Part shown: piece by piece, positions 1-64,000 of the stretch
Numbering within the stretch: the first letter of the stretch is position 1
How the letters are laid out: the number at the start of each line of letters is the position of its first letter
Made by a program: the position numbers and the translations under genes
The notes under the pieces: generated by a model
What the model was told of the DNA's origin: nothing
The model's input: the letters and a program-made list of their open reading frames with translations, nothing else
The model's database searches: none
From: Prevotella sp.
GTDB taxonomy: Bacteria > Bacteroidota > Bacteroidia > Bacteroidales > Bacteroidaceae
Length of the DNA: 64,000 bases
Reading direction: 5' to 3'
Assembly: GCA_017623155.1 (NCBI GenBank)
Contig: JAGAPR010000001.1
Location: 124,001 to 188,000 of the forward strand

Positions 1-1227
1 GGTATATTCGATATAACCGGCGCGGTTGAGGATTTTCAATGCGGCGTCGGCCGGCACGGGAAAGTGTTTGAAGTTGCGGCAAAACTTGTCTATATTAAAC
101 TCGAAAGTCATGCCGTATCCCGCGCCTACGGCCACCTGATAGAAGTAGGCGAGGTGTTCATAAACCTGTTTGATGTATTCTTTTTCGGGGAATGTCTCGC
201 TTATTCGCTTTGTCAGTTTGACCCTGTCGCCGTCGTTATAAAGCATTACGGCGTATGCTTTGTTGCCATCCCGACCGGCACGACCGGCTTCTTGGAAGTA
301 AGCCTCTATGCTGTTGGGACAGTCTATGTGTGCCACTATCCTCACGTCCGGCTTGTCTATTCCCATGCCGAAAGCGTTTGTGGCCACCATTACCCGCACT
401 TTATCTTCCTGCCAGTCTTTTTGTCGCTTGTCTTTCTCGGCGTTTTCGAGTCCGGCATGGTAGAAAGTGGCAGTTATTCCGTTTCCGTTCAGTATGTCTG
501 ACACCTCTTTTGCCCGTCTTCTGCTGCGTACATAGACGATTGCGCAACCGTCGACACATTCCAATATGTGTATCAGTTCGCCCTGTTTGTCCATCGTTCG
601 GCGCACAATATACGCAAGGTTTTTGCGCTCGAAACTCATTTTGAACACCCGCTTCTCTTTAAATCCGAGTTTGTCTTGTATGTCATCTACCACTTCCGGC
701 GTTGCCGTAGCCGTCAGGGCGAGCACGGGAACATCGGGATGAAGCCTGCGGATATCGGATATTTTCAAGTAAGATGGTCTGAAATCATAGCCCCATTGGC
801 TTATGCAGTGGGCCTCGTCGATGGCGAAGAAGCTTACTTTGATGTGCCGGAGTTTGGTCTGGAACAATTGTGAAGATAGTCGTTCGGGAGATATATAAAG
901 GATGCGCACCGCGCCGAACACGCAGTTTTCCAATATGGTGAGAATTTCGTCGTGTGACAATCCGGAGTATATCGCGGCCGAGCGGATGCCCCGCCGTTTG
1001 AGGTTCGCCACCTGATCTTTCATCAATGCTATCAGGGGCGTGACCACAATGCACACACCATCGCCGGCAAGTGCCGGCACTTGAAACGTGACAGACTTGC
1101 CGCCGCCGGTTGGCATGAGTCCGAGCGTGTCTTTGCCCGAGCCTATGCTTTCGATGATATCCCGCTGTATGCCTCTGAAATCATCGTATCCCCAGTATCG
1201 GCGCAGCACTTCTTTGTATCTGTCCAT
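1..1227 (-). CDS. recQ: ATP-dependent DNA helicase RecQ (3' end outside window)
   Basis: Superfamily 2 3'-5' DNA helicase acting in recombination and fork repair. I translated this frame directly: it is open from an ATG at 1227 to the window edge (409 codons), so only the C-terminal zinc/winged-helix/HRDC part is missing. Residues 39-45 read PTGGGKS (Walker A), 137-140 DEAH within IDEAHCISQWGYDFR, and further on AYFQEAGRAGRDG, the RecQ motif VI. It starts 37 bp after the recJ stop on the same strand, so recJ and recQ are probably one transcript, pairing a helicase with a single-strand nuclease. Identification is secure; the full length cannot be judged. Confidence 0.95.
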   Translation of the reverse strand, partial: MDRYKEVLRRYWGYDDFRGIQRDIIESIGSGKDTLGLMPTGGGKSVTFQVPALAGDGVCIVVTPLIALMKDQVANLKRRGIRSAAIYSGLSHDEILTILENCVFGAVRILYISPERLSSQLFQTKLRHIKVSFFAIDEAHCISQWGYDFRPSYLKISDIRRLHPDVPVLALTATATPEVVDDIQDKLGFKEKRVFKMSFERKNLAYIVRRTMDKQGELIHILECVDGCAIVYVRSRRRAKEVSDILNGNGITATFYHAGLENAEKDKRQKDWQEDKVRVMVATNAFGMGIDKPDVRIVAHIDCPNSIEAYFQEAGRAGRDGNKAYAVMLYNDGDRVKLTKRISETFPEKEYIKQVYEHLAYFYQVAVGAGYGMTFEFNIDKFCRNFKHFPVPADAALKILNRAGYIEYT

Positions 1228-1264
1228 CCTTGTCTTGCAGATTGTAATATAGTGAAAAGAGCAG

Positions 1265-2992
1265 TCATTGCTGCTCTTCCGATGGCTTGATATCTTCTAT
1301 TTGCAGTTGTATCTCGTTGTGTTTATACGCGTTTTCTTCTATTGTGTATACAATATCGAACGAGCGTTTGCTTTTGATATACCGTGCGGCGGCACTTTGT
1401 CCGAATGCTATTCCGTTCATGACATTGCTCGAACGGCTGTCGACAAGTTCCAGCTTGATGTGTTCCTGATGCTTTCCCACGACCTTGCTTGTGCCGTAGT
1501 CGTAGACGTTTCTGGTGCAAAACAGCGGCTTGGGGTTGCAAGGTCCGTGCGGAGCGAACTTCTTTAAGTCGGCATACATCTTCTTGGTGATGTCCTTGAA
1601 GTCGATAACCGCCTCGATGTCGAGTATGGCCTGTGTCTGTTCAGGTACGATATGTTTGTGTACATACTCCTGAAATCTGCGCCGAAACTCGGGAATGTTC
1701 TCCTCTTTCATAGACAGACCGGCTGCGTAAGTGTGGCCTCCGAAGTTCACGAGCAGGTCGCGGCAGCTCTTGATTGCGTCGTAGATGTCAAATCCGGCAA
1801 CGCTCCTTGCCGAGCCGGTAGCTATTCCGTCGCTCATGGTAAGCACCACAGTTGGTCGGAAGTAAATCTCGGTGAGTCTTGATGCCACGATGCCTATCAC
1901 GCCTTTTTTCCAGTTGGCGTCGTATAGTACTATTGACGACAGATGCTTTTGGCTTTCCAATTTCTCCACGATGGAGTTGGCCTCTTCTGTCATTTGCTTG
2001 TCAATGTCTTTGCGTTGCTCGTTGTATTCGTTGATCATACCGGCCTCTGTCATTGCCCGCATGAAGTCTTTTTCCACGAGCAATTCCACTGTTTCCTTTC
2101 CGTTTTGCATACGTCCGGATGCGTTTATTCTCGGACCGATTTTGAAAACGATGTCGCTCATGTTCAGTTCCTTGTTCGACAGTCCGCAAATCTCGATGAT
2201 AGCTTTCAGACCGGTAGACGGGTTTTGGTTCAGTTGTTTCAGCCCGTGGAACGCGAGAATACGGTTTTCTCCCGTCACCGGCACGATATCCGACGCGATG
2301 CTCACGGCGCACAGGTCGAGCAGCGGTATCAGTCGTGCGAACGGTATGCCGTTGTTTTTGGCGAAAGCCTGCATCAGTTTGAAGCCGACACCGCACCCCG
2401 ACAGGTGATGAAACGGGTATGTGGAGTCCGGCCGCTTGGGGTTCAGTATGGCTTCGGCGGGCGGCATCACCTCGTCGGGCACGTGATGGTCGCATATTAT
2501 GAAGTCTATGCCGATGCTTTTTGCATACGCTATCTCCTCGACGGCCTTTATTCCGCAGTCGAGAACGATGATAAGTTTCACTCCTGTTTCCTTTGCATAG
2601 TTTATTCCTTTGTAGCTCACGCCATATCCTTCGTCGTATCTGTCGGGGATATAGTATTCCATATTGGAATAGAACTGTTGCAAAAACCTGTATACCAGAG
2701 CCACTGCCGTGCATCCGTCCACATCATAGTCTCCGTAGACCATGATGCGTTCCTTGCGCCCCATGGCGTCGTTCAGTCTGTCAACGGCCACATCCATGTC
2801 GTTCATCAGAAACGGGTCGATAAGCTCGTTGAGCATAGGGCGGAAGAAACGTTTTGCCGCCGATTCGGTTTTAATGCCTCGTCGGATGAGCAGATTGGCA
2901 AGAGTGGGGCTCATGCCTATTTTGTCTCCAAGCTCTTTAGCCGCCTTTTGTGTCTCCGGTGTTGTTGGTTCGTAATTCCATTTGAAGTACAT
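1265..2992 (-). CDS. recJ: Single-stranded-DNA-specific exonuclease RecJ
   Basis: Cytoplasmic 5'-3' ssDNA exonuclease of the DHH phosphoesterase superfamily, used in RecF-type recombination and repair. The 575-residue product has the DHH-family motifs VYGDYDVDGCTA (about residue 85), VLDCGIK, ICDHHVP, and GGHTYAAGLSM of the DHHA1 domain. The ATG at 2992 gives the usual N-terminus (MYFKWNY). Length is normal for Bacteroidales RecJ. recQ follows 37 bp downstream. Upstream, a palindrome TGCCTTTAAAGGCA (3037-3050) and AT-rich DNA separate it from the terminator at 3175-3215, so transcription of recJ-recQ probably starts between 3000 and 3170. Confidence 0.96.
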   Translation of the reverse strand: MYFKWNYEPTTPETQKAAKELGDKIGMSPTLANLLIRRGIKTESAAKRFFRPMLNELIDPFLMNDMDVAVDRLNDAMGRKERIMVYGDYDVDGCTAVALVYRFLQQFYSNMEYYIPDRYDEGYGVSYKGINYAKETGVKLIIVLDCGIKAVEEIAYAKSIGIDFIICDHHVPDEVMPPAEAILNPKRPDSTYPFHHLSGCGVGFKLMQAFAKNNGIPFARLIPLLDLCAVSIASDIVPVTGENRILAFHGLKQLNQNPSTGLKAIIEICGLSNKELNMSDIVFKIGPRINASGRMQNGKETVELLVEKDFMRAMTEAGMINEYNEQRKDIDKQMTEEANSIVEKLESQKHLSSIVLYDANWKKGVIGIVASRLTEIYFRPTVVLTMSDGIATGSARSVAGFDIYDAIKSCRDLLVNFGGHTYAAGLSMKEENIPEFRRRFQEYVHKHIVPEQTQAILDIEAVIDFKDITKKMYADLKKFAPHGPCNPKPLFCTRNVYDYGTSKVVGKHQEHIKLELVDSRSSNVMNGIAFGQSAAARYIKSKRSFDIVYTIEENAYKHNEIQLQIEDIKPSEEQQ

Positions 2993-3174
2993 TATATATT
3001 TGTTTTTTATTTTTTTCAGTAGCGAGGATTGCCTTTAAAGGCATATAATGGGGTGTAAAGTTAATAATAAAAAATAAGAAAAGGAAATATTGACAGTTAA
3101 GTTTTTGAGTTTTTAAGTTTTGTAATTAAAAGAGTGTTGAATGCCGGTTAAGTTGTTAATGAGATGAATATTAA

Positions 3175-3215
3175 AAGCGAATGCCGGCCCGTTCGTGTCG
3201 GGCCGGCATTCGCTT
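3175..3215 (-). terminator. Rho-independent terminator of the small membrane protein gene
   Basis: Perfect 17-bp inverted repeat: arms 3175-3191 and 3199-3215 with core GAATGCCGGCCCG and a 7-nt loop. On the minus strand it is followed by TTTTAATATT. It lies 20 bp past the stop of the His-rich membrane protein gene and insulates recJ from it. Confidence 0.85.
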
Positions 3216-3234
3216 ATATGTTTTTTGTCTGTCG

Positions 3235-3456
3235 TTATCCTATCGTATATGCGATAATCACGGCTATGAACATTATAACGGAGATAGCGATGAGGATGTT
3301 GAACAACAGTTTCTTAATCTTTTTCTTTCTCACTAACGAATTCAGACTTCGTCTTTTCCATTCGCTTATGTCGTTTTTGTCTCTCTTATGTCTGTGGTGC
3401 GAGTGACTGTGATGACTCGACGAATGCTCATATTGGTGTGTTGTATGTTCTGACAT
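3235..3456 (-). CDS. His-rich small single-pass membrane protein
   Basis: 73-residue protein that I cannot assign to a named family. Residues 1-23 contain nine histidines, including the stretch SSSHHSHSHHRHKRDK. Residues 24-50 are basic (SEWKRR, RKKKIKK), and residues 50-72 form one hydrophobic helix ending in IIAYTIG. The basic stretch before the helix predicts a cytoplasmic His-rich N-terminus. It has its own perfect terminator and lies 65 bp after the C1 peptidase gene on the same strand, so it may share that transcript. A metal-binding or metal-buffering role is only a guess from composition. Confidence 0.7.
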   Translation of the reverse strand: MSEHTTHQYEHSSSHHSHSHHRHKRDKNDISEWKRRSLNSLVRKKKIKKLLFNILIAISVIMFIAVIIAYTIG

Positions 3457-3521
3457 TTTGTAAAACGGTGTTTATTTTATATGATAAAAAAACTCCAAAC
3501 GTCATTGTTCCCGTTTGCTTA

Positions 3522-4727
3522 TCAGATACCGAGCTTTTTGCGGATGTCTTTCGGAATGGCGTTTTTGTTTACCATATAGTCCATCGTGTTTGCGGCGATG
3601 AAAGTTTTTGTCATATACCAAATGCCTTTATAGTCGCCCCATTCGCCCCATGAGTTCTTTACCATATAGTATTCCTTGCCGTTCTGGTCTTTGGCAATGC
3701 CGTAGATAAGCATGCCGTGGTCGTCGGTAAGTTCCCAGTTGTCGAAACGCTCCTGACGCATTTCCTGTGTCGGGACAATTTCCGGTGCCGTGCAACCGAG
3801 CGAGTCGTAGAGTTCGGCTTTCTTTGTCTTTTCGAGTCTCAGCCATCTTGCGGCATCACTACCCGACAGACCTTGTATTTTCTTTGTGTCGTAGGCGTAT
3901 GCCAGTCCCTTGCGTGTGAATCCCTCTTCGCTCACGTCGCCGCCCCATGCGATGCAGTAGCCCTCGTTGATGGCGTTGTCGATGATGCGCATCATCTCTT
4001 CCATCGGCACGTTGTATGACAGCGGATTGCGCCAGTTGTCTTGCACTTCAACGGCAAAGCGGGTATAGAACGGGTGGTGTGTGTAGGATGTTATTGTCAC
4101 ATAGTCGTCGAAGTTGAGCCCGAGACTTGCAGCAAAAGATTTCGGAGTGTACTCTTTGCCCTCGTATTTAAACTTCTCCGGGCATTTGCCGAGATAGGCG
4201 TCGAGTATTCCTTGCAGTCCCACTTTCCACTGAGAACTGATTTTCTTCTCCGAACTTTTGGCGATGGCTGCCACATACGGCTCCATGAGCGCGAAGAATT
4301 CGTTGAAGTTATTGAGCGAGTCGCCGTACAGCGTGCCGGGCAACGGCATTGCGTCTTCCGGACAGATGCCGTAGTGTTGCAGACAGAAAAGCGGGTCGTA
4401 GCATGAGCCGCCCTGTGAGAACTGGCAGTCGCCATGCAGTCTTACCACCTGTATCGCGCGGTCCATGTAGGTCTTGTTTGCCACGAAAGCCTCGCAGAGG
4501 TCGTATGTCTTGCCTGTCTTTTTCAGTATTTCGCTCTCGAAATACGACAGCGTGGAGTAAGCCCAGCAGGTGCCGCTGCGGTTTTGGTCCTTGATACTTG
4601 TGATTTTGTTTTCCTTGATAGTGGTGAACACAGGCTTGTTCTTGTTCACCGAGTCCTTTTTCCCTTCTTGTGCATTTGCTCCCGTAAAGGTCAGTAGAGC
4701 CAATGCAAAAACTAAAAATTTCCTCAT
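3522..4727 (-). CDS. Secreted C1-family cysteine peptidase (aminopeptidase C / bleomycin hydrolase type)
   Basis: 401 residues with a signal peptide (MRKFLVFALALLTFTGANA). Papain-fold catalytic triad: Cys54 in RSGTCWAYS, His337 in DDHGMLIYG and Asn358 in VKNSWGEWGDYKGIWYM. The long insert between Cys and His fits the bleomycin-hydrolase/PepC branch, which trims residues from peptide N-termini as a self-compartmentalised hexamer. The signal peptide points to a periplasmic or exported enzyme rather than the cytoplasmic PepC. It starts 16 bp after the aminopeptidase P stop, so the two peptidases probably form one operon for peptide use. Confidence 0.9.
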   Translation of the reverse strand: MRKFLVFALALLTFTGANAQEGKKDSVNKNKPVFTTIKENKITSIKDQNRSGTCWAYSTLSYFESEILKKTGKTYDLCEAFVANKTYMDRAIQVVRLHGDCQFSQGGSCYDPLFCLQHYGICPEDAMPLPGTLYGDSLNNFNEFFALMEPYVAAIAKSSEKKISSQWKVGLQGILDAYLGKCPEKFKYEGKEYTPKSFAASLGLNFDDYVTITSYTHHPFYTRFAVEVQDNWRNPLSYNVPMEEMMRIIDNAINEGYCIAWGGDVSEEGFTRKGLAYAYDTKKIQGLSGSDAARWLRLEKTKKAELYDSLGCTAPEIVPTQEMRQERFDNWELTDDHGMLIYGIAKDQNGKEYYMVKNSWGEWGDYKGIWYMTKTFIAANTMDYMVNKNAIPKDIRKKLGI

Positions 4728-4743
4728 TGTTGATTTACTTTTA

Positions 4744-6147
4744 TTATTTGTTTGTATTATCGTTCATGAATTTTTCCACGTCCTCGGGGTGGTAGGGTAT
4801 GCGTTTGCTGCCGAGGAACCGGCATCCGTCGCGGGTTATCAGTATGTCGTCTTCGATACGTATTCCTCCGAAGTCCTTGTATGTCTCGAGCATGTCGAAG
4901 TTAAGCCATTCCTTGCAGTGGCCTTTGGCGCGCCACTCGTCGATGAGTGCGGGTATGAAATAAATTCCCGGCTCGTCGGTCATCACGAAGCCCTCTTCGA
5001 GGCGTCGGCCCATGCGCAGGCAGTTTGTGCCGAACTGTGTCGACGGTCTTGTCTCCTCATCGAAGCCCACGTATTGCTGTCCCAGCCCTTCCATGTCGTG
5101 CACGTCCATGCCCATCATGTGGCCGAGACCGTGTGGCAGGAACATGGCGTGCGCTCCGGCGCGCACGGCCTCTTCGGTGTCTCCTTTCATGAGTCCGAGT
5201 TCTTTGAGCCTGTCTGTCATCAGCCGGCATACGTTCATGTGCACATCATACCACCGCACGCCGGGCTTGGCCACTTCGAGCGTGTAGTCGTGACATTCTT
5301 CAACGATGCGGTATATGTCGAGTTGGCGCTCGGTGAAGCGTCCCGATACGGGGAAAGTGCGTGTATGGTCCGAGCAGTAGTCATCGAGTTCGCACCCGGC
5401 GTCGCACAGCACCAGTCTTCTGGCTTCGAGAACATTTTCCGACGGGCATCCGTGCATTATCTCGCCGTGCTGCGTGAATATTGTCGCGAAACTGACTTTC
5501 GACGACAGCGAACCGGCAATGCCGTCTACCTGTCCGCCGACAAATCGTTCCGTAACTCCCGGACGTACCGTCTTCATGGCCGTGGTGTGCATCTCGTATC
5601 CTATGTCGCATGCCCGCTCGATGGCTTCAATTTCCTGCGGCTCTTTCACGGCGCGCATCTTTATTACGGCCATTATCAAGTCGAGTGATGCGGCCTCTCT
5701 CTGTTTTGCGGGGTGTATGCCTGTAAGATCCATTATCCTTATCATGGTGTCGTGCCTGTATGGCGGCAGGAAATGCACTTTTCTGCCCGCTTTACGAGCC
5801 TCGGCGCATATCGTGTCGAGTGCTTTTGCCGGAGCTGTAAGCCCCACACCTGCCTGTCCGGCCATGTCGCTCACGCTGTCTACCGAGCCGAACCATACTA
5901 TGTCTTCTATGTCAATATCGTCACCGACAAGCGTCTCAGTGTCGTTGTCAATGTCGATAACGCCGGTGAGTCCGTCGCGATGCAGCCCGAAATAATATAC
6001 GAACGTGGAGTCTTGACGGAACGGATAGTATGCGTTGGCCGGATAGTTGGCCGGCGCGTCGTTGTTGCCGAACAGTATGATGATGCCGCTTTTGACGAGC
6101 TTTTTAAGTTCCGTGCGGCGGCGGATATATGTTTCTTTATCAAACAT
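4744..6147 (-). CDS. pepP: Aminopeptidase P family metallopeptidase (Xaa-Pro aminopeptidase)
   Basis: 467-residue pita-bread-fold M24B peptidase that removes the residue before an N-terminal proline. Metal ligands are visible in order: two Asp in DAGCELDDYCSDHTRTF, His in LPHGLGHMMGMDVHD, Glu in TDEPGIYF and Glu in RIEDDILIT. The frame is open up to 6252, but I chose ATG 6147 (MFDKETYIRRR): it matches the family N-terminus and lies 29 bp below a promoter box at 6177-6184. No signal peptide, so cytoplasmic. Operonic with the C1 peptidase downstream. Confidence 0.93.
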   Translation of the reverse strand: MFDKETYIRRRTELKKLVKSGIIILFGNNDAPANYPANAYYPFRQDSTFVYYFGLHRDGLTGVIDIDNDTETLVGDDIDIEDIVWFGSVDSVSDMAGQAGVGLTAPAKALDTICAEARKAGRKVHFLPPYRHDTMIRIMDLTGIHPAKQREAASLDLIMAVIKMRAVKEPQEIEAIERACDIGYEMHTTAMKTVRPGVTERFVGGQVDGIAGSLSSKVSFATIFTQHGEIMHGCPSENVLEARRLVLCDAGCELDDYCSDHTRTFPVSGRFTERQLDIYRIVEECHDYTLEVAKPGVRWYDVHMNVCRLMTDRLKELGLMKGDTEEAVRAGAHAMFLPHGLGHMMGMDVHDMEGLGQQYVGFDEETRPSTQFGTNCLRMGRRLEEGFVMTDEPGIYFIPALIDEWRAKGHCKEWLNFDMLETYKDFGGIRIEDDILITRDGCRFLGSKRIPYHPEDVEKFMNDNTNK

Positions 6148-6176
6148 GATTTTTTTATATAGTTTGTTCTGTTCTG

Positions 6177-6184
6177 CAAAGGTA
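6177..6184 (-). promoter_or_regulatory. -7 box of the peptidase operon
   Basis: Minus-strand TACCTTTG matches the Bacteroidetes -7 consensus TAnnTTTG. The predicted transcript starts about 23 nt above ATG 6147. I see no good -33 element. Confidence 0.6.
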
Positions 6185-6360
6185 TACATTTTTTGTCGAA
6201 AAGTTGTATAAATGAATGTATTATTTAACCCGAGCCGGTGCCCACTTTTCATTTATTGACACGCTTTGACACCCGTTATTTCGCAAAAAACGTATGTCAT
6301 CTGCCATCTGTCATCTACTATCTCATATTTAACATTTTCACCGCTATTGTTTAAATAAGC

Positions 6361-6795
6361 ATAAATAAAGTGTCAATATTTATTATGTTAACGTCGCTGA
6401 GAATCGATTCTTTTCCAAGAAAAAATTTTTTTGGCGCAAATACGCGAATTATGAGACACTTCGTGTAAATAACTGTATATCAAAAGAATACAGAGGTTTA
6501 AGCCGTTTTTGAATGCCTCAAAATCCGTCTTGTTTTCCAATTAGGCCGTAATTGCATTCCAATTACGGCCTAATTGGACGCTCGTTAGGCCGTAAATGCA
6601 ATGCAATTACGGCCTTATTGCAAGGCAAAAATGTACGAAAAGGAGAAAATGTCGACATATAATTGTTTATGAATATTAAATAATCGACTTTTAAGTTAAA
6701 TATTTTAAGTTAATAAAACCTACTTTGAGTGTTTTGTTTTGTTGCGACTTTTTACTGTCGCTTCACATATTTTAAGTTAAATGCGAAGCTGAAAT
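6361..6795. repeat. Dispersed 435-bp intergenic element, copy A
   Basis: Nearly collinear with 28283-28716. Shared blocks include ATAAATAAAGTGTCAA, TATTATGTTAACGTCGCTGA, CGCAAATACGCGAATTATGA, CCGTTTTTGAATGCCT, the 88-bp four-unit array, and three TTTTAAGTTAA boxes at the right end. The array begins 176 bp from the left end in both copies. CATCT-rich heptamers precede both (6295-6335 here). It occupies the middle of the 1.1-kb gene-free stretch 6148-7265. The rest of that stretch holds the pepP promoter, a possible antitoxin-gene remnant at 6920 and the ffh promoter. Confidence 0.85.
6537..6624. repeat. Four-unit 22-bp palindromic array, class 1 (copy A)
   Basis: Units at 6537-6558, 6559-6580, 6581-6602 and 6603-6624. 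The asymmetric core alternates GGCCG, CGGCC, GGCCG, CGGCC. Units 1 and 2 form a perfect 18-bp hairpin: arm CCAATTAGGCCGTAATTG at 6537-6554 pairs with 6560-6577 around a 5-nt loop. Units 3 and 4 pair over AGGCCGTAA/TTACGGCCT (6587-6595, 6607-6615). No T-run follows either hairpin. Confidence 0.9.
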
Positions 6796-6919
6796 CTTAA
6801 AAGCAAATTCTCGTGCAGCGTGCCCAAATGCAGATATCCACTTTTGTAATGATATTATAAATCAAAACAATTTCCATAGATTTTCTACTGAGCCGAAAAA
6901 AATAAATGGAGGTGACAAT

Positions 6920-6967
6920 ATGACAACGATGCAACTGAATGCCGAGATTTACCGCAGTCTGGGGTGA
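6920..6967 (+). pseudogene. Remnant of a small antitoxin-like gene
   Basis: A strong Shine-Dalgarno (GGAGGTGA, 6908-6915) precedes an ATG whose 15 codons read MTTMQLNAEIYRSLG before a TGA. From memory this resembles the N-terminus of short Bacteroidales proteins encoded before RelE-type toxins (pattern MTT-ELNAE-R-L-IA-DE). Continuing in another frame, VIA is readable at 6964-6972, as expected after a one-base loss. No toxin gene follows. Read as a decayed fragment; it could also be a chance micro-ORF. Confidence 0.3.
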
Positions 6968-7222
6968 TAGCCATTATGACGACCATTGACAGCAATAAAT
7001 CGATTTTTCTTTTTGATAATAAGTCCGTCTTTATGCATGCGCCATCAATGACGGGTTATTTGTAGTGTTTTGGTAAGAAAAAACGAATATTCTTGCCGTT
7101 ACACGGCTTTGTCCGTTGTTTTTTTTGCACACAGTAGTAATGATGTGCGCAATTTGGGCTGCAAACGTTTTAAAATAGTTTAAAACACAGATAACTTATT
7201 CGTTTTTTCTGATAATATAGCG

Positions 7223-7230
7223 TACTTTTG
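7223..7230 (+). promoter_or_regulatory. -7 box of ffh
   Basis: TACTTTTG followed by C matches TAnnTTTG. A weak TTCG sits 20 bp upstream in the -33 position. The box ends 35 bp before the ffh ATG. Confidence 0.6.
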
Positions 7231-7265
7231 CAGGATAAAGTAATAATAACGACACATTAATATAT

Positions 7266-8627
7266 ATGTTTGAAAATTTAAGCGACAGACTTGAACGCTC
7301 GTTCAAAATCCTCAAAGGCGAGGGCAAAATCACTGAAATCAATGTTGCGGAAACGCTCAAAGACGTGCGAAGGGCATTGCTCGATGCCGACGTAAACTAT
7401 AAGGTTGCGAAGACTTTTACCGACACGGTGAAGAAGAAAGCTCTGGGTATGAACGTGCTCACGGCCGTGAAACCGAGCCAATTGATGGTGAAAATTGTGC
7501 ACGACGAGCTTACGGAACTTATGGGCGGAACGGCGGCAGAGCTGAAACTCGAAGGCCGTCCGGCGATAATCCTCATGTCGGGACTTCAAGGCTCGGGTAA
7601 GACAACGTTCAGCGGCAAACTCGCCAACATGTTAAAGACCAAAAACCGCAAGAACCCTTTGCTCGTGGCTTGCGACGTCTATCGTCCTGCTGCCATCGAA
7701 CAGCTTAAAGTCGTTGGTCAGACAGTGGGTGTGCCGGTATATACCGAGCCGGAAAACAAGAATGTGGTAGAGATTGCCGCCAACGCCATCAAAGAGGCAA
7801 AAGCAAAAGGCAACGATGTGGTAATCATCGATACCGCCGGCCGACTGGCTGTCGACGAGGAGATGATGAACGAGATAGAGACGCTGAAAAATGCCGTCAA
7901 CCCCGACGAGACACTGTTTGTCGTAGACTCGATGACAGGTCAGGACGCGGTGAACACGGCCAAGGAGTTTAACGACCGTCTCGACTTCGACGGCGTGGTG
8001 CTCACCAAGCTCGACGGCGATACACGCGGCGGTGCGGCTCTCTCGATACGCACGGTGGTGACAAAGCCTATCAAGTTTGTCGGTACGGGCGAGAAAATGG
8101 AAGCTCTTGATGTGTTCCATCCCGAACGAATGGCCGACCGTATTCTCGGAATGGGCGATATTGTGAGTCTCGTTGAGCGTGCTCAGGAGCAGTTTGACGA
8201 GAAGCAGGCCAAGGAGTTGGAGAAGAAAATACGCAAGAACCAGTTTGACTTCAACGACTTCATGAACCAAATCCAGCAGATAAAGAAGATGGGTAACATC
8301 AAGGATCTTGCGGCCATGATACCGGGAGTGGGCAAGGCAATAAAGGATGTTGACATAGATGACGACGCGTTCAAAGGAATTGAAGCCATTATCAACAGTA
8401 TGACTCCGAAAGAGCGTTCCAATCCCGATATAATCAATCAAAGCCGCCGCATGCGTATAGCGAAAGGCTCGGGCACAAACATTCAGGAAGTAAACCGCCT
8501 GCTGAAGCAGTTTGACCAGACCCGCAAGATGATGAAAATGGTGGCCGGCACATCCAACAGCAAGATGATGCAGATGGCAAATGCCATGCGGAAAATGAAA
8601 GGAATGCCCGGCATGCCTAAAATGTAA
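7266..8627 (+). CDS. ffh: Signal recognition particle GTPase Ffh
   Basis: 453-residue SRP54 protein that binds 4.5S RNA and signal sequences and delivers nascent membrane proteins to FtsY. N-terminal helical bundle (1-90), then the SRP GTPase with G1 GLQGSGKTT (about 107), DTAGRLAVDEE and TKLDGDTRGG. The C-terminal M domain is methionine-rich and ends in RKMMKMVAGTSNSKMMQMA. Standard length. First gene after the promoter at 7223; folD follows after 78 bp that contain a heptamer tandem repeat. Confidence 0.98.
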   Translation: MFENLSDRLERSFKILKGEGKITEINVAETLKDVRRALLDADVNYKVAKTFTDTVKKKALGMNVLTAVKPSQLMVKIVHDELTELMGGTAAELKLEGRPAIILMSGLQGSGKTTFSGKLANMLKTKNRKNPLLVACDVYRPAAIEQLKVVGQTVGVPVYTEPENKNVVEIAANAIKEAKAKGNDVVIIDTAGRLAVDEEMMNEIETLKNAVNPDETLFVVDSMTGQDAVNTAKEFNDRLDFDGVVLTKLDGDTRGGAALSIRTVVTKPIKFVGTGEKMEALDVFHPERMADRILGMGDIVSLVERAQEQFDEKQAKELEKKIRKNQFDFNDFMNQIQQIKKMGNIKDLAAMIPGVGKAIKDVDIDDDAFKGIEAIINSMTPKERSNPDIINQSRRMRIAKGSGTNIQEVNRLLKQFDQTRKMMKMVAGTSNSKMMQMANAMRKMKGMPGMPKM

Positions 8628-8640
8628 CATCTCCCATTTT

Positions 8641-8694
8641 ACATCTGACATCTGACATCTGACATCTGACATCTAACATCTAACATCTAACATC
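8641..8694. repeat. 7-bp tandem repeat (ACATCTG/ACATCTA) between ffh and folD
   Basis: Four ACATCTG units (8641-8668), three ACATCTA units (8669-8689) and a partial ACATC (8690-8694). It begins 14 bp after the ffh stop and ends 11 bp before the folD ATG, next to the likely ribosome site AAAGGA. Related, less regular CATCT runs occur at 6295-6335 and 28232-28264. Confidence 0.95.
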
Positions 8695-8705
8695 GAAAAA
8701 GGACT

Positions 8706-9584
8706 ATGCAACTTATAGACGGAAAGGCAACCGCAGCCAAGATAAAAGAAGAGATAGCGGAAGAAGTGAAAACAATCGTTGACGCAGGAGGCAAGCGCCC
8801 GCATCTCGCTGCCGTTCTCGTGGGACATGACGGCGGCTCGGAGACATACGTAAAGAACAAGGTATTGGCCTGCGAAGCCTGCGGGTTTAAGTCAACGCTT
8901 ATACGATTTGAAGACAATATCACCGAGGCGGAACTGTTGGAATGTGTGAATAAGCTGAACAACGATGACGATGTGGACGGCTTTATCGTGCAGTTGCCGT
9001 TGCCGAAGCATATCAACGAGCAGAAGATAATAGAGGCGATAGACTACCGTAAGGATGTGGACGGATTTCATCCGATAAACGTCGGGCGCATGGCTATCGG
9101 CCTGCCGTGCTTCATCTCGGCCACTCCGCTCGGCATAATAACCCTGTTGAAGCGCTACGGAATAGAGACAAGCGGCAAGAAGTGCGTGGTGCTCGGCCGC
9201 TCAAACATTGTCGGCAAGCCGATGGCTCAGCTGATGATGCAGAAGCAATATGGCGACGCCACAGTGACAGTGTGCCACAGCCGCTCGCAAAATATTAAAG
9301 AAGAATGCCGTCAGGCCGATATCATCATCGCCGCAATCGGTCGTCCCGACTTTGTTACGGCCGACATGGTAAAGGAAGGAGCGGTGATTGTCGACGTGGG
9401 AACGACACGTGTTCCCGACGCATCGCGCAAGAGCGGATTTCGTCTTAACGGCGATGTGAAGTTCGACGAGGTAGCCCCCCGATGCTCGTTCATCACTCCC
9501 GTGCCCGGCGGTGTTGGCCCGATGACAATCTGCTCGCTGATGAAGAACACATTGGCGGCAGGCAAGAAAGAGTACTATAAGTAA
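8706..9584 (+). CDS. folD: Bifunctional methylenetetrahydrofolate dehydrogenase/cyclohydrolase FolD
   Basis: 292-residue cytoplasmic enzyme converting 5,10-methylene-THF to 10-formyl-THF with NADP, supplying one-carbon units. Visible motifs: [14 protein letters not shown] with the catalytic Lys, [30 protein letters not shown] of the dinucleotide fold, and [10 protein letters not shown] near the C-terminus. Length is typical. The ATG follows AAAAAGGACT directly after the heptamer array. The TPR micro-protein begins at the base after its stop codon. Confidence 0.97.
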
Positions 9585-9764
9585 ATGAAGAGTGAAGACT
9601 ATTACGAGACAGGCAACCGTTTTCGCCGCGAAGGAAACTGGCAAGAGGCCATAAACAATTACACCATTGCCATCTCTCTCGACCCCGACAGCCCTGCTGT
9701 CGAGGCGAAACGTATGCTCGAAGATATATTGAACTATTATAATAAGGACATGTATAATCCTTGA
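9585..9764 (+). CDS. 59-residue tetratricopeptide-like micro-protein
   Basis: Small ORF whose ATG directly abuts the folD TAA. It reads MKSEDYYETGNRFRREGNWQ followed by EAINNYTIAISLDPDSPAVE and a helical tail. Residues 7-38 fit a single TPR motif (G8-N-x-x-A-Y-Y-A-P pattern, ending in LDPDSP). The match to a TPR, the tight spacing and its position just before the ferredoxin-oxidoreductase genes support it as real. A single TPR plus capping helix suggests a protein-protein adaptor, perhaps for the oxidoreductase subunits; that role is inference. Confidence 0.7.
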   Translation: MKSEDYYETGNRFRREGNWQEAINNYTIAISLDPDSPAVEAKRMLEDILNYYNKDMYNP

Positions 9765-9830
9765 TTCATCGTAGGGCGGATTATTATAATATCGTGATGG
9801 ATATTCCTGTAATGATAAAAAGACAAGTTT

Positions 9831-10064
9831 ATGAGTAAGATTATTGGCGCAGTCGTGGTTGATACCGGGCATTGCAAAGGCTGTTCACTATGTGTGGAGG
9901 CCTGCCCGAAAGATGTTATAGCCATGGCAAGCAAGGTAAATGTCAACGGTTATCCGTATGTTGAGGTTGTCAACGGAACCGAATGTATTGGTTGTGCGGC
10001 CTGTGGGATAGTGTGTCCCGACGGATGTATAACCGTTTACAGGAAAAAGACGGAGGAGGAATAA
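9831..10064 (+). CDS. 4Fe-4S ferredoxin subunit of 2-oxoacid:ferredoxin oxidoreductase (delta)
   Basis: 77 residues with two [4Fe-4S] motifs: CKGCSLCVEACPKD and CIGCAACGIVCPDG. It carries electrons from the ThDP-dependent core to free ferredoxin. Stop and the alpha-subunit ATG are 4 bp apart, so the two are translationally coupled. This is the delta-type subunit of four-subunit VorABCD/KorABCD enzymes. Confidence 0.92.
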   Translation: MSKIIGAVVVDTGHCKGCSLCVEACPKDVIAMASKVNVNGYPYVEVVNGTECIGCAACGIVCPDGCITVYRKKTEEE

Positions 10065-10068
10065 GACT

Positions 10069-11151
10069 ATGGCAGAACAGGAAGTGACACTGATGAAAGG
10101 CAACGAGGCTATCGCCCGTGCCGCAATCCGTTGCGGAGTAGACGGTTATTTCGGCTATCCGATAACGCCGCAGAGTGAGATTATAGAGACGTTCGCGCTC
10201 GACAAACCATGGGAAACGACCGGAATGGTAGTGGTGCAGGCCGAAAGTGAGGTGGCATCCATAAACATGGTATATGGTGCTGCCGGTGCCGGTAAGCGTG
10301 CGTTCACGTCATCTTCGAGTCCGGGCGTGGCTCTGATGCAGGAAGGCATAGCTTATATGGCTGGTGCTGAGATACCCGGCGTGGTGGTCAACGTGCAGCG
10401 TGGAGGTCCCGGATTGGGAACAATACAACCCTCGCAGAGCGATTATTTTCAGGCCACCCGCGGCGGAGGTAACGGTGACTACAATGTTATCGTGCTCGCT
10501 CCGGCTTCGGTTCAGGAGATGGCCGACTTCGTAGAGCTTGCTTTCGACCTCGCTTTCAAATACCGTAATCCGGCAATGATACTCAGCGACGGAGTGATAG
10601 GGCAGATGATGGAGAAAGTCGTTCTGCCGCCATACAAGCCACGCCGCACGGAGGAGGAGATACGCAGGGAATGTCCTTGGGCGACAATGGGACGACCGAA
10701 AGACCGCAAGCCCAATATCATGACTTCGCTCGAATTGCGCCCCGAAGCCATGGAAGAGCATAATATACATCTGCAAAAGAAGTATGCGGAGATATGTGAA
10801 AAGGAAGTTCGTTACGAAACGATTTTCTGCGACGATGCCGATTATGTGATAGTTGCGTTCGGAAGTGCGGCGCGACTTGCCCAGAAAGCCATTGCCATGG
10901 CCCGCGAGGAAGGGTTGAAAGTAGGGCTTTTCAGGCCGATAACACTGTGGCCTTTCCCCGAAAAGGAGATTGCGCGGCTGGCAGCGGGTAAGAAAGGATT
11001 GCTCGTAGCCGAGATAAACGCCGGCCAGATGGTGCAGGATGTGCGTTTGGCCGTTAACGGAACGGTGCCGGTAGAGCACTATGGCCGTCTCGGCGGAATT
11101 GTTCCCGAGCCTCAGGAAATATTGGATGCGTTGAAGACAAAACTAAAATGA
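10069..11151 (+). CDS. vorB: 2-oxoacid:ferredoxin oxidoreductase subunit alpha (VorB type)
   Basis: 360-residue alpha subunit (pyrimidine-binding domain plus domain II). Motifs: GCDGYFGYPITPQSE-like segment GVDGYFGYPITPQSE near residue 24, QAESEVASINMVYGAAGAG, TSSSSPGVALMQEGIAYMAG, and the C-terminal FRPITLWPFPEKE. In anaerobic Bacteroidales this family is annotated as 3-methyl-2-oxobutanoate or 2-oxoglutarate ferredoxin oxidoreductase; sequence reading alone cannot fix the substrate. With ferredoxin, beta and gamma genes in line it makes a complete four-subunit enzyme that either oxidises 2-oxoacids to acyl-CoA or reductively carboxylates acyl-CoA. Confidence 0.93.
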   Translation: MAEQEVTLMKGNEAIARAAIRCGVDGYFGYPITPQSEIIETFALDKPWETTGMVVVQAESEVASINMVYGAAGAGKRAFTSSSSPGVALMQEGIAYMAGAEIPGVVVNVQRGGPGLGTIQPSQSDYFQATRGGGNGDYNVIVLAPASVQEMADFVELAFDLAFKYRNPAMILSDGVIGQMMEKVVLPPYKPRRTEEEIRRECPWATMGRPKDRKPNIMTSLELRPEAMEEHNIHLQKKYAEICEKEVRYETIFCDDADYVIVAFGSAARLAQKAIAMAREEGLKVGLFRPITLWPFPEKEIARLAAGKKGLLVAEINAGQMVQDVRLAVNGTVPVEHYGRLGGIVPEPQEILDALKTKLK

Positions 11152-11158
11152 CAGAGCG

Positions 11159-11935
11159 ATGAACGACGAAAAGAACAACAATATAATATCTCCCGAAAAC
11201 CTTGTATACAAGAAACCGGAGCTTATGAACGACACACCTATGCACTATTGCCCGGGATGCAGTCACGGGGTTGTGCATAAACTGGTGGCCGAGGTGATAG
11301 AAGAAATGGGCATGGAAGACAAGACGGTAGGAGTGAGTCCGGTGGGATGCGCCGTGTTTGCCTATCGGTATCTCGACATCGACTGGCAGGAAGCAGCTCA
11401 CGGTCGCGCTCCGGCCGTGGCCACGGGGATAAAGCGTTTGTGGCCCGACCGCCTCGTATTCACATATCAGGGCGACGGCGACTTGGCGTGCATCGGCACT
11501 TGCGAGACCATACATGCGCTCAACAGGGGAGAGAATATAGTGATAATCTTCATAAACAATGCCATATATGGTATGACGGGAGGGCAGATGGCTCCCACTA
11601 CTTTGATGGGACAGAAGACTTCCACATGCCCGTATGGGCGCACGGCCGAGCTGCACGGATATCCGCTTCGCATCACCGAGATGGCGGCACAACTTGAAGG
11701 TACGTGTTATGTTACGCGCCAAAGCGTGGACACTGTAGCTGCCATACGCAGTGCCAAGCGTGCCATCCGTAAGGCGTTCGACGCCTCGATGGCCGGCAAG
11801 GGCAGCTGTCTTGTTGAGATTGTGTCTACATGCAACAGCGGCTGGAAACTGTCGCCGGTGCAGGCTAACGAATGGATGCGCGAGAATATGTTTGAATACT
11901 ACAAGAAAGGAGATTTGAAAGACACTATCGGATAA
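11159..11935 (+). CDS. 2-oxoacid:ferredoxin oxidoreductase subunit beta (ThDP-binding)
   Basis: 258-residue subunit carrying thiamine diphosphate: the GDGDLACIGTCETIHALNRG-type motif runs on to IIFINNAIYGMTGGQ, the classic GDG-to-NN ThDP signature. CPGCSHG near residue 31 provides cluster-ligand or active-site cysteines. Starts 7 bp after vorB. Part of the ferredoxin-alpha-beta-gamma operon. Confidence 0.93.
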   Translation: MNDEKNNNIISPENLVYKKPELMNDTPMHYCPGCSHGVVHKLVAEVIEEMGMEDKTVGVSPVGCAVFAYRYLDIDWQEAAHGRAPAVATGIKRLWPDRLVFTYQGDGDLACIGTCETIHALNRGENIVIIFINNAIYGMTGGQMAPTTLMGQKTSTCPYGRTAELHGYPLRITEMAAQLEGTCYVTRQSVDTVAAIRSAKRAIRKAFDASMAGKGSCLVEIVSTCNSGWKLSPVQANEWMRENMFEYYKKGDLKDTIG

Positions 11936-11992
11936 GTTTTGCCGATGGCATGTCTTGTGGAAAAACTCTCCTTGAAACATAAATAAGGAAGC

Positions 11993-12535
11993 ATGGAAAA
12001 AGAGATTATAATAGCCGGTTTCGGTGGTCAGGGCGTGCTCTCGATGGGCAAGATACTGGCCTACTCGGGACTTATGGAAGATAAAGAAGTGACATGGATG
12101 CCGGCTTACGGCCCCGAACAGCGCGGTGGAACAGCGAATGTCACGGTGATTGTGAGCGACGAACGGATATCATCGCCCATTCTCAGTACATACGACATTG
12201 CGATAGTGCTCAACCAGCCGTCGCTCGACAAGTTTGAAAGCAAGGTGAAGCCGGGCGGCGTTCTCATCTACGACGGCTACGGAATTATAAATCCTCCGAC
12301 TCGAAAGGACATAACCGTGTATCGTATCGATGCCATGGACAAGGCGGCAGAGATGAAAAACGGCAAGATATTCAATATGATCGTGCTTGGCGGACTGCTT
12401 GAAGTATGTCCAGTGGTGAGCCATGCCGGCATAGAGAAAGCACTGTATAAGACATTGCCCGAGCGTCATCACGCGCTCATTCCGCTTAACATGCAGGCAC
12501 TGAAAGCCGGTGCGGAGATAATCGTCAAGTGCTGA
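11993..12535 (+). CDS. 2-oxoacid:ferredoxin oxidoreductase subunit gamma
   Basis: 180-residue gamma subunit (POR gamma/CoA-binding domain). N-terminal IIIAGFGGQGVLSMGKILAY, then WMPAYGPEQRGGTANVTVIV and NMIVLGGLLE are typical of VorC/KorC. It starts 57 bp after the beta subunit, a wider gap than elsewhere in the operon, and is followed by the strong terminator at 12546-12621. It is the last gene of the ffh-to-gamma co-directional run. Confidence 0.93.
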   Translation: MEKEIIIAGFGGQGVLSMGKILAYSGLMEDKEVTWMPAYGPEQRGGTANVTVIVSDERISSPILSTYDIAIVLNQPSLDKFESKVKPGGVLIYDGYGIINPPTRKDITVYRIDAMDKAAEMKNGKIFNMIVLGGLLEVCPVVSHAGIEKALYKTLPERHHALIPLNMQALKAGAEIIVKC

Positions 12536-12545
12536 TTGCAGGTGC

Positions 12546-12621
12546 AAACAAACTTGCGGATGCTGTGATTTCCTGTTGCCGGAAAGGCGAACGGCGGGAA
12601 ACGGCATCCGCAAGTTTGTTT
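12546..12621. terminator. Long-stem bidirectional terminator between vor operon and cobC
   Basis: Perfect 18-bp outer stem: arm AAACAAACTTGCGGATGC (12546-12563) pairs with 12604-12621. A 40-nt interior can fold further (TTGCCGG/CGGCGGG region). The arms end in A- and T-runs, so it can stop the vor operon and the convergent cobC gene. The large internal loop is unusual for a plain terminator. Confidence 0.8.
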
Positions 12622-12663
12622 TTATTTCACACTGTTTGGTTTAAACCGTGTATCTTTTTACTT

Positions 12664-13194
12664 TCAAACACTGATTTTCATAATGCCGCCGTATGGCACA
12701 AGATGCTTGAAACACTCGCTTTCGGGATATAAACCGCCGTATATCCCGGCGCACATCAGCACTCCGCCATGAGCGAACACGGCAATGCGCCCGTAGGCTT
12801 TTGTTCGCATTTCGTCGATGAAAGATGCCACACGGGCATATAATAAAGGAAAACTCTCGCCGTTTTTTGTAGATTTGTGCATGTAGTCGTCATACCATTC
12901 TTGCAGCTCTTTGTCCTTTATGTCGTCGAATTTGCGCATTTCCCAGTCGCCCATGTTCATCTCCTTAATCCTGCCATCGATACGGGGCGACCGGTAACCG
13001 CAGTATTCCGCCAGCTTGCGCGCCCTTGTAAGCGGCGAGGAGAACACGGCATCGAAATCGCCGTACTGTTCTAAATTCCGTTTCGTTGCCGCCGCTTCCA
13101 GCTCAAACGTGTCTGTGAGCGGCACATCGGTAGCTCCGTAACAAGTGCCTTTCGGCACGTCCACACTCGTGTGTCTTATGAGAATAATATCCAT
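12664..13194 (-). CDS. cobC: Alpha-ribazole phosphatase-like histidine phosphatase (CobC)
   Basis: 176-residue histidine phosphatase; catalytic RHT motif at residues 7-9 (MDIILIRHTSVDVPKGTCYG), SSPLTRARKLAEYCGY, EMNMGDWEMRKFDD and FAHGG near the C-terminus. The GTCYG-x-TDVPL segment is the CobC signature among these phosphatases. CobC removes phosphate from alpha-ribazole-5'-phosphate or adenosylcobalamin-5'-phosphate. I chose ATG 13194 over an upstream open extension because it begins the family N-terminus and a -7 box sits at 13221. cobU-cobT-cobS lie 1.6 kb away beyond the FucO-like gene. Confidence 0.8.
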   Translation of the reverse strand: MDIILIRHTSVDVPKGTCYGATDVPLTDTFELEAAATKRNLEQYGDFDAVFSSPLTRARKLAEYCGYRSPRIDGRIKEMNMGDWEMRKFDDIKDKELQEWYDDYMHKSTKNGESFPLLYARVASFIDEMRTKAYGRIAVFAHGGVLMCAGIYGGLYPESECFKHLVPYGGIMKISV

Positions 13195-13220
13195 ATCGTT
13201 CTTGTTCGCTTTAATGTATA

Positions 13221-13228
13221 CAAAGATA
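13221..13228 (-). promoter_or_regulatory. -7 box of cobC
   Basis: Minus-strand TATCTTTG, a full match to TAnnTTTG, 26 bp above the cobC ATG. Confidence 0.55.
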
Positions 13229-13288
13229 TACTGATTTTCTGATAAAACGGAAACGGAATGTGATTTTTTTCTTTTTATTACTGTGGTG

Positions 13289-13372
13289 TCACTTGGCCGA
13301 AGTAACATCGTTACAACGGCCAAATCACGATGTTATCCGAGTCAAGTAACGCTGTTACTTCGGCCGGGTAAC
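13289..13372. repeat. Four-unit 22-bp palindromic array, class 2 (fucO upstream)
   Basis: Units start at 13289, 13311, 13333 and 13355; the last is 18 bp. Unit 1 core is CACTTGGCCGAAGTAAC, unit 2 is inverted (ACAACGGCCAAATCAC), unit 3 is degenerate and unit 4 reads GTTACTTCGGCCGGGTAAC. The array fills the middle of the 305-bp cobC/fucO divergent spacer, 60 bp from the cobC -7 box and 81 bp from the fucO -7 box. Apart from the promoters nothing else is visible there. Confidence 0.85.
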
Positions 13373-13453
13373 ATTTCAAGTTGTGTTCTTCCGTGTTTAC
13401 AGCACGGTAATAATTCTTTTAAGGAAAAAGCAGGAAATGTCGAAAATTCTTTG

Positions 13454-13461
13454 TATATTTG
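13454..13461 (+). promoter_or_regulatory. -7 box of the FucO-like gene
   Basis: TATATTTG followed by C, 39 bp above ATG 13501. No clear -33 element. Confidence 0.55.
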
Positions 13462-13500
13462 CGAAATATTATCAAAACCTAAAACAAAAGAAGTATAATT

Positions 13501-14655
13501 ATGGTAAACAGATTTATTTTAAACGAGGTTTCATATTTCGGTCCCGGCGCGCGCAAGGAACTTCCGAATGTTGTTAATCGCTTTGGATATAAGAAAGCAT
13601 TGGTGGTGACAGACAAGGGATTGATGAAATTCGGAGTGGCAAAGATGGTGCTCGATGTGCTTGATGCCGCCGGTATCGCATACGATATATTTGACGAAGT
13701 GAAGCCCAATCCGACAGTGACAAACGTGAAAGAGGGCATCAAAGCCTGCAAGGCGGCTGCCGCCGACTTCATTATCGCCATCGGCGGAGGTTCGGCCATG
13801 GATACGGCAAAGGGCATCGGTATTGTTTGCAACAACCCGGAATTCTCCGATATCGTTTCGCTTGAAGGCGTTGCCGACACGAAGAAGAAGAGTCTGCCAA
13901 TCATAGCGTTGCCCACTACTGCCGGAACGGCTGCCGAGACAACGATAAACTATGTTATCATCGATGAGGAGCACCAGAAGAAAATGGTGTGCGTGGATCC
14001 CAATGACATTCCCGCCGTTGCAATTGTCGACGCCGAGTTGATGTACTCTCTGCCGAAAGGACTTACGGCTTCCACCGGTATGGACGCCATGACGCACGCC
14101 ATTGAGGGATATATCACCAAGGCAGCGTGGGAAATGAGCGACATGTTTGAAATCAAGGCCATAGAGATGATACACAAATACCTGCCCATCGCGGTCAACG
14201 ACCCGGAAAATCCGGAAGGCCGTAACGGTATGGCCGTGGCTCAGTATATCGCCGGAATGGCATTCTCCAACGTAGGCCTCGGTGTCGATCACGGCATGGC
14301 TCACCCAATGAGTGCCCTGCACGATATCCCCCATGGTGTGGCTTGCGCCATACTTCTGCCCACGGTGATGCGTTTCAACGCAACGGCGGCGAAGGAGAAA
14401 TATGTGGAGATAGCAAAGGCTTGCGGAGTATATAAAGATGGTATGACTGTCGATGAGGCCGTAGAGGCCGCTTGCGACGAGATAGCGACCCTCTCGAAGT
14501 TGGTAGGTATTCCCGCTCATCTCTCCGAACTCGGCATCACGGAAGAGGATATTCCGGCACTTGCCGAGCAGGCTATCAACGATGTCTGCACTCCGGGCAA
14601 CCCGCGCGAGGTGACAAAAGAAGATATCATCGCGCTGTATAAGTCTATTCTCTGA
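13501..14655 (+). CDS. fucO: Iron-containing alcohol dehydrogenase, lactaldehyde reductase (FucO) type
   Basis: 384-residue group III alcohol dehydrogenase. NAD-binding GGGSAMDTAKGIG near residue 97, TTAGTAAETTINYV, and the metal-binding HAIEGY...DHGMAHPMSALHDIPHGVA with its His residues. N-terminus MVNRFILNEVSYFGPGA matches FucO proteins that reduce L-lactaldehyde to 1,2-propanediol in fucose and rhamnose breakdown. A rhamnose mutarotase gene occurs at 39 kb but no fuc or rha catabolic operon is here, so a general aldehyde-reducing role is possible. Monocistronic: own promoter, palindromic array upstream, terminator downstream. Confidence 0.88.
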   Translation: MVNRFILNEVSYFGPGARKELPNVVNRFGYKKALVVTDKGLMKFGVAKMVLDVLDAAGIAYDIFDEVKPNPTVTNVKEGIKACKAAAADFIIAIGGGSAMDTAKGIGIVCNNPEFSDIVSLEGVADTKKKSLPIIALPTTAGTAAETTINYVIIDEEHQKKMVCVDPNDIPAVAIVDAELMYSLPKGLTASTGMDAMTHAIEGYITKAAWEMSDMFEIKAIEMIHKYLPIAVNDPENPEGRNGMAVAQYIAGMAFSNVGLGVDHGMAHPMSALHDIPHGVACAILLPTVMRFNATAAKEKYVEIAKACGVYKDGMTVDEAVEAACDEIATLSKLVGIPAHLSELGITEEDIPALAEQAINDVCTPGNPREVTKEDIIALYKSIL

Positions 14656-14683
14656 CAAACGTTTCGCATAGAGCAGAGTACAT

Positions 14684-14754
14684 AAAAACGAGAAAGAGGG
14701 AAACCTTACGGGCATAATCGCTTGCCCACGGGTTTTCCTCTTTCTCGTTTTTTA
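14684..14754. terminator. Bidirectional terminator between fucO and cobS
   Basis: Inverted repeat of about 19 bp with one mismatch: arm AACGAGAAAGAGGGAAACC (14687-14705) pairs with 14731-14749, followed by TTTTT on the plus strand and preceded by A-runs. The inner CGGGCA/TGCCC also pairs. Serves both convergent genes. Confidence 0.85.
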
Positions 14755-14778
14755 TATGTTTCGTGTGTTCCGGACAGG

Positions 14779-15567
14779 TTAAATCATCCCGGCCACGGCA
14801 ATATAAATGCTTAGCTCCACAAGGAGGAACAACGCACCGCAGCAGTCGCCGGTGTATCCCCGCAGCTTGTTCCAAATCATGAGATACAGGAAATACATCA
14901 CAATGCATGGGATGAAAACGAGCAATTGCCAGTCGATGCGGCCATACATTATATATATATATGCTGCAAGAGGCAACAGACCTTGCACGGCGAGAGCTGT
15001 TGCCGCCCGCACATTCATTCTCCGATACACTGTCTTTGCTTTCGATTCTTCTTCTGTTCGGGCGTATGGCATCATCATAATTATCTGTCCCGCAATCATT
15101 TTGGCATACGGATCGGCTGCGAGGATGGTTATTGTGGCAATCTCAGGCGGCAGCGAATACAGCGCGGCAGCGAGCAAAAAGATGTAAAGCACGATGCCGA
15201 GAACACCGTATGTGCCTGTCCGCGAGTCTTTCATTATGGCGAGAATACGCTCCCGATTGTTGCCCCCGCCGCCAAATCCGTCGAAGAAATCGCACAGGCC
15301 GTCCTCGTGCAGGGCTCCTGTTAGCAGCATACGCGCAGATATTGCCATGATTATGGCCACGGGATAGGGCAGAAACAAGCTTCCGAAATACATAGTTCCG
15401 GCCATCACTCCGCCCGTGAGCCATCCGGCAAGCGGCCAATACTCCACGACGGCGCGGTAGCTCTCGCGCGGCGGTTGGTACACTCTCCATAGCGGCAGGC
15501 GTGTGAAGAAAATCATCGCCGCCCATATATTGTCATACCATTTAGAAGTATTTAGTGATATTCGCAT
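14779..15567 (-). CDS. cobS: Adenosylcobinamide-GDP ribazoletransferase (cobalamin synthase) CobS
   Basis: 262-residue polytopic membrane enzyme joining adenosylcobinamide-GDP and alpha-ribazole(-phosphate). Conserved HEDGLCDFFDGFGGG (about residue 91), KDSRTGTYGVLG and the C-terminal GYTGDCCGA are all present, with five or six hydrophobic segments. Its start overlaps the end of cobT by 26 bp, so translation is coupled. Last gene of cobU-cobT-cobS. Confidence 0.95.
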   Translation of the reverse strand: MRISLNTSKWYDNIWAAMIFFTRLPLWRVYQPPRESYRAVVEYWPLAGWLTGGVMAGTMYFGSLFLPYPVAIIMAISARMLLTGALHEDGLCDFFDGFGGGGNNRERILAIMKDSRTGTYGVLGIVLYIFLLAAALYSLPPEIATITILAADPYAKMIAGQIIMMMPYARTEEESKAKTVYRRMNVRAATALAVQGLLPLAAYIYIMYGRIDWQLLVFIPCIVMYFLYLMIWNKLRGYTGDCCGALFLLVELSIYIAVAGMI

Positions 15568-16612
15568 TGTCGAAGTTGTTCATTTCGTTAATCATCTTCA
15601 CCGCACTTTCAATGATGGGGTAGGCGCAAAGTGCTCCGGTGCCCTCGCCGAGCCGCAGTCCGAGATTGAGCAACGGCTCTCCTCCGATGATGTCGAGCAT
15701 CCGGCGGTGGCCGGTCTCGTCGCCGCAATGTCCGAAAATCATGTATTCCCTCACTTCGGGATACAGTCGTGCGGCCGCTATCGCGCATGCCGTCATGATA
15801 AATCCGTCTACCAATATTATCATTTTCCGCTCTGCAGCGCGCAGCATCGCGCCTATGGCTCCTACCATTTCGAAGCCTCCGAAATATCTGATTGCGTCAA
15901 TGTCGGCAAGCATTTGATTGCCGTTGGTTTTTCGGGCGGCACACCATTTCCGGTAGTTATCCATCGCGGTAGCGAGTATTTCCTTCTTGTGTCGTATGCC
16001 TTCCGTGTCGAGTCCGGCACCGGCACCGATACATTCGTCGAGCGGAATGTTGCCGAACAGACTCATCCAGATGCTCGACGGCGACGTGTTTGCTATTCCC
16101 ATTTCGCCCATGCATATTATATTGCATCCCTCTTTGGCGCACTCATCCGTCTGCTCCGCGCCTGTGTTTATAGCCCGTTCAAACTCTTCCATGCTCATGG
16201 CAGGCTCATATAGGAAGTTCTTTGTGCCGTCGGCTATTTTTCTGTCGATTATTTCGGGGTTTCCGCTCAGGTCGTAATCAACGCCGACGTCTATTATGCG
16301 CAGTTTAAATCCGTGCTGGCGGCAGAACATGTTTACGCCTCCTCCGCCACGAGTGAAGTTTATCATCTGTTGCCACGTAATCTCTCTTGGCGACACGCTT
16401 ACATGCTCTCGCTCGATGCCGTGGTCGGCTCCGAAGAGTAAATGATGCGGCTCGCGGAGCGTGGGACACAGTGTCTGCTCTATAAGACAAATCTGCTTGG
16501 CAAGAGTCTCAAGTCGTCCCAGAGACCCTTTGGGCTTGTTCAGGTTGTCAATCTTTTCCTGTATTCTGCCCGAAATGGATTTATCGGGACTGTCGATATT
16601 AAACTTTATCAT
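15542..16612 (-). CDS. cobT: Nicotinate-nucleotide--dimethylbenzimidazole phosphoribosyltransferase CobT
   Basis: 356-residue enzyme activating the lower-ligand base to alpha-ribazole-5'-phosphate using nicotinate mononucleotide. N-terminal KPKGSLGRLETLAKQ-like segment (NKPKGSLGRLETLAKQ), FGADHGIEREHVS, GEMGIANTSPSS and C-terminal RLGEGTGALCAYPII with the catalytic Glu. Overlaps cobU by 14 bp and cobS by 26 bp. Standard length. Confidence 0.96.
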   Translation of the reverse strand: MIKFNIDSPDKSISGRIQEKIDNLNKPKGSLGRLETLAKQICLIEQTLCPTLREPHHLLFGADHGIEREHVSVSPREITWQQMINFTRGGGGVNMFCRQHGFKLRIIDVGVDYDLSGNPEIIDRKIADGTKNFLYEPAMSMEEFERAINTGAEQTDECAKEGCNIICMGEMGIANTSPSSIWMSLFGNIPLDECIGAGAGLDTEGIRHKKEILATAMDNYRKWCAARKTNGNQMLADIDAIRYFGGFEMVGAIGAMLRAAERKMIILVDGFIMTACAIAAARLYPEVREYMIFGHCGDETGHRRMLDIIGGEPLLNLGLRLGEGTGALCAYPIIESAVKMINEMNNFDNANITKYF

Positions 16613-17150
16613 GATTATCAGATTTTATTATTACCGGAATACCGCTTACCATGAGCACCACTTCGTCTGCTTTGCCTGCCACATATTGGTTCATCCAGCC
16701 TTCAAGGTCGGTAAACCGGCGTTGTATAGCGTTGTCGCTCACACCTCCGCTGCCAATCTCGTTGGTGACAAATATAAACGTTGCGTCTTGTGCGGTAAAC
16801 TTGTCAAACTCTGTTTTTATTGCCGTCAGAGCCTCTTCTACCGACGGTTGTTCCCATTCGGCCTTGTTTCGGGAGAAGAAAAAGTTAGTGCACCACAGCG
16901 TAATGCAGTCTATCACAACCGTTTTACCGCTTACATCGTGGCGGCTGAGCTCTTTTTCTTCTTCTATATTGGTCCATTGCAGGCCGCGCCTGCTTTGGTG
17001 AATTTCCACTCTTTTTCTGAATTCGTCATCCCATACGTGGGCCGTAGCCATGTATACCGGCGTACTGCTGAGGCTTAGAGCCAATTTCTCTGCGTATTGG
17101 CTCTTCCCCGAACGTTGCCCGCCGGTAATCAGTATTATTCTTTTTTTCAT
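16599..17150 (-). CDS. cobU: Adenosylcobinamide kinase / guanylyltransferase CobU
   Basis: 183-residue bifunctional enzyme that phosphorylates adenosylcobinamide and adds GMP. P-loop ITGGQRSGKSQYAEKLAL at the N-terminus, then YMATAHVWDDEFRKRVEIHQ with the guanylylation His region, FVTNEIGSGG and a standard C-terminus. I chose ATG 17150 rather than the longer open frame, because it gives the canonical MKKRIILITGG start. A -7 box ends only 6 bp above this ATG, implying almost no leader. No B12 riboswitch fits between this start and the ompA promoter region. First gene of cobUTS. Confidence 0.95.
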   Translation of the reverse strand: MKKRIILITGGQRSGKSQYAEKLALSLSSTPVYMATAHVWDDEFRKRVEIHQSRRGLQWTNIEEEKELSRHDVSGKTVVIDCITLWCTNFFFSRNKAEWEQPSVEEALTAIKTEFDKFTAQDATFIFVTNEIGSGGVSDNAIQRRFTDLEGWMNQYVAGKADEVVLMVSGIPVIIKSDNHDKV

Positions 17151-17156
17151 TGTCCG

Positions 17157-17164
17157 CAAAGTTA
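17157..17164 (-). promoter_or_regulatory. -7 box of cobUTS
   Basis: Minus-strand TAACTTTG, full match to TAnnTTTG, separated from the cobU ATG by 6 bp. Confidence 0.5.
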
Positions 17165-17332
17165 GTTCAAATATAAGAAACAAGTGATATAATTGATGCC
17201 TTTTTCATACTTTTTTACTTTATAAGTGTAAAAAGACAACTTTCTAACTGTCTTTATATCATGAATAATGCTATTTAGTGCAATTATTTACAAAAAAATT
17301 TGGTGAATAACGGAATTTATATTTATTTTGCG

Positions 17333-17340
17333 GCAGAAAA
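17333..17340 (+). promoter_or_regulatory. Possible -7 box of the OmpA porin gene
   Basis: TTATTTTG followed by C differs from TAnnTTTG at one position. A 54-nt leader to the ATG contains a plausible ribosome site AGGGAG at 17350. Confidence 0.4.
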
Positions 17341-17394
17341 AATATAACAAGGGAGATTTGTAATATTTAGAGTATTCACTAAAAAATTTAAAGT

Positions 17395-18543
17395 ATGAAA
17401 AAAGTAATTTTTACTCTTGCTATCGCAGCTTTGTCTGCACAAGCAATGTCTGCTCAGACTGTTGAGGAGAGCAAACTGACAGACAATTGGTACATTGGAG
17501 TTAACGGTGGTGTTAATGCAAAGACCACTCACACTTCGATTTTCAAGAATATCAACCCCTCAGCCGGCTTGCGCATCGGTCGCAACCTGACTCCGGTATT
17601 CGGTTTGGCTGCCGAGGGTGAAGTATACTTCAACAACAAAGGCAGCGAGTATCGTCCTCTTGGTACTTTTGTTAAAGGTTTCAACGTATCTTTGCTCGGT
17701 ACAACCAATTTCAGCAACTGGTTCGGAGGATATAAAGGCTCTCCCCGTGTATTTGAAGTAATCGGTGTGTATGGTCTCGGATGGGGACACGCTTTCCACA
17801 CAGCAAGTGCCGAAGGTATGGATGAGAACGTGCTGACATCAAAACTCGGTCTTGATTTCGCTTTCAACTTCGGAGCAGACAAGGAGTGGCAGGTTTATGT
17901 TGAGCCGAACATCACTTACGGTTTGAACGCAGGTGAGAAGTTGCAGTATAACGCAAATCACTCGGCTGTTGGCGTGCTCGTAGGTGTTAACTACAAATTC
18001 GGTAACAGCAACGGCACTCACAACTTCAAGATTGCCGAAATCCGCAATCAGGCCGAGATTGACGCTCTGAACGCTAAAATCAATGAGTTGCGTGCTGACA
18101 ACAGCAACAAGGACAATACTATCGGTAACAACAACAGAACTATCGCCGACCTCCAAGCTCAGCTTGCAGCAGCCAAGAAACAGAAACCGGCAACAGTTGT
18201 AGTTAACGAGAACAAGAACGTTCTTCAGCCCACAGTAATCTTCCAGCAGGGTAAGAGCACAATCGACGCCGCTCAATATGCAAGCATCTCTATGGTTGCT
18301 TCTTACATGAAGAACCACAAGGATTGCAAGATCCTCATCAAGGGTTACGCTTCTCCCGAGGGTAGCGCAGAGCTGAACCAGAAACTGTCTGAGGCTCGTG
18401 CCAACGCTGTTAAGAATGCTCTTGTAAAGCGTTATAAGATTTCTGCAAACCGTCTTACCGTACAGGGTATGGGTGCAACAGACAAATTGTTCGACGAGGT
18501 TGACTTCAACCGTGTTGCAACTTTCACAGATACCACTAAGTAA
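17395..18543 (+). CDS. OmpA-family outer membrane porin
   Basis: 382 residues. Signal peptide (1-20, MKKVIFTLAIAALSAQAMSA), an N-terminal eight-stranded barrel (about 25-200, ending VGVLVGVNYKFGN), a heptad-like coiled coil (about 215-262: EIDALNAKINELR...TIADLQAQLAAAKKQ), then a peptidoglycan-binding OmpA domain with GYASPEGSAELNQKLSEARA. The C-terminus DEVDFNRVATF is typical of Prevotella-type OmpA proteins. Codons here look plainer (GCT, GAC, AAG, CGT) than in neighbours, consistent with high expression. Monocistronic with its own terminator. Anchors the outer membrane to the cell wall. Confidence 0.93.
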   Translation: MKKVIFTLAIAALSAQAMSAQTVEESKLTDNWYIGVNGGVNAKTTHTSIFKNINPSAGLRIGRNLTPVFGLAAEGEVYFNNKGSEYRPLGTFVKGFNVSLLGTTNFSNWFGGYKGSPRVFEVIGVYGLGWGHAFHTASAEGMDENVLTSKLGLDFAFNFGADKEWQVYVEPNITYGLNAGEKLQYNANHSAVGVLVGVNYKFGNSNGTHNFKIAEIRNQAEIDALNAKINELRADNSNKDNTIGNNNRTIADLQAQLAAAKKQKPATVVVNENKNVLQPTVIFQQGKSTIDAAQYASISMVASYMKNHKDCKILIKGYASPEGSAELNQKLSEARANAVKNALVKRYKISANRLTVQGMGATDKLFDEVDFNRVATFTDTTK

Positions 18544-18574
18544 TTAGCGAGTATTTAGATTTAAAATAAAAGGG

Positions 18575-18607
18575 TATCCCCGCAATCGTGAAAAGGTTGC
18601 GGGGATA
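18575..18607 (+). terminator. ompA terminator
   Basis: Stem TATCCCCGCAA (18575-18585) with TTGCGGGGATA (18597-18607), followed by TTTTATTTAT. Confidence 0.9.
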
Positions 18608-18743
18608 TTTTATTTATAGGTCGTGGGTATGGTCATGGGCGATTACAAAACTGTTTGTTGGACAGTTTATATTACCGTGAGGTAAATAAATATGGGCGTA
18701 AAAATGTTTTTATATAGAAGTAATATATACCGAAGATGAAATA

Positions 18744-18784
18744 AAAAAACTACTGATGCGGTAAGATTGCATCAGTAGTTTTTT
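18744..18784 (-). terminator. Terminator of the GH2 glycosidase gene
   Basis: Perfect 16-bp stem: AAAAAACTACTGATGC (18744-18759) pairs with 18769-18784, giving a U-tract on the minus strand 21 bp beyond the stop. Confidence 0.9.
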
Positions 18785-18804
18785 GCAAATATGAACCTGT
18801 TGGC

Positions 18805-21198
18805 TCAGATAGTTTTTATTTCTATCGACTTGGATATACCGCGCTGTTTGTCCTTTACGGTCAGAGTCATGGCTCCGGCGGTTTTTGTGCTACGTACAAT
18901 CACGACGAGTTGTCCGCCAAACAGTTTCATGCTTGGGGTCGTGAATGGCTCTAACGATGTGGCGTCGCCGTTGCATGCGGCTTGGAATTCTCCGTCGCCT
19001 ACAACCTCAAACGTGAGTTGGTCTGTTCCGTTGGGCACGAGATTACCGTCTTTGTCGCACAGGCTTACGGTAATAAAGGCCATGTCGTCGCCATCGGCCA
19101 TGATGCTTTTTCGGTCGACTGTCAGTTTAAGTTCGGCCGGCTTGCCTGCTGTGCGCTTTGTGTCGCGGCCTATTTCCTTGCCGTCGGCATCGTATGTGAC
19201 AACGGTTATCTCGCCCGGCTCGTATTTCACGTCGTTCCAACGGAGGCGGTATCGGTCAAGACGTCCGTCTTTGTTTTTCCTGATACGGCCCTGACTCTTA
19301 CCGTTTACGAACAGTTCGCCTTCCACGCCGTCGGTGTAACAGTATACGGGAGTCACTTTTCCTTTGCGCTCCGGCCATGTCCAGTGGGGCAGAAGGTGGG
19401 TAGTGTGTTTCTTCGTGTTCCATTTGCTGCGATACAGATAGTAGCGGTCTTTTGGAAGTCCGGCAAGGTCGCAAATACCGAAATAGCTGCTGCGGCTCGG
19501 CCAGTACTCGTCGTACGGTGTCGGCTCGCCGAGATAGTCGTAGCCTGTCCATACAAACTCACCTATCACTTGTGTGTAATCGTCTTGCCACCGCCAATCA
19601 TCATCGGGCAGATTGCTCCATGAGCAGTATTCGGTATCGTATCCGTTGCATTGTCCGTCGGCATATGTCTTGTTTGAATAAGTCTCCACTGGGAATTTAT
19701 ATACGCCGCGGCTGCTTACTGTCGATGCTGTCTCGCTGCCGAGCAGGAAGCCTTGGGGCAGTTGTTTCAGGCCTTTGTCGTATTTGTGGAGTCGGTAGTT
19801 GAAGCCCGGAACGTCCATCACCTGTGCGAAACCGGTTTTCATCGCATTGTCAACCCTATCCATTCCTTGCGTTACCGGTCGGGTAGGGTCGAGCTTGTGA
19901 CATAGGTCTTGCAGCCTTTTTGCCGTTGCCGTTCCGCCCTTCATTCCCTGTTCCGGAATTTCGTTACCTATGCTCCACATGACGATAGACGGGTGGTTGC
20001 GGTGGTTGCGCACAAGGTTTGTGATATCTTTTTCCGCCCATTCGTCGAAGAAACGTGCGTATCCGTTTTTGCATTTGGGATATTTCCACATGTCGAAACT
20101 CTCGGCCATGACCATCATTCCGAGCGAGTCGCAGATGTCCATTTGCATCTTTGACGGCATGTTGTGAGCCGTGCGTATGGCATCGCATCCCATTTCTTTC
20201 ATCATCTTTATCTGGCGGATGAGTGCTGCCTTGTTTATTGCCGCTCCGAGCGGTCCGAGGTCGTGATGCAGGCACACTCCTTTAATCTTGCGTGTCACTC
20301 CGTTAAGTTGAAATCCGCCCTCTTTTGATACGCTTACGGTGCGTATGCCCACGTTGATGGTCTGCTCGTCGACGAGCTTGTGATTGTTATACAGTTTGGT
20401 GACGAGTTTATACAGATACGGTCTTTCAGGCGACCAGAGTTTCGGTTTGCTGATGTCGAGCACGGTGTGAATATTTCCTGTTGGCGTGTTTCCACAGTGA
20501 CTTTCGGCCACGATGTATCCTTTCTCGTTCACCAGTGCTATGTTTATGCCGATGTTATCGCCAGTGAGTGTTCCCGAAATCTTGGTGTCCACTTCCATTT
20601 CGGCGTAATTGTTGTCGGCTTTTATCGTGCGGGCGAATGTCTCGAACGTCTCAAATCGAGCATCGCCGGTGAGCACGAGGGTGACGGGGCGGTATATTCC
20701 GCCTCCCGGATACCACCGGCTGCTCTCATCTACATTGTTCAAATCGACTTCTATCGTGTTGTTGCCATTCTTTACATATGGGGTGATGTCGATGTTGAAA
20801 GCATTGTATCCGTATGCCCAATATCCGGCCTGTTTGCCGTTTACCTTTACTTTCGGCTCGCTCATAGCGCCGTCGAATATCAATTCGGCGTGCTTATATC
20901 CTGCCGGAATGTTTATTGTGGTCTTGTAGTGTCCCTCGCCAATCCAAGGCAAAGCCCCCGAACGGCCCGACTTTTCCGTCTTTTCTGTCTCGTTGTTTTG
21001 TTCTATTGCCACTGTCTGCAAGTCCCACTTCTTGTCGAACGGCCCGCTTATGGCCCAATCGTGAGGCACTTTCACGTTTTGCCACTGCACATTATCGCGC
21101 GAAAACAACCATCCTTCGCTCAGCGTAATCTCTTGTCGTTGCTGTGCGAAAACGGTGGCGGCGAGTGACAATCCTAAGAAAATAAGTTTGTTTCTCAT
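18805..21198 (-). CDS. Glycoside hydrolase family 2 beta-galactosidase-like enzyme
   Basis: 797 residues with a signal peptide (MRNKLIFLGLSLAATVFA), so periplasmic or exported. GH2 order: sugar-binding jelly roll (about 25-200), immunoglobulin-like domain, TIM barrel with acid/base Glu413 in WSIGNEIPEQG and nucleophile Glu547 in VIGEFVWTGYDYLGEP, then C-terminal Ig-like domains including the invasin-like segment LTVDRKSIMADGDDMAFITV. Most such Bacteroidales enzymes are exo-beta-galactosidases, but other beta-glycosides are possible. ATG 21198 is chosen for the signal peptide; the frame is open further upstream. No SusCD pair nearby, so not part of a visible polysaccharide locus. Confidence 0.92.
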   Translation of the reverse strand: MRNKLIFLGLSLAATVFAQQRQEITLSEGWLFSRDNVQWQNVKVPHDWAISGPFDKKWDLQTVAIEQNNETEKTEKSGRSGALPWIGEGHYKTTINIPAGYKHAELIFDGAMSEPKVKVNGKQAGYWAYGYNAFNIDITPYVKNGNNTIEVDLNNVDESSRWYPGGGIYRPVTLVLTGDARFETFETFARTIKADNNYAEMEVDTKISGTLTGDNIGINIALVNEKGYIVAESHCGNTPTGNIHTVLDISKPKLWSPERPYLYKLVTKLYNNHKLVDEQTINVGIRTVSVSKEGGFQLNGVTRKIKGVCLHHDLGPLGAAINKAALIRQIKMMKEMGCDAIRTAHNMPSKMQMDICDSLGMMVMAESFDMWKYPKCKNGYARFFDEWAEKDITNLVRNHRNHPSIVMWSIGNEIPEQGMKGGTATAKRLQDLCHKLDPTRPVTQGMDRVDNAMKTGFAQVMDVPGFNYRLHKYDKGLKQLPQGFLLGSETASTVSSRGVYKFPVETYSNKTYADGQCNGYDTEYCSWSNLPDDDWRWQDDYTQVIGEFVWTGYDYLGEPTPYDEYWPSRSSYFGICDLAGLPKDRYYLYRSKWNTKKHTTHLLPHWTWPERKGKVTPVYCYTDGVEGELFVNGKSQGRIRKNKDGRLDRYRLRWNDVKYEPGEITVVTYDADGKEIGRDTKRTAGKPAELKLTVDRKSIMADGDDMAFITVSLCDKDGNLVPNGTDQLTFEVVGDGEFQAACNGDATSLEPFTTPSMKLFGGQLVVIVRSTKTAGAMTLTVKDKQRGISKSIEIKTI

Positions 21199-21407
21199 CG
21201 TTGTTTTGGTTTTGATTAAGTTTTCAAGTGAATGCAAAAACATTGTTTGGAATGACTATGACCTTATAATAAATCATGGAAAACGGTGCGGAGTCTGTTC
21301 TTTTTAGCGGACAAACATTCGGTTTGAAATCCTTTTTCGCGCTTTTCCTGATTTATTATAATGTCATTGTGAATTATAATCTGCCGTATAAAAAGGTTTT
21401 GCTGTGA

Positions 21408-21833
21408 TTATAATTCCTTGCGGAGCTTCTCTGCCATGTCGTTGTATTCGGCATCCGTGAGGTAAACTTCTTTCGGGTTCATGCGGAAAACGCCGCCGAA
21501 GTCGGGACCTCCCACATACTTGGGGATGAGGTGAAAGTGCAGATGCTCGAGCGTATCGGCGTATGCTCCGTAGTTAATCTTGTCGGGATTGAATACTTTT
21601 TGCATAGCTCTTGTCACCTTTGCCACGTCTGCCATGAACGCGTTGCGGTCTTCATCGCTCAGCAGGTTCAGGTCGTCCACATGGTCTTTGTATGCCACGA
21701 GACAACGGCCGCGGTATGTTTGTTCCTTGAATATGAACACACGCGAAACGCTTAGCTTCGCAACTTCAATCATAAGATTGTGCAATGTATCGTTGTTCTG
21801 ACAATACAGGCACTCTTTCGGATCACTTTTCAT
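21408..21833 (-). CDS. HIT-family nucleotide-binding protein
   Basis: 141-residue HIT hydrolase/transferase with the triad HLHFHLIPK near residue 100 and a zinc-type CLYCQN near the N-terminus. Probably hydrolyses adenylylated nucleotides or amino acids; the substrate cannot be told from sequence. Own promoter at 21874; not operonic with ilvC (190 bp) or the GH2 gene. Confidence 0.9.
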   Translation of the reverse strand: MKSDPKECLYCQNNDTLHNLMIEVAKLSVSRVFIFKEQTYRGRCLVAYKDHVDDLNLLSDEDRNAFMADVAKVTRAMQKVFNPDKINYGAYADTLEHLHFHLIPKYVGGPDFGGVFRMNPKEVYLTDAEYNDMAEKLRKEL

Positions 21834-21873
21834 TTCGTATTTTTGTTTTTATTGGTTAGTGTCTTGATTATTG

Positions 21874-21881
21874 CAAAGTTA
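21874..21881 (-). promoter_or_regulatory. -7 box of the HIT gene
   Basis: Minus-strand TAACTTTG, 40 bp above the ATG; no clear -33. Confidence 0.5.
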
Positions 21882-21920
21882 CGAATAAAATCTGTAAACG
21901 GCGAACGAAAAGACATAAAA

Positions 21921-21952
21921 ACGGGGAATTGCCTGTATATGCAATTCCCCGT
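21921..21952 (-). terminator. Terminator of the ilv operon
   Basis: Stem ACGGGGAATTGC (21921-21932) with GCAATTCCCCGT (21941-21952), about 65 bp past the ilvC stop; on the minus strand it is followed by TTTTTATGTC. Confidence 0.85.
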
Positions 21953-22018
21953 GATATCGGTTATTGTGAGTTTTCGGATGATATTACATGATTATACCGC
22001 TCCGAAAATCAGCGAATA

Positions 22019-23068
22019 TCAGTCTGCGCTGTTCTCCGGACGGAGCTGGCGCACGGTCTCTGCGGCGCGCCACATCTCCATGTTGCGCATTGCTTCGAGC
22101 TCTTTGTTGAGTCCGTCGCGGTAGTCGGCCTTTGAGTTGCTGTCGATGGAAATCTGTGCTTCGTTGCCCGTCTTTACCGAATAATAAAGCCATTGCATTA
22201 CCGGTTTGATGGCGTCGCGGAATCGCGGAGCCCAGTCGAGTGCGCCACGTTGTGCCGTTGTGGAGCAGTTGGCGTACATCCAGTCCATTCCTTTTTGCGC
22301 GAAGAGCGGCATAAGGCTCTGTGTAAGTTCCTCGACGGTTTCGTTGAATGCCTCCGACGGAGAGTGTCCGTTCTCTCGAAGCACTTCATACTGTGCCTCG
22401 AGCAGTCCCTCGATGGCACCCATCAGCGAGCCGCGTTCACCTGTCAAGTCGGATGTTGCCTCACGTTGGAATGTTGTTTTAAACAAATAACCGGCTCCGA
22501 TACCGATACCGAAAGCGATAGTCTTCTCCTCAGCCTTGCCGGATGCGTCCTGATATACAGCGTATGAGCAGTTGAGGCCGCGTCCTTCGAGGAACATTGT
22601 ACGCAGTGAAGTACCCGAACCTTTGGGTGCAACGAGGATAACGTCGATATCTGCGGGAGGTACTACGCCTGTACGGTCGCTCCAGTTGATTGCAAATCCG
22701 TGTGAGTAATATAATGTCTTGCCCGGAGTGAGATACGGTTTGATGTTAGGCCAAGCTTGAATTTGTCCGGCATCGGAGAGCAACATGCAGATGATTGTGC
22801 CTTTCTGTGCGGCTTCCTCGATAGAGAACAGGGTCTCGCCCGGCACCCATCCGTCGGCAACGGCCTTATCGTATGTCTTTCCGGCACGCTGTCCCACAAT
22901 AACGTTAAAGCCGTTATCGCGCAGGTTGCAAGCCTGTCCGGGACCTTGGATACCATAACCGATTACGGCTATTGTCTCGTTTTTCAATACTTCACGTGCT
23001 TTTTCCAATGAGAATTCTTTGTTGGTGACAACCGTTTCTATAACGCCACCAAAATTCATTTCTGCCAT
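22019..23068 (-). CDS. ilvC: Ketol-acid reductoisomerase IlvC
   Basis: 349-residue enzyme converting 2-acetolactate (or 2-aceto-2-hydroxybutyrate) to the dihydroxy acid with NAD(P)H and Mg2+. Rossmann motif GYGIQGPGQACNLRDNG near residue 36, HGFAINW, ILVAPKGSGTSLR, and metal-site residues in TSDLTGERGSLMGAIEGL and the segment with E-N-G-H-S-P-S-E-A. It is the last gene of the ilv cluster but has its own near-perfect promoter at 23147, so it can be expressed separately from ilvDBN. Confidence 0.97.
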   Translation of the reverse strand: MAEMNFGGVIETVVTNKEFSLEKAREVLKNETIAVIGYGIQGPGQACNLRDNGFNVIVGQRAGKTYDKAVADGWVPGETLFSIEEAAQKGTIICMLLSDAGQIQAWPNIKPYLTPGKTLYYSHGFAINWSDRTGVVPPADIDVILVAPKGSGTSLRTMFLEGRGLNCSYAVYQDASGKAEEKTIAFGIGIGAGYLFKTTFQREATSDLTGERGSLMGAIEGLLEAQYEVLRENGHSPSEAFNETVEELTQSLMPLFAQKGMDWMYANCSTTAQRGALDWAPRFRDAIKPVMQWLYYSVKTGNEAQISIDSNSKADYRDGLNKELEAMRNMEMWRAAETVRQLRPENSAD

Positions 23069-23146
23069 AATATATTATTTTTTTTGTTATACGGTCGTGT
23101 GAGAGACCGCTTGTTGTTAATTATTCGTTGTTATGAAATAGAGTTG

Positions 23147-23178
23147 CAAAAGTATAAAATTAAAACGAAAACGCCAAA
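23147..23178 (-). promoter_or_regulatory. Full Bacteroidetes promoter of ilvC
   Basis: On the minus strand TTTG (23175-23178), a 20-bp spacer, then TACTTTTG (23147-23154), the consensus -33/-7 pair. The leader of about 70 nt holds a short hairpin CGGTC/GACCG (23095-23112). It lies partly in the end of the thioesterase gene spacer. Confidence 0.8.
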
Positions 23179-23185
23179 TTTACTT

Positions 23186-23953
23186 TCATATTTTTGTAAA
23201 AACGACTTTACTTCTGCATACTTCGACATTATCGCCGCTTCCTTTTTCAATCTTTACAATGCGTATACACCATTCGTTATCACCTGTCTTCTCACGATAA
23301 AAAGACAGCTTGTCACCTCCGTGACTTTCCGCAACGTATGCTATTTCAAACCTTTTTATATTGTATTCCTTATACATGTCGATGTTGAAAAGGTCCAAAA
23401 CATGCTCTATATACTTCACGGAGTTGATGTGTCCGTTCACATCTACATCATTATAATGTGTGTCTATTGTGCTCACGAGTTCCGCTTTGTCGCTCATTTT
23501 CACGCGTGAGCTCTTTTCGATGGGACATTCCTTGTCTGTTTCTATCCAGTCTTTTATCTCGCCGTCGCGTTCGGAGAGGATGTCTTGCGGCTGTCTTGTG
23601 CGGGTATCTATCATTGCCCATACGCTGCGGCCGTAGCCGAACACATGTCCGTCTTCGCCTGTAACGCGGAAATTTCTGTTGGTAAAATATTTCATGGCAC
23701 TCTCTACCCACGTCTCGACATTGAACTTGGTGTATTGAGCCGGCATCTCGTTCATCTCGATGGCGAGGCGCGACAGCACCCATGTCTTGTGCACTTTGTT
23801 TAGATATGCCATTCCGAAGCCGCGGTCAGACGAGTGAAAATCGGCAGCGTTCAGCATGTGGTTGCCCAAATGTCCCATGAAAAGCCTGTGCGAGAAGTCG
23901 CAGTGAAACGGCTCGGCCATGAACCGGTATATTCCTGTTTTTTCCATTTTCAT
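23186..23953 (-). CDS. Acyl-ACP thioesterase
   Basis: 255-residue double-hotdog protein. First hotdog contains NHMLNAADFHSSDRGFGMAY and WVLSRLAIEM; the second has HYNDVDVNGHINSVKYIEHVLD, which carries the catalytic Asp/Asn/His of FatA/FatB-type enzymes. It releases free fatty acids from acyl carrier protein. It lies 2 bp from ilvN and upstream of ilvC, an arrangement I know from other Bacteroidales. This may link branched-chain 2-oxoacid supply to fatty acid chain release; the link is inference. Confidence 0.88.
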   Translation of the reverse strand: MKMEKTGIYRFMAEPFHCDFSHRLFMGHLGNHMLNAADFHSSDRGFGMAYLNKVHKTWVLSRLAIEMNEMPAQYTKFNVETWVESAMKYFTNRNFRVTGEDGHVFGYGRSVWAMIDTRTRQPQDILSERDGEIKDWIETDKECPIEKSSRVKMSDKAELVSTIDTHYNDVDVNGHINSVKYIEHVLDLFNIDMYKEYNIKRFEIAYVAESHGGDKLSFYREKTGDNEWCIRIVKIEKGSGDNVEVCRSKVVFTKI

Positions 23954-23955
23954 TT

Positions 23956-24498
23956 TTATCTTCCTGCCTGTTCCCTGTTTTTAAGGTATTCGCAAACTTC
24001 TTCCTGTATACTTCTTGTCACGGCGATGCGTCCCGAACGTGTATATTGCAGCACGCAACCGAAAGCGTTCAGTGCCTCATACAGACAGAGAATGTCTTCT
24101 GTAAGTCCGCTTTTCGTCACTATCACGTATGTAGGGTTTACCTCCGTTATCGTGGCTTCGTGCTTTCTTATTGTTCTCGAAACCTCCGGATTTACGAGCA
24201 CGATGTTCGTGGCGAGTTTGTATAATGCCGTCTCTCTGATAAACAATTCCTCGTCAGTGCAGTATATAGCCTTGACGACATCAATCTTTTTTTCTATCTG
24301 TTTGGTTATCTTGGTTATCAAATCTTCGGTGCTCCATGCCGTGATGGTGTATTTGTGCAGTCCTTCTATGCTTGAAGCCGACACGTTAAGACTTTCTATG
24401 TTAACCTGCCTGCGGGTGAATACAGCCGTTATCTGGTTCAGTATTCCGGCTATGTTTTCAGAGTAAACCAACAGCGTATAAAGTTTCTTTTTTTCCAT
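23956..24498 (-). CDS. ilvN: Acetolactate synthase small (regulatory) subunit IlvN
   Basis: 180 residues: an N-terminal ACT domain (LLVYSENIAGILNQITAVFTR, then NIESLNVSAS) and a second C-terminal domain (VKSGLTEDILCLYEALN). Binds branched-chain amino acids for feedback control of IlvB. Three bp after ilvB. Fuller length than the short IlvM type. Confidence 0.94.
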   Translation of the reverse strand: MEKKKLYTLLVYSENIAGILNQITAVFTRRQVNIESLNVSASSIEGLHKYTITAWSTEDLITKITKQIEKKIDVVKAIYCTDEELFIRETALYKLATNIVLVNPEVSRTIRKHEATITEVNPTYVIVTKSGLTEDILCLYEALNAFGCVLQYTRSGRIAVTRSIQEEVCEYLKNREQAGR

Positions 24499-24501
24499 TC
24501 C

Positions 24502-26217
24502 TTAGATATTTACGTCCAACATCATCTCGTCGACAGTCTTTCCCGGCGGCGTCATAGGCAGCACGTTGTCGTCTTCCTTGATTGCGCATTCGAGCAGATA
24601 CGGGCCTTTTGTGGCGAGCATGTCAGCCACTGCCGCTGCGAGCTCGTTCCGGTCGCACACTTTCTTATATCCTATTCCGTATGCTTCCGCTATTTTCCGG
24701 TAGCACGGATTCATCATTCTCGTGAACGATTGCCGCCTGTCGAAAAACATGTCCTGCCACTGTCTCACGTTGCCGAGATAATTGTTGTTCAGCATTATCA
24801 TCTTTACAGGTGCCTGTTGCTCCATTATCGTGCCCAGTTCCTGTATGCTCATCTGGTATCCTCCGTCGCCCGTGAACACGCATACCGTGCGGTTTGGTGC
24901 TCCGAAAGTGGCACCGATGGCGGCCGGGATGCCAAATCCCATTGTTCCGAGACCGCCGCTCGTCACTATCGACCGCTTGTTGTTGTATTTGAAGTAGCGG
25001 CTCGCGAAGAGTTGGTTTTGTCCAACGTCGGTCACGAGAATGGCGTCGCCTTTGGTCGCTTCGGCCACGGCGTTCACCACTTCGCCCATCAGCAGCGATC
25101 CGTCTGTCGGGTGAGTGGCCGGCGTTATCACTTGCTCCGTCTCGCGTTTGCGCAGCGGTTCAAAGCTATCGCACCATTCCTTGTGACTGTTTTTCTGCAA
25201 TAGCCGTGTTATGGCGGGCAAGGTCTCTTTGCAATCTCCCACGACCGCCACGTCTGTTTTTATACATTTGTCTATTTCCGATATGTCAATGTCGAGATGT
25301 ATAATCTTTGCCTGCTTGGCGTATGTGGCCGTATTGCCTGTCACTCGGTCGCTAAACCGCATTCCTATGGCTATCATCACGTCGCATTCCTGCTCTTTTA
25401 TGTTTGGCGCGAGGTTGCCGTGCATGCCGAGCATACCCATGTTCAGCGGGTGGTCGGAGGGAAGTGCCGACAGTCCGAGCAATGTTCGTGCGGCCGGGAT
25501 GTCGGCTTTTTCGATAAATTCGATAAGCTCGTTGTGTGCGTTTCCCAGTTCCACGCCTTGTCCCACGAGTGCCAACGGCCTTTCGGCTTTGTTTATCAGT
25601 TCTGCAGCCTCGGCTATCGCGTCGTTGTCGGGCTTGGGATATGGCATGTAACTGCGCACATATTCCACATCAACGGGCTTCCATTCCGTTTTCTCTATCT
25701 GCGCGTTTTTTGCGAAGTCGAGCACTACCGGGCCCGGCCGTCCCGAACGTGCGATGTAGAAAGCCCGGCTCACGGCCCATGCTATATCTTCCGCACGGCG
25801 TATCTGATAGCTCCATTTCGATATGGGCTGTGACACGCCGACGAGGTCTACTTCCTGAAATGCGTCTGTGCCGAGCACTCCCACGCCCACTTGTCCGGCT
25901 ATCACCACAATCGGGGTCGAGTCCATCATGGCATCGGCCACGCCTGTGAGTGTGTTGGTAGCTCCGGGGCCGCTCGTCACGAGAGCCACTCCCACATTGC
26001 CGCTCACACGTGCATAGCCTTGCGCCGCGTGTGCGGCCGCCTGCTCGTGGCGCACCAATATATGCTCGAATGCTTTTCTTTCGCCTCTTGTATAGTCGTA
26101 CAAAGCATCGTATACGGGCATTATCGAACCGCCGGGATATCCGAAGATGGTCTTCACTCCCTCGTGTTGCAGTGCCCTCATCAGTGCTTCTGCTCCTGAA
26201 ATCGTCTCTTTTACCAT
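24502..26217 (-). CDS. ilvB: Acetolactate synthase large (catalytic) subunit IlvB
   Basis: 571-residue ThDP enzyme making 2-acetolactate or 2-aceto-2-hydroxybutyrate. N-terminal VKTIFGYPGGSIMPVYDALY with catalytic Glu in RHEQAAAHAAQGYAR, VTSGPGATNTLTG, and the ThDP motif GDGGYQMSIQELGT...NNNYLGNVRQWQDMFF. C-terminal MTPPGKTVDEMM is typical. Eleven bp downstream of ilvD; coupled to ilvN. Confidence 0.97.
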   Translation of the reverse strand: MVKETISGAEALMRALQHEGVKTIFGYPGGSIMPVYDALYDYTRGERKAFEHILVRHEQAAAHAAQGYARVSGNVGVALVTSGPGATNTLTGVADAMMDSTPIVVIAGQVGVGVLGTDAFQEVDLVGVSQPISKWSYQIRRAEDIAWAVSRAFYIARSGRPGPVVLDFAKNAQIEKTEWKPVDVEYVRSYMPYPKPDNDAIAEAAELINKAERPLALVGQGVELGNAHNELIEFIEKADIPAARTLLGLSALPSDHPLNMGMLGMHGNLAPNIKEQECDVMIAIGMRFSDRVTGNTATYAKQAKIIHLDIDISEIDKCIKTDVAVVGDCKETLPAITRLLQKNSHKEWCDSFEPLRKRETEQVITPATHPTDGSLLMGEVVNAVAEATKGDAILVTDVGQNQLFASRYFKYNNKRSIVTSGGLGTMGFGIPAAIGATFGAPNRTVCVFTGDGGYQMSIQELGTIMEQQAPVKMIMLNNNYLGNVRQWQDMFFDRRQSFTRMMNPCYRKIAEAYGIGYKKVCDRNELAAAVADMLATKGPYLLECAIKEDDNVLPMTPPGKTVDEMMLDVNI

Positions 26218-26228
26218 TTTTCTTTTGT

Positions 26229-28031
26229 CTATTCGATTATTCTCACTCCGCCCTTGTCGGCCGAACTTACACTCTTGGCATACGCTTTCAGTGCTTTTGA
26301 AACCTCGCGTTTCCGTGTCAATGGTTGCCGGGGGCGTGCGGCCAATTCCTCGTCGCTCAGTTTTACGTTGATAGAGCGAGATGGTATGTCAATCTCTATT
26401 ATGTCTCCGTCTTTTATTTTTCCGATGTTTCCTCCAGCCGCCGCTTCGGGCGATATGTGTCCGATGCTCAGTCCGCTCGTGCCGCCGGAGAAGCGTCCGT
26501 CCGTTATCAGGGCACATTCTTTGCCGAGGTGCATGCTCTTTATATAGGATGTGGGGTAGAGCATTTCCTGCATGCCGGGACCGCCTTTGGGTCCTTCGTT
26601 GGTGATTACCACGCAGTCGCCGCTCTTTATTTGTCCGCCGAGAATACCGTCGCAGGCGGCCTCTTGTGAGTCGAATACACGGGCCGGACCGCAGAAATGC
26701 CACAGGCTCTCGTCCACTCCGGCCGTCTTCACCACGCAACCGTCTTGTGCTATGTTGCCAAACAGCACCGCCAGTCCGCCGTCTTTTGTGTAGGCGTGCT
26801 CCAAATTGCGTATGCAACCGTTCTCGCGGTCGGTGTCGAGTGTGCCCCAACGTGCGTCCTGACTTCCCATCTGTGTCGAGAAGCGTCCGCCCGGTGCACT
26901 TTGATATATCCTGTCGGCTTCCGGGTCAATGCTCTCGGTGGTGATGTCATACCTTTTCAGTTGCTCTTCGAGTGTCTTTCCGTCCACTCTCATCGTGCTT
27001 CCGTCTATCAGTCCGCCCTTGTGAAGCTCGTTCATGATGCCGAGAATACCGCCCGCGCGGTTGCACTCCTGCACACTGTATTTCTGTGTGTTGGGGGCCA
27101 GTTTGCACAGGCACGGCACGCGGCGGCTCAGCTCGTCGATGTCTTTCATCGTGAAGTCGGCACCGGCCTCCTGTGCCACAGCCAGCAGGTGCAGCACCGT
27201 GTTCGTGCTTCCACCCATGGCGATGTCGAGCGACATGGCGTTCATGAAAGCCTGCCTTGTGGCGATAGAACGGGGGAGAACGCTCTCGTCGCCGTCCTCA
27301 TAGTATGCCATGGCGTTCTTTACAATCTGCCTTGCGGCATCCTTGAACAGCTGTATGCGGTTCTTGTGCGTGGCAAGTATCGTGCCGTTGCCCGGCAACG
27401 ACAGACCGATAGCTTCGGTCAGCGAGTTCATCGAGTTTGCCGTGAACATTCCCGAACAGCTACCGCAACCCGGACAGGCGCAGCCTTCTATCTCGGCCAT
27501 TTCGCTGTCGCTCACCGACGAGTCGGCACCTTTCACCATTGCGGTGATGAGGTCGGCGTTCTCGCCGCGCCATTTGCCGGCCTCCATGGGGCCGCCGGAG
27601 CAGAACACCGTAGGGATGTTGAGCCGCATCGAGGCCATCAGCATTCCCGGTGTCACCTTGTCGCAGTTGGATATGCATATCATTGCGTCGGCCTTGTGGG
27701 CGTTTACCATGTATTCCACCGAGTCGGCGATGATGTCACGGCTCGGTAGTGAGTAGAGCATGCCGTCGTGTCCCATGGCGATACCGTCGTCGATGGCTAT
27801 CGTGTTGAACTCGGCCGCATAGCATCCCATGGCTTCTATCTCTTGTTTTACTATCTGTCCTATCTCGTGAAGGTGCGTATGTCCGGGCACGAATTGCGTG
27901 AAAGAGTTTACCACGGCGATAATCGGTTTGCCGAATTGTTCGCGTTTCATTCCCGTGGCTACCCATAGAGCGCGTGCTCCCGCCATTCTTCTGCCTTCCG
28001 TGCATACGGCACTTCTTAATTTATTCTTCAT
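26229..28031 (-). CDS. ilvD: Dihydroxy-acid dehydratase IlvD
   Basis: 600-residue Fe-S dehydratase converting dihydroxy acids to 2-oxoacids. Cluster cysteines are in [12 protein letters not shown] and [19 protein letters not shown]; metal/active-site segment [21 protein letters not shown]-terminal [22 protein letters not shown]. First gene of ilvD-ilvB-ilvN-thioesterase-ilvC. A -7 box 16 bp above the ATG leaves no room for an attenuator leader. Confidence 0.97.
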
Positions 28032-28047
28032 ATCTTTTAATTTTTTG

Positions 28048-28078
28048 CAAAGGTAATCTATTTATTGCTAATAGCCAA
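28048..28078 (-). promoter_or_regulatory. Promoter of the ilv operon
   Basis: Minus-strand TACCTTTG (28048-28055), with TTG of a GTTG motif 20 bp upstream (28076-28078). The transcript should start within about 10 nt of the ilvD ATG. Confidence 0.6.
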
Positions 28079-28282
28079 CGATTTAAACTTTTATTTTGTT
28101 GATTAGTATCAATTTGTAATAATTTTGCTGTGTTTAATAAATAATTGAAATAAAACATTGCACTCTTGGTTTGAAAATGTGCAATAATCGTTGTTGTTTA
28201 TGGCTCATCCGATATTTCGAGTGACAGAATAACATCTCCCATCTAACATTTAACATCTCCCATGCTTTTTCGTTAAACAAAC

Positions 28283-28716
28283 ATAAATAAAGTGTCAAGA
28301 TATATTATGTTAACGTCGCTGAAAATCGTTTCTTTTTCACGAAAAATTTTTTTGACGCAAATACGCGAATTATGAAGCACTTCATGTAAATAGCTGTATG
28401 TCAGTTGAATATGGATTTTTTGGGCCGTTTTTGAATGCCTTAAAAATCGCCTTGTTTTCCAATTAGGCCGTAATTGCATTCCAATTACGGCCTAATTGGA
28501 CGCCCGTTAGGCCGTAAATGCAATGCAATTACGGCCTAATTGCAAGGCAAAAACGACCAAAACGGGGTGAAAGTCGGTGTATGATTGTTTACTATTGTTA
28601 AATAACCGACTTTTAAGTTAAATATTTTAAGTTAACAAAACCTACTTCGCGAAAATATTTTGTATCGACTTTTTACTTTTTGTTTACATGTTTTAAGTTA
28701 AATGCAAAGTTGAAAT
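28283..28716. repeat. Dispersed 435-bp intergenic element, copy B
   Basis: Second copy of the element at 6361-6795, same orientation, 434 bp, with the array at the same 176-bp offset and the three TTTTAAGTTAA boxes in the right part. Preceded by CATCT heptamers (28232-28264). It lies in the 858-bp spacer between divergent ilvD and the ECF sigma gene (28032-28889); the rest of the spacer holds only the two promoters. Confidence 0.85.
28459..28546. repeat. Four-unit 22-bp palindromic array, class 1 (copy B)
   Basis: Units at 28459, 28481, 28503 and 28525, with core orientation GGCCG, CGGCC, GGCCG, CGGCC as in copy A. Units 1 and 2 form the same perfect 18-bp hairpin (28459-28476 with 28482-28499). 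Units 3 and 4 pair at 28509-28517 and 28529-28537. Confidence 0.9.
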
Positions 28717-28811
28717 GTTAATCTGCATTATTCATGCACGAAACGTAGCCGTACGGATAGCATATCCGTCGATTTACAGAGCTAAAAGTTTATTACATAC
28801 TTATTTTTTTA

Positions 28812-28819
28812 TACATTTG
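28812..28819 (+). promoter_or_regulatory. -7 box of the ECF sigma cassette
   Basis: TACATTTG followed by C, a full match to the housekeeping -7 consensus, 70 bp above the sigma ATG. Confidence 0.55.
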
Positions 28820-28889
28820 CTGACATAAAATGATTTTTTTATCGTTTTTTACTTAACATCCGCATGCTTTATGCGTATTAAAGACAGGT

Positions 28890-29387
28890 ATGACAACAAA
28901 CGAGTTCGAACATATAGCCGTAAAACTGCGCCTCAGACTGCTCAAGGTGGGACGCGACTTCTTTGCCGACGATGACAAATCGGAAGACATCGCGCAGGAA
29001 GTGCTCATGCGTCTGTGGGTGATGCGCGGCAGGATAAATGTGGAACTCGGTGTCGAGGCGCTCGCCGTGCGGATGGCAAAGAACCTGTGTGTGAGCGAGT
29101 GGCGCAGGCAAAATGCACACAGGTCGGTACCGATTGACGAGCGGATGGCCGTGGACGACCGGCCGGCGGCAAAGGTGGAGATGAGCGACAACGAGGCTGT
29201 CCTGAAGCGGGCACTGTCGCAATTGACCAGATCCGAGCGGCGGCTTTACATCATGAGGCACGAAGCCGATATGGACATAGGGCAGATTTCGGCCGCCACG
29301 GGAATAGGAGCGCGCTCCGTGAGTGCGATGCTGAGCGCGGCGCGACGTAAACTTTTTGAAACAATAAAGCGGGGAGGATGCTTATGA
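28890..29387 (+). CDS. ECF-type RNA polymerase sigma factor
   Basis: 165 residues with the two-domain ECF layout. Region 2 contains DKSEDIAQEVLMRLWVMRG (about 30-48) and region 4 LTRSERRLYIMRHEADMDIG followed by QISAATGIGARSVSAMLSAA, a helix-turn-helix (about 112-155). No region 1 or 3. The stop overlaps the anti-sigma start as ATGA. It should direct transcription of its own cassette and perhaps distant genes in response to an envelope signal; the signal is unknown. Confidence 0.92.
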   Translation: MTTNEFEHIAVKLRLRLLKVGRDFFADDDKSEDIAQEVLMRLWVMRGRINVELGVEALAVRMAKNLCVSEWRRQNAHRSVPIDERMAVDDRPAAKVEMSDNEAVLKRALSQLTRSERRLYIMRHEADMDIGQISAATGIGARSVSAMLSAARRKLFETIKRGGCL

Positions 29388-30109
29388 AAGATATCGAATT
29401 ACTTATAAACCGTTTTCTTGCGGGCGAGACAACGAGGGAAGAAGAATTCAGGTTGTACGGTCTTCTGCAAGGAGAAGACGCTACGGAAGAGCAAAAGATG
29501 CTGCGCGACATAATACGTCCCGCAGCCGGCGAGCCTGACACAGACGCGTGGCTGATGGAAGACATGACGGACGAGTACGACCGTATTGTGGCCGGCCGCC
29601 GTCGCCGCACGCTGCTTGTGCGCTTCGCCGCCGCTGCAGCCGTTATCGCTTTCGTGTTTATAATGGGAGTGAAATTCGGCAATAAGTCAGGCGACGACGT
29701 ACCCGTAGTGGCGAAGGTTGAGATAAACCATAAGACAAAAGCCGGGATAGCACCTGCTGCGCAGATTGACAATAAAGAGCCGCAGGCCGCGCAAGAGGCA
29801 ACGCCGGAGCCTGGCGGAAATGGCGCGATGACACCTGCCGCGGTGCGTCCCGATGTGTCTGAACCTGATTTGCTTGCGTCGGCCGCCGCTGAAAAGACAC
29901 CGGTTGACGACATGACGCTGTCCGACAGTCTCACGGATATAATAGAACGGATAGAGCGCGGACTCGAAAATGTGAGCGACAGCGTGTATATGGCGCGCGT
30001 GGAAGAGCTTATCGAGAGCGACTCGCGGCTGCAAAAGCTGATGAGAAGAGTGCTTGTGGACAAGATAACGAGAGACAATCAAAACTACGAAGCATATGAA
30101 AAGTGGTAA
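29384..30109 (+). CDS. Single-pass membrane anti-sigma factor
   Basis: About 241 residues. N-terminal cytoplasmic helical part (ELLINRFLAGETTREEEFRL resembles the start of Bacteroidetes anti-sigma proteins), one membrane helix at about 76-97 (TLLVRFAAAAAVIAFVFIMG), then a periplasmic tail rich in Ala, Pro and acidic residues. It is not FecR-like: no FecR domain is visible. ATG 29384 is preferred over 29378 because GGGGAGG at 29371-29377 then has correct spacing and the start forms ATGA with the sigma stop. Function is inferred mainly from position and topology. Confidence 0.75.
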   Translation: MKDIELLINRFLAGETTREEEFRLYGLLQGEDATEEQKMLRDIIRPAAGEPDTDAWLMEDMTDEYDRIVAGRRRRTLLVRFAAAAAVIAFVFIMGVKFGNKSGDDVPVVAKVEINHKTKAGIAPAAQIDNKEPQAAQEATPEPGGNGAMTPAAVRPDVSEPDLLASAAAEKTPVDDMTLSDSLTDIIERIERGLENVSDSVYMARVEELIESDSRLQKLMRRVLVDKITRDNQNYEAYEKW

Positions 30110-30183
30110 GCATGCGTATGCAGTGAGTGATATTACAATATAATATAATGTATAAGTAAAACCAAGTTAAGGAGGAATACGAT

Positions 30184-32160
30184 ATGAGAAAGTTGATGAT
30201 AATGGCGGTGTCGCTGATTGTTTCGGTAGCAAGTATCGCGCAAGGCAATGCGGGAGCGAAGAACATGAAGAAGGAATTGGAACGCTTCAAGGCCGCTCCG
30301 GAGTTTAAGGCTGCGCCGATGCATCGCGGAACGGGACTTTACGAGTGGTATTTCAAGTATACTTATCCGCAGGGAAAAGCTGCTGCCGGCAAGTTGCCGG
30401 CACCGCTGACGCGCATGGAGAAGGCTTTTACCGACAATGTGCGATACGCCTCTTCGGCGGTTGCTTTTCCGGAAAAGGAAACCGGCAGGCCGTTTGCCAA
30501 GGTGTCTTTCATGTGGCCCGACGAGGCATGGGGACAGGTGTTCTTCAATTTCAGTATATACAATACCGATAATTTCCGTTATATCTGTTTTGATGAAAGC
30601 GGCAATGGCAAGACCTCTTACATGCTCACATGGCGCGATACCGAGTATATCGACCACAAGGGAGTGACGTGGCGGATGATAGACGGCAACATTGTGGAGC
30701 TGTCGGGAACTCATTGGCGGATGGTGCAATATGTCGATAATGCGTACGGCGACAGCTCCTATAAAAACTATTTGAACGGGAGCAATCAGTCGGATGAGTA
30801 TATAAACCTCCGTGAACAGATGGCTTATCTCGGCGGATTGTATACCGAATACGTTAAGAACGGTAAGCAGACGGACTGCGACGCGGTGGCTTATTTCATC
30901 AGTAAACTGGCTGCCGACTTCAAGGGAAAGCTCTCCGAGACGCAGTATGAGGCGATGGACAAGGAACTGTCGGCGCTGCTCGGCATCACTCCCGCGGGGG
31001 CACGGCACAACGTTATCGCGAATGCAAAGACGGTGTTGGGCGGTAAGACGACACGCATACCGGCCGGAGACAATCTTTTCGAGACGCGGGCTAAGAAAGA
31101 TTTGCCCATTTACGGTTATAACAAACTTATGTTTGAGACTTGCGATATGTCCAGATTCAAGGAGTCGGTAACGTTTACCGTCAGCGGAAGAACGGACAAG
31201 GAAAACCGCAGGATATTCATAACCGACAGCAAAAGGATGTTCGCCGACAGGTATTCGGCACAGGTTAAGGATGGCAAATTCTCGTTTTCCGGCTCGGTAA
31301 ACAAGGATAATCCGATAACGATAGCCGACGAGCAGGGTAGGAGATGGAGCTTGATAGCCGACAGTATACCCGTGGTTCTCGACCTGCGGACGGGCGCCAT
31401 CATCGGTTCGGAGACAAACAGGAAGCTGGCAGAGGCCCAGATGCGCTTCAAGAAGATATTTGACGACAAGCGGAAATACATCGTATATATTAACGGCACG
31501 AGTCAAATAGTGGATTTTGACGGCTATAACGCATTCTCCGATAGTCTTAGACGCGTGGAGGTGGAGACTATCCGGCGATGTGACGACGATGCCGTGGCCG
31601 CATGTCTTCTCGCCGACCGTTACGCGGCAATGAGCTATGAGGAACTCGACGGCATATTCAACAGTCTGCGGGGAAACACGTCAAGCGAAGTCTTGCGCCC
31701 CGCGAAAGATTACTACGAGGGCTTGAAAAAGCGCCGCCCGGGCATGAAATACGTAGATGTGGAGCTGGAAGACACGGCCGGAGTGAAGCGCAGTCTCAGC
31801 GAGTTTGTCGGCAAGGGCTATGTGATAGTCAACTTTTGGGAAGAGTGGTTCGGCGGTTCCAGGGAGGATTTCCCTATGTTTAAACGCCTGATGAAGCAGT
31901 ATGGCGACAGCGGACTGAACATAATAGGCATCACTGTCGGCGGCGATAAAGACAGCTGGAAGCGCTATGTGAACAAGCGGGGCTTGAAATGGACGCATCT
32001 CTACACGCCGTTCGAGTATGACGGCAGGTCGGTTCTCGACATTTACGGTGTGCGCTGCATCCCGGAAAACATCCTGATAGGTCCCGACGGGCGCATCATC
32101 GCCTCCGACTTATACGGCCCCGGGCTCGAGAAGAAAATCAAAGAGATATTCGAAAAGTAG
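30184..32160 (+). CDS. Exported thioredoxin-fold (TlpA-like) protein lacking the CXXC motif
   Basis: 658 residues with a signal peptide (MRKLMIMAVSLIVSVASIA). Residues about 25-310 are an unrecognised region. About 325-400 is beta-rich and DUF4369-like (FTVSGRTDKENRRIFI). The C-terminal 130 residues are a TlpA/AhpC thioredoxin fold: VIVNFWEEWFGGSREDFP, then the cis-Pro region VRCIPENILIGPDGRI. The canonical WCxxC is replaced: Phe556 and Ser559 stand where the cysteines belong. It therefore should not be a disulfide reductase. Lies between the anti-sigma gene and the outer-membrane gene of the same cassette. TAG stop. Confidence 0.8.
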   Translation: MRKLMIMAVSLIVSVASIAQGNAGAKNMKKELERFKAAPEFKAAPMHRGTGLYEWYFKYTYPQGKAAAGKLPAPLTRMEKAFTDNVRYASSAVAFPEKETGRPFAKVSFMWPDEAWGQVFFNFSIYNTDNFRYICFDESGNGKTSYMLTWRDTEYIDHKGVTWRMIDGNIVELSGTHWRMVQYVDNAYGDSSYKNYLNGSNQSDEYINLREQMAYLGGLYTEYVKNGKQTDCDAVAYFISKLAADFKGKLSETQYEAMDKELSALLGITPAGARHNVIANAKTVLGGKTTRIPAGDNLFETRAKKDLPIYGYNKLMFETCDMSRFKESVTFTVSGRTDKENRRIFITDSKRMFADRYSAQVKDGKFSFSGSVNKDNPITIADEQGRRWSLIADSIPVVLDLRTGAIIGSETNRKLAEAQMRFKKIFDDKRKYIVYINGTSQIVDFDGYNAFSDSLRRVEVETIRRCDDDAVAACLLADRYAAMSYEELDGIFNSLRGNTSSEVLRPAKDYYEGLKKRRPGMKYVDVELEDTAGVKRSLSEFVGKGYVIVNFWEEWFGGSREDFPMFKRLMKQYGDSGLNIIGITVGGDKDSWKRYVNKRGLKWTHLYTPFEYDGRSVLDIYGVRCIPENILIGPDGRIIASDLYGPGLEKKIKEIFEK

Positions 32161-32198
32161 ATTATCGAATAGAGAAGTAATCATATAAAAACGGTATT

Positions 32199-35009
32199 AT
32201 GAATAAGGTTTGCAGGTGGATAATCACACTTGCCACGGTGTTCTGTGCCCTTATGGCAAGTGCTCAGGAGGCAAATGATGTGAAAGTGAAAAAGGAAAAG
32301 ACCGTGAAACTATACGGAGAAGTGTACGATTCGTTCACAAAGGCGAAGGTAAGGGCTAAAATCACTGTCATGACAGCCGACTCGACGGTGATAAGGGAAG
32401 ATTCTACCAGATTTTACGGGATGGACTCCGACTTCAACATAACCGTGCCGAAACGCGACGGCAAGTATATCTTCAAATTGGAAAGTGACGATTACGAAAC
32501 CACGTTCTACGACTATGAGCTGAAGACAAGCGGCCGCAAGCAATGGTATGATGTGCCCCGGATACTGATGAAACGCAAGGCGAACGATATCTTTAAGGAT
32601 GTGTAGCTCGGCGGAGTCGTTGTCAAAGGAACGAAGATACAGGTGGCATATAAAGGCGATACCATCGTTTATGACGCCTCGGCGTTCAATCTTCCCGAGG
32701 GCTCAATGCTCGATGCGCTCGTCCGTCAGCTGCCCGGTGCGGAGCTGAAAGACAACGGCGACATCTATATCAATGGCGAAAAGATAGACTATCTGACGCT
32801 CAACGGCTCTGACTTCTTTAAGGGTGACAACAAGGTAATGCTCGAAAACATGCCATATTTCACCGTCAAGAACGTGCAGGTATATCATAAATCGACGGAG
32901 AGGAGCGAGGCACTGGGGCGCGAGATTGATGAGAAGGAGTTTGTGATGGACGTGAAACTGAAGCGGGAATACTCCCGGGGATACATCCTCAACGCCGAGG
33001 CGGGAGCAGGAACGGAAGACAGATACATGTCGAGAGCGTTCGGACTGTATTATGACGACCATACCCGCGTGTCGCTTTTCGGCAATGTCAACAATGTGAA
33101 TGAGATGCGAAAGCCGGGCAACGACGGCGACTGGACACCGAGCAACATGTCGAAAAGCGTGTTGGAACATAAGCAGACGGGGGTTGATCTGCAGACGGAA
33201 GACAAGGACAAACGTGTGAAGGAGCGTTTCTCCACCTCGTTCACGTGGGACGATGAGGATGCAGTGACAAGGAAAAACGCGGAGACTTTCTCTTCCGGAG
33301 GCAATATAAACGAACTGAACAATAATGTTTTGAACGATAAACAGTTCAGCTTTTATGCCAATAACAGCCTGTCTTTTCCAAAGATAAACCTATATACTTA
33401 CATGTCGTTGAACTATCGTTCAGGCAAGTTTAACAGCGAAACGGACAATTCCACGACGCGCGGCGGAGAGCCGGTGAACAGCCGTCGGACACTGTCTTAT
33501 GGCGAAAACGAGTATATTAGCTTCGCTCCTCAGCTCTCTTGGGCAAAGCCTTTGAAGAGCGGCGATGCCTTTTTCGCCAACTTCTACGGCGATTTCTTCA
33601 GCAACAAGCCGGTAGACAGGTTTAATAAAGAGCACACTACATACGCAGTCACGGGCGAGACAGAGACGACAAACAAGTATACCGACCGGCGCAGTAACAA
33701 TTACAGGTATAATATTAACGGCGGTTATATCTACTCGTTGCCTGACTTTTGGAACTTGCAGGCATCCGTTTTATACGAACAAAAGAGGGAGACCAGATAC
33801 GATTACCTGTACCGTCTCGACCGTCTTGACGATGAGATATACGACCAATTCGGCACGATACCGGTATCGGAAGATGACTATATGGTGGCGTTTGACCGTG
33901 AAAACAGTGAGAAAAGCACTGTCTTGTCGCGCAGATACGAGGCCGAACTCGCGCTGTATAAGAACACGAAGGATTATAATATCAGGTTGGGACTGCCGTT
34001 AACCCATATCCGTGAAAAGATGAACTATACGCAATCCGCTCTCGATACGTTGGCCAAAAGGTCGGTAACGACGTTCCATCCGACGTTGAGATTCCGCCGT
34101 TTCGGCAGCACTCCGTTGACCCTTACATATTCGTTGTATGTGGATCAGCCCGCTTTCAGGGACCTTATGCCAGTCACGAACGCGGCAGACAACCTCTCGT
34201 TGTATATCAACAACCCGGATTTGGCAAACATAATAACCCACAGGGGCAGCGGACAGATAACCTTCAAGAACTCTAAGACGGGCGGAAGTGCATACGTGGG
34301 CTTCGATGCAATGGTGAAATTGCATGATATCGGCACCCGTGTCACATACAATTCCGTTACCGGCGCATATACATATAAGGATGATAATGTGGACGGAAAG
34401 TGGAGTTGTAGTGTGAAAGGCGGCCTCGACCGGCCGTTGGACAAGGCCAAGCGGCTGCGTCTCGGGGTCAACGGAAGTGTGAAATACGAGCGTAACGTCG
34501 ATTTTGCAGTGGCATACGATGAGGCCGGCGACGCACTGAGCAAGGTCGATAACATATACACCCGGCTCAACACAAAGCTGACATACAGGTTCAAAACCCT
34601 GTCGGCCGGCATCGTAGCAAAGTTCACTTACCGTCACGGTACGGGCAATCTGGACAATTTCGTGACCATCGATGTGTATGATTATCAGTATGGAGGCAAC
34701 TTGCAATACACCATACCGCTGATAAACCTCAATGTGTCGACAGACTTAAACATGTTCAGTCGCCGCGGATATGCGAGCAGTATGATGAATACCGACGACC
34801 TTATATGGAACGCACAGGTAAGCCGTACGTTCATGAAAGGGCGCATAACGGCGAAAATAACGGCGTTCGATTTGCTGCATAATCTGTCGAACGTGCGTTA
34901 CAGCATGAGCGCGCAGGGACGCACGGAGACGTGGTATAACAGCATTCCCCGCTATGTGATGCTGAGTCTGGCATACACTTTCAAGCAGAAGCCGGATAAA
35001 AACAAATAG
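32199..35009 (+). pseudogene. Outer-membrane beta-barrel protein with carboxypeptidase-regulatory-like domain, split by in-frame TAG
   Basis: One reading frame of 937 codons interrupted once, by TAG at 32604-32606. Part 1 (135 residues) has a signal peptide (MNKVCRWIITLATVFCALMASA) and a CarboxypepD_reg-like domain. Part 2 continues in the same frame as LGGVVVKGTKIQVAYKGDTI, then a plug-like segment (NLPEGSMLDALVRQLPGAEL) and a long barrel ending MLSLAYTFKQKPDKNK. In relatives the junction reads about Q-L-x-E-V-V-V-K-A-T-K, so CAG to TAG is the likely change. No other damage is visible in 2.8 kb. Last gene of the sigma cassette. TAG is an ordinary stop here: this gene itself and the one before it end in TAG. 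Confidence 0.85.
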
Positions 35010-35036
35010 GGTGGGGCGGTATCCGGTTGGCAGGAA

Positions 35037-35080
35037 ACGACAAATCCGGAAGCAAGAACTCTTGTTTCCGGATTTGTCGT
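35037..35080. terminator. Terminator between the sigma cassette and trmD
   Basis: Perfect 15-bp stem: ACGACAAATCCGGAA (35037-35051) with TTCCGGATTTGTCGT (35066-35080). It lies between convergent genes. A T-run (TTTTT) follows 7 bp later on the plus strand. Confidence 0.8.
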
Positions 35081-35107
35081 TATGCCGTTTTTACAGTCTC
35101 GGCTTCT

Positions 35108-35794
35108 TTATCCCTTTTTCCCTTCGAGCAGGTCGGGGCGCAGTTTTGCCGTGCGTGCCATGGCCTGGTCGAGTTCCCACTGCTTTATTTTCGCCTCGTT
35201 GCCGCTCAGCAGAATCTCCGGCACTTTCCAGCCGTTGTATTCCGCGGGCCTCGTGTATATGGGAGCGGAAAGCATGTCGTCCTGAAAACAGTCGGAAAGG
35301 GCACTCTGCTCGTCGCCGATTACACCGGGAACGATGCGCACGATGGCGTCGGCCATCACCGCGGCGGCAAGCTCTCCGCCCGTCAGCACGTAGTCGCCGA
35401 TGCTTATCTCGCGGGTTATCAGGTGGTCGCGTACGCGCTGGTCGATGCCCTTGTAGTGGCCGCAGAGTATTATGATGTTGCCCTTCATCGACAGTTCGTT
35501 GGCAATGTGCTGGTCAAACTGTTCCCCGTCGGGCGATGTGTATATCACTTCATCGTAGTCGCGCTCGGCTTTCAGTGCCGATATTGCCCTGTCGATAGGC
35601 TCGCACTGCATCACCATGCCGGCGAAACCGCCGTACGGGTAGTCGTCCACGCGGCGCCATTTGTCGCGCGTGTAGTCGCGTAGGTTATGCAGATGTATCT
35701 CGGCGAGGCCCTTCTTCTGCGCCCTTGCCAGTATCGATTCGTTCACGAAGCCCTCCAACATCTCGGGCAGCACGGTGATAATGTCTATTCTCAT
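35108..35794 (-). CDS. trmD: tRNA (guanine-N1-)-methyltransferase TrmD
   Basis: 228-residue SPOUT enzyme making m1G37 in tRNA. N-terminal [20 protein letters not shown], knot segment [21 protein letters not shown], then [19 protein letters not shown] and [14 protein letters not shown]. The frame is open upstream to 36034, but that part overlaps the patatin gene and has no family match; ATG 35794 gives the canonical start. A -7 box ends 8 bp above it. Confidence 0.97.
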
Positions 35795-35802
35795 AATGCG
35801 TG

Positions 35803-35810
35803 CAAAGTTA
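35803..35810 (-). promoter_or_regulatory. -7 box of trmD
   Basis: Minus-strand TAACTTTG, 8 bp from the trmD ATG, implying an almost leaderless mRNA if used. Readthrough from the patatin gene 92 bp upstream is the alternative. Confidence 0.5.
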
Positions 35811-35886
35811 CGAAAAAGCCTGAAAACATAGGCTTGAAACAGTATTATATTATCGCCGGCATACAAAAAATGCCGTCGGAGCCGCT

Positions 35887-36741
35887 TTAATCTTCTGTCG
35901 ACAGAAATTCTTTCATGGCTTTGATGTATCGTTTTCCTGTATTCCGCCCGATGTCGTACACCAGTTGCATCTCTTCCGGATTGTGCGAGATGTGGCCTAT
36001 CGGCAGATAATCGTCTGGGCGGATGACAAGGCACCGACCCTCGTTCTCGGCCCGGGCCACGTATGCCGTCTGCTCGTTATACATCACGTGGCGGCGTTTC
36101 ATTGCCTCGACTGCTCCACGATGCTTGCGCAGACTCATTTTGATAATCGGCATAGCCTTGTTGACATGCTTCACATATCCACGCGGTTGGGTGAGGATGA
36201 CGATGTTTCGCTTGTAGCCGATGCTTTCGAAATATTGCAACGGTATCGAGTCGGCCATGCCGCCGTCGAGAAGTTTCATGCCGGCGAGCTCTACGGCACG
36301 CGACACCACGGGCATCGAAGCCGAAGCACGCACCCATTCGTAAAACTCGTCTCCGCCGCGGTCGCATCTTTTATATACGGCTTTCCCCGTGTCGATGTCG
36401 GTGCAAACGAGATAAAATTCCATTGGATTTCGCTCGAATGTATTGTTGTCGAAGAGGTCATAGTGCTTGGGTACGGTGTGATAAGCGAACTCGGCGTTGA
36501 AGAAATTGCCAGTTCTCAGCAGCGAGCCGATGCCGCTGTATCGCTTGTCACGGGCGAAAGTCTTGTTGTATCGCAATGCTCTTCCGGGTTGTCTCGACTT
36601 GTAGTTGCAGCCGAAAGCCGCTCCGGCCGATACGCCGATGACTCCGTCCGGCTCTATTCCGTGCTCCATCATTACGTCTGTGACGCCAACGGTGAACATT
36701 CCGCGCATGGCTCCGCCTTCGAGTATAAGTCCCTTTTTCAT
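35887..36741 (-). CDS. Patatin-like phospholipase
   Basis: 284-residue patatin-fold esterase. N-terminal [19 protein letters not shown] (oxyanion glycines), nucleophile Ser in [12 protein letters not shown] near residue 42, and catalytic Asp in [15 protein letters not shown]. Catalytic Ser-Asp dyad intact. No signal peptide. Likely a cytoplasmic lysophospholipase or lipid acyl hydrolase (YjjU/DUF6363-type architecture). May be co-transcribed with trmD. Confidence 0.9.
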
Positions 36742-36773
36742 TGTCGTAATTGATTCTTTTTATTTCGCTTTTG

Positions 36774-36781
36774 CAAAATTA
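36774..36781 (-). promoter_or_regulatory. -7 box of the patatin gene
   Basis: Minus-strand TAATTTTG with a CTTG exactly 20 bp upstream (36802-36805), 32 bp above the ATG. Confidence 0.6.
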
Positions 36782-36896
36782 CGGAATAAAATCGAGACAG
36801 GCAAGAAGTTTGGGAGTTAAGAAATTGGGGAGTTAAGAAGTTAAGTCGAATGCTTTTCAAGGGTCGTTGTGTGTCATTTGATTTTTCCCGGTTTTG

Positions 36897-36984
36897 TTAC
36901 ATGGTTCTTGTAACGTTGTTACTTGGCCGTAGTAACGATATTATTTGGCCGAGGTAACGTCATGATTTGGCCGAAGTAACATTT
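36897..36984. repeat. Four-unit 22-bp palindromic array, class 2 (DUF2461 upstream)
   Basis: Units at 36897 (degenerate, TTACATGGTTCTTGTAACG), 36919 (GTTACTTGGCCGTAGTAAC including the preceding G), 36941 and 36963 (ATTTGGCCGAAGTAAC). All carry GGCCG in the same orientation. Lies in the 339-bp divergent spacer between the patatin gene and the DUF2461 gene, 72 bp before the latter's -7 box. Otherwise that spacer contains only the promoters. Confidence 0.88.
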
Positions 36985-37056
36985 TACTATATGGCTTATG
37001 GTGACCAAGGTACTTATTATTTTATTGATAATGATAGCGATATCATGATTTTTCCT

Positions 37057-37064
37057 TACCTTTG
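37057..37064 (+). promoter_or_regulatory. -7 box of the DUF2461 gene
   Basis: TACCTTTG followed by C. Transcription should start near 37070, which rules out the longer open frame that begins at 36967. Confidence 0.6.
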
Positions 37065-37080
37065 CCGTCTCAACCGATTA

Positions 37081-37788
37081 ATGATAAAAATGGATATAAA
37101 ACTGATTTTGGATTTTCTGAAAGCAATCATGGCCAACAATAACAGGCAGTGGTTTCAGGAACATAAGGATGAATATATGGCCGCAAAGGCCGAGTTTGAG
37201 CGCGGTGTGGAACATGCGATAGCCCGTATAAGCACTTTCGACCCGTCGATATCTCACATCACGGTGAAAGACGCGACTTACAGATTTTATCGCGACACAA
37301 GATTTTCTAACGACAAGTCGCCGTATAAAAATCATTTCGGGGCATATATAGCCGCGCATGGCAAGAAAGCTCTTCACGGCGGATACTACATACATATCGA
37401 GCCGGGACATTGCCTGTTGGCGTGCGGCAACTATTGGTTGCCCACCAATATACTCAATGCCTGTCGCAACGAGATAATGGGTAATATCGATGAATGGCTG
37501 AAATGTGTGGAAAATGAGGAGTTTGTCAAATACTACGGTGCACCGGAAAGCGCCGGATGGAACGACAAACAGGGCTTTGGCATGGAGCGGTTGAAAGTGC
37601 GCCCGGTTGGTTTTCCGACCGATTACGAGTACATGCGCTATCTCAGAATGAAAGATTACAGCTGCTGGCACGAGGTGGATGAACGTTTCTTCGGGGGCGC
37701 CGGATGGCTCGATGAAATGGAGAGGATTTTCAAGGCGGCCAAGCCTATGATGGACTTCACCAACTCTGTTATAGACGACTACGAATGA
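37081..37788 (+). CDS. DUF2461 family protein (TIGR02453)
   Basis: About 235 residues. Family features: FLKAIMANNNRQWFQEHKDEY at the N-terminus (read as W-F-x-x-H-K), RFYRDTRFSNDKSPYKNHFG in the middle and HGGYYIHIEPGHCLLACGNY. The family has no established biochemical function. ATG 37081 or 37090 is the start; 37090 (MDIKLILDFL) leaves about 19 nt of leader. The stop overlaps the next gene by 4 bp (ATGA), so the two are translationally coupled. Confidence 0.88.
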   Translation: MIKMDIKLILDFLKAIMANNNRQWFQEHKDEYMAAKAEFERGVEHAIARISTFDPSISHITVKDATYRFYRDTRFSNDKSPYKNHFGAYIAAHGKKALHGGYYIHIEPGHCLLACGNYWLPTNILNACRNEIMGNIDEWLKCVENEEFVKYYGAPESAGWNDKQGFGMERLKVRPVGFPTDYEYMRYLRMKDYSCWHEVDERFFGGAGWLDEMERIFKAAKPMMDFTNSVIDDYE

Positions 37789-38840
37789 AATGCGGATTGA
37801 CGAGAAAAGTCGCGGTGCGGATAGCTGCGCTCATGGCCTTGCCGGCATTGGCAGGCGAGGCCGACAGTACCGGCTTGTCGCTTGATACAATCATTGTGAG
37901 AGACTGCGGGCAACGGTCGTTTGCCGGCAGCGTGCCGCCCGGAAATTACAGCGGCATTACCCCGATAGGTGGCAATCGCTATGCCGTGGTGAGCGACAAG
38001 TCGGCCACAGACGGTTTCTTTGTGTTCAAAATTGACGTGGACAGCGTTTCCGGCGAGGTCGTTTTCGTGGAAAATGAGGGTTTTCGTTCGGCCGAATTTC
38101 CTAATCGAGACGGTGAGGGCATAGCTTTCTTCGCACCTGCCGGAACATTGTTCGTCAGTGGTGAGTCTGACAGCCGCATATTCGAGTATTCGCCCGATGG
38201 CCGTCGCACCGGGCGTGCGATTGTGGTGCCCGAGGTTTTTGCCACAGCATCGGCAAATTACGGACTCGAATCTCTTACATACAATAATGTCACTCATCGT
38301 TTCTGGACCACCACCGAGAGCACCCTTCCTGCCGATGGTGAGCGGGCAACGGCCGTAAACGGAGTGCGCAATAAGTTGCGTTTGCAGAGTTTTGGCGACG
38401 ATTTGCAGCCGTCAGAGTGGTTCTATTATGAGATGGACGCGCCCGAAGCTCGCTCCGAGGCCGGGTCGTATGCCATGGGCGTGAGCGAACTTTGTGCTCT
38501 CGACGACGGCCGGTTGGTTGTTCTTGAGCGAGAGTTTTTCGTGTCGCGGCGCAAAATAGGCTCTTATGTCAACGTGAAATTATATCTCGTAAACCCGTCG
38601 GCGGCAGTGCCGGGCGAGGTGCTCGACAAGCGTTTTTTACACGGTTTTCGTACAAAACTGTCGCTTCTCGGTCGCGGCATTGCCAATTATGAGGGGATGT
38701 GCATTGGACCGCGACTTGCCGACGGAAGTCTGACACTCATTCTTGTGAGCGACTCCCAGAACGGTTATAAGGGCGTGTTGCGCGATTGGTTTCGCACGAT
38801 AGTGATGAGTCTCAATCGGGAGGGTAATCCGCGACCGTGA
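37785..38840 (+). CDS. Phytase-like / esterase-like beta-propeller protein
   Basis: 351 residues with a signal peptide (ending LMALPALAGEA). The body fits the Phytase-like (PF13449) esterase-like-activity domain: GNYSGITPIGGNRYAVVSDK, FRSAEFPNRDGEGIAFF, NYGLESLTYNNVTHRFWTTT, ALDDGRLVVLEREF and NYEGMCIGPRLADGSLTLIL. Acidic and aromatic residues recur blade by blade. Probably periplasmic; substrate unknown. Coupled to the DUF2461 gene by ATGA. Confidence 0.85.
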   Translation: MKCGLTRKVAVRIAALMALPALAGEADSTGLSLDTIIVRDCGQRSFAGSVPPGNYSGITPIGGNRYAVVSDKSATDGFFVFKIDVDSVSGEVVFVENEGFRSAEFPNRDGEGIAFFAPAGTLFVSGESDSRIFEYSPDGRRTGRAIVVPEVFATASANYGLESLTYNNVTHRFWTTTESTLPADGERATAVNGVRNKLRLQSFGDDLQPSEWFYYEMDAPEARSEAGSYAMGVSELCALDDGRLVVLEREFFVSRRKIGSYVNVKLYLVNPSAAVPGEVLDKRFLHGFRTKLSLLGRGIANYEGMCIGPRLADGSLTLILVSDSQNGYKGVLRDWFRTIVMSLNREGNPRP

Positions 38841-38876
38841 AATCCGGGATGTGAATATGTTTGATATGAAAACAAA

Positions 38877-38907
38877 AAAAGGCCAAATCGTCATGATTTG
38901 GCCTTTT
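38877..38907. terminator. Bidirectional terminator, phytase-like gene / rhaM
   Basis: Perfect 13-bp stem AAAAGGCCAAATC (38877-38889) with GATTTGGCCTTTT (38895-38907), A-run before and T-run after. The segment CGTCATGATTTGGCC is identical to part of the class 2 array at 36958-36972. Confidence 0.9.
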
Positions 38908-38958
38908 ATGATAATATGTACGGGCATCTGTCACGATGTCATGTCATGACTGTTGGTG

Positions 38959-39282
38959 TCAATCCATGTGGAAAAGTTCATCGAGCGGTATGCTTACGGG
39001 CGAGTTGTCGGGGTTCACTTCCATGATGTCTGCCATCATGTCCCACCACCGTTGGGTAATAGGGTCAACGTTTTCCGTATCCTGACTATTGCCCTCTTTC
39101 GAACATTCCTGATAGGCAAAGAGTATGTTCGTGTCTTTATCCCAGTATATACTGTAATTACCCACGCCCTGTTCCTTGATCATTTGTTTCAGTTCCGGCC
39201 ATATTGCGGCATGGCGTTTGGCGTATTCTTCCTCGCATCCTTTTTTCAGATACATCTTAAATGCAAATCTTTTCATTGTCAT
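38959..39282 (-). CDS. rhaM: L-rhamnose mutarotase-like protein
   Basis: 107 residues (or 105 from the second ATG). RhaM/RhaU signature: YAKRHAAIWPELKQMIKEQG with the key His, NYSIYWDKDTNILFAYQE, and QRWWDMMADIMEVNPDNSPV with paired Trp. Interconverts L-rhamnose anomers; related proteins may act on fucose. No rhamnose operon is adjacent. It follows the glycosyltransferase on the minus strand after 23 bp and may share its transcript. Confidence 0.88.
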   Translation of the reverse strand: MTMKRFAFKMYLKKGCEEEYAKRHAAIWPELKQMIKEQGVGNYSIYWDKDTNILFAYQECSKEGNSQDTENVDPITQRWWDMMADIMEVNPDNSPVSIPLDELFHMD

Positions 39283-39305
39283 TAGGTTTTTTTATTTATA
39301 CTCGG

Positions 39306-40235
39306 TTAGTTGTCGTTATCGTCTTTGTTGTTAAGCGACATATAATATCCCAAACGGTAAATATTGAATATCGCGATTTTTGGATGGCGCCCGATGAGAA
39401 TGCGTCGCTCGGCTCTGCCGAACAGTTTGTGCCACAACCTGATTGCGGGAGCGATGTGGCGCAGCTTTCTCTCCGTGTCAAGTATTCTCGAGAAGCCTCT
39501 GAGCACATCCCTGAAACGGTGTAGCGTGCGCATAGACTCTTCTGTCTTTGCCACGAACGAGGCGTTTGTCTCGTAGTCTTTGAACATCACCGGGTTGTCT
39601 ATATGTTTTATCTTTGCTCCGCATATACTCAGTTCTTTGCCGAAAAGCACGTCTTCATATCCGTAAAGTCTTATCCGCTCGTCAAAAGAATGAGCGCACA
39701 TTGTTTGGCGTCTTATCATGAAATTGGCCGTGGCAAAGCTGTGATAGGGCGTGTTTTGCCTCATCTCAATGGCATGTCTCGGCGCCGCCGCCCGCTCGTT
39801 GATATATCTCAGATTACCTTTCCATCTATCGTCATCTTCAACAACCATTGTATGGCCGTCTATAACGTCGGCATCTCCATCCATTTCCTGTATGTATCTG
39901 TCTATGAAATGCTCGTCGGGAAGAGCCATGTCGCAATCAATGAAGAGCAACCATTCGTATTTGCTGCTGCCGGCAAGGAAATTGCGAATGGCCGCCCGCC
40001 CGGTGTTTATACCTCTCTTGACGTATGAGCAGTGGGGGATATCATTTATTCTGTTGTTTGAGTGAATGGCGTTTTCATCGGTAGAGCCGTCGTCTGCCAC
40101 AATGATTTCATAGTCAATGCCAGCCTTGTCGGCCTGTCTTTGCAGGCATTCGACAAGATGATCACACGCGTCATTATGCGTGGGAAGCAGTATCGAAAGT
40201 TGTTTTTTATCGTATATGTTCTCGGTTAGAAGCAT
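39306..40235 (-). CDS. Family 2 glycosyltransferase
   Basis: 309-residue GT-A enzyme. QLSILLPTHNDACDHLVECL then YEIIVADDGSTDENA, and the metal-binding LLFIDCDMALPDEHF; acceptor-side FGKELSICGAKIKHID. No membrane helix is evident apart from amphipathic C-terminal segments. Likely transfers a sugar to a surface glycan or lipid. It stands alone rather than inside a polysaccharide cluster, so the acceptor is unknown. Confidence 0.9.
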   Translation of the reverse strand: MLLTENIYDKKQLSILLPTHNDACDHLVECLQRQADKAGIDYEIIVADDGSTDENAIHSNNRINDIPHCSYVKRGINTGRAAIRNFLAGSSKYEWLLFIDCDMALPDEHFIDRYIQEMDGDADVIDGHTMVVEDDDRWKGNLRYINERAAAPRHAIEMRQNTPYHSFATANFMIRRQTMCAHSFDERIRLYGYEDVLFGKELSICGAKIKHIDNPVMFKDYETNASFVAKTEESMRTLHRFRDVLRGFSRILDTERKLRHIAPAIRLWHKLFGRAERRILIGRHPKIAIFNIYRLGYYMSLNNKDDNDN

Positions 40236-40270
40236 TATAGACTGTTATTTAGTGTCATTTTTACATCGTA

Positions 40271-40278
40271 CAAAGTTA
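40271..40278 (-). promoter_or_regulatory. -7 box of the glycosyltransferase gene
   Basis: Minus-strand TAACTTTG, 35 bp above the ATG. Confidence 0.5.
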
Positions 40279-40316
40279 CGAAATAATGGCCGTTTTAGAA
40301 AATTTTGAACGTTTTA

Positions 40317-40348
40317 TTTGTATGGATAAGGCTAAAATAGTAATTTTG
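40317..40348 (+). promoter_or_regulatory. Full Bacteroidetes promoter of the DUF4923 gene
   Basis: TTTG (40317-40320), 20-bp spacer, TAATTTTG (40341-40348): a consensus -33/-7 pair, 26 bp above the ATG. Confidence 0.8.
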
Positions 40349-40374
40349 TCGCACTTTAAATAAATGATAAAAAG

Positions 40375-41013
40375 ATGAAAAAACAGTTTTTTAGAACAAC
40401 AATCATGGCTTTGATGCTCATGTGCTCAGTGTGTGCGAATGCGCAAATAGATTTGGGAAATATCTTGGGAGGCCTGACGGGAGGCGGAAATTCATCATCG
40501 GGAGAAGACCTCGTGTCTAACCTTACATCTGTTTTTTCCGGTAAAAAGCAAGCCGCTTCCGATAAACTTGTCGGCACGTGGGTATATTCAGAGCCGGCAA
40601 TAGTTTTCCAATCGGACAATTTGCTCGCGAAGGCCGGATCCAAAATCGCGGCAGGAAAGATTGAGGATAAGTTGCAGACACAGCTGTCCAAATATGGAAT
40701 AAAACCGGGGGCGTTTACCATTACGTTTAAATCGGACGGCACTTTCACCGAGACTTTCGGCAAAAAAACAATGAATGGTAAGTGGGAAGTGAAAGATTCA
40801 AAACTGTATATGACATTTTCCGGCAGGAAAGCGATACCTATAACCACGCAGCTTGAAAGCAAAAAACTGATGATTGTTACCGATGCCACGAAGTTGCTGA
40901 CACTCGTCAAGTCGGTGGCAAGCAGCTCGAACAACTCCAATATGCAAATTGTTTCGTCGCTCATGAAGAGCATTAACGGCATGCAGGCAGGTCTTACGCT
41001 TGTTAAAAAATAA
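40375..41013 (+). CDS. DUF4923 family exported protein
   Basis: 212 residues with a signal peptide (ends MCSVCANAQ). A Gly/Ser-rich linker (LGGLTGGGNSSSGEDL) is followed by a lipocalin-like beta domain: LVGTWVYSEPAIVFQSDNLL, FTITFKSDGTFTETFGKK, NGKWEVKDSKLYMTF. This is the DUF4923 pattern, a Bacteroidetes family without known function. Monocistronic with a consensus promoter, so probably well expressed. Confidence 0.85.
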   Translation: MKKQFFRTTIMALMLMCSVCANAQIDLGNILGGLTGGGNSSSGEDLVSNLTSVFSGKKQAASDKLVGTWVYSEPAIVFQSDNLLAKAGSKIAAGKIEDKLQTQLSKYGIKPGAFTITFKSDGTFTETFGKKTMNGKWEVKDSKLYMTFSGRKAIPITTQLESKKLMIVTDATKLLTLVKSVASSSNNSNMQIVSSLMKSINGMQAGLTLVKK

Positions 41014-41066
41014 TAAATAACAGCCTTTTTACACCCATTATATATATGTATTAGTGTGAAAAAGTG

Positions 41067-41074
41067 TAACTTTG
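41067..41074 (+). promoter_or_regulatory. -7 box of rpsP
   Basis: TAACTTTG followed by C, 57 bp above the rpsP ATG; no good -33 element. Confidence 0.6.
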
Positions 41075-41131
41075 CAGCCGCTGTCACGAGATGGCAGCAT
41101 AAATTCAAACCTAACAAACAAATAATTTAAA

Positions 41132-41674
41132 ATGGCAACAAAAATCAGATTGCAGCGCGGCGGTCGTAAAGGATACGCGTTTTATCGTATCGTAATCGCT
41201 GACGCAAGAGCACCACGTGATGGTAAATTTACTGAAAAGATTGGTTCGTACAACCCTAACACCAATCCTGCCACAGTAGATTTGAATTTCGAGCGTGCTT
41301 TGTATTGGGTGGAGAACGGTGCACAGCCCACAGACACAGTGCGTAACATTCTCAGCAACGAGGGCGTTTATCTCATGAAGCACCTCCGTGGCGGTGTTAA
41401 GAAAGGCGCATTCGACGAGGCAACGGCACAGAAGAAGTTTGATGCTTGGAAAGAAGACAAGACAAAGTGTGTAGATGCTGTTCGCGAAGGCGAGGCAAAA
41501 GCAAAGAAAGCTGCTTACGAGAAGGAGCTTGAAGCAGAGAAGAAAATCAATGAGGCAATAGCCAAGAAAGTAGCCGACAAGAAAGCCGCTAAGGCTGAGG
41601 AAGAGGCTGCCAAGGCTGCTGAAGCTGCCGCAGAGGCTGCTGCTCCCGCTGAGGAAGCACCCGCAGAAGCATAA
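41132..41674 (+). CDS. rpsP: 30S ribosomal protein S16 with long C-terminal extension
   Basis: 180 residues. Residues 1-80 are S16 ([60 protein letters not shown]). The remaining 100 residues form a helical tail rich in Ala, Lys and Glu ([19 protein letters not shown], then [19 protein letters not shown]). Bacteria such as E. coli have about 82 residues; the extension is usual in Bacteroidetes. Followed by a strong terminator. Confidence 0.97.
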
Positions 41675-41700
41675 AATTGACATTTCTTTTCAATGAAATA

Positions 41701-41733
41701 AATAAAGCCGGAACATATCGTTCCGGCTTTATT
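41701..41733. terminator. rpsP terminator
   Basis: Perfect 14-bp stem AATAAAGCCGGAAC (41701-41714) with GTTCCGGCTTTATT (41720-41733), then GTTTTATT. May also serve the convergent ispE. Confidence 0.9.
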
Positions 41734-41794
41734 GTTTTATTGATAATCGGTGGGAAAGTTTTGGCTTTGGCTGATTTTCTTTCCGAACGATGAT

Positions 41795-42619
41795 TTACAA
41801 GGCGGCAGTGAACGTATACATGTCACCGAACAGACTCATGTCGGGTCGGGTTTTGAACAGGCCGAACACGCTGCTTCCGCTTCCGCTCATGGCTGCGTAT
41901 ACCGCGCCGAGGCCATAAAGCCGCTCTTTTATCTGCCCTATTTCGGGGTGAATGGCAAACACACTCTTTTCAAAGTCATTCACGAGCGACTCTCTCCACG
42001 TCTCCACCGGCTGCATGACGATGTCGCGGCACTTTGTGACGGTGGCTTTCGGCTCGATTAGTGAGAACGCTTCACGGGTGGATACCGGTATGTTCGGTCT
42101 TACGATGGCTATATACCATCCGCCGAGATTGAGATTTATAGGTTCTAAAATCTCGCCTATACCTTCGGCGTATGCTGGTGTTCCGAGCACGAAAAACGGA
42201 CAATCGGCTCCCAAACGTGCCGCAAGTCCGATCATCTCCTGTTTCGACATGCCGAGATTGAACGTCTCGTTGAGCAGTGTTATCATATGTGCGCCGTCGC
42301 TCGAGCCGCCTCCCATGCCGGCTTGCGTGGGAATTTGTTTGTGCAGGTGGGCGTGAACGCGGGGCAGGGGATACCGTGCGGCAATCATGTCGTATGCTTT
42401 CACCACAAGATTTTGCCGCTCATCGCCGTCAATGTTGATGTTTGTCACTTTCAAATCACACGGATGTTCGGCCGGGAAAGCATCGTCCATGGGATAAATT
42501 TCGAGCGCGTCTTTTATCGGAACAGGATAGAACACAGTTTCAAGATTGTGGTATCCGTCGGGGCGTCGGGCAACGACATTAAGCCCGAGGTTTATTTTAG
42601 CAATAGGAAAACTTATCAT
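41795..42619 (-). CDS. ispE: 4-diphosphocytidyl-2-C-methyl-D-erythritol kinase IspE
   Basis: 274-residue GHMP kinase of the MEP isoprenoid pathway. N-terminal KINLGLNVVARRPDGYHNLE, ATP-binding PTQAGMGGGSSDGAHMI, and C-terminal MSGSGSSVFGLF. All three GHMP motifs are present. Divergent from dnaB; the two -7 boxes lie 13 bp apart in the short spacer. Confidence 0.96.
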   Translation of the reverse strand: MISFPIAKINLGLNVVARRPDGYHNLETVFYPVPIKDALEIYPMDDAFPAEHPCDLKVTNINIDGDERQNLVVKAYDMIAARYPLPRVHAHLHKQIPTQAGMGGGSSDGAHMITLLNETFNLGMSKQEMIGLAARLGADCPFFVLGTPAYAEGIGEILEPINLNLGGWYIAIVRPNIPVSTREAFSLIEPKATVTKCRDIVMQPVETWRESLVNDFEKSVFAIHPEIGQIKERLYGLGAVYAAMSGSGSSVFGLFKTRPDMSLFGDMYTFTAAL

Positions 42620-42659
42620 TTTTAAGACAGTCTTGTATTCAATATCTTTTTATCAAAGG

Positions 42660-42667
42660 CAAAATTA
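42660..42667 (-). promoter_or_regulatory. -7 box of ispE
   Basis: Minus-strand TAATTTTG, 40 bp above the ispE ATG and back to back with the dnaB box at 42681. Confidence 0.6.
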
Positions 42668-42680
42668 CAAAAAAAAATAG

Positions 42681-42688
42681 TATTTTTG
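42681..42688 (+). promoter_or_regulatory. -7 box of dnaB
   Basis: TATTTTTG followed by C, 24 bp above ATG 42713. It excludes the longer open frame starting at 42686. Confidence 0.6.
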
Positions 42689-42712
42689 CATTTCATAATT
42701 CATAAAATAAAG

Positions 42713-44272
42713 ATGGCAGAACAAGATAACGGAAGACGGAGACGGCAGAAATCGGCACCGGTGGACAATACTTACGGACATTTGCAGCCGCAGGCTCTCG
42801 ATGTGGAGAAAGTGGTGCTCGGTGCGTTGATGATAGACAAGGACGCTTATGCGGTGGTGTGCGAAATTCTATATCCGGAGAGTTTCTACGAGCCTCGCAA
42901 CCAAATGGTGTATTCGGCGATACGCGATTTGAGCATGGCCGAGCGCCCTGTCGACATGCTTACGGTGACGGATCAGCTTGCCAAAAACGGCACACTCGAA
43001 GAGGTCGGAGGCCCCGTTTACATATCGGAGCTGACATCCCGTGTGGCATCGTCGGCCAATATCGAATATCATGCCCGCATAATAGCGCAGAAATATCTTG
43101 CGAGACAGCTTATATCCTTTTCGAGCGGGATACAGACAAAGGCTCTTGACGAGACCGTGGATGTGGACGAACTCATGCAAGAGGCTGAGGGGTTGCTCTT
43201 TGAGTTGTCGCAGCGCAACATGAAGAAAGACTATATCCAGATTGACCCGGTGATAAAAAATGCCGTGGATGCAATTCAGAAAGCGGCGGCAAACAAGGAC
43301 GGACTCACCGGAGTGCCCACAGGATACAACAAGCTCGACGATATTACGAGCGGATGGCAGGCGAGTGATCTTGTCATAATAGCCGGTCGACCGGCGATGG
43401 GTAAGACCTCGTTTGCTCTCTCGATGGCAAAGAACATTGCGGCAGACTATAAGGTTCCGATGGCTTTTTTCTCGCTTGAAATGAGTAATGTGCAGCTTGT
43501 CAACAGGTTGATTTCAAACTGTTGTGAGATACAGGGAAGCAAAATACTGAACGGACAGTTGCATCCCGATGAGTGGGAACGGCTCGACAAGCGGATGAAC
43601 GGGCTGCTCGGAGCTCCTCTTTACGTAGACGACACGCCGGGACTGTCGGTATTCGAACTGCGTACAAAGGCTCGTCGACTGGTGCGCGAGCATGGAGTAA
43701 AGATTATAATGATAGACTACCTGCAACTGATGAATGCCAACGGAATGCGGTTTAGCAGCCGTCAGGAGGAAGTGTCTACCATATCTCGCTCGCTGAAAGG
43801 ACTGGCCAAAGAGCTTGATATACCTATATTGGCACTCAGTCAGTTGAACCGTGGCGTTGAATCGCGCGAGGGACTGGAAGGTAAACGCCCGCAACTGAGC
43901 GACCTGCGTGAGTCGGGAGCCATCGAGCAAGATGCCGACATGGTGCTTTTCGTGCACCGTCCGGAGTATTATCACATATATCAGGATGAGCACGGACGCG
44001 ACTTGCACGGAATGGCACAGATAATAATAGCAAAGCATCGTAAGGGTGCCACGGGTGATGTGTTGCTGACTTTCCGTGGCGAATTCACCCGATTTGAAAA
44101 TCCGGAAGACACGCGGTTGCGCTCGGGAGCCTCGTCGACGGATGGCGAAATTCTCGGTTCCAAGATTAACGGAGACGATAACGGCGGTATGTCAGGCGGA
44201 TTTCCCGACGACTACGACCCGTTTGGCGGTGGCATGATGCCTCCAAACGCAGACGGACCGATGCCGTTTTAA
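42713..44272 (+). CDS. dnaB: Replicative DNA helicase DnaB
   Basis: 519-residue hexameric helicase. N-terminal primase-interacting domain (LQPQALDVEKVVLGALMIDK, AERPVDMLTVTDQL), linker, then a RecA-fold motor with Walker A AGRPAMGKTSFALSMA, IIMIDYLQLMN (Walker B), LALSQLNRGVE and SDLRESGAIEQDADMVLFVH. No intein. The C-terminal tail is Gly/Asp/Pro-rich. ATG 42713 (MAEQDNGRRRR) lies just below its promoter box. Confidence 0.98.
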   Translation: MAEQDNGRRRRQKSAPVDNTYGHLQPQALDVEKVVLGALMIDKDAYAVVCEILYPESFYEPRNQMVYSAIRDLSMAERPVDMLTVTDQLAKNGTLEEVGGPVYISELTSRVASSANIEYHARIIAQKYLARQLISFSSGIQTKALDETVDVDELMQEAEGLLFELSQRNMKKDYIQIDPVIKNAVDAIQKAAANKDGLTGVPTGYNKLDDITSGWQASDLVIIAGRPAMGKTSFALSMAKNIAADYKVPMAFFSLEMSNVQLVNRLISNCCEIQGSKILNGQLHPDEWERLDKRMNGLLGAPLYVDDTPGLSVFELRTKARRLVREHGVKIIMIDYLQLMNANGMRFSSRQEEVSTISRSLKGLAKELDIPILALSQLNRGVESREGLEGKRPQLSDLRESGAIEQDADMVLFVHRPEYYHIYQDEHGRDLHGMAQIIIAKHRKGATGDVLLTFRGEFTRFENPEDTRLRSGASSTDGEILGSKINGDDNGGMSGGFPDDYDPFGGGMMPPNADGPMPF

Positions 44273-44370
44273 GCAATTCCATTGTCCGGTAAAATATAAT
44301 CTTTCTTTGACTTCGATAAAAATTATTGCTGTCCGGTTCTCTATATATGCCGCTCTATATTCATAAAAAG

Positions 44371-44398
44371 TAAATGCCGACTGCAAAGTCGGCATTTA
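44371..44398 (+). terminator. dnaB terminator
   Basis: Stem TAAATGCCGACT (44371-44382) with AGTCGGCATTTA (44387-44398). The flanks are A-rich upstream and T-poor downstream on the plus strand, so it may work better for the convergent minus-strand gene. Confidence 0.75.
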
Positions 44399-44430
44399 TC
44401 ATTCAATGATATGCTTTAAACACTTTCTGG

Positions 44431-46116
44431 TTATTTTGAATATTGCTCGATGAACGTTTGTGCCTGCGTGTCGCCGAGTTCTTTTGCTTTTTGAAGATTG
44501 GCAATTCCCGCCGTCTTGTCTCCTTTCAGGCATTGTGCGAGTCCGAGGAAAAGATAGCCGTCGCTGTATGTCGCATCGAGCCTGATGCACTCTTTTGCGC
44601 TTGTCATGGCGTCATCGTAAAGTCCCACACGGACTTCGAGTGCGGCTTTCTCTGCATGATAGAGAGTATTGCCCGGGTTCATGTCGATGGCTTTCTTGAG
44701 GTCGTTAAGAGCCGGTTGAAACATTCTTCCTTCTATCTCGGCCTTTGAACGGATGTAATAGAAGTTGTCATTCACTGATGTAGACATGAGGTTTTCGTAT
44801 TCGCTGAGGTCAATAACGGCTTTTCTGTATTTGCCTGCCGCAATAAGAGCCTGTGCCCGTACGAGGATATATGGTGCCGCAGCTTTCAGATACGGCCTGT
44901 CGAATGTGTTTACCGCACTGTCCAACAGAGCCAGCATTGCGGCAGTGTCGCCGACGGCCTCACGGCATTTTGCGGCTTCATAGTATATGTCTGCCGTCTT
45001 GTTATCGGCTTTGATGAGTTCGTTGTATGTGTTGTATGCGCCGTCATAGTCTTTCTTGGCGTATAAAATCTGCCCTTTGAGTTGTTTGTATACGGGTATC
45101 GGATTTATTTCGAATGCCGTCTCTGCTTCTTTGACGGCCTTGTCGAGAGACCATTTCGAGTATTCCTTACCGGCATTGTTTGTCTCTTTTTGAAAGATAA
45201 GGCGCGCGTAGTTATAGTGAGCTTCGTCTTTCTTGTCTGCCACTTTGATGGCGGTCTCCATGTCGTTGGCAGCTTCGTTAAATTTGTTTGCGGCAACGTT
45301 TAATTGCGCACTTGCCGTATATCCGTCTGTAGCGTTGGGGAATTTCTTTATGAAATCGCTCACAATGTCCTTGTATAAGACGGTATCAGCCATGTTTGAA
45401 GCCATGAAAAGGGTGAGGATAGCCTGATCAAGGTCGTCGGGGAGGTCCTTTTTTATTTTGATGTTTCTCAGTGTCTTATCGTTGATGCTCAGTCCTTTTA
45501 TCTGCATGTCGGCGACAAATTTTCCGCTTATGGCATACGATGCGGGAGCATTAGCCTGTGCGGGTCGCTGCAATATACCGACAAGTTCGCCGCGGTCGTT
45601 TATAAACGGGCAACTCTCCATGTTGTCGTGCGACTCCATTTCAATCGTATAGTATTTGTATCCCGACAGGAAAGGTTCGGCTTTGCTTATTTTCCCCTCG
45701 ATTTTTTCAGGTGCTTTCTTTGCGCTGTACGGAACGAGCCATACGGTATTGCCCTCTTTTGCGCTTTCCTTTTGGTTCTCGGCGGCAAGCGGCAGTGGAG
45801 TGCTTCGCTTTATGTCGACACGGAATTTTATCACATCATACATGTCGTCGGCTCCCAATATGTGTTTCACATCATACTCTTTGCCTTGTGAGTCGATGAT
45901 GATGGCTTTTGCTGCGCCTTTGAACGCTTCGAGATTGCTTATCGCTTCGCCCTCTGTACCGATGAAAACACCGTTAGAACTGCTTTTCAGACAGCCGTTA
46001 TCATCAAATGTTTTCACGGTGAACACAGCTTTTGCTGCCTTTTTTAAGTCGGGTTGGGCGTATGTGGCAAGCGCGAAAAACATCGCGCATGATATCAATA
46101 ATAATGTTTTTTTCAT
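44431..46116 (-). CDS. TPR protein with degenerate trypsin-like domain
   Basis: 561 residues with a signal peptide (MKKTLLLISCAMFFALATYA). Residues about 25-220 look like an HtrA-type trypsin fold (GVFIGTEGEAISNLEAFKGA, MYDVIKFRVD, FINDRGELVGILQRPAQ). The catalytic positions are changed: the His motif TNNHV is read as SNLEA, and GNSGGP as NMESCP, so it should be inactive. Residues about 235-560 hold at least six TPR-like repeats (KFNEAANDMETAIKVADKKD, YDGAYNTYNELIKADNKTAD and others). Start overlaps recN by ATGA, so it is coupled to recN. Likely a periplasmic scaffold. Confidence 0.85.
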   Translation of the reverse strand: MKKTLLLISCAMFFALATYAQPDLKKAAKAVFTVKTFDDNGCLKSSSNGVFIGTEGEAISNLEAFKGAAKAIIIDSQGKEYDVKHILGADDMYDVIKFRVDIKRSTPLPLAAENQKESAKEGNTVWLVPYSAKKAPEKIEGKISKAEPFLSGYKYYTIEMESHDNMESCPFINDRGELVGILQRPAQANAPASYAISGKFVADMQIKGLSINDKTLRNIKIKKDLPDDLDQAILTLFMASNMADTVLYKDIVSDFIKKFPNATDGYTASAQLNVAANKFNEAANDMETAIKVADKKDEAHYNYARLIFQKETNNAGKEYSKWSLDKAVKEAETAFEINPIPVYKQLKGQILYAKKDYDGAYNTYNELIKADNKTADIYYEAAKCREAVGDTAAMLALLDSAVNTFDRPYLKAAAPYILVRAQALIAAGKYRKAVIDLSEYENLMSTSVNDNFYYIRSKAEIEGRMFQPALNDLKKAIDMNPGNTLYHAEKAALEVRVGLYDDAMTSAKECIRLDATYSDGYLFLGLAQCLKGDKTAGIANLQKAKELGDTQAQTFIEQYSK

Positions 46117-47771
46117 ACTTTCAGTAGTTCTTTTGCGTTATTAACAGCTGCTTCTGTCACATCGCTTCCGCTGAGCATTTGTGCTATTTCCATTATTCGC
46201 TCGTTGGTGGAAAGTTCGTGCATGATGCTTGTTGTGCCCTCGGGTGTCTCTTCTTTGTATACCTTGTAGTGCCTGATACCGAGGGCGGCAATCTGCGGAA
46301 GGTGTGTGATACTGATGACTTGGCGGTCGGATTGTCCCATTTGTTGCATGATGAGTGCCATTTGCTCGGCTATCTTGCCGCTCACTCCGGTGTCTATCTC
46401 ATCGAAAATGATGGTAGGCAACTTGACGGCGCCGCTTATCATGGCTTTCAGCGAGAGCATCACGCGGGCAATTTCTCCGCCGGAAGCCACTTGTGATATC
46501 GGTTGCGGCTGTGTGCTTTTGTTGGCACTGAACAGGAAAGATACCTTGTCTGCTCCGTTATTGCCGAGAGCGTCTTGCTCTATTGCCACATCAAATCTTA
46601 CATTCGGCATGCCGAGTTGAACAAGCCGTGCACGCATTTCACTTTCTATCATCTTTGCCGCTTTCATTCGTGTGCGGCTTAGTTGTGCGGCCTTGTTTAC
46701 GCATTCGGCTTTTCTCTGCTCACATTTTTGTTGCAGTTCTTGCAGGGCTTCATCGCAGTTCTCGATGTTGTCGAGCTTTTGTTTTATGCTGTTTTGTTTG
46801 TCGATAAGTTCGTCTATGCTGTCACAGTGATACTTCTTCTCAAGCTCGTAAATCTTGTCGAGACGGTTGTTTATGGCATCTAATTCGGTAGGATTGAAGT
46901 CGGTGTCTTCCAATAGTCCGCTTACTTCCTGCGAAATGTCTTTCAGTTCTATGTGACATTCGGCCATTCTTTGAGCCAGTTCGCCGGTGACAGGCATCAT
47001 CTTACCGATGGATTGAAGTTTGTTGATGGCTGTTTTAAGGTTTCCCACGACCCCTGTCATGTCGGCCGACAGAGCGTTGCTTGCCTCGTAAAGCGCGCTT
47101 TTTATATCTTCAGCATGGTTCATTGTCTCTGCGCGCTGTTCAAGTTCTTCCTGTTCTCCTGCTTTCAAGTTGACAATGGAGAGCTCATCGTATTGGAATT
47201 GCAGGAAATCGGCTTCGGTCTTATCGTGTTCAATGCTTTCTTTGAGTTCTTCAAGCTGTTTTGAAAGGCATTTGTAATCAGCGAAAACATTGCGATATGC
47301 GTTGAGTCCGTCGCTGTCTTGTGCGATGATATCAACTACATTGAGCTGGAAATCTTGTTTCCCGACGAGTAAATTCTTGTGCTGACTGTGAACATCTATA
47401 AGTTGTTCGCCGAGTTCTTTGAGTGTAGATAGCGGGGTGGGGGAATCGTTTATGAATGCCCTGCTTTTGCCGGAAGTCGTTAGTTCGCGGCGTATTATGC
47501 AGTCGGTAGGGTCATATTCGATGTCGTTTTCGGTGAAAAAGCTTTCCATTCCGTAACGCGACAAGTCGAAATGAGCTTCTATAATACATTTGTCTGCTCC
47601 GTTTTTTATTGCTTTTGAGTCTGCTCTTTGTCCCAAAAGTAAGCCTATCGCTCCGAGAATAATGCTTTTCCCGGCTCCCGTTTCTCCCGTAATGACGGAA
47701 AATCCCGGGCCGAATTCTATATCAAGAGTCTCGATGAGCGTGAAGTTTCGTATGTATAATTGTTTTAACAT
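46113..47771 (-). CDS. recN: DNA repair protein RecN
   Basis: 552-residue SMC-like ATPase for double-strand break repair. Walker A GETGAGKSIILGAIGLLLG near residue 30, long coiled coil (about 150-360), then signature VASGGEIARVMLSLKAM, Walker B PTIIFDEIDTGVSG and SITHLPQIAALG. ATG 47771 (MLKQLYIRNF) is the family start; the frame is open a little further up. Eight bp after porD, 4-bp overlap with the TPR gene. Confidence 0.96.
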   Translation of the reverse strand: MLKQLYIRNFTLIETLDIEFGPGFSVITGETGAGKSIILGAIGLLLGQRADSKAIKNGADKCIIEAHFDLSRYGMESFFTENDIEYDPTDCIIRRELTTSGKSRAFINDSPTPLSTLKELGEQLIDVHSQHKNLLVGKQDFQLNVVDIIAQDSDGLNAYRNVFADYKCLSKQLEELKESIEHDKTEADFLQFQYDELSIVNLKAGEQEELEQRAETMNHAEDIKSALYEASNALSADMTGVVGNLKTAINKLQSIGKMMPVTGELAQRMAECHIELKDISQEVSGLLEDTDFNPTELDAINNRLDKIYELEKKYHCDSIDELIDKQNSIKQKLDNIENCDEALQELQQKCEQRKAECVNKAAQLSRTRMKAAKMIESEMRARLVQLGMPNVRFDVAIEQDALGNNGADKVSFLFSANKSTQPQPISQVASGGEIARVMLSLKAMISGAVKLPTIIFDEIDTGVSGKIAEQMALIMQQMGQSDRQVISITHLPQIAALGIRHYKVYKEETPEGTTSIMHELSTNERIMEIAQMLSGSDVTEAAVNNAKELLKV

Positions 47772-47779
47772 CTTTGCTT

Positions 47780-48688
47780 TTATTCTCTTATTTTGTTCCA
47801 AGCATTGCTTTGTGAGGCGTTTATATCGAGCAGGATATTGTATACCGACTCTTTTTCTTTTTGTGTTCCTTTGCCTTTGTAGATGTTTGCGAGTTCGTCG
47901 CGCTTATAGTCTGTCCATATCTGCGGCAGCAAACTTAGCGGCTTGTTCTCGTGTGCCGTCTTTAAATTTTCCTCCAATGCCGTTGTAATATTGGTTCGTC
48001 CGCGCTCCGCATTGCTTGCCATTTCGTCGAGACCTTTACGGTAATAGTCGTATTGAAGCTGTCTGAAAGGCTTCATCGACTCTTCCATGTAGTCGTTAAT
48101 GATGGCAAAACGGTTTCTGCTGTTCTCAAAAGCTTTCCATCCTGTGTAGCTAAGGTTCTGCGTGTTGTTTACCAAATACAGGCAGCGTTGCAGTATATCG
48201 GTTCCTCCCATAGGTGAAAAACTGTCCAGATCGAGACCGATTATCAGGTAGGCATAGTATGCGAATAAAGCCGTAAGTTGGTTGTCTACGTTCTCGTCGT
48301 TATAGTTTAGTTGGTCGAATTGCGCGAATTCAAAGTTGAAGTCGGCGTCTTTATTATTATATAATGTGGTTGTATATTGCGAATTATATACCGGTCTGTT
48401 TGCTTGTATCATGGCAGTGCATTCAAACATATTGCTTGTCTTGTCGTATTTGGTGACGGTTATGTTGAAGTTGCACACTATTCTCTCGTTTTTCTGAAAT
48501 TGAAGTTCGGTCCATTGTCGTTCGTTTATGAACTGTTCCAATGTCTGTTGCAGGTTTTCAAACACGCTTACGTCAGTCACTCCCACCTGACTGTGGTTTA
48601 TGTTGACCTTTGCTTGCAGTTCCTGAGCGGCTGAACGCACGGAGAAAGCGGCCATGATGATGACAAACAGTACCTTTGTTATTTTCAT
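47780..48688 (-). CDS. porD: DUF4835 family protein (PorD-like)
   Basis: 302 residues with a signal peptide (MKITKVLFVIIMAAFSVRSA). Family landmarks: QELQAKVNINHSQVGVTDVS, FNFEFAQFDQLNYNDENVDN (N-terminal half), FAYYAYLIIGLDLDSFSPMG and GWKAFENSRNRFAIINDYME. DUF4835 is annotated in Bacteroidetes as PorD, a type IX secretion component; whether this strain has that system cannot be told from this window. Conserved position between coaBC and recN. Confidence 0.85.
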   Translation of the reverse strand: MKITKVLFVIIMAAFSVRSAAQELQAKVNINHSQVGVTDVSVFENLQQTLEQFINERQWTELQFQKNERIVCNFNITVTKYDKTSNMFECTAMIQANRPVYNSQYTTTLYNNKDADFNFEFAQFDQLNYNDENVDNQLTALFAYYAYLIIGLDLDSFSPMGGTDILQRCLYLVNNTQNLSYTGWKAFENSRNRFAIINDYMEESMKPFRQLQYDYYRKGLDEMASNAERGRTNITTALEENLKTAHENKPLSLLPQIWTDYKRDELANIYKGKGTQKEKESVYNILLDINASQSNAWNKIRE

Positions 48689-48726
48689 GTCAAATATGTT
48701 CGTGATAATAATACTAAATCAAATGA

Positions 48727-49923
48727 TTACAAGATGCTTGCCAATTCGGATACGATATCTTTCGCAACGGCTGTCTTTTCTTTCTTTTCAAAGTCTTTCC
48801 GGCCGTTTGCCGATATTATGCTTATTTGGTTCTCATCCGATTTGAAACACGTTCCTTCGTTTCGCAGAGAGTTCAAAACAATGAAATCAAGGTTCTTTCG
48901 TGACAGTTTTCGCTCCGCGTTTTCAGTCTCGTTGTTTGTTTCAAGCGCGAAGCCAACAACCCTTTGACCGCTTGTTTTCATTTTTCCAATCTCGGCGGCA
49001 ATATCGTGCGTGGGTTTGAGAACAATAGTGAGATTGTCTTTTTCGCGTTTTATCTTTGTCTCAGACATGTTCTCGGGGTGGAAGTCGGCCACCGCGGCGC
49101 ATAATATCGCGGCATCGCATTCCGGAAATTCGTTTGTCGCCGCGTTAAACATTTGTTCGCAACTTTCCACATCTATGCGTCTTATGTTCTTGTGATTTGT
49201 TTGCAATGCCACCGGCCCGGCCACAAGAACGACATCGGCTCCTCGGCGAGCGCACTCCTCTGCGAGCGCAAATCCCATCTTACCGCTTGAATAGTTGCCG
49301 ATAAATCTCACGGGGTCTATCTTCTCGTATGTAGGTCCAGCCGTTATCAAGATGCGCTTACCGCTCAGTTCTCCGGCGTTTTCGCAGAAGAATTCATCGA
49401 GTGCATTCACGATGTTTTCCGGTTCTTCCATGCGTCCTTTGCCTTCAAGTCCGCTTGCGAGAAAGCCTTTCTGCGGTTCGATGATATGGTTTCCGAACGA
49501 GCGCAGTCGCTCGATGTTCTGTTGTGTGGACGGATGTGCGTACATGTCGAGGTCCATTGCGGGGGCGATAAACACCGGTGCTTTCATCGACAGGTATGTT
49601 GTTATGAGCATGTTGTCTGCCACTCCGCCCGCCATTTTGCCTATTGTGGCAGCCGTGCAGGGTGCTATCAGCATGGCATCGGCCCATAGTCCGATGTCTA
49701 CGTGGCTGTTCCATGTTCCATCCCGTTGCGAGAAGAACTCGCTAATCACCGGTTTGTGTGTCAGGGCGGATAGGGTGATGGGGGTGATAAACTCCTTACC
49801 GGCAGGTGTTATTACCACCTGCACTTCCGCACCGCGCTTTATCAGTCCTCGGATTATATAGCAAGCCTTATATGCCGCTATCGAGCCTGTTATACCTAAA
49901 ACAATCTTTTTGCCTTTGAGCAT
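48727..49923 (-). CDS. coaBC: Bifunctional phosphopantothenoylcysteine synthetase/decarboxylase CoaBC
   Basis: 398 residues, two enzymes of coenzyme A synthesis fused. CoaC flavin decarboxylase domain (1-180): VLGITGSIAAYKACYIIRGL, active-site His in WNSHVDIGLWADAM and TIGKMAGGVADNM. CoaB synthetase domain (190-398): ITAGPTYEKIDPVRFIGNYS-type segment with SSGKMG, and FALETNNE, KNLDFIVLN. Six bp after the exonuclease gene. Confidence 0.97.
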   Translation of the reverse strand: MLKGKKIVLGITGSIAAYKACYIIRGLIKRGAEVQVVITPAGKEFITPITLSALTHKPVISEFFSQRDGTWNSHVDIGLWADAMLIAPCTAATIGKMAGGVADNMLITTYLSMKAPVFIAPAMDLDMYAHPSTQQNIERLRSFGNHIIEPQKGFLASGLEGKGRMEEPENIVNALDEFFCENAGELSGKRILITAGPTYEKIDPVRFIGNYSSGKMGFALAEECARRGADVVLVAGPVALQTNHKNIRRIDVESCEQMFNAATNEFPECDAAILCAAVADFHPENMSETKIKREKDNLTIVLKPTHDIAAEIGKMKTSGQRVVGFALETNNETENAERKLSRKNLDFIVLNSLRNEGTCFKSDENQISIISANGRKDFEKKEKTAVAKDIVSELASIL

Positions 49924-49929
49924 AATCTT

Positions 49930-50784
49930 TTATCTTAATTTGCTCTCGCGTAATCTTATTCGTGTGAGCACTTGTTTGGTGTTATAAGTGAAGTCTCCGC
50001 CAAGTATCCAGCTGTAATATCCCGGGTCGTAGCGCAGTACCGTGGCGACAGGCTCGCCCTTGTGTTTGCCGAAATTGAACACTTCAATCTTCTTGATGTT
50101 ACCGTCTTTGTCTTTAACCGGTTGCCCCTTGTTGTCTTTCATCTCGCCCCATACAATCCGTCCCGCAAAGTCCACATTGTTATTGTGGCGCGAGAAGTCG
50201 GCAAGGAAGTCCATATCGTTCGGCAGATGGCGCTCGGGGTCCGGTTCTGTCTCGGGGTTATACTTGTCGAGTTGCCCCATGAGCACCCGGTATGTAGCCT
50301 CGGTGTCTTGGTCGGCGCGGTGTGCTTCAAAATCGTCTTCCATCGCTCTGCCGCAGTAAAACTTGTAAGCTGCGGCCAGATTGCGGCGCTCCATCTTGTG
50401 GTATATGGCTTGTGCGTCTATGAGGCGGCATTTACTGAAATCGAAGTCGATGCCTGCGCGGAGAAATTCCTCGGCAAGCATCGGTATATCGAAGTGGTTT
50501 GAGTTGAAGCCGGCAAAGTCGCAACCTTTGAATTCCTCGCTGAGTGTTCCGGCGAGAGCCTTGAATGTGGGCTTGCCTTTCACGTCGTCATTGGTTATTC
50601 CGGTGAGTTCAGACACTTCTTTCGGAATATCTTTGCCGGGATTTACAATCTCGTTGTGTCTCAATTCCTTTCCGTCTGGAAAAACCTTTATGTACGACAG
50701 TTGTATGATGCGATCCTTAACCAAATCAAGTCCGGTCGTTTCGAGGTCGAAGACAATCAGCGGTTTTGTTAGTTTCAGCTTCAT
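49930..50784 (-). CDS. DnaQ-like 3'-5' exonuclease with C-terminal DUF3820 domain
   Basis: 284 residues. DEDDh exonuclease: Exo I IVFDLETTGLDLVKDRIIQL, Exo II FAGFNSNHFDIPML, Exo III EAHRADQDTEATYRVL. C-terminal 70 residues have VFNFGKHKGEPVATVL and YYSWILGGDFTYNTKQVL, the DUF3820 pattern. Located between dnaN and coaBC on one transcript, so it probably works as a replication or repair exonuclease alongside the clamp. It is not the polymerase III epsilon subunit in a strict sense. Confidence 0.92.
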   Translation of the reverse strand: MKLKLTKPLIVFDLETTGLDLVKDRIIQLSYIKVFPDGKELRHNEIVNPGKDIPKEVSELTGITNDDVKGKPTFKALAGTLSEEFKGCDFAGFNSNHFDIPMLAEEFLRAGIDFDFSKCRLIDAQAIYHKMERRNLAAAYKFYCGRAMEDDFEAHRADQDTEATYRVLMGQLDKYNPETEPDPERHLPNDMDFLADFSRHNNNVDFAGRIVWGEMKDNKGQPVKDKDGNIKKIEVFNFGKHKGEPVATVLRYDPGYYSWILGGDFTYNTKQVLTRIRLRESKLR

Positions 50785-50793
50785 TTCTTTTCT

Positions 50794-51918
50794 TTATTCG
50801 TTGATGAGCATTGGCATCATGAGCATTAGAACGTCTTGATTTTCCGGTTGTTCAGACGGCAGTACGACTCCGGCACGGCTCGGGTCGGCAAGTTGTATTA
50901 TTATCTCGGGACAGTCGAAATTGTTTAATACCTCGATGAATGAAGAGCCTTTGAACCCGATGCTCATCGGCTGTCCGTTGTATTCGCACGACATTTTTTC
51001 CGTAGCCGTTTTCGAGAAGTCGAAGTCTTCAGCGTCAAGTTGCAACGTTCCGTTTTCAACATGAAACCTTATCTGATTGCTGTAACCGTTTGAGAACGGC
51101 TGCACGCGGCGCAGTGCGCTGAGCAGAGACACTCTGTCGACTGTAAGCTGGTTGGGGTTGTTTTGCGGTATTACGGAGTTGTAGTTGGGATACCGACCTT
51201 CCGTCAGTCGGCAAATCACGATACCGTCTCCGTAGTTTATTTCGGCATTGCGCTCGTCAAATCTGATTGTCACGTCGCCGCCGTCCTTGCCGAGCAGGTT
51301 TTTCAACAGTGTGGCAGGTTTCTTGGGCATGATGAATGATGCCGGAGTGTCGCTCTTTATCGACAGTACGTTGTTGCGCACGAGCTTGTGTCCGTCGCTT
51401 GCCACGATTGAAAGACAGTCGCTCTTCAAGTCAAAGTATATACCGTTCATCACCGGGCGCAGCTCGTCTTGTGCCATGGCAAAGAGAGAACGGTTGATAT
51501 TGTCTGCCAATAAGTTGTTGGCTATTGTTATTGTGTGTGCGTCGCCGCTTATCTCCTGTGCTTTCGGAAATTCGTCGGCACTCTCAACCGGCAGCGAGAA
51601 CATACCGTTCTGATAGCTTATTCTCGCGATATTCTCCTGTTGGTTTACCTCGAATGTGATAGGTTGCTCCGAGAAACCTTTTACGGCTTCGAGCAGGTCG
51701 TGGTTGCCAACGGCGAAAGAACCGTTGCCGTCGCTTTCTATCAGCTCCATCGTGGTTTTCATCATGTTCTCGCTGTCTGATGCAGTGAGATACAGGATAT
51801 TGTCTTCTATCTCAAAAACGAAGTCCGAGAGAATTGGCAAAGAGTTCTTGCTGTTTATTACTCGTGACAGGGCGATAAGTTTGCTGCTGAGCGCAGTGCT
51901 TGATAATGTAAATTTCAT
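50794..51918 (-). CDS. dnaN: DNA polymerase III beta sliding clamp DnaN
   Basis: 374-residue ring clamp of three similar domains. N-terminal MKFTLSSTALSSKLIALSRV, middle RPVMNGIYFDLKSDCLSIVA-SDGHKL, C-terminal VLNNFDCPEIIIQLADPSRA and LMLMMPMLINE. First gene of dnaN-exonuclease-coaBC-porD-recN-TPR, with a consensus promoter. dnaA is not adjacent. Confidence 0.97.
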   Translation of the reverse strand: MKFTLSSTALSSKLIALSRVINSKNSLPILSDFVFEIEDNILYLTASDSENMMKTTMELIESDGNGSFAVGNHDLLEAVKGFSEQPITFEVNQQENIARISYQNGMFSLPVESADEFPKAQEISGDAHTITIANNLLADNINRSLFAMAQDELRPVMNGIYFDLKSDCLSIVASDGHKLVRNNVLSIKSDTPASFIMPKKPATLLKNLLGKDGGDVTIRFDERNAEINYGDGIVICRLTEGRYPNYNSVIPQNNPNQLTVDRVSLLSALRRVQPFSNGYSNQIRFHVENGTLQLDAEDFDFSKTATEKMSCEYNGQPMSIGFKGSSFIEVLNNFDCPEIIIQLADPSRAGVVLPSEQPENQDVLMLMMPMLINE

Positions 51919-51959
51919 GTGTATGTTTTATTTTTGTTTTTTACTTTTCATATTGACTA

Positions 51960-51991
51960 CAAAAATACAAAATTACTGTGGCAGGAGCAAA
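51960..51991 (-). promoter_or_regulatory. Full Bacteroidetes promoter of the dnaN operon
   Basis: Minus-strand TTTG (51988-51991), 20-bp spacer, TATTTTTG (51960-51967). The leader to the dnaN ATG is about 35 nt. Confidence 0.8.
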
Positions 51992-52084
51992 AATAATCGG
52001 CTAAAAGTTATACGATTTAAAACTATTTTTGTAATTTCGCAATCTCAAAGACATGAATACAATCATAAAATATATTTATAAATA

Positions 52085-52501
52085 ATGGAAATTACAGGAA
52101 GAATTATTGCCGTATTACCGGCAGCCAGTGGAACATCGGCACGCACGGGCAACCCTTGGATGTCGCAAGAGTATGTGTTGGAGACTCATGATCAGTATCC
52201 CCGTAAATGCTGTTTCCGCGTTTTTGGAGAAGATCGCATAAAGCAATTCAATATTCAGGCCGGTGAGGAAATTACGGTATCGTTTGACATTGACGCACGC
52301 GAATACAACGGACGCTGGTTTAACAGTATCAATGCTTGGGCCGTAAACCGCAATGTTCAGGCTCAGGCCGCTTCTCAGGATGGTGCTGCCGCACAACCGT
52401 TTATGGCTCAGCAGCCGGCTCAGGCAGCCCCGTCAGAAACACCATTCCCCCCGGCTCAGGACAATAGCGGCGAGGGTAGTGCCGACGACCTGCCTTTCTA
52501 A
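52085..52501 (+). CDS. DUF3127 family protein
   Basis: 138 residues. Residues 1-95 form a beta-rich OB-like domain: MEITGRIIAVLPAASGTSAR, GNPWMSQEYVLETHDQYPRK and ITVSFDIDAREYNGRWFNSI with NAWAVNR. The rest is a disordered Gln/Ala/Pro-rich tail ending GSADDLPF. The acidic -DDLPF end closely resembles the tail of single-stranded-DNA-binding proteins, which suggests DNA-associated partner binding. That is inference; the family is formally uncharacterised. Confidence 0.85.
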   Translation: MEITGRIIAVLPAASGTSARTGNPWMSQEYVLETHDQYPRKCCFRVFGEDRIKQFNIQAGEEITVSFDIDAREYNGRWFNSINAWAVNRNVQAQAASQDGAAAQPFMAQQPAQAAPSETPFPPAQDNSGEGSADDLPF

Positions 52502-52588
52502 GAAGAACAGGTGAGTGAAAGGAATGAATAATTCCGGGGTTTGAAGAAAAAACAGGAGTTGTTTTTAATTAGATAAAAGCACTTTTCG

Positions 52589-52630
52589 ACGCGAATAGCC
52601 GACCAAGTAACATTGGTCGGCTATTCGCGT
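52589..52630. terminator. Terminator between DUF3127 gene and feoB
   Basis: Perfect 17-bp stem: ACGCGAATAGCCGACCA (52589-52605) with 52614-52630, followed by TTTTTT. Confidence 0.92.
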
Positions 52631-52698
52631 TTTTTTATCATTGTTATCCTATAAAGCTCAAACTCCCGGCTTTTTCGTATGAAAAACTCGCCCATGCT

Positions 52699-55257
52699 TC
52701 ACGCATATCCGAGCAGTCTGCCCGTTTGATATACGGCTGCCGACACGAGCCATGCCAATGCCGTGGTGTATATGGCGGCAAAGAGTGCCCACCGCCATGA
52801 GCCGCTTTCGTTCTTTATTGCGGCTATCGTTGCTATGCAGGGGAAGTATATCAGCACGAAAAGCAGATAGCAGAATGCTATCAGCGGGGTTATTCCGTCG
52901 GCCGTCATTTTACTGTGAAGCTCGGTGTATCTTGCGTGGCTGTCCTCATTGTTGTCTTCGGCTACGCTGTCGTCTCCGCTGTAAAGCACGCCGAGGGTGG
53001 AGGCTACAATCTCTTTTGCGCCCACTCCCGCAATCAGTCCCACGTCGAGCCGCCAGTCGAAGCCCTGCGCGCGAAATGCCGGCTCGATGGTTTTGCCGAT
53101 GCGTCCGATGTAGCTGTGTTCCTGCTGTTGCTTCTTGTCGAGTCTGTCGTCGTGCGGGAAATATCCGAGTGCCCATACTATTATGCTCGCCACAAGGATT
53201 ATGTTACCCATTTTTTTGATATATTGCTTGCCTTTTTCCCATGTGTGCCGTCCGATAGCCTTTGCGGTGGGGAAGCGGTAGGGTGGCAGTTCCATTACGA
53301 ACGGGGTGTCTTCTCCTTTTATTATATATCGGCTGAGAACGCGGCTCACGACGACGGATAGCATTATGCCGATGGCATACAGTGAAATCATGATGAGGCT
53401 TTGGTATTTCACGGCGAAGAAAGTGCCGGTAATCATGATGTATATCGGCAGGCGTGCCGAGCAACTCATCATCGGCAGCACGAGCATTGTGATCAGTCGC
53501 GAGCGGCGGCTTTCTATCGTGCGTGTGGCCATTATTGCCGGTACGTTGCATCCAAATCCCATTATCAGCGGTATGAACGATTTGCCGTGAAGGCCCATCT
53601 TGTGCATCAGTTTGTCCATGATGAAAGCCGCGCGCGCCATGTATCCGGAATCTTCCATGAACGAGATGAAAGCATATAGAATGAGTATTTGCGGCAGAAA
53701 GACGATTACCGAGCCCACACCGCCGATAACACCGTCGATGAGCATGTCTTTCAACGCGCCGTCGGCAAGTGTATTGCCGAGCAAAATGCCAAGTGCCGCG
53801 ACACCTGTTTCTATCCAGTCCATCGGATATTGGCCGATGGAGAACGTTGTCTGAAACATGGCATAGAGCATCAGGAAGAACAGCGGGAAGCCGATGTACT
53901 TGTTTGTCACGATGCTGTCTATGAGATGTGTGGTCTGGTATGTGTCTTGTTTCTTGCCCTTTTCGTATTTCGCTTCTTGCAGCGCTCCGTGAATAAATCC
54001 GTATTTGGCATCCATTATTGCCGTCTCGGTATCCTCTTTTGTCTCTTCTTTTATCAGAGCGGCCTGTCTGTTCCGTATCTCTATTATTTTGTCTCCGTTG
54101 TGCAACGAGCGTGCGAGGAGTTCGGCCTCGGAGTCCATTTCGAGCAGTTTGATGGAGAGGTAGCGCGTGGAGTACTTATGGCGTATCTGCTCGTCGTCCT
54201 GCAACTCGGTCTTTATGGCTTCGATCGCGCTTTCTATCAGCCGTCCGTGATTGAGGTGTATGTGTCTGTAAACGCTGTTGTTGGGCCGTTTGCCGTGGGC
54301 AAAATCCTCGCTGTGGTTGCTTGCCGAGTCTTTACCGTATGTGTTGTGCCAGTTTTGTATGTCGGCGGCCACCTCGGGATTGATGTTTCCCTCTTTGTCG
54401 ATAAAGTCGACACCTTCGTACATGTTTATTATGATATGGAACAAGAGGTCTGTTCCCCGTCCGGTTTTAAACACCGTAGGTATCATCGGCACGCCGAAAA
54501 GCCGGCTCAGTGTTTGGTAATCGAGTTTGTCGCCGCGCTCTTCAAACTCGTCAAACATGTTCAGCGCGCACACCATTCTCAGGTGCATGTCGACAAGTTG
54601 TGTCGTGAGATACAGGTTGCGCTCTATGTTGCTGGCGTCTATTACGTTGATTATGATGTCCGGAGTCTGCTCTATAATCTGTTTTCTTACGTACAGTTCT
54701 TCGGGGCTGTATGCCGATAGCGAGTATGTGCCGGGCAGGTCTACGAGATTGAATTCATATCCCTCGAATTTGGCGAAGCCCTCTTTGGCGTCCACTGTTA
54801 CGCCGGAATAGTTTCCCACACGCTCATGAGCTCCCGACGCGAAGTTGAATAATGATGTTTTTCCGCAGTTTGGGTTTCCCACGAGTGCCACGTTGATTGT
54901 GCGTCGCTTGCGCATTGCCGCGTCGCGAAGCAGTTTGTCTTTGTGCGGCGGCTCGTCGTCGCAGCCGTTTGTCATCATCGTGGCCGGCTTGTTTTCGGGT
55001 GTATCGCCATTGGCGCTTGCCTTTAAAGCATCTTCTTCGGATATGATTTCTATCATGTCGGCCTCGTCGTGTCTCAGTGATACTTCGTAGCCCATGATTT
55101 TATATTTGACCGGGTCTTGCAGTGGGGCGTTGAGTAAAACTTCGACGATTTTTCCTTTTATGAAACCCATCTCGACAATGCGTTTACGGAAACCGCCATG
55201 TCCCAATACTTTTACTATTACACCCTTCTCGCCTGTTTTCAGTTCGGAAAGTTTCAT
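52699..55257 (-). CDS. feoB: Fused ferrous iron transporter FeoA-FeoB
   Basis: 852 residues. N-terminal FeoA SH3-like domain (1-75: LSELKTGEKGVIVKVLGHGG, MGFIKGKIVEVLLNAPLQDP), acidic linker, then FeoB G-protein (about 120-280: ALVGNPNCGKTSLFNFASG, DLPGTYSLSAYSPEE, NMFDEFEERG) and a polytopic membrane domain with Gate motifs (GCNVPAIMATRTIESRRSRL, LPMMSCSARLPIYIMI). Imports Fe2+ across the inner membrane. The fusion is usual in Bacteroidales. Monocistronic. Confidence 0.97.
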   Translation of the reverse strand: MKLSELKTGEKGVIVKVLGHGGFRKRIVEMGFIKGKIVEVLLNAPLQDPVKYKIMGYEVSLRHDEADMIEIISEEDALKASANGDTPENKPATMMTNGCDDEPPHKDKLLRDAAMRKRRTINVALVGNPNCGKTSLFNFASGAHERVGNYSGVTVDAKEGFAKFEGYEFNLVDLPGTYSLSAYSPEELYVRKQIIEQTPDIIINVIDASNIERNLYLTTQLVDMHLRMVCALNMFDEFEERGDKLDYQTLSRLFGVPMIPTVFKTGRGTDLLFHIIINMYEGVDFIDKEGNINPEVAADIQNWHNTYGKDSASNHSEDFAHGKRPNNSVYRHIHLNHGRLIESAIEAIKTELQDDEQIRHKYSTRYLSIKLLEMDSEAELLARSLHNGDKIIEIRNRQAALIKEETKEDTETAIMDAKYGFIHGALQEAKYEKGKKQDTYQTTHLIDSIVTNKYIGFPLFFLMLYAMFQTTFSIGQYPMDWIETGVAALGILLGNTLADGALKDMLIDGVIGGVGSVIVFLPQILILYAFISFMEDSGYMARAAFIMDKLMHKMGLHGKSFIPLIMGFGCNVPAIMATRTIESRRSRLITMLVLPMMSCSARLPIYIMITGTFFAVKYQSLIMISLYAIGIMLSVVVSRVLSRYIIKGEDTPFVMELPPYRFPTAKAIGRHTWEKGKQYIKKMGNIILVASIIVWALGYFPHDDRLDKKQQQEHSYIGRIGKTIEPAFRAQGFDWRLDVGLIAGVGAKEIVASTLGVLYSGDDSVAEDNNEDSHARYTELHSKMTADGITPLIAFCYLLFVLIYFPCIATIAAIKNESGSWRWALFAAIYTTALAWLVSAAVYQTGRLLGYA

Positions 55258-55278
55258 GTTTCGATTTGTAGTTTAATG

Positions 55279-55286
55279 CAAAAATA
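55279..55286 (-). promoter_or_regulatory. -7 box of feoB
   Basis: Minus-strand TATTTTTG, 21 bp above the feoB ATG; the -33 is unclear. I see no clear Fur site. Confidence 0.5.
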
Positions 55287-55492
55287 CAACAAATAATTTA
55301 CAACTTGGTTGCAAACGGTTTTAAAAAACACGTGAGTACCTAAAAATAATGATGTGTGGCGAGTTGTTTTCGCGTGATGACACAAAAGTGGGTATGATGT
55401 TGTGGTATTAAAGTGTTGTTGTAGGTTGGGAAAAAGTGTGAAAAGCTGTCTGTCGCAATATCATAATTTAGAATTTAACTTAATATCTATTA

Positions 55493-55673
55493 AAAATGTT
55501 AATATTTTGAGTTTGTTTTTACAAAATAAGGCCTCATAATTGCGTTCTTTTCAAAAAATAATTTCCTCGGCGAAAAAAACGCATTTTCAGAGCATTTTGC
55601 GTAAAGTGTTATCTGTCAGCTCTTTACCTGCAAAACTTACTTTCCGTACATCCCCTGCAACCCATCCTCATTT
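55493..55673. repeat. Degenerate left flank of dispersed element, copy C
   Basis: The 180 bp before the third array resemble the left part of copies A and B only weakly: a TTTTC-AAAAAATAATTTCC tract, GGCGAAAAAAACGCA, then GCGTAAAGTGTTATCTGTCAG in place of GTGTAAATAACTGTATATC. The spacer 55258-56124 (867 bp, feoB to secA) contains this, the array, two CTCCCC/GGGGAG palindromes and the secA terminator. No protein gene in it is convincing. Confidence 0.4.
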
Positions 55674-55761
55674 CCAATTAGGCCGTAATTGCATTCCAAT
55701 TAGGCCGTAATTGGAACGTAATAAGGCCGTAAATGCAATGCAATTACGGCCTTATTGCAGA
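55674..55761. repeat. Four-unit 22-bp palindromic array, class 1 (copy C)
   Basis: Units at 55674, 55696, 55718 and 55740, with core orientation GGCCG, GGCCG, GGCCG, CGGCC. Unit 2 is flipped relative to copies A and B, so units 1 and 2 are direct repeats and the 18-bp hairpin is lost. Units 3 and 4 pair better than elsewhere: ATAAGGCCGTAA (55721-55732) with TTACGGCCTTAT (55744-55755). Confidence 0.88.
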
Positions 55762-55940
55762 GCAAAAACACCCGAAAATCATGTCCGACCCCGAATAATT
55801 GCAGTCCGACCTACAAATAATGATACGAAAATGTCAATTAAAATTTCCGGCTTTTTCTAAACGGTGACTTCAAGTTGCACTTTTTACTTTTAACAATTAC
55901 TTCTCGAATTTTATGTTTATTAAGAAAAGCCTCTCCCGAT

Positions 55941-55994
55941 CTCCCCAAGGGGAGGAGAAGTGACGCCCCTCTTAATCTCCCCAAGGGGGGAGAA
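55941..55994. repeat. Pair of CTCCCC-AA-GGGGAG palindromes
   Basis: CTCCCCAAGGGGAG at 55941-55954 and CTCCCCAAGGGGGGAG at 55977-55992, both followed by AAG(C/T). They lie 50-110 bp past the secA terminator side. From memory, such CT-rich/G-rich palindromes are common between Bacteroidales genes. Confidence 0.7.
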
Positions 55995-56049
55995 GCGGAG
56001 TGCAGAGTTATGATTACCTTTATATTTACCGGACAGCAGCAATAAAAAT

Positions 56050-56084
56050 AAAAGCGCGGAACATCATCGGTGTTCCGCGCTTTT
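56050..56084 (-). terminator. secA terminator
   Basis: Perfect 14-bp stem AAAAGCGCGGAACA (56050-56063) with TGTTCCGCGCTTTT (56071-56084), 41 bp past the secA stop, with A/T runs on both sides. Confidence 0.9.
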
Positions 56085-56124
56085 GGCAATGTATTGTCGT
56101 TTTATTATGACGGGCTTGCAGATA

Positions 56125-59100
56125 TTAAACAAGTCCGCGCCCGTGACAATTCTTGAACTTCTTACCACTTCCGCATGGGCATGGGTCGTTGCGTCCCGGC
56201 AGTTTTTCTTTCACAATCGGAGTGTGCGGTTGCTGCGCGCGGGTGTCGTGTGCAGCGGCGGCCGCCTGATTGGGGTCTGTAAGCTGCTCGTCAGACATGT
56301 TGCGCTTGTTCTCAGTGTATTGAGGACGCTGCGTCGGCATCTCCGGCTCGGCCTCGCGCACGTCTTCCTGTTGCATTTCCGGAATACCGCTGCGCATGAG
56401 TATTGCCACAATACGGTTGTTCATGGAGTTCACCATGTTGTCGAACAGCTTGACACTTTCAAGTTTGAAGATGAGAAGCGGGTCTTTTTGCTCGTAAGAC
56501 GCGTTCTGAACGCTGTGTTTCAAATCGTCCAGCTCGCGCAGGTTTTCTTTCCAGCAGTCATCAATGATATGTAGCAGTATCGACTTCTCAAATTGTTTGA
56601 TGATGCTCTTGCATTCCGTGTCGTAAGCCTCTTTCAGGTCGCATGGTATGTTGTACATCTTGCGTCCGTCTGTGATTGGAACCATAATTCGCTCGTATAC
56701 GGCACCTTGGTTTTCGTAAACCTGCTTGATTATCGGCCATGCCACAGTCTGTATTCGTTCGGTCTTGCGTTTGAATGCGTCCATTGCCGTCTGGAAAGAG
56801 TTTTCGGCGAGGATGTCATGCTTGGTGTTTATGAACTCATCGTTTGTGAAAGGCACTTCCATCGCGAATATGTGCATGAACTCTTCTTTGCAGCCTTCAT
56901 AGTCGTTGTTTTCGATGATGTTGACAACACGGTCCCATATAATGTTCGAGATGTCCATGCCGATACGCTCTCCCATGAGTGCGTGGCGGCGTTTCTCGTA
57001 GATTACGGTGCGCTGCTTGTTCATCACATCGTCGTATTCGAGCAGGCGCTTACGTATTCCGAAGTTGTTTTCTTCCACTTTCTTCTGTGCTCTTTCCACC
57101 GTGCTTGAAATAATCGGTGCCTCCAGCACTTCGCCCTCCTTAAATCCGAGCCGGTCCATGACGCTGGCGATGCGCTCCGCGGCAAACAGTCGCATCAGCT
57201 TGTCTTCGAGAGAGACGAAGAAAACGGATGAGCCGGGGTCGCCCTGACGGCCGGAACGTCCGCGGAGCTGGCGGTCTACGCGGCGGCTCTCGTGACGCTC
57301 TGTTCCGATGATTGCCAATCCTCCTGCTGCCTTTACCTCGTCAGAAAGTTTGATGTCGGTACCGCGGCCGGCCATGTTCGTTGCAATGGTTACGGCTCCG
57401 AGACCGTTTACGCTTTGTCCGGCAAGAGCCACGATGTCTGCTTCTTTCTGGTGCAGCTTGGCATTGAGGACCTGATGGGGAATTTTGCGCATGTTCAACA
57501 TCTTGGACAATAGTTCCGATATCTCTACCGATGTCGTACCCACCAGTACGGGACGGCCGCTGTTGCGCATCTTCTCAATCTCTTCGATGACGGCGTTATA
57601 TTTCTCTCTCGCCGTTTTGTAGATGCGGTCGTTCATGTCTATTCGCTGTACGGGTCGGTTTGTCGGTATTTCAACAACGTCGAGCTTATAGATATTCCAG
57701 AATTCGCCCGACTCGGTGGAAGCCGTACCTGTCATACCCGACAGCTTGTGATACATGCGGAAATAATTTTGAAGAGTGATTGTGGCGAAAGTCTGTGTGG
57801 CCGCTTCAACCTTTACATGCTCTTTTGCCTCAACCGCCTGATGCAGTCCGTCGCTCCAGCGTCTGCCGTCCATGATACGTCCGGTCTGCTCGTCAACGAT
57901 TTTCACTTCGCCGTCGATGACAACATATTCATCGTCTTTATTGAACATTGTGTATGCTTTGAGCAATTGCTGTAACGTGTGTACGCGCTCGCTCTGGATG
58001 GCATAATGGTTGAGCAACTCGTCTTTTTTGTTGAGTCGCTCCTCACTGCTCAGTCTCGTATCCGATTCAAGTGCGGATAATTGCGACGCGATATCCGGCA
58101 GCACGAACAACTCTTTGTCGTTGACTTGACTTGCCAACCACTCGGTTCCTTTGTCGGTCAGGTCGCAGGAGTTGAGCTTCTCGTCCACGACAAAGTACAG
58201 CGGTTCGACGGCTTCCGGCATGCGTCGGTTGTTGTTCTCCATGTAGATTTCCTCGGTTTTGAGCATTCCCGATTTAATTCCATCCTCAGATAGATATTTA
58301 ATCAGCGGCTTGTTTTTCGGCAAAGCCTTGTGCGAACGATATAGAGAAAGGAAACCCTCGTCAATGAGTTTTTGGTTGTTTGCCCGTCGTCCTTCCGTTA
58401 TTTTTTGTTTGGCATCGGCCAGATACTGTGTTGCCAATCTGCGTTGAACATCAACGAGACTCTCAACGAGCGGCTGGTATTCCTCGAACATCTGGTCATC
58501 GCCTTTCGGTACCGGGCCGGAAATGATAAGCGGTGTACGGGCATCGTCAATCAAAACAGAGTCGACCTCGTCGACGATGGCGTAATTGTGTGCTCTCTGC
58601 ACGAGGTCGGCAGGCGATACCGCCATGTTGTCGCGCAGATAGTCGAAACCGAACTCGTTGTTTGTACCGAATGTAATGTCGGCTTGATAAGCCTTTCGAC
58701 GCTCGGGTGAGTTGGGACGATGCTTGTCGATGCAGTCGACAGACAGGCCGTGGAATTCGTATAACGGTCCCATCCATTCCGAGTCACGTTTGGCAAGATA
58801 GTCGTTTACCGTCACGACATGTACTCCGTTGCCGGTAAGGGCATTGAGGAATACCGGCAGTGTGGCGACAAGGGTTTTACCCTCACCGGTTGCCATTTCT
58901 GCAATCTTACCTTGGTGAAGAACGACGCCACCGAAGAGTTGCACGTCATAGTGTACCATTTCCCATTTGAGGTCGTTGCCGCCGGCGGTCCAATGATTGT
59001 GATAGATGGCTTTGTCGCCGTCTATCGTTATAAAGTCTTTTTTGGGGTCGGCAGCCAATTCGCGGTCGAAATCGGTCGCGGTGACTATTGTTTCTTCGCT

Positions 59101-59469
59101 GCTCGCGAACCTTTTTGCCGTTTCTTTCACGATGGCGAAAACCTCAGGCATGGCTTCGTTCAACTTCTCCTCGTAAATTTCGAGTATCTCTTTTTCTAAT
59201 TTATCAATCTGATTGAACAATCCTTCGCGCTCATCGATAGGTGTGTCTTCTATTTTCGATTTTAGTTCGGCAATCTTGTCTTTCTGCTCTTTTGCCGAGC
59301 TTTGTATCCGCTGCTTTATCTGCAAAGTCCTGTTTCGTAATTCGTCGTTGCCGAGTTTCTCAATCTCGGGATACACAACCTTTACTTTGTCGACCAAAGG
59401 CTGTATCAACTTCATGTCTCGGGATGATTTATCGCCGAAGAGTGATTTTAATATTTTACTTAAATTCAT
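56125..59469 (-). CDS. secA: Preprotein translocase motor ATPase SecA
   Basis: 1114 residues, longer than E. coli SecA (901), as is usual in Bacteroidetes. It has insertions in the first 120 residues and around the preprotein cross-linking domain. Walker [39 protein letters not shown], and [15 protein letters not shown] with [16 protein letters not shown]. The C-terminal zinc tail is intact: [20 protein letters not shown], which binds SecB or ribosomes. Lies 53 bp after the phosphatase-like gene on the same strand. Confidence 0.98.
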
Positions 59470-59522
59470 TTTTTATATTAAAGTTTTTATTATTCTGTAA
59501 TGTGATGATTAATTTATTGTCA

Positions 59523-61094
59523 TTAGAACAATGGCTCGGAAGAGCAGGCGTTCGGTGCTCTTATTCTGATGAATTTGGCAATTGTCGGTGCTATGCGATC
59601 AATCGTAGTGGGCAAGGCTATACGTTCGGGGGCTGTTCCGGCACCATATATTATGATAGGGAACTGTATGAAAGAAGCTCTGGCGAGAATGTTCTCCATG
59701 TTATTCTCGTTGACCAATTTCCAGCCCGGAGCCACTTCTATGAGTATATCTCCGTTTCTTTCATGATTGAAACCGTTTCGTATCTTGTCTATACGCTGAT
59801 TGTTGCTCGATAAAAGTTGTAATGAAGTATAAACGTTTCTTACCCCTGATATTTGGGAAAGAAACTCTTGGGCGCGTTCTGTCGCATCTGTAAGGCTGAT
59901 TTGTTTGCGTTCCAATAACTTGCGGTCGAAAAACATTTGCGGACCGAAACAAGTCTCAACGTATTTCCCCTGTCCCCAAATGGCACCGAAATACATGTTA
60001 AGAAGGTCTGCGGTGCGTGCTATATTGAAAGAGCCTGACGGTATCTTGAACTTTGAATAGTCTGCGTCTTCTTCATCGCAGTATCCGGTACCGGTGATGA
60101 CAAACAACACATTGTCGTGCCCCACTTTGCGTTCGATATCAGCCATAAGTCTGCCGAGCGTCATGTCGAGTCGCACGTAAGTGTCTTGCAACTCCATTTG
60201 ACATTCGTTTATAGTCTTATGATCGAAGTTCCCGGCGTAATATGTGATATTAAGCAAGTCTGTTATTCCATCCGAGCCCATTGCATTGCTTGTCACGCAT
60301 TGCAACGCAATGTTTGTGATGCTTTCGTTTACAAGTCCGCTTGTTTTGTATTCGCGGTATCGTCTGGAACTGTTGAATTTATGTTTGAACGGCTTTTGCA
60401 TACCGCCATTCATGAAATAACAGAAGTTGCCTGATAAATCATTGAGCGGAGTCCATTCCGTTTGGTTTATTTTTGAAAGCGAATTTAAACTGTTATATCC
60501 CCATATCCATCCGGGCATGGATTGGTAATAGTATGCCGATGAGCACCAATTACCGGTTTCATCATCTATCCATACGGCACCGTCTCCTGCATGTCCGGCC
60601 GAAATTACGGCCGCGTCTCTGAATGGAGATATTGAATAAACGATGGCTTTGCCGTTTGTGGCTACCTTTAACTCATCGCCGATAGTAGAAGAATTAATGT
60701 TTTTGGGAGACGAACAGTCTTTTGTTTGCAGTCCTTGATATTTGTTGTCGTCGACGCAATAGACCGGTCGGAGCGTTTCTTTATTCAACCAGCGCGCGCC
60801 GACTATACTGTTATAATAAGGTGTGGTGCCGCAGAATAAAGTGGCAATTGCCGAAGCTCTGTCTATTGGAGAGAAAGGATACGAGGCATTTGTATATAAA
60901 ATACCCTTTTCAAACAACTTCTTAAATCCGTCATTACCGTATAGAGGCGTGAATGCTTCTAAATAATCGGTTCTCAATTGGTCGATGGAAATGTTGACAA
61001 CCAACTTCGGAGCTGATTTGCCGGAACTGATTTGTGCGTGTCCTTGTGCGGCAAATGCAGCCAATATTATTAATGACAGATACCTGTATTTCAT
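59523..61094 (-). CDS. Alkaline-phosphatase-fold exported protein, probably catalytically inactive
   Basis: 523 residues with a signal peptide (MKYRYLSLIILAAFAAQGHA). It aligns by eye to PafA-type phosphatases: metal Asp38 is kept in VVNISIDQLRTDYLEAF, and MELQDTYVRLDMTLGRLMAD is well conserved. The nucleophile Thr region is changed (PFSPIDRASAIATLFCGTTP), TDYVGH-type metal ligands read as TYYAGNF, and TADHG reads as TGTGY. Several metal ligands and the nucleophile therefore appear lost. The conserved remainder suggests a structural or binding role. Four bp from the DUF4105 gene. Confidence 0.82.
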   Translation of the reverse strand: MKYRYLSLIILAAFAAQGHAQISSGKSAPKLVVNISIDQLRTDYLEAFTPLYGNDGFKKLFEKGILYTNASYPFSPIDRASAIATLFCGTTPYYNSIVGARWLNKETLRPVYCVDDNKYQGLQTKDCSSPKNINSSTIGDELKVATNGKAIVYSISPFRDAAVISAGHAGDGAVWIDDETGNWCSSAYYYQSMPGWIWGYNSLNSLSKINQTEWTPLNDLSGNFCYFMNGGMQKPFKHKFNSSRRYREYKTSGLVNESITNIALQCVTSNAMGSDGITDLLNITYYAGNFDHKTINECQMELQDTYVRLDMTLGRLMADIERKVGHDNVLFVITGTGYCDEEDADYSKFKIPSGSFNIARTADLLNMYFGAIWGQGKYVETCFGPQMFFDRKLLERKQISLTDATERAQEFLSQISGVRNVYTSLQLLSSNNQRIDKIRNGFNHERNGDILIEVAPGWKLVNENNMENILARASFIQFPIIIYGAGTAPERIALPTTIDRIAPTIAKFIRIRAPNACSSEPLF

Positions 61095-61098
61095 TTGT

Positions 61099-62289
61099 TC
61101 ATGCGCTTTTTGTTTTAATTTGCGTATGTAGCCAACATCTTATTAGCAAAGATAATGCCACAATAATCATGCCCTCGGCGTAGTCTTGGAAAACGCACCC
61201 GATTAAGAATGCCAATATTAATGTGGCGTATATATGCCAGTACTTGGTTCTCCTTTTCTTGATTACAGACGGAATGAAGAAGAGTGATATTGGGTTTAAA
61301 AGCAATATTTGCAGGTTTGTGCTTGTAGTGGGGTGCTCTGAAAAGAACAGAAGTAATAGTATCAAACCGCACAAGCCGGTGAGCAATGTGATGAAAGCAT
61401 CCCATGCGACACATGTTTCCCCTCGTTTATAATCGAAAAGAGATATGCATAATGTAATAAAGAAAAATATGCCGGCACACAATGTAGGACTAAAAAGCGT
61501 GGTGGCTGATTTGTTAATATCCTGCTTGGATATTATTATTCTGTTTGATTTTACCAATGGCTTGGACGAATTTCCTGATATTATTTGCGCGTTATCAAAA
61601 TCATTCATCAGGTTTTCAGGAAGAAATTGTTTCTCTTCCGGAGTAATATCGCAATCGGCTTTCAGCCCGAGACACAAGTCATTGCCCACCGCTGCCCACG
61701 GATGTTCTTTCGTATATCGGTGTATTTCATCTCTGAATGATTTTTTATCATCACTGATGGCATTATAAACTACATGCCCGTTTATATTGTTTACAATGAT
61801 GTCTCGCGATTGTGTGGTGCAATTGTTGTAGAGAAAATTATATCGATAGACTTTGTTTTCCGGTCGGTAATTATCTTCCAAAGCGTTAATTATATTAATC
61901 TTGTCTTCGTATGTTATGTTTAATAATTGTTCGTTTACTTGGCAGCCGAAGCGTTGATATTCTTTTTGGAATATATAAAAGGGTACAACACCTAATTCAT
62001 AATCCGTCTTTCCCAAGGCAAAACGCAGGGCGAAGAACGGTTTTTTGAAATTAAAGATGCCGTAATTGAAAACCCAGTCGCCTCCGGTTCGCAAATCTTT
62101 ATACCTTATTGCCGTATGGCCGTACAGGCTGTATATGGCATCATGAGGCGAACAAGTGAGCAGACTTATCTCTATGGAGTCATTGTTTAAAGTGTTTTCA
62201 GCTTTTGAAGAAACAGGCATAAAAAAGCACGCAACCATCAAAATGATAGTTGGGATGAAATTTCTAAAAACACTTTTAAATTGTTTCAC
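61099..62289 (-). CDS. DUF4105 (Lnb N-terminal domain) membrane protein
   Basis: 396 residues. Signal peptide or N-terminal anchor (IPTIILMVACFFMPVSSKA), periplasmic DUF4105 domain (about 40-190: LLTCSPHDAIYSLYGHTAIR, WVFNYGIFNFKKPFFALRF, RYNFLYNNCTTQSRDII with Cys and His residues typical of the family), then five or so C-terminal membrane helices (from about 270). The start is GTG at 62289: an in-frame TAA lies six codons upstream. Its -7 box ends 4 bp before the GTG. Paired with the phosphatase-like gene; family function unknown. Confidence 0.85.
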   Translation of the reverse strand: MKQFKSVFRNFIPTIILMVACFFMPVSSKAENTLNNDSIEISLLTCSPHDAIYSLYGHTAIRYKDLRTGGDWVFNYGIFNFKKPFFALRFALGKTDYELGVVPFYIFQKEYQRFGCQVNEQLLNITYEDKINIINALEDNYRPENKVYRYNFLYNNCTTQSRDIIVNNINGHVVYNAISDDKKSFRDEIHRYTKEHPWAAVGNDLCLGLKADCDITPEEKQFLPENLMNDFDNAQIISGNSSKPLVKSNRIIISKQDINKSATTLFSPTLCAGIFFFITLCISLFDYKRGETCVAWDAFITLLTGLCGLILLLLFFSEHPTTSTNLQILLLNPISLFFIPSVIKKRRTKYWHIYATLILAFLIGCVFQDYAEGMIIVALSLLIRCWLHTQIKTKSA

Positions 62290-62293
62290 GATG

Positions 62294-62301
62294 CAAAATT
62301 A
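62294..62301 (-). promoter_or_regulatory. -7 box of the DUF4105-phosphatase-secA run
   Basis: Minus-strand TAATTTTG, 4 bp above the GTG start codon, implying a leaderless message if used. Confidence 0.5.
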
Positions 62302-62346
62302 CTCTCTTTTTTCTACTTTCGGTGCTATTATTTCGTTTTTTTTCAA

Positions 62347-62354
62347 TAAATTTG
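62347..62354 (+). promoter_or_regulatory. -7 box of coaX
   Basis: TAAATTTG followed by C, 25 bp above the coaX ATG. Confidence 0.6.
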
Positions 62355-62379
62355 CACGCTGTAAGCGAAAAAAGCATAA

Positions 62380-63141
62380 ATGAATTTAACGATAGACATC
62401 GGTAATACATGCGTCAAACTCGTTGCTTTTGATGGGACATCTCCCGTTGAAGAGATAAGAATGGATAGTGATGAGTTGTTTAAATTGAATGATTTTTGTG
62501 AGAAATATCATTTCAGACATGGCATATATTCTTCTGTAACAAATCTATCGGATGAATTCAAACACGCGATAGAAGCATTACCTTTCCCTGTAATGCGGTT
62601 GGTTTCCGGTGTCACTCCCATACCTATTATTAATAAGTATTCAACTCCCAAGACATTGGGTACAGACAGATTGGCCGCGGCTGTCGGCTCTTTTCTTTCT
62701 GTAAAAGACCGTGATATATTGATAATAGATGTGGGAACATGTATTACTTATGACTTTGTGAATTCCAAAGGTGAGTATCTCGGAGGAAATATTTCTCCCG
62801 GTCCGACGGTAAGATTAAAATCACTCCATGCTTTTACAGATGCTCTTCCTCTGATAGAACGCAAAGGAAGCGTATCGGAGATAGGAGATACAACAGAAAT
62901 GGCAATACGAAACGGAGTCATGCACGGAGTGGAGTATGAAATAGAGGGATGTATAAGTGAGTTCTCATCCAAATATCCTAATCTTTTGGTTTATTTAACA
63001 GGTGGGGTACAGTTAAATTTGCGCATATCAGAAAAAAAATGCATCTTTGTAGACAAATTGATAGTCCCTAAGGGCTTGAATTATATTCTTCTTTATAATA
63101 TCAAAGAACAAATTCATAATGAAAAAAATAATATTAAGTAG
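62380..63141 (+). CDS. coaX: Type III pantothenate kinase CoaX
   Basis: 253-residue ASKHA-fold kinase catalysing the first step of coenzyme A synthesis. N-terminal MNLTIDIGNTCVKLVAFDG (phosphate 1), TLGTDRLAAAVGSF (catalytic Asp region), ILIIDVGTCITYDFVNSKGE and GGNISPGPTVRLKSLHAFT. Second CoA gene in the window besides coaBC. Its end overlaps the following outer-membrane gene by 23 bp, so the two are co-transcribed. Confidence 0.95.
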   Translation: MNLTIDIGNTCVKLVAFDGTSPVEEIRMDSDELFKLNDFCEKYHFRHGIYSSVTNLSDEFKHAIEALPFPVMRLVSGVTPIPIINKYSTPKTLGTDRLAAAVGSFLSVKDRDILIIDVGTCITYDFVNSKGEYLGGNISPGPTVRLKSLHAFTDALPLIERKGSVSEIGDTTEMAIRNGVMHGVEYEIEGCISEFSSKYPNLLVYLTGGVQLNLRISEKKCIFVDKLIVPKGLNYILLYNIKEQIHNEKNNIK

Positions 63142-64000
63142 CGTTATATTGGGGCTTGTAGCCATACAGGCAACCGCTCAGAGTGGAACGAACTCTCCGT
63201 ACAGCCAGTACGGATTGGGCGTTTTGTCTGACCAGTCACAAGGTTTCAACCGCGGTATGAACGGTTTGGCGTTGGGAATGAGAGATGGCGGACAGGTGAA
63301 TTTTCTCAATCCGGCATCTTATTCGGCGGTAGATTCTCTTTCCATGATATTTGACGTGGGCCTTTCCGGACAATTAACGAATTTCAAGGAGGGCGGAAAA
63401 AAACTTAATGCGAAGAATGCCGATTTTGAATATGCGGTTGCTGCATTCAGAGGATTTCGTAATGTGGGTTTCAGTTTAGGTATCGTTCCTTTTACAAATA
63501 TCGGATATAATTATTCCGCCACGTCGAATGTAGGAACGTCGGAGATGGTATCGACGGAGACATACAATGGCTCCGGAGGTATTCATCAGGCTTATATCGG
63601 TGCGGGATGGAATTTCTTCGACGGCTTTTCCATCGGTGCAAATATTTCTTATTTGTGGGGTTCATACGAAAAAAATGTCAGTATAACAAACAGTGACAGT
63701 TATGTTAATTCTGTGGTAAAGACGTACAGCGCTGATGTTAACAGTTATAAAATTGATTTGGGCTTGCAGTGGCAGAAAGAAATATTGAAAGGAAACGTAA
63801 TGACCGTGGGTCTTACTTACGGTTTGGGACACAAACTGGGAGCAGATGCCAAATCCAAGATTACGAATAATAACAGCCAGACGAGTGTATCTACCGATGC
63901 AGAGTATGTCGCTTCCGACGGATTGAGCATTCCCGATATGTTTGGTGCCGGTATCTCATGGACACATAACGACCGGTTGGTATTGGGGCTTGATTATTCT
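63119..64000 (+). CDS. Outer membrane protein (transport-protein-like barrel), 3' end outside window
   Basis: 294 codons are open to the window edge. Signal peptide MKKIILSSVILGLVAIQATA, then QSGTNSPYSQYGLGVLSDQS and RGMNGLALGMRDGGQVNFLN with NPASYS, a start typical of Bacteroidetes OMPP1/FadL-like barrels encoded after coaX. Alternating aromatic strands follow (FSLGIVPFTNIGYNYSATS, QAYIGAGWNFFDGFSIGANI). The substrate is unknown. Starts inside the end of coaX. Confidence 0.85.
   Translation, partial: MKKIILSSVILGLVAIQATAQSGTNSPYSQYGLGVLSDQSQGFNRGMNGLALGMRDGGQVNFLNPASYSAVDSLSMIFDVGLSGQLTNFKEGGKKLNAKNADFEYAVAAFRGFRNVGFSLGIVPFTNIGYNYSATSNVGTSEMVSTETYNGSGGIHQAYIGAGWNFFDGFSIGANISYLWGSYEKNVSITNSDSYVNSVVKTYSADVNSYKIDLGLQWQKEILKGNVMTVGLTYGLGHKLGADAKSKITNNNSQTSVSTDAEYVASDGLSIPDMFGAGISWTHNDRLVLGLDYS

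Follow-up and report, generated by a model that had tools for sequence, protein, structure and literature searches.

The window, by which we mean the whole stretch of DNA that was analysed, is 64,000 nt long and spans positions 124,001-188,000 of the forward strand of contig JAGAPR010000001.1, from the Prevotella sp. assembly GCA_017623155.1. The genome to which it belongs (G000, the own genome below) is a 2.74-Mb draft in 104 contigs, 83.8% complete. Between ordinary genes, as called with Pfam support, lie five arrays, each of four palindromic units at a 22-bp step, all of them present as the original prediction had described. Three are of class A and lie on the + strand, at 6537..6624, 28459..28546 and 55674..55761, the last with its unit 2 inverted. 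The other two are of class B, at 13288..13372 on the + strand, with units of the form GTTAC-N9-GTAAC plus 3 bp, and at 36896..36980 on the - strand. The class A starts had been placed correctly, and both class B arrays begin one base earlier than had been supposed. The description of units without spacers is only roughly right, as a unit consists of an imperfect palindrome of ~19 bp and a 3-bp spacer. The GGCC centre attributed to every unit is found in all 12 class A units and in six of the eight class B units.

What had been overlooked is that the class A arrays are not naked, as each sits in the middle of a repeat of ~475 bp. The first copy of this dispersed repeat, element A, occupies 6327..6800 (+), with edges set by the consensus of 44 full copies; it begins with ATTTAACAT, ends with ATCTTAA, and lies between an aminopeptidase P gene (-) and ffh/SRP54 (+). 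Copy 2, at 28248..28721 (+), has the ends ATTTAACAT and ATGTTAA and separates ilvD (-) from an ECF-type sigma factor gene (+). The third class A core is carried by element A-prime, at about 55480..55954 (+), which has a different flank family of ~475 bp and lies between feoB and secA (both -). As for the class B arrays, the one at 13288 is bounded by a histidine-phosphatase-family gene (-) and an iron-containing alcohol dehydrogenase gene (+), and the one at 36896 adjoins a patatin-like phospholipase gene (-). The best protein identities of the alcohol dehydrogenase are to Prevotella sp. MGM1 (96%), an uncultured Prevotella (94%) and Xylanibacter rodentium (93%), which marks the host as a Prevotella in the broad sense of the genus. 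Heptamer-like repeats (ACATCTG, AACATCT) were also seen at 8627-8694 and 6295-6323 of the window, and similar runs occur just outside the left end of three other copies of element A (L175, L178, L183).

Are the two arm classes members of one family? A covariance model built from class B arrays picked out these five places in the window and nothing else, and it matched the three class A arrays along the full length of the model (better-strand E values of 3e-5 to 5e-8). With class A recovered by a model of class B, the two classes are one family.

Copies of the arrays in the own genome

In the own genome we examined 91 array places, 55 of class A, 31 of class B and 5 of class C, and 90 of the 91 have four units. 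The core of the array at 6537 recurs at no fewer than 40 places among the own-genome matches listed. Loci of element A or A-prime number at least 56, all of them bearing the core: 41 are the 40 best listed genome matches together with window 55674, and 15 more, one of which is truncated where its contig stops, come from a left-flank search in which the best 40 of 56 candidates were scored and no copy without a core was seen. All 55 complete cores of class A measure 88 bp, with a mean pairwise identity of 0.92. Six of these 55 places (L011-L014, L021 and L028) lie 19-37 bases from contig ends, where near-identical overlaps make double counting possible; the remaining 49 cores are likewise 88 bp in every case. 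To judge from their identity the class A cores are young, so that their constant length may be a matter of mere descent.

The repeat around the class A core is non-coding and has sharp edges, both in pairwise matches and in the consensus of the 44 full copies. Mean column conservation is mostly 0.55-0.8 just inside the edges, with some blocks at 0.9 or more, and 0.3-0.5 outside them. In the way of terminal inverted repeats the element shows only short ends, TTTAACAT and ATGTTAA-like, and no clear target-site duplication was seen at the listed ends when these were read by eye. The A-prime flank family includes window 55674, L016 and L017, and its right part also occurs in L186 and L187. Unit 2 is flipped in 10 of the 55 class A cores, and flips of the spacer were also found. 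An ORF of 80 or more amino acids across the core is absent from 40 of 41 loci.

Class B is another matter. It has 31 loci (22 from the first searches, 7 found by the model and the 2 in the window), all with four units; because they were found by similarity to the window copies, with the register set by the half-site pattern, the set favours intact half-sites. The 24 loci first aligned show a mean pairwise identity of 0.71 without a single indel. Their flanks look unrelated, except in one duplicated pair (L062, L131), and their borders are clear, since internal units match at least 6 of 10 half-site positions and the flanking positions in register match at most 5 of 10. Class B is almost bare and old. 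A third arm class, class C (GTTACAAGGCCGTTGTAAC), is represented by five further loci, of which one has five units and the others four; these counts were made by eye in a 19-bp register (4, 5, 4, 4, 4), and a script gave 4, 4, 3, 4 and 3.

The arrays had been called intergenic, and this holds for nearly all of the loci whose surroundings were examined (41 of class A, 24 of class B); a predicted ORF runs over one core of class A and over one array of class B, and in a few cases an array and the end of an ORF overlap by 13-35 bases. Genes were called on both sides of 34 class A loci and are divergent at 17 of these, co-directional at 13 and convergent at 4, counts that stand without a baseline and come from a simple ORF caller that left 7 of 41 loci unresolved. 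The same caller gave 7 divergent, 12 co-directional and 5 convergent settings for 24 class B loci, shifted duplicates of the two class B arrays of the window being omitted. It does err: the surroundings of 28459 and 13288 were called co-directional, and the Pfam-supported genes there are divergent. No recurrent neighbour of the class B and class C arrays was found, in that none of the 25 commonest of 105 Pfam families occurs in more than 3 of 78 neighbouring ORFs, the 78 being what remained of 88 listed after 10 fragments or duplicates were dropped. A side observation is an RNase P RNA gene (L061, 2467-2833) that lies ~0.9 kb from one class B array.

Spacing and arms across the genus

The claim that the 22-bp step is kept while the arms change was borne out both within the own genome and across the genus. 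In an arm-free scan for four or more palindromic units, over 80 loci (939,550 bases) that were picked by the alcohol dehydrogenase gene and are not all Prevotella, 8 arrays were found at step 22, against 10 in total over the remaining 21 steps in the range 19 to 40, none of which had more than 2. The eight include one in Segatella copri (L206), and one, the L245 array with its dissimilar units, is probably due to chance. Two shuffles of the same 939,550 bases gave no array at step 22, and the array detector found none in 938,552 bases of Markov-shuffled sequence. A looser detector, whose output includes repeats of coding or plain tandem look, returned 20 arrays at step 22, and the remaining steps between 19 and 33 gave from 0 to 8 apiece.

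The number of units is less strict than the step. Among 83 arrays across the genus, 5 of them our own class C arrays, units numbered 3, 4, 5, 6 and 7 in 7, 32, 31, 11 and 2 arrays respectively, these counts being made by script and uncertain by one on account of an alternative 11-bp register. The expectation of exactly four units is therefore a rule of the own genome and does not extend to the genus; the 22-bp step is general, the unit count is not.

How widely is the family spread? Model R1, whose training set was the class B arrays of the own genome and nothing else, matched 18 of 119 other genomes of the genus and 1 of 197 others of the order. Model R2, built from 87 R1 matches (both strands counted) in 47 sources, matched 41 of 119 congeners and 1 of 118 others of the order; 15 of the 41 matched genomes had given sequences to R2, and without this overlap 26 of 104 match. 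The genus signal therefore stands on the R1 result and on the 26 matches among the 104 genomes outside the training set of R2. The extra-genus matches include a long tandem repeat (L270, in G248) and, in G198, two arrays of GTTGTAAT-type units (L309, L312) and a weaker match (L310). In the congeners the step remains 22 bp and the arms differ: GTAAT...ATTAC in G001, ATTACAAG...CTTGTAAT in G028, GCTAA...ATAGC in G091 and TAAAAG...CTTTTA in G138.

G029 and G062 contain short stretches identical to parts of the element A flank; in G062 an array of 22-bp step and other arms adjoins such stretches (L070), and in G012 one lies near a weaker match (L067). The arrays of G001 fall, by eye, into at least three flank families. 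Several dispersed repeats thus carry the array as a module. G029 has a repeat of ~500 bp with a shared flank piece and no clear array. It is dispersed (L064, L072, L074), contains the inverted repeat CTCATAACTCGCG...CGCGAATTATGAG, and a first look gave 72 candidates in that genome, of which the best 10 were scored.

Do the arrays stay at particular sites? A flanking ORF similar to one near an own-genome array was found for 1 of 19 arrays of G001, where flanks of only 500 bp were compared, and for 5 of 27 other congener arrays; by a hand estimate we judged this near chance, and sharing of neighbour genes across congeners was set aside. Prevotella sp. KH2C16 and Prevotella sp. oral taxon 376 do have an array at an orthologous site (L243, L244), which shows that arrays can persist; functional retention and an old insertion would fit this case equally well. 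Prevotella sp. MGM1, which is syntenic on both sides of window 13288, is without the array there, the gap not being a clean empty site.

Half-sites, possible host ownership and possible folding

A 22-bp palindrome period places symmetry axes every 11 bp, so that the half-sites of an array, about eight and alternating, all lie to one side of the helix. Among the 248 class B half-sites of the 31 loci, the commonest base at positions 1-5 (GTTAC) is found in 233, 238, 197, 245 and 207, at the inner positions 6-8 in 122, 106 and 149, and at position 9 in 224. Identity is thus 94-99% at positions 1, 2 and 4, 79-83% at 3 and 5, 43-60% at 6-8 and 90% at 9. The inner triplet is common to both half-sites of a unit in only 5 of 124 class B units, below the shuffle mean of 13.9, and the covariation score of single-unit hairpins in class B, 0.081, is no higher than in shuffles (0.081). 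Conserved half-sites, variable centres and the lack of covariation within units together suggest that a protein would read double-stranded half-sites rather than unit hairpins.

To whom might such a protein belong? One answer is that the arrays are binding sites owned by the host, for a nucleoid, segregation or global regulatory protein whose cooperative binding would fix the step and with which the arms would co-evolve. The contrast between half-sites and centres in the old class B copies is what one would expect of this, as are the array that two species share at one orthologous site, the ordinary and non-recurrent neighbours of class B and C, and the wide occurrence in the genus. On the other hand element A is a recently amplified repeat of ~475 bp with its own borders, the neighbours of congener arrays are mostly unshared, and R2, under strict filters, is without a match in 78 of 119 congeners. 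We regard host ownership as unlikely.

A second answer dispenses with the double helix, the arrays acting instead as folded nucleic acid, a long hairpin of RNA or single-stranded DNA that might serve as terminator, mRNA stabiliser or substrate of an HUH transposase of the REP/RAYT kind. The original prediction had listed a structured RNA as an alternative. Single units speak against it, as noted, and for the long hairpin of class B one test is positive and another is not. When unit 1 is paired with unit 4 and unit 2 with unit 3, covariation is 0.133 against 0.096 +/- 0.008 in shuffles (reached by 0 of 500), and cells changed on both sides number 36 against 25.3 shuffled (2 of 500); pairs with a two-sided change are not in excess (428 of 500). 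In the second test, matching of unit 1 with unit 4 over the 31 loci, 15 of 62 were found against a shuffle mean of 11.6, which is not significant. Pairing of neighbouring units shows no covariation in class B. Class A, which varies too little for the long-hairpin test, has none for the whole hairpin or for single units, and a marginal signal for neighbour pairing (48 of 500); two of the three class A arrays of the window are predicted to fold as one long hairpin and the third as two. The window has no Rfam match at gathering scores, and among 11 loci searched at E of 0.01 or less only RNase P, tRNA and a TPP riboswitch were found, all outside the arrays.

Y1 transposases are present in 72 of 120 genomes of the genus, and an array lies within ~1.5 kb of 5 of 30 Y1 loci fetched, one of the five being weak. 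The search that had been suggested, for a REP-associated transposase gene, gave no match to Y1_Tnp (PF01797, RAYT-type) in the own genome, an 83.8% complete draft, nor in the array-bearing, 99%-complete congeners G003, G012 and G026, and on this ground we dropped the REP/RAYT label for the own genome. In G101 and G062 (L155, L156) long repeats lie downstream of Y1 transposase genes and are followed by an array at 22-bp step; the long repeats themselves differ by eye from the 22-bp arrays. All told, a folded form as the working state of the arrays seems to us doubtful. A neutral origin, in which slippage and fold-back copying at palindromes would have made the arrays as minisatellites and selection would not act on their spacing, is very improbable: in-place inversion of units and spacers and a unit number that differs between species are in its favour, but 90 of 91 own arrays have four units, 24 class B copies are free of indels at 71% identity, and step 22 dominates the arm-free scan.

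A proposed mobile element with a phased core

We lean, with modest confidence, to the explanation that the arrays are the core of MITE-like dispersed elements of Prevotella sensu lato, and that they form a phased platform for a putative DNA-binding or mobilising protein. Dispersed copies, sharp borders, the strict 22-bp spacing, species-specific arms and the occurrence of one core in more than one flank family lead us to it. Element A is like a MITE in being short and non-coding, with many dispersed and sharply bordered copies. From the borders, the copy number, the unrelated sites and the absence of the array from the syntenic gap of MGM1 we infer mobility. In this explanation a putative oligomeric protein, which might be a transposase, a recombinase or an exploited host protein, would read the eight or so half-sites at one per ~11 bp. 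Protein and arms would change together, so that the spelling would drift between species with the spacing held, and the elements would probably be mobilised in trans by a candidate enzyme. Effects on neighbouring genes are possible and would be secondary.

A plasmid or phage origin was considered and set aside, as window positions 6310-6780 had no blastn match in either collection. The exact pattern of the class A core was absent from the viral contigs searched and also from the genome contigs, a set that may omit records close to the own genome. A GTAAC/GTTAC pattern occurs in 8 viral stretches, six of which (L284-L288, L290) have two GTAAC-N3-GTTAC units 22 bp apart; the six contigs are probably one phage group.

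How do the arrays compare with known systems? Iterons and the parS, Noc and SlmA sites lie about two helical turns apart or occur many times per chromosome and are bound cooperatively; they belong to a host or a plasmid and have a single conserved sequence, whereas the arms described here differ by species and sit in dispersed repeats. ERIC, Correia elements and RUP are imperfect palindromes of ~100 bp dispersed between genes, and to our knowledge they are not built of phased tandem units. In open-licence papers on palindromic or dispersed repeats in Prevotella or Bacteroidetes we found no such arrays described. Porphyromonas gingivalis, which belongs to the same order as Prevotella, has a MITE that invites comparison. 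This element, BrickBuilt, is intergenic and consists of tandem 23-nt repeats, variable in number, between a leader and a tail; it is regarded as mobilised in trans and is reported to have matches in P. gulae and a limited host range (PMC4596501). Our elements resemble it as intergenic elements with a tandem array of short repeats, and are set apart by a 22-bp rather than a 23-nt step, by units that are palindromic (the word 'palindrome' does not occur in the text of that paper) and, in class B, by arrays without leader and tail (PMC4596501). With REP and BIME sequences, the RAYT-associated repeats, the arrays share the character of short, high-copy intergenic palindromes (91 places in the own genome, 65 with surroundings examined) whose families differ between species; unlike these, they come with no Y1_Tnp found in the own genome and with a strict 22-bp phasing of mostly four units (PMC3733652). 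The GTAG/CGTC tag of such repeats is in neither the class A nor the class B consensus, read by eye on either strand; individual copies do have GTAG within a unit or GACG between two units, which may or may not be chance. The further nearest works are a resequencing study of P. gingivalis and a survey of candidate structured RNAs. The arrays are most likely a variant of the small dispersed intergenic elements, marked by fixed phasing and free arms.

A bolder form of the idea, which we hold only tentatively and think rather improbable, is an address system, in which an oligomeric DNA-binding protein that evolves fast would co-evolve with its arrays across the genome, each Prevotella species having its own arms, with the phasing held by the protein assembly and several kinds of mobile element carrying the array as a docking module.

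Prevotella and Segatella are common gut bacteria, and repeats of this kind break their assemblies, as the six class A copies near contig ends illustrate. A repeat family that keeps its spacing and not its sequence is unusual. It predicts a matching protein whose specificity would differ between species, and such a protein, if found, would link the evolution of a repeat to that of a protein.
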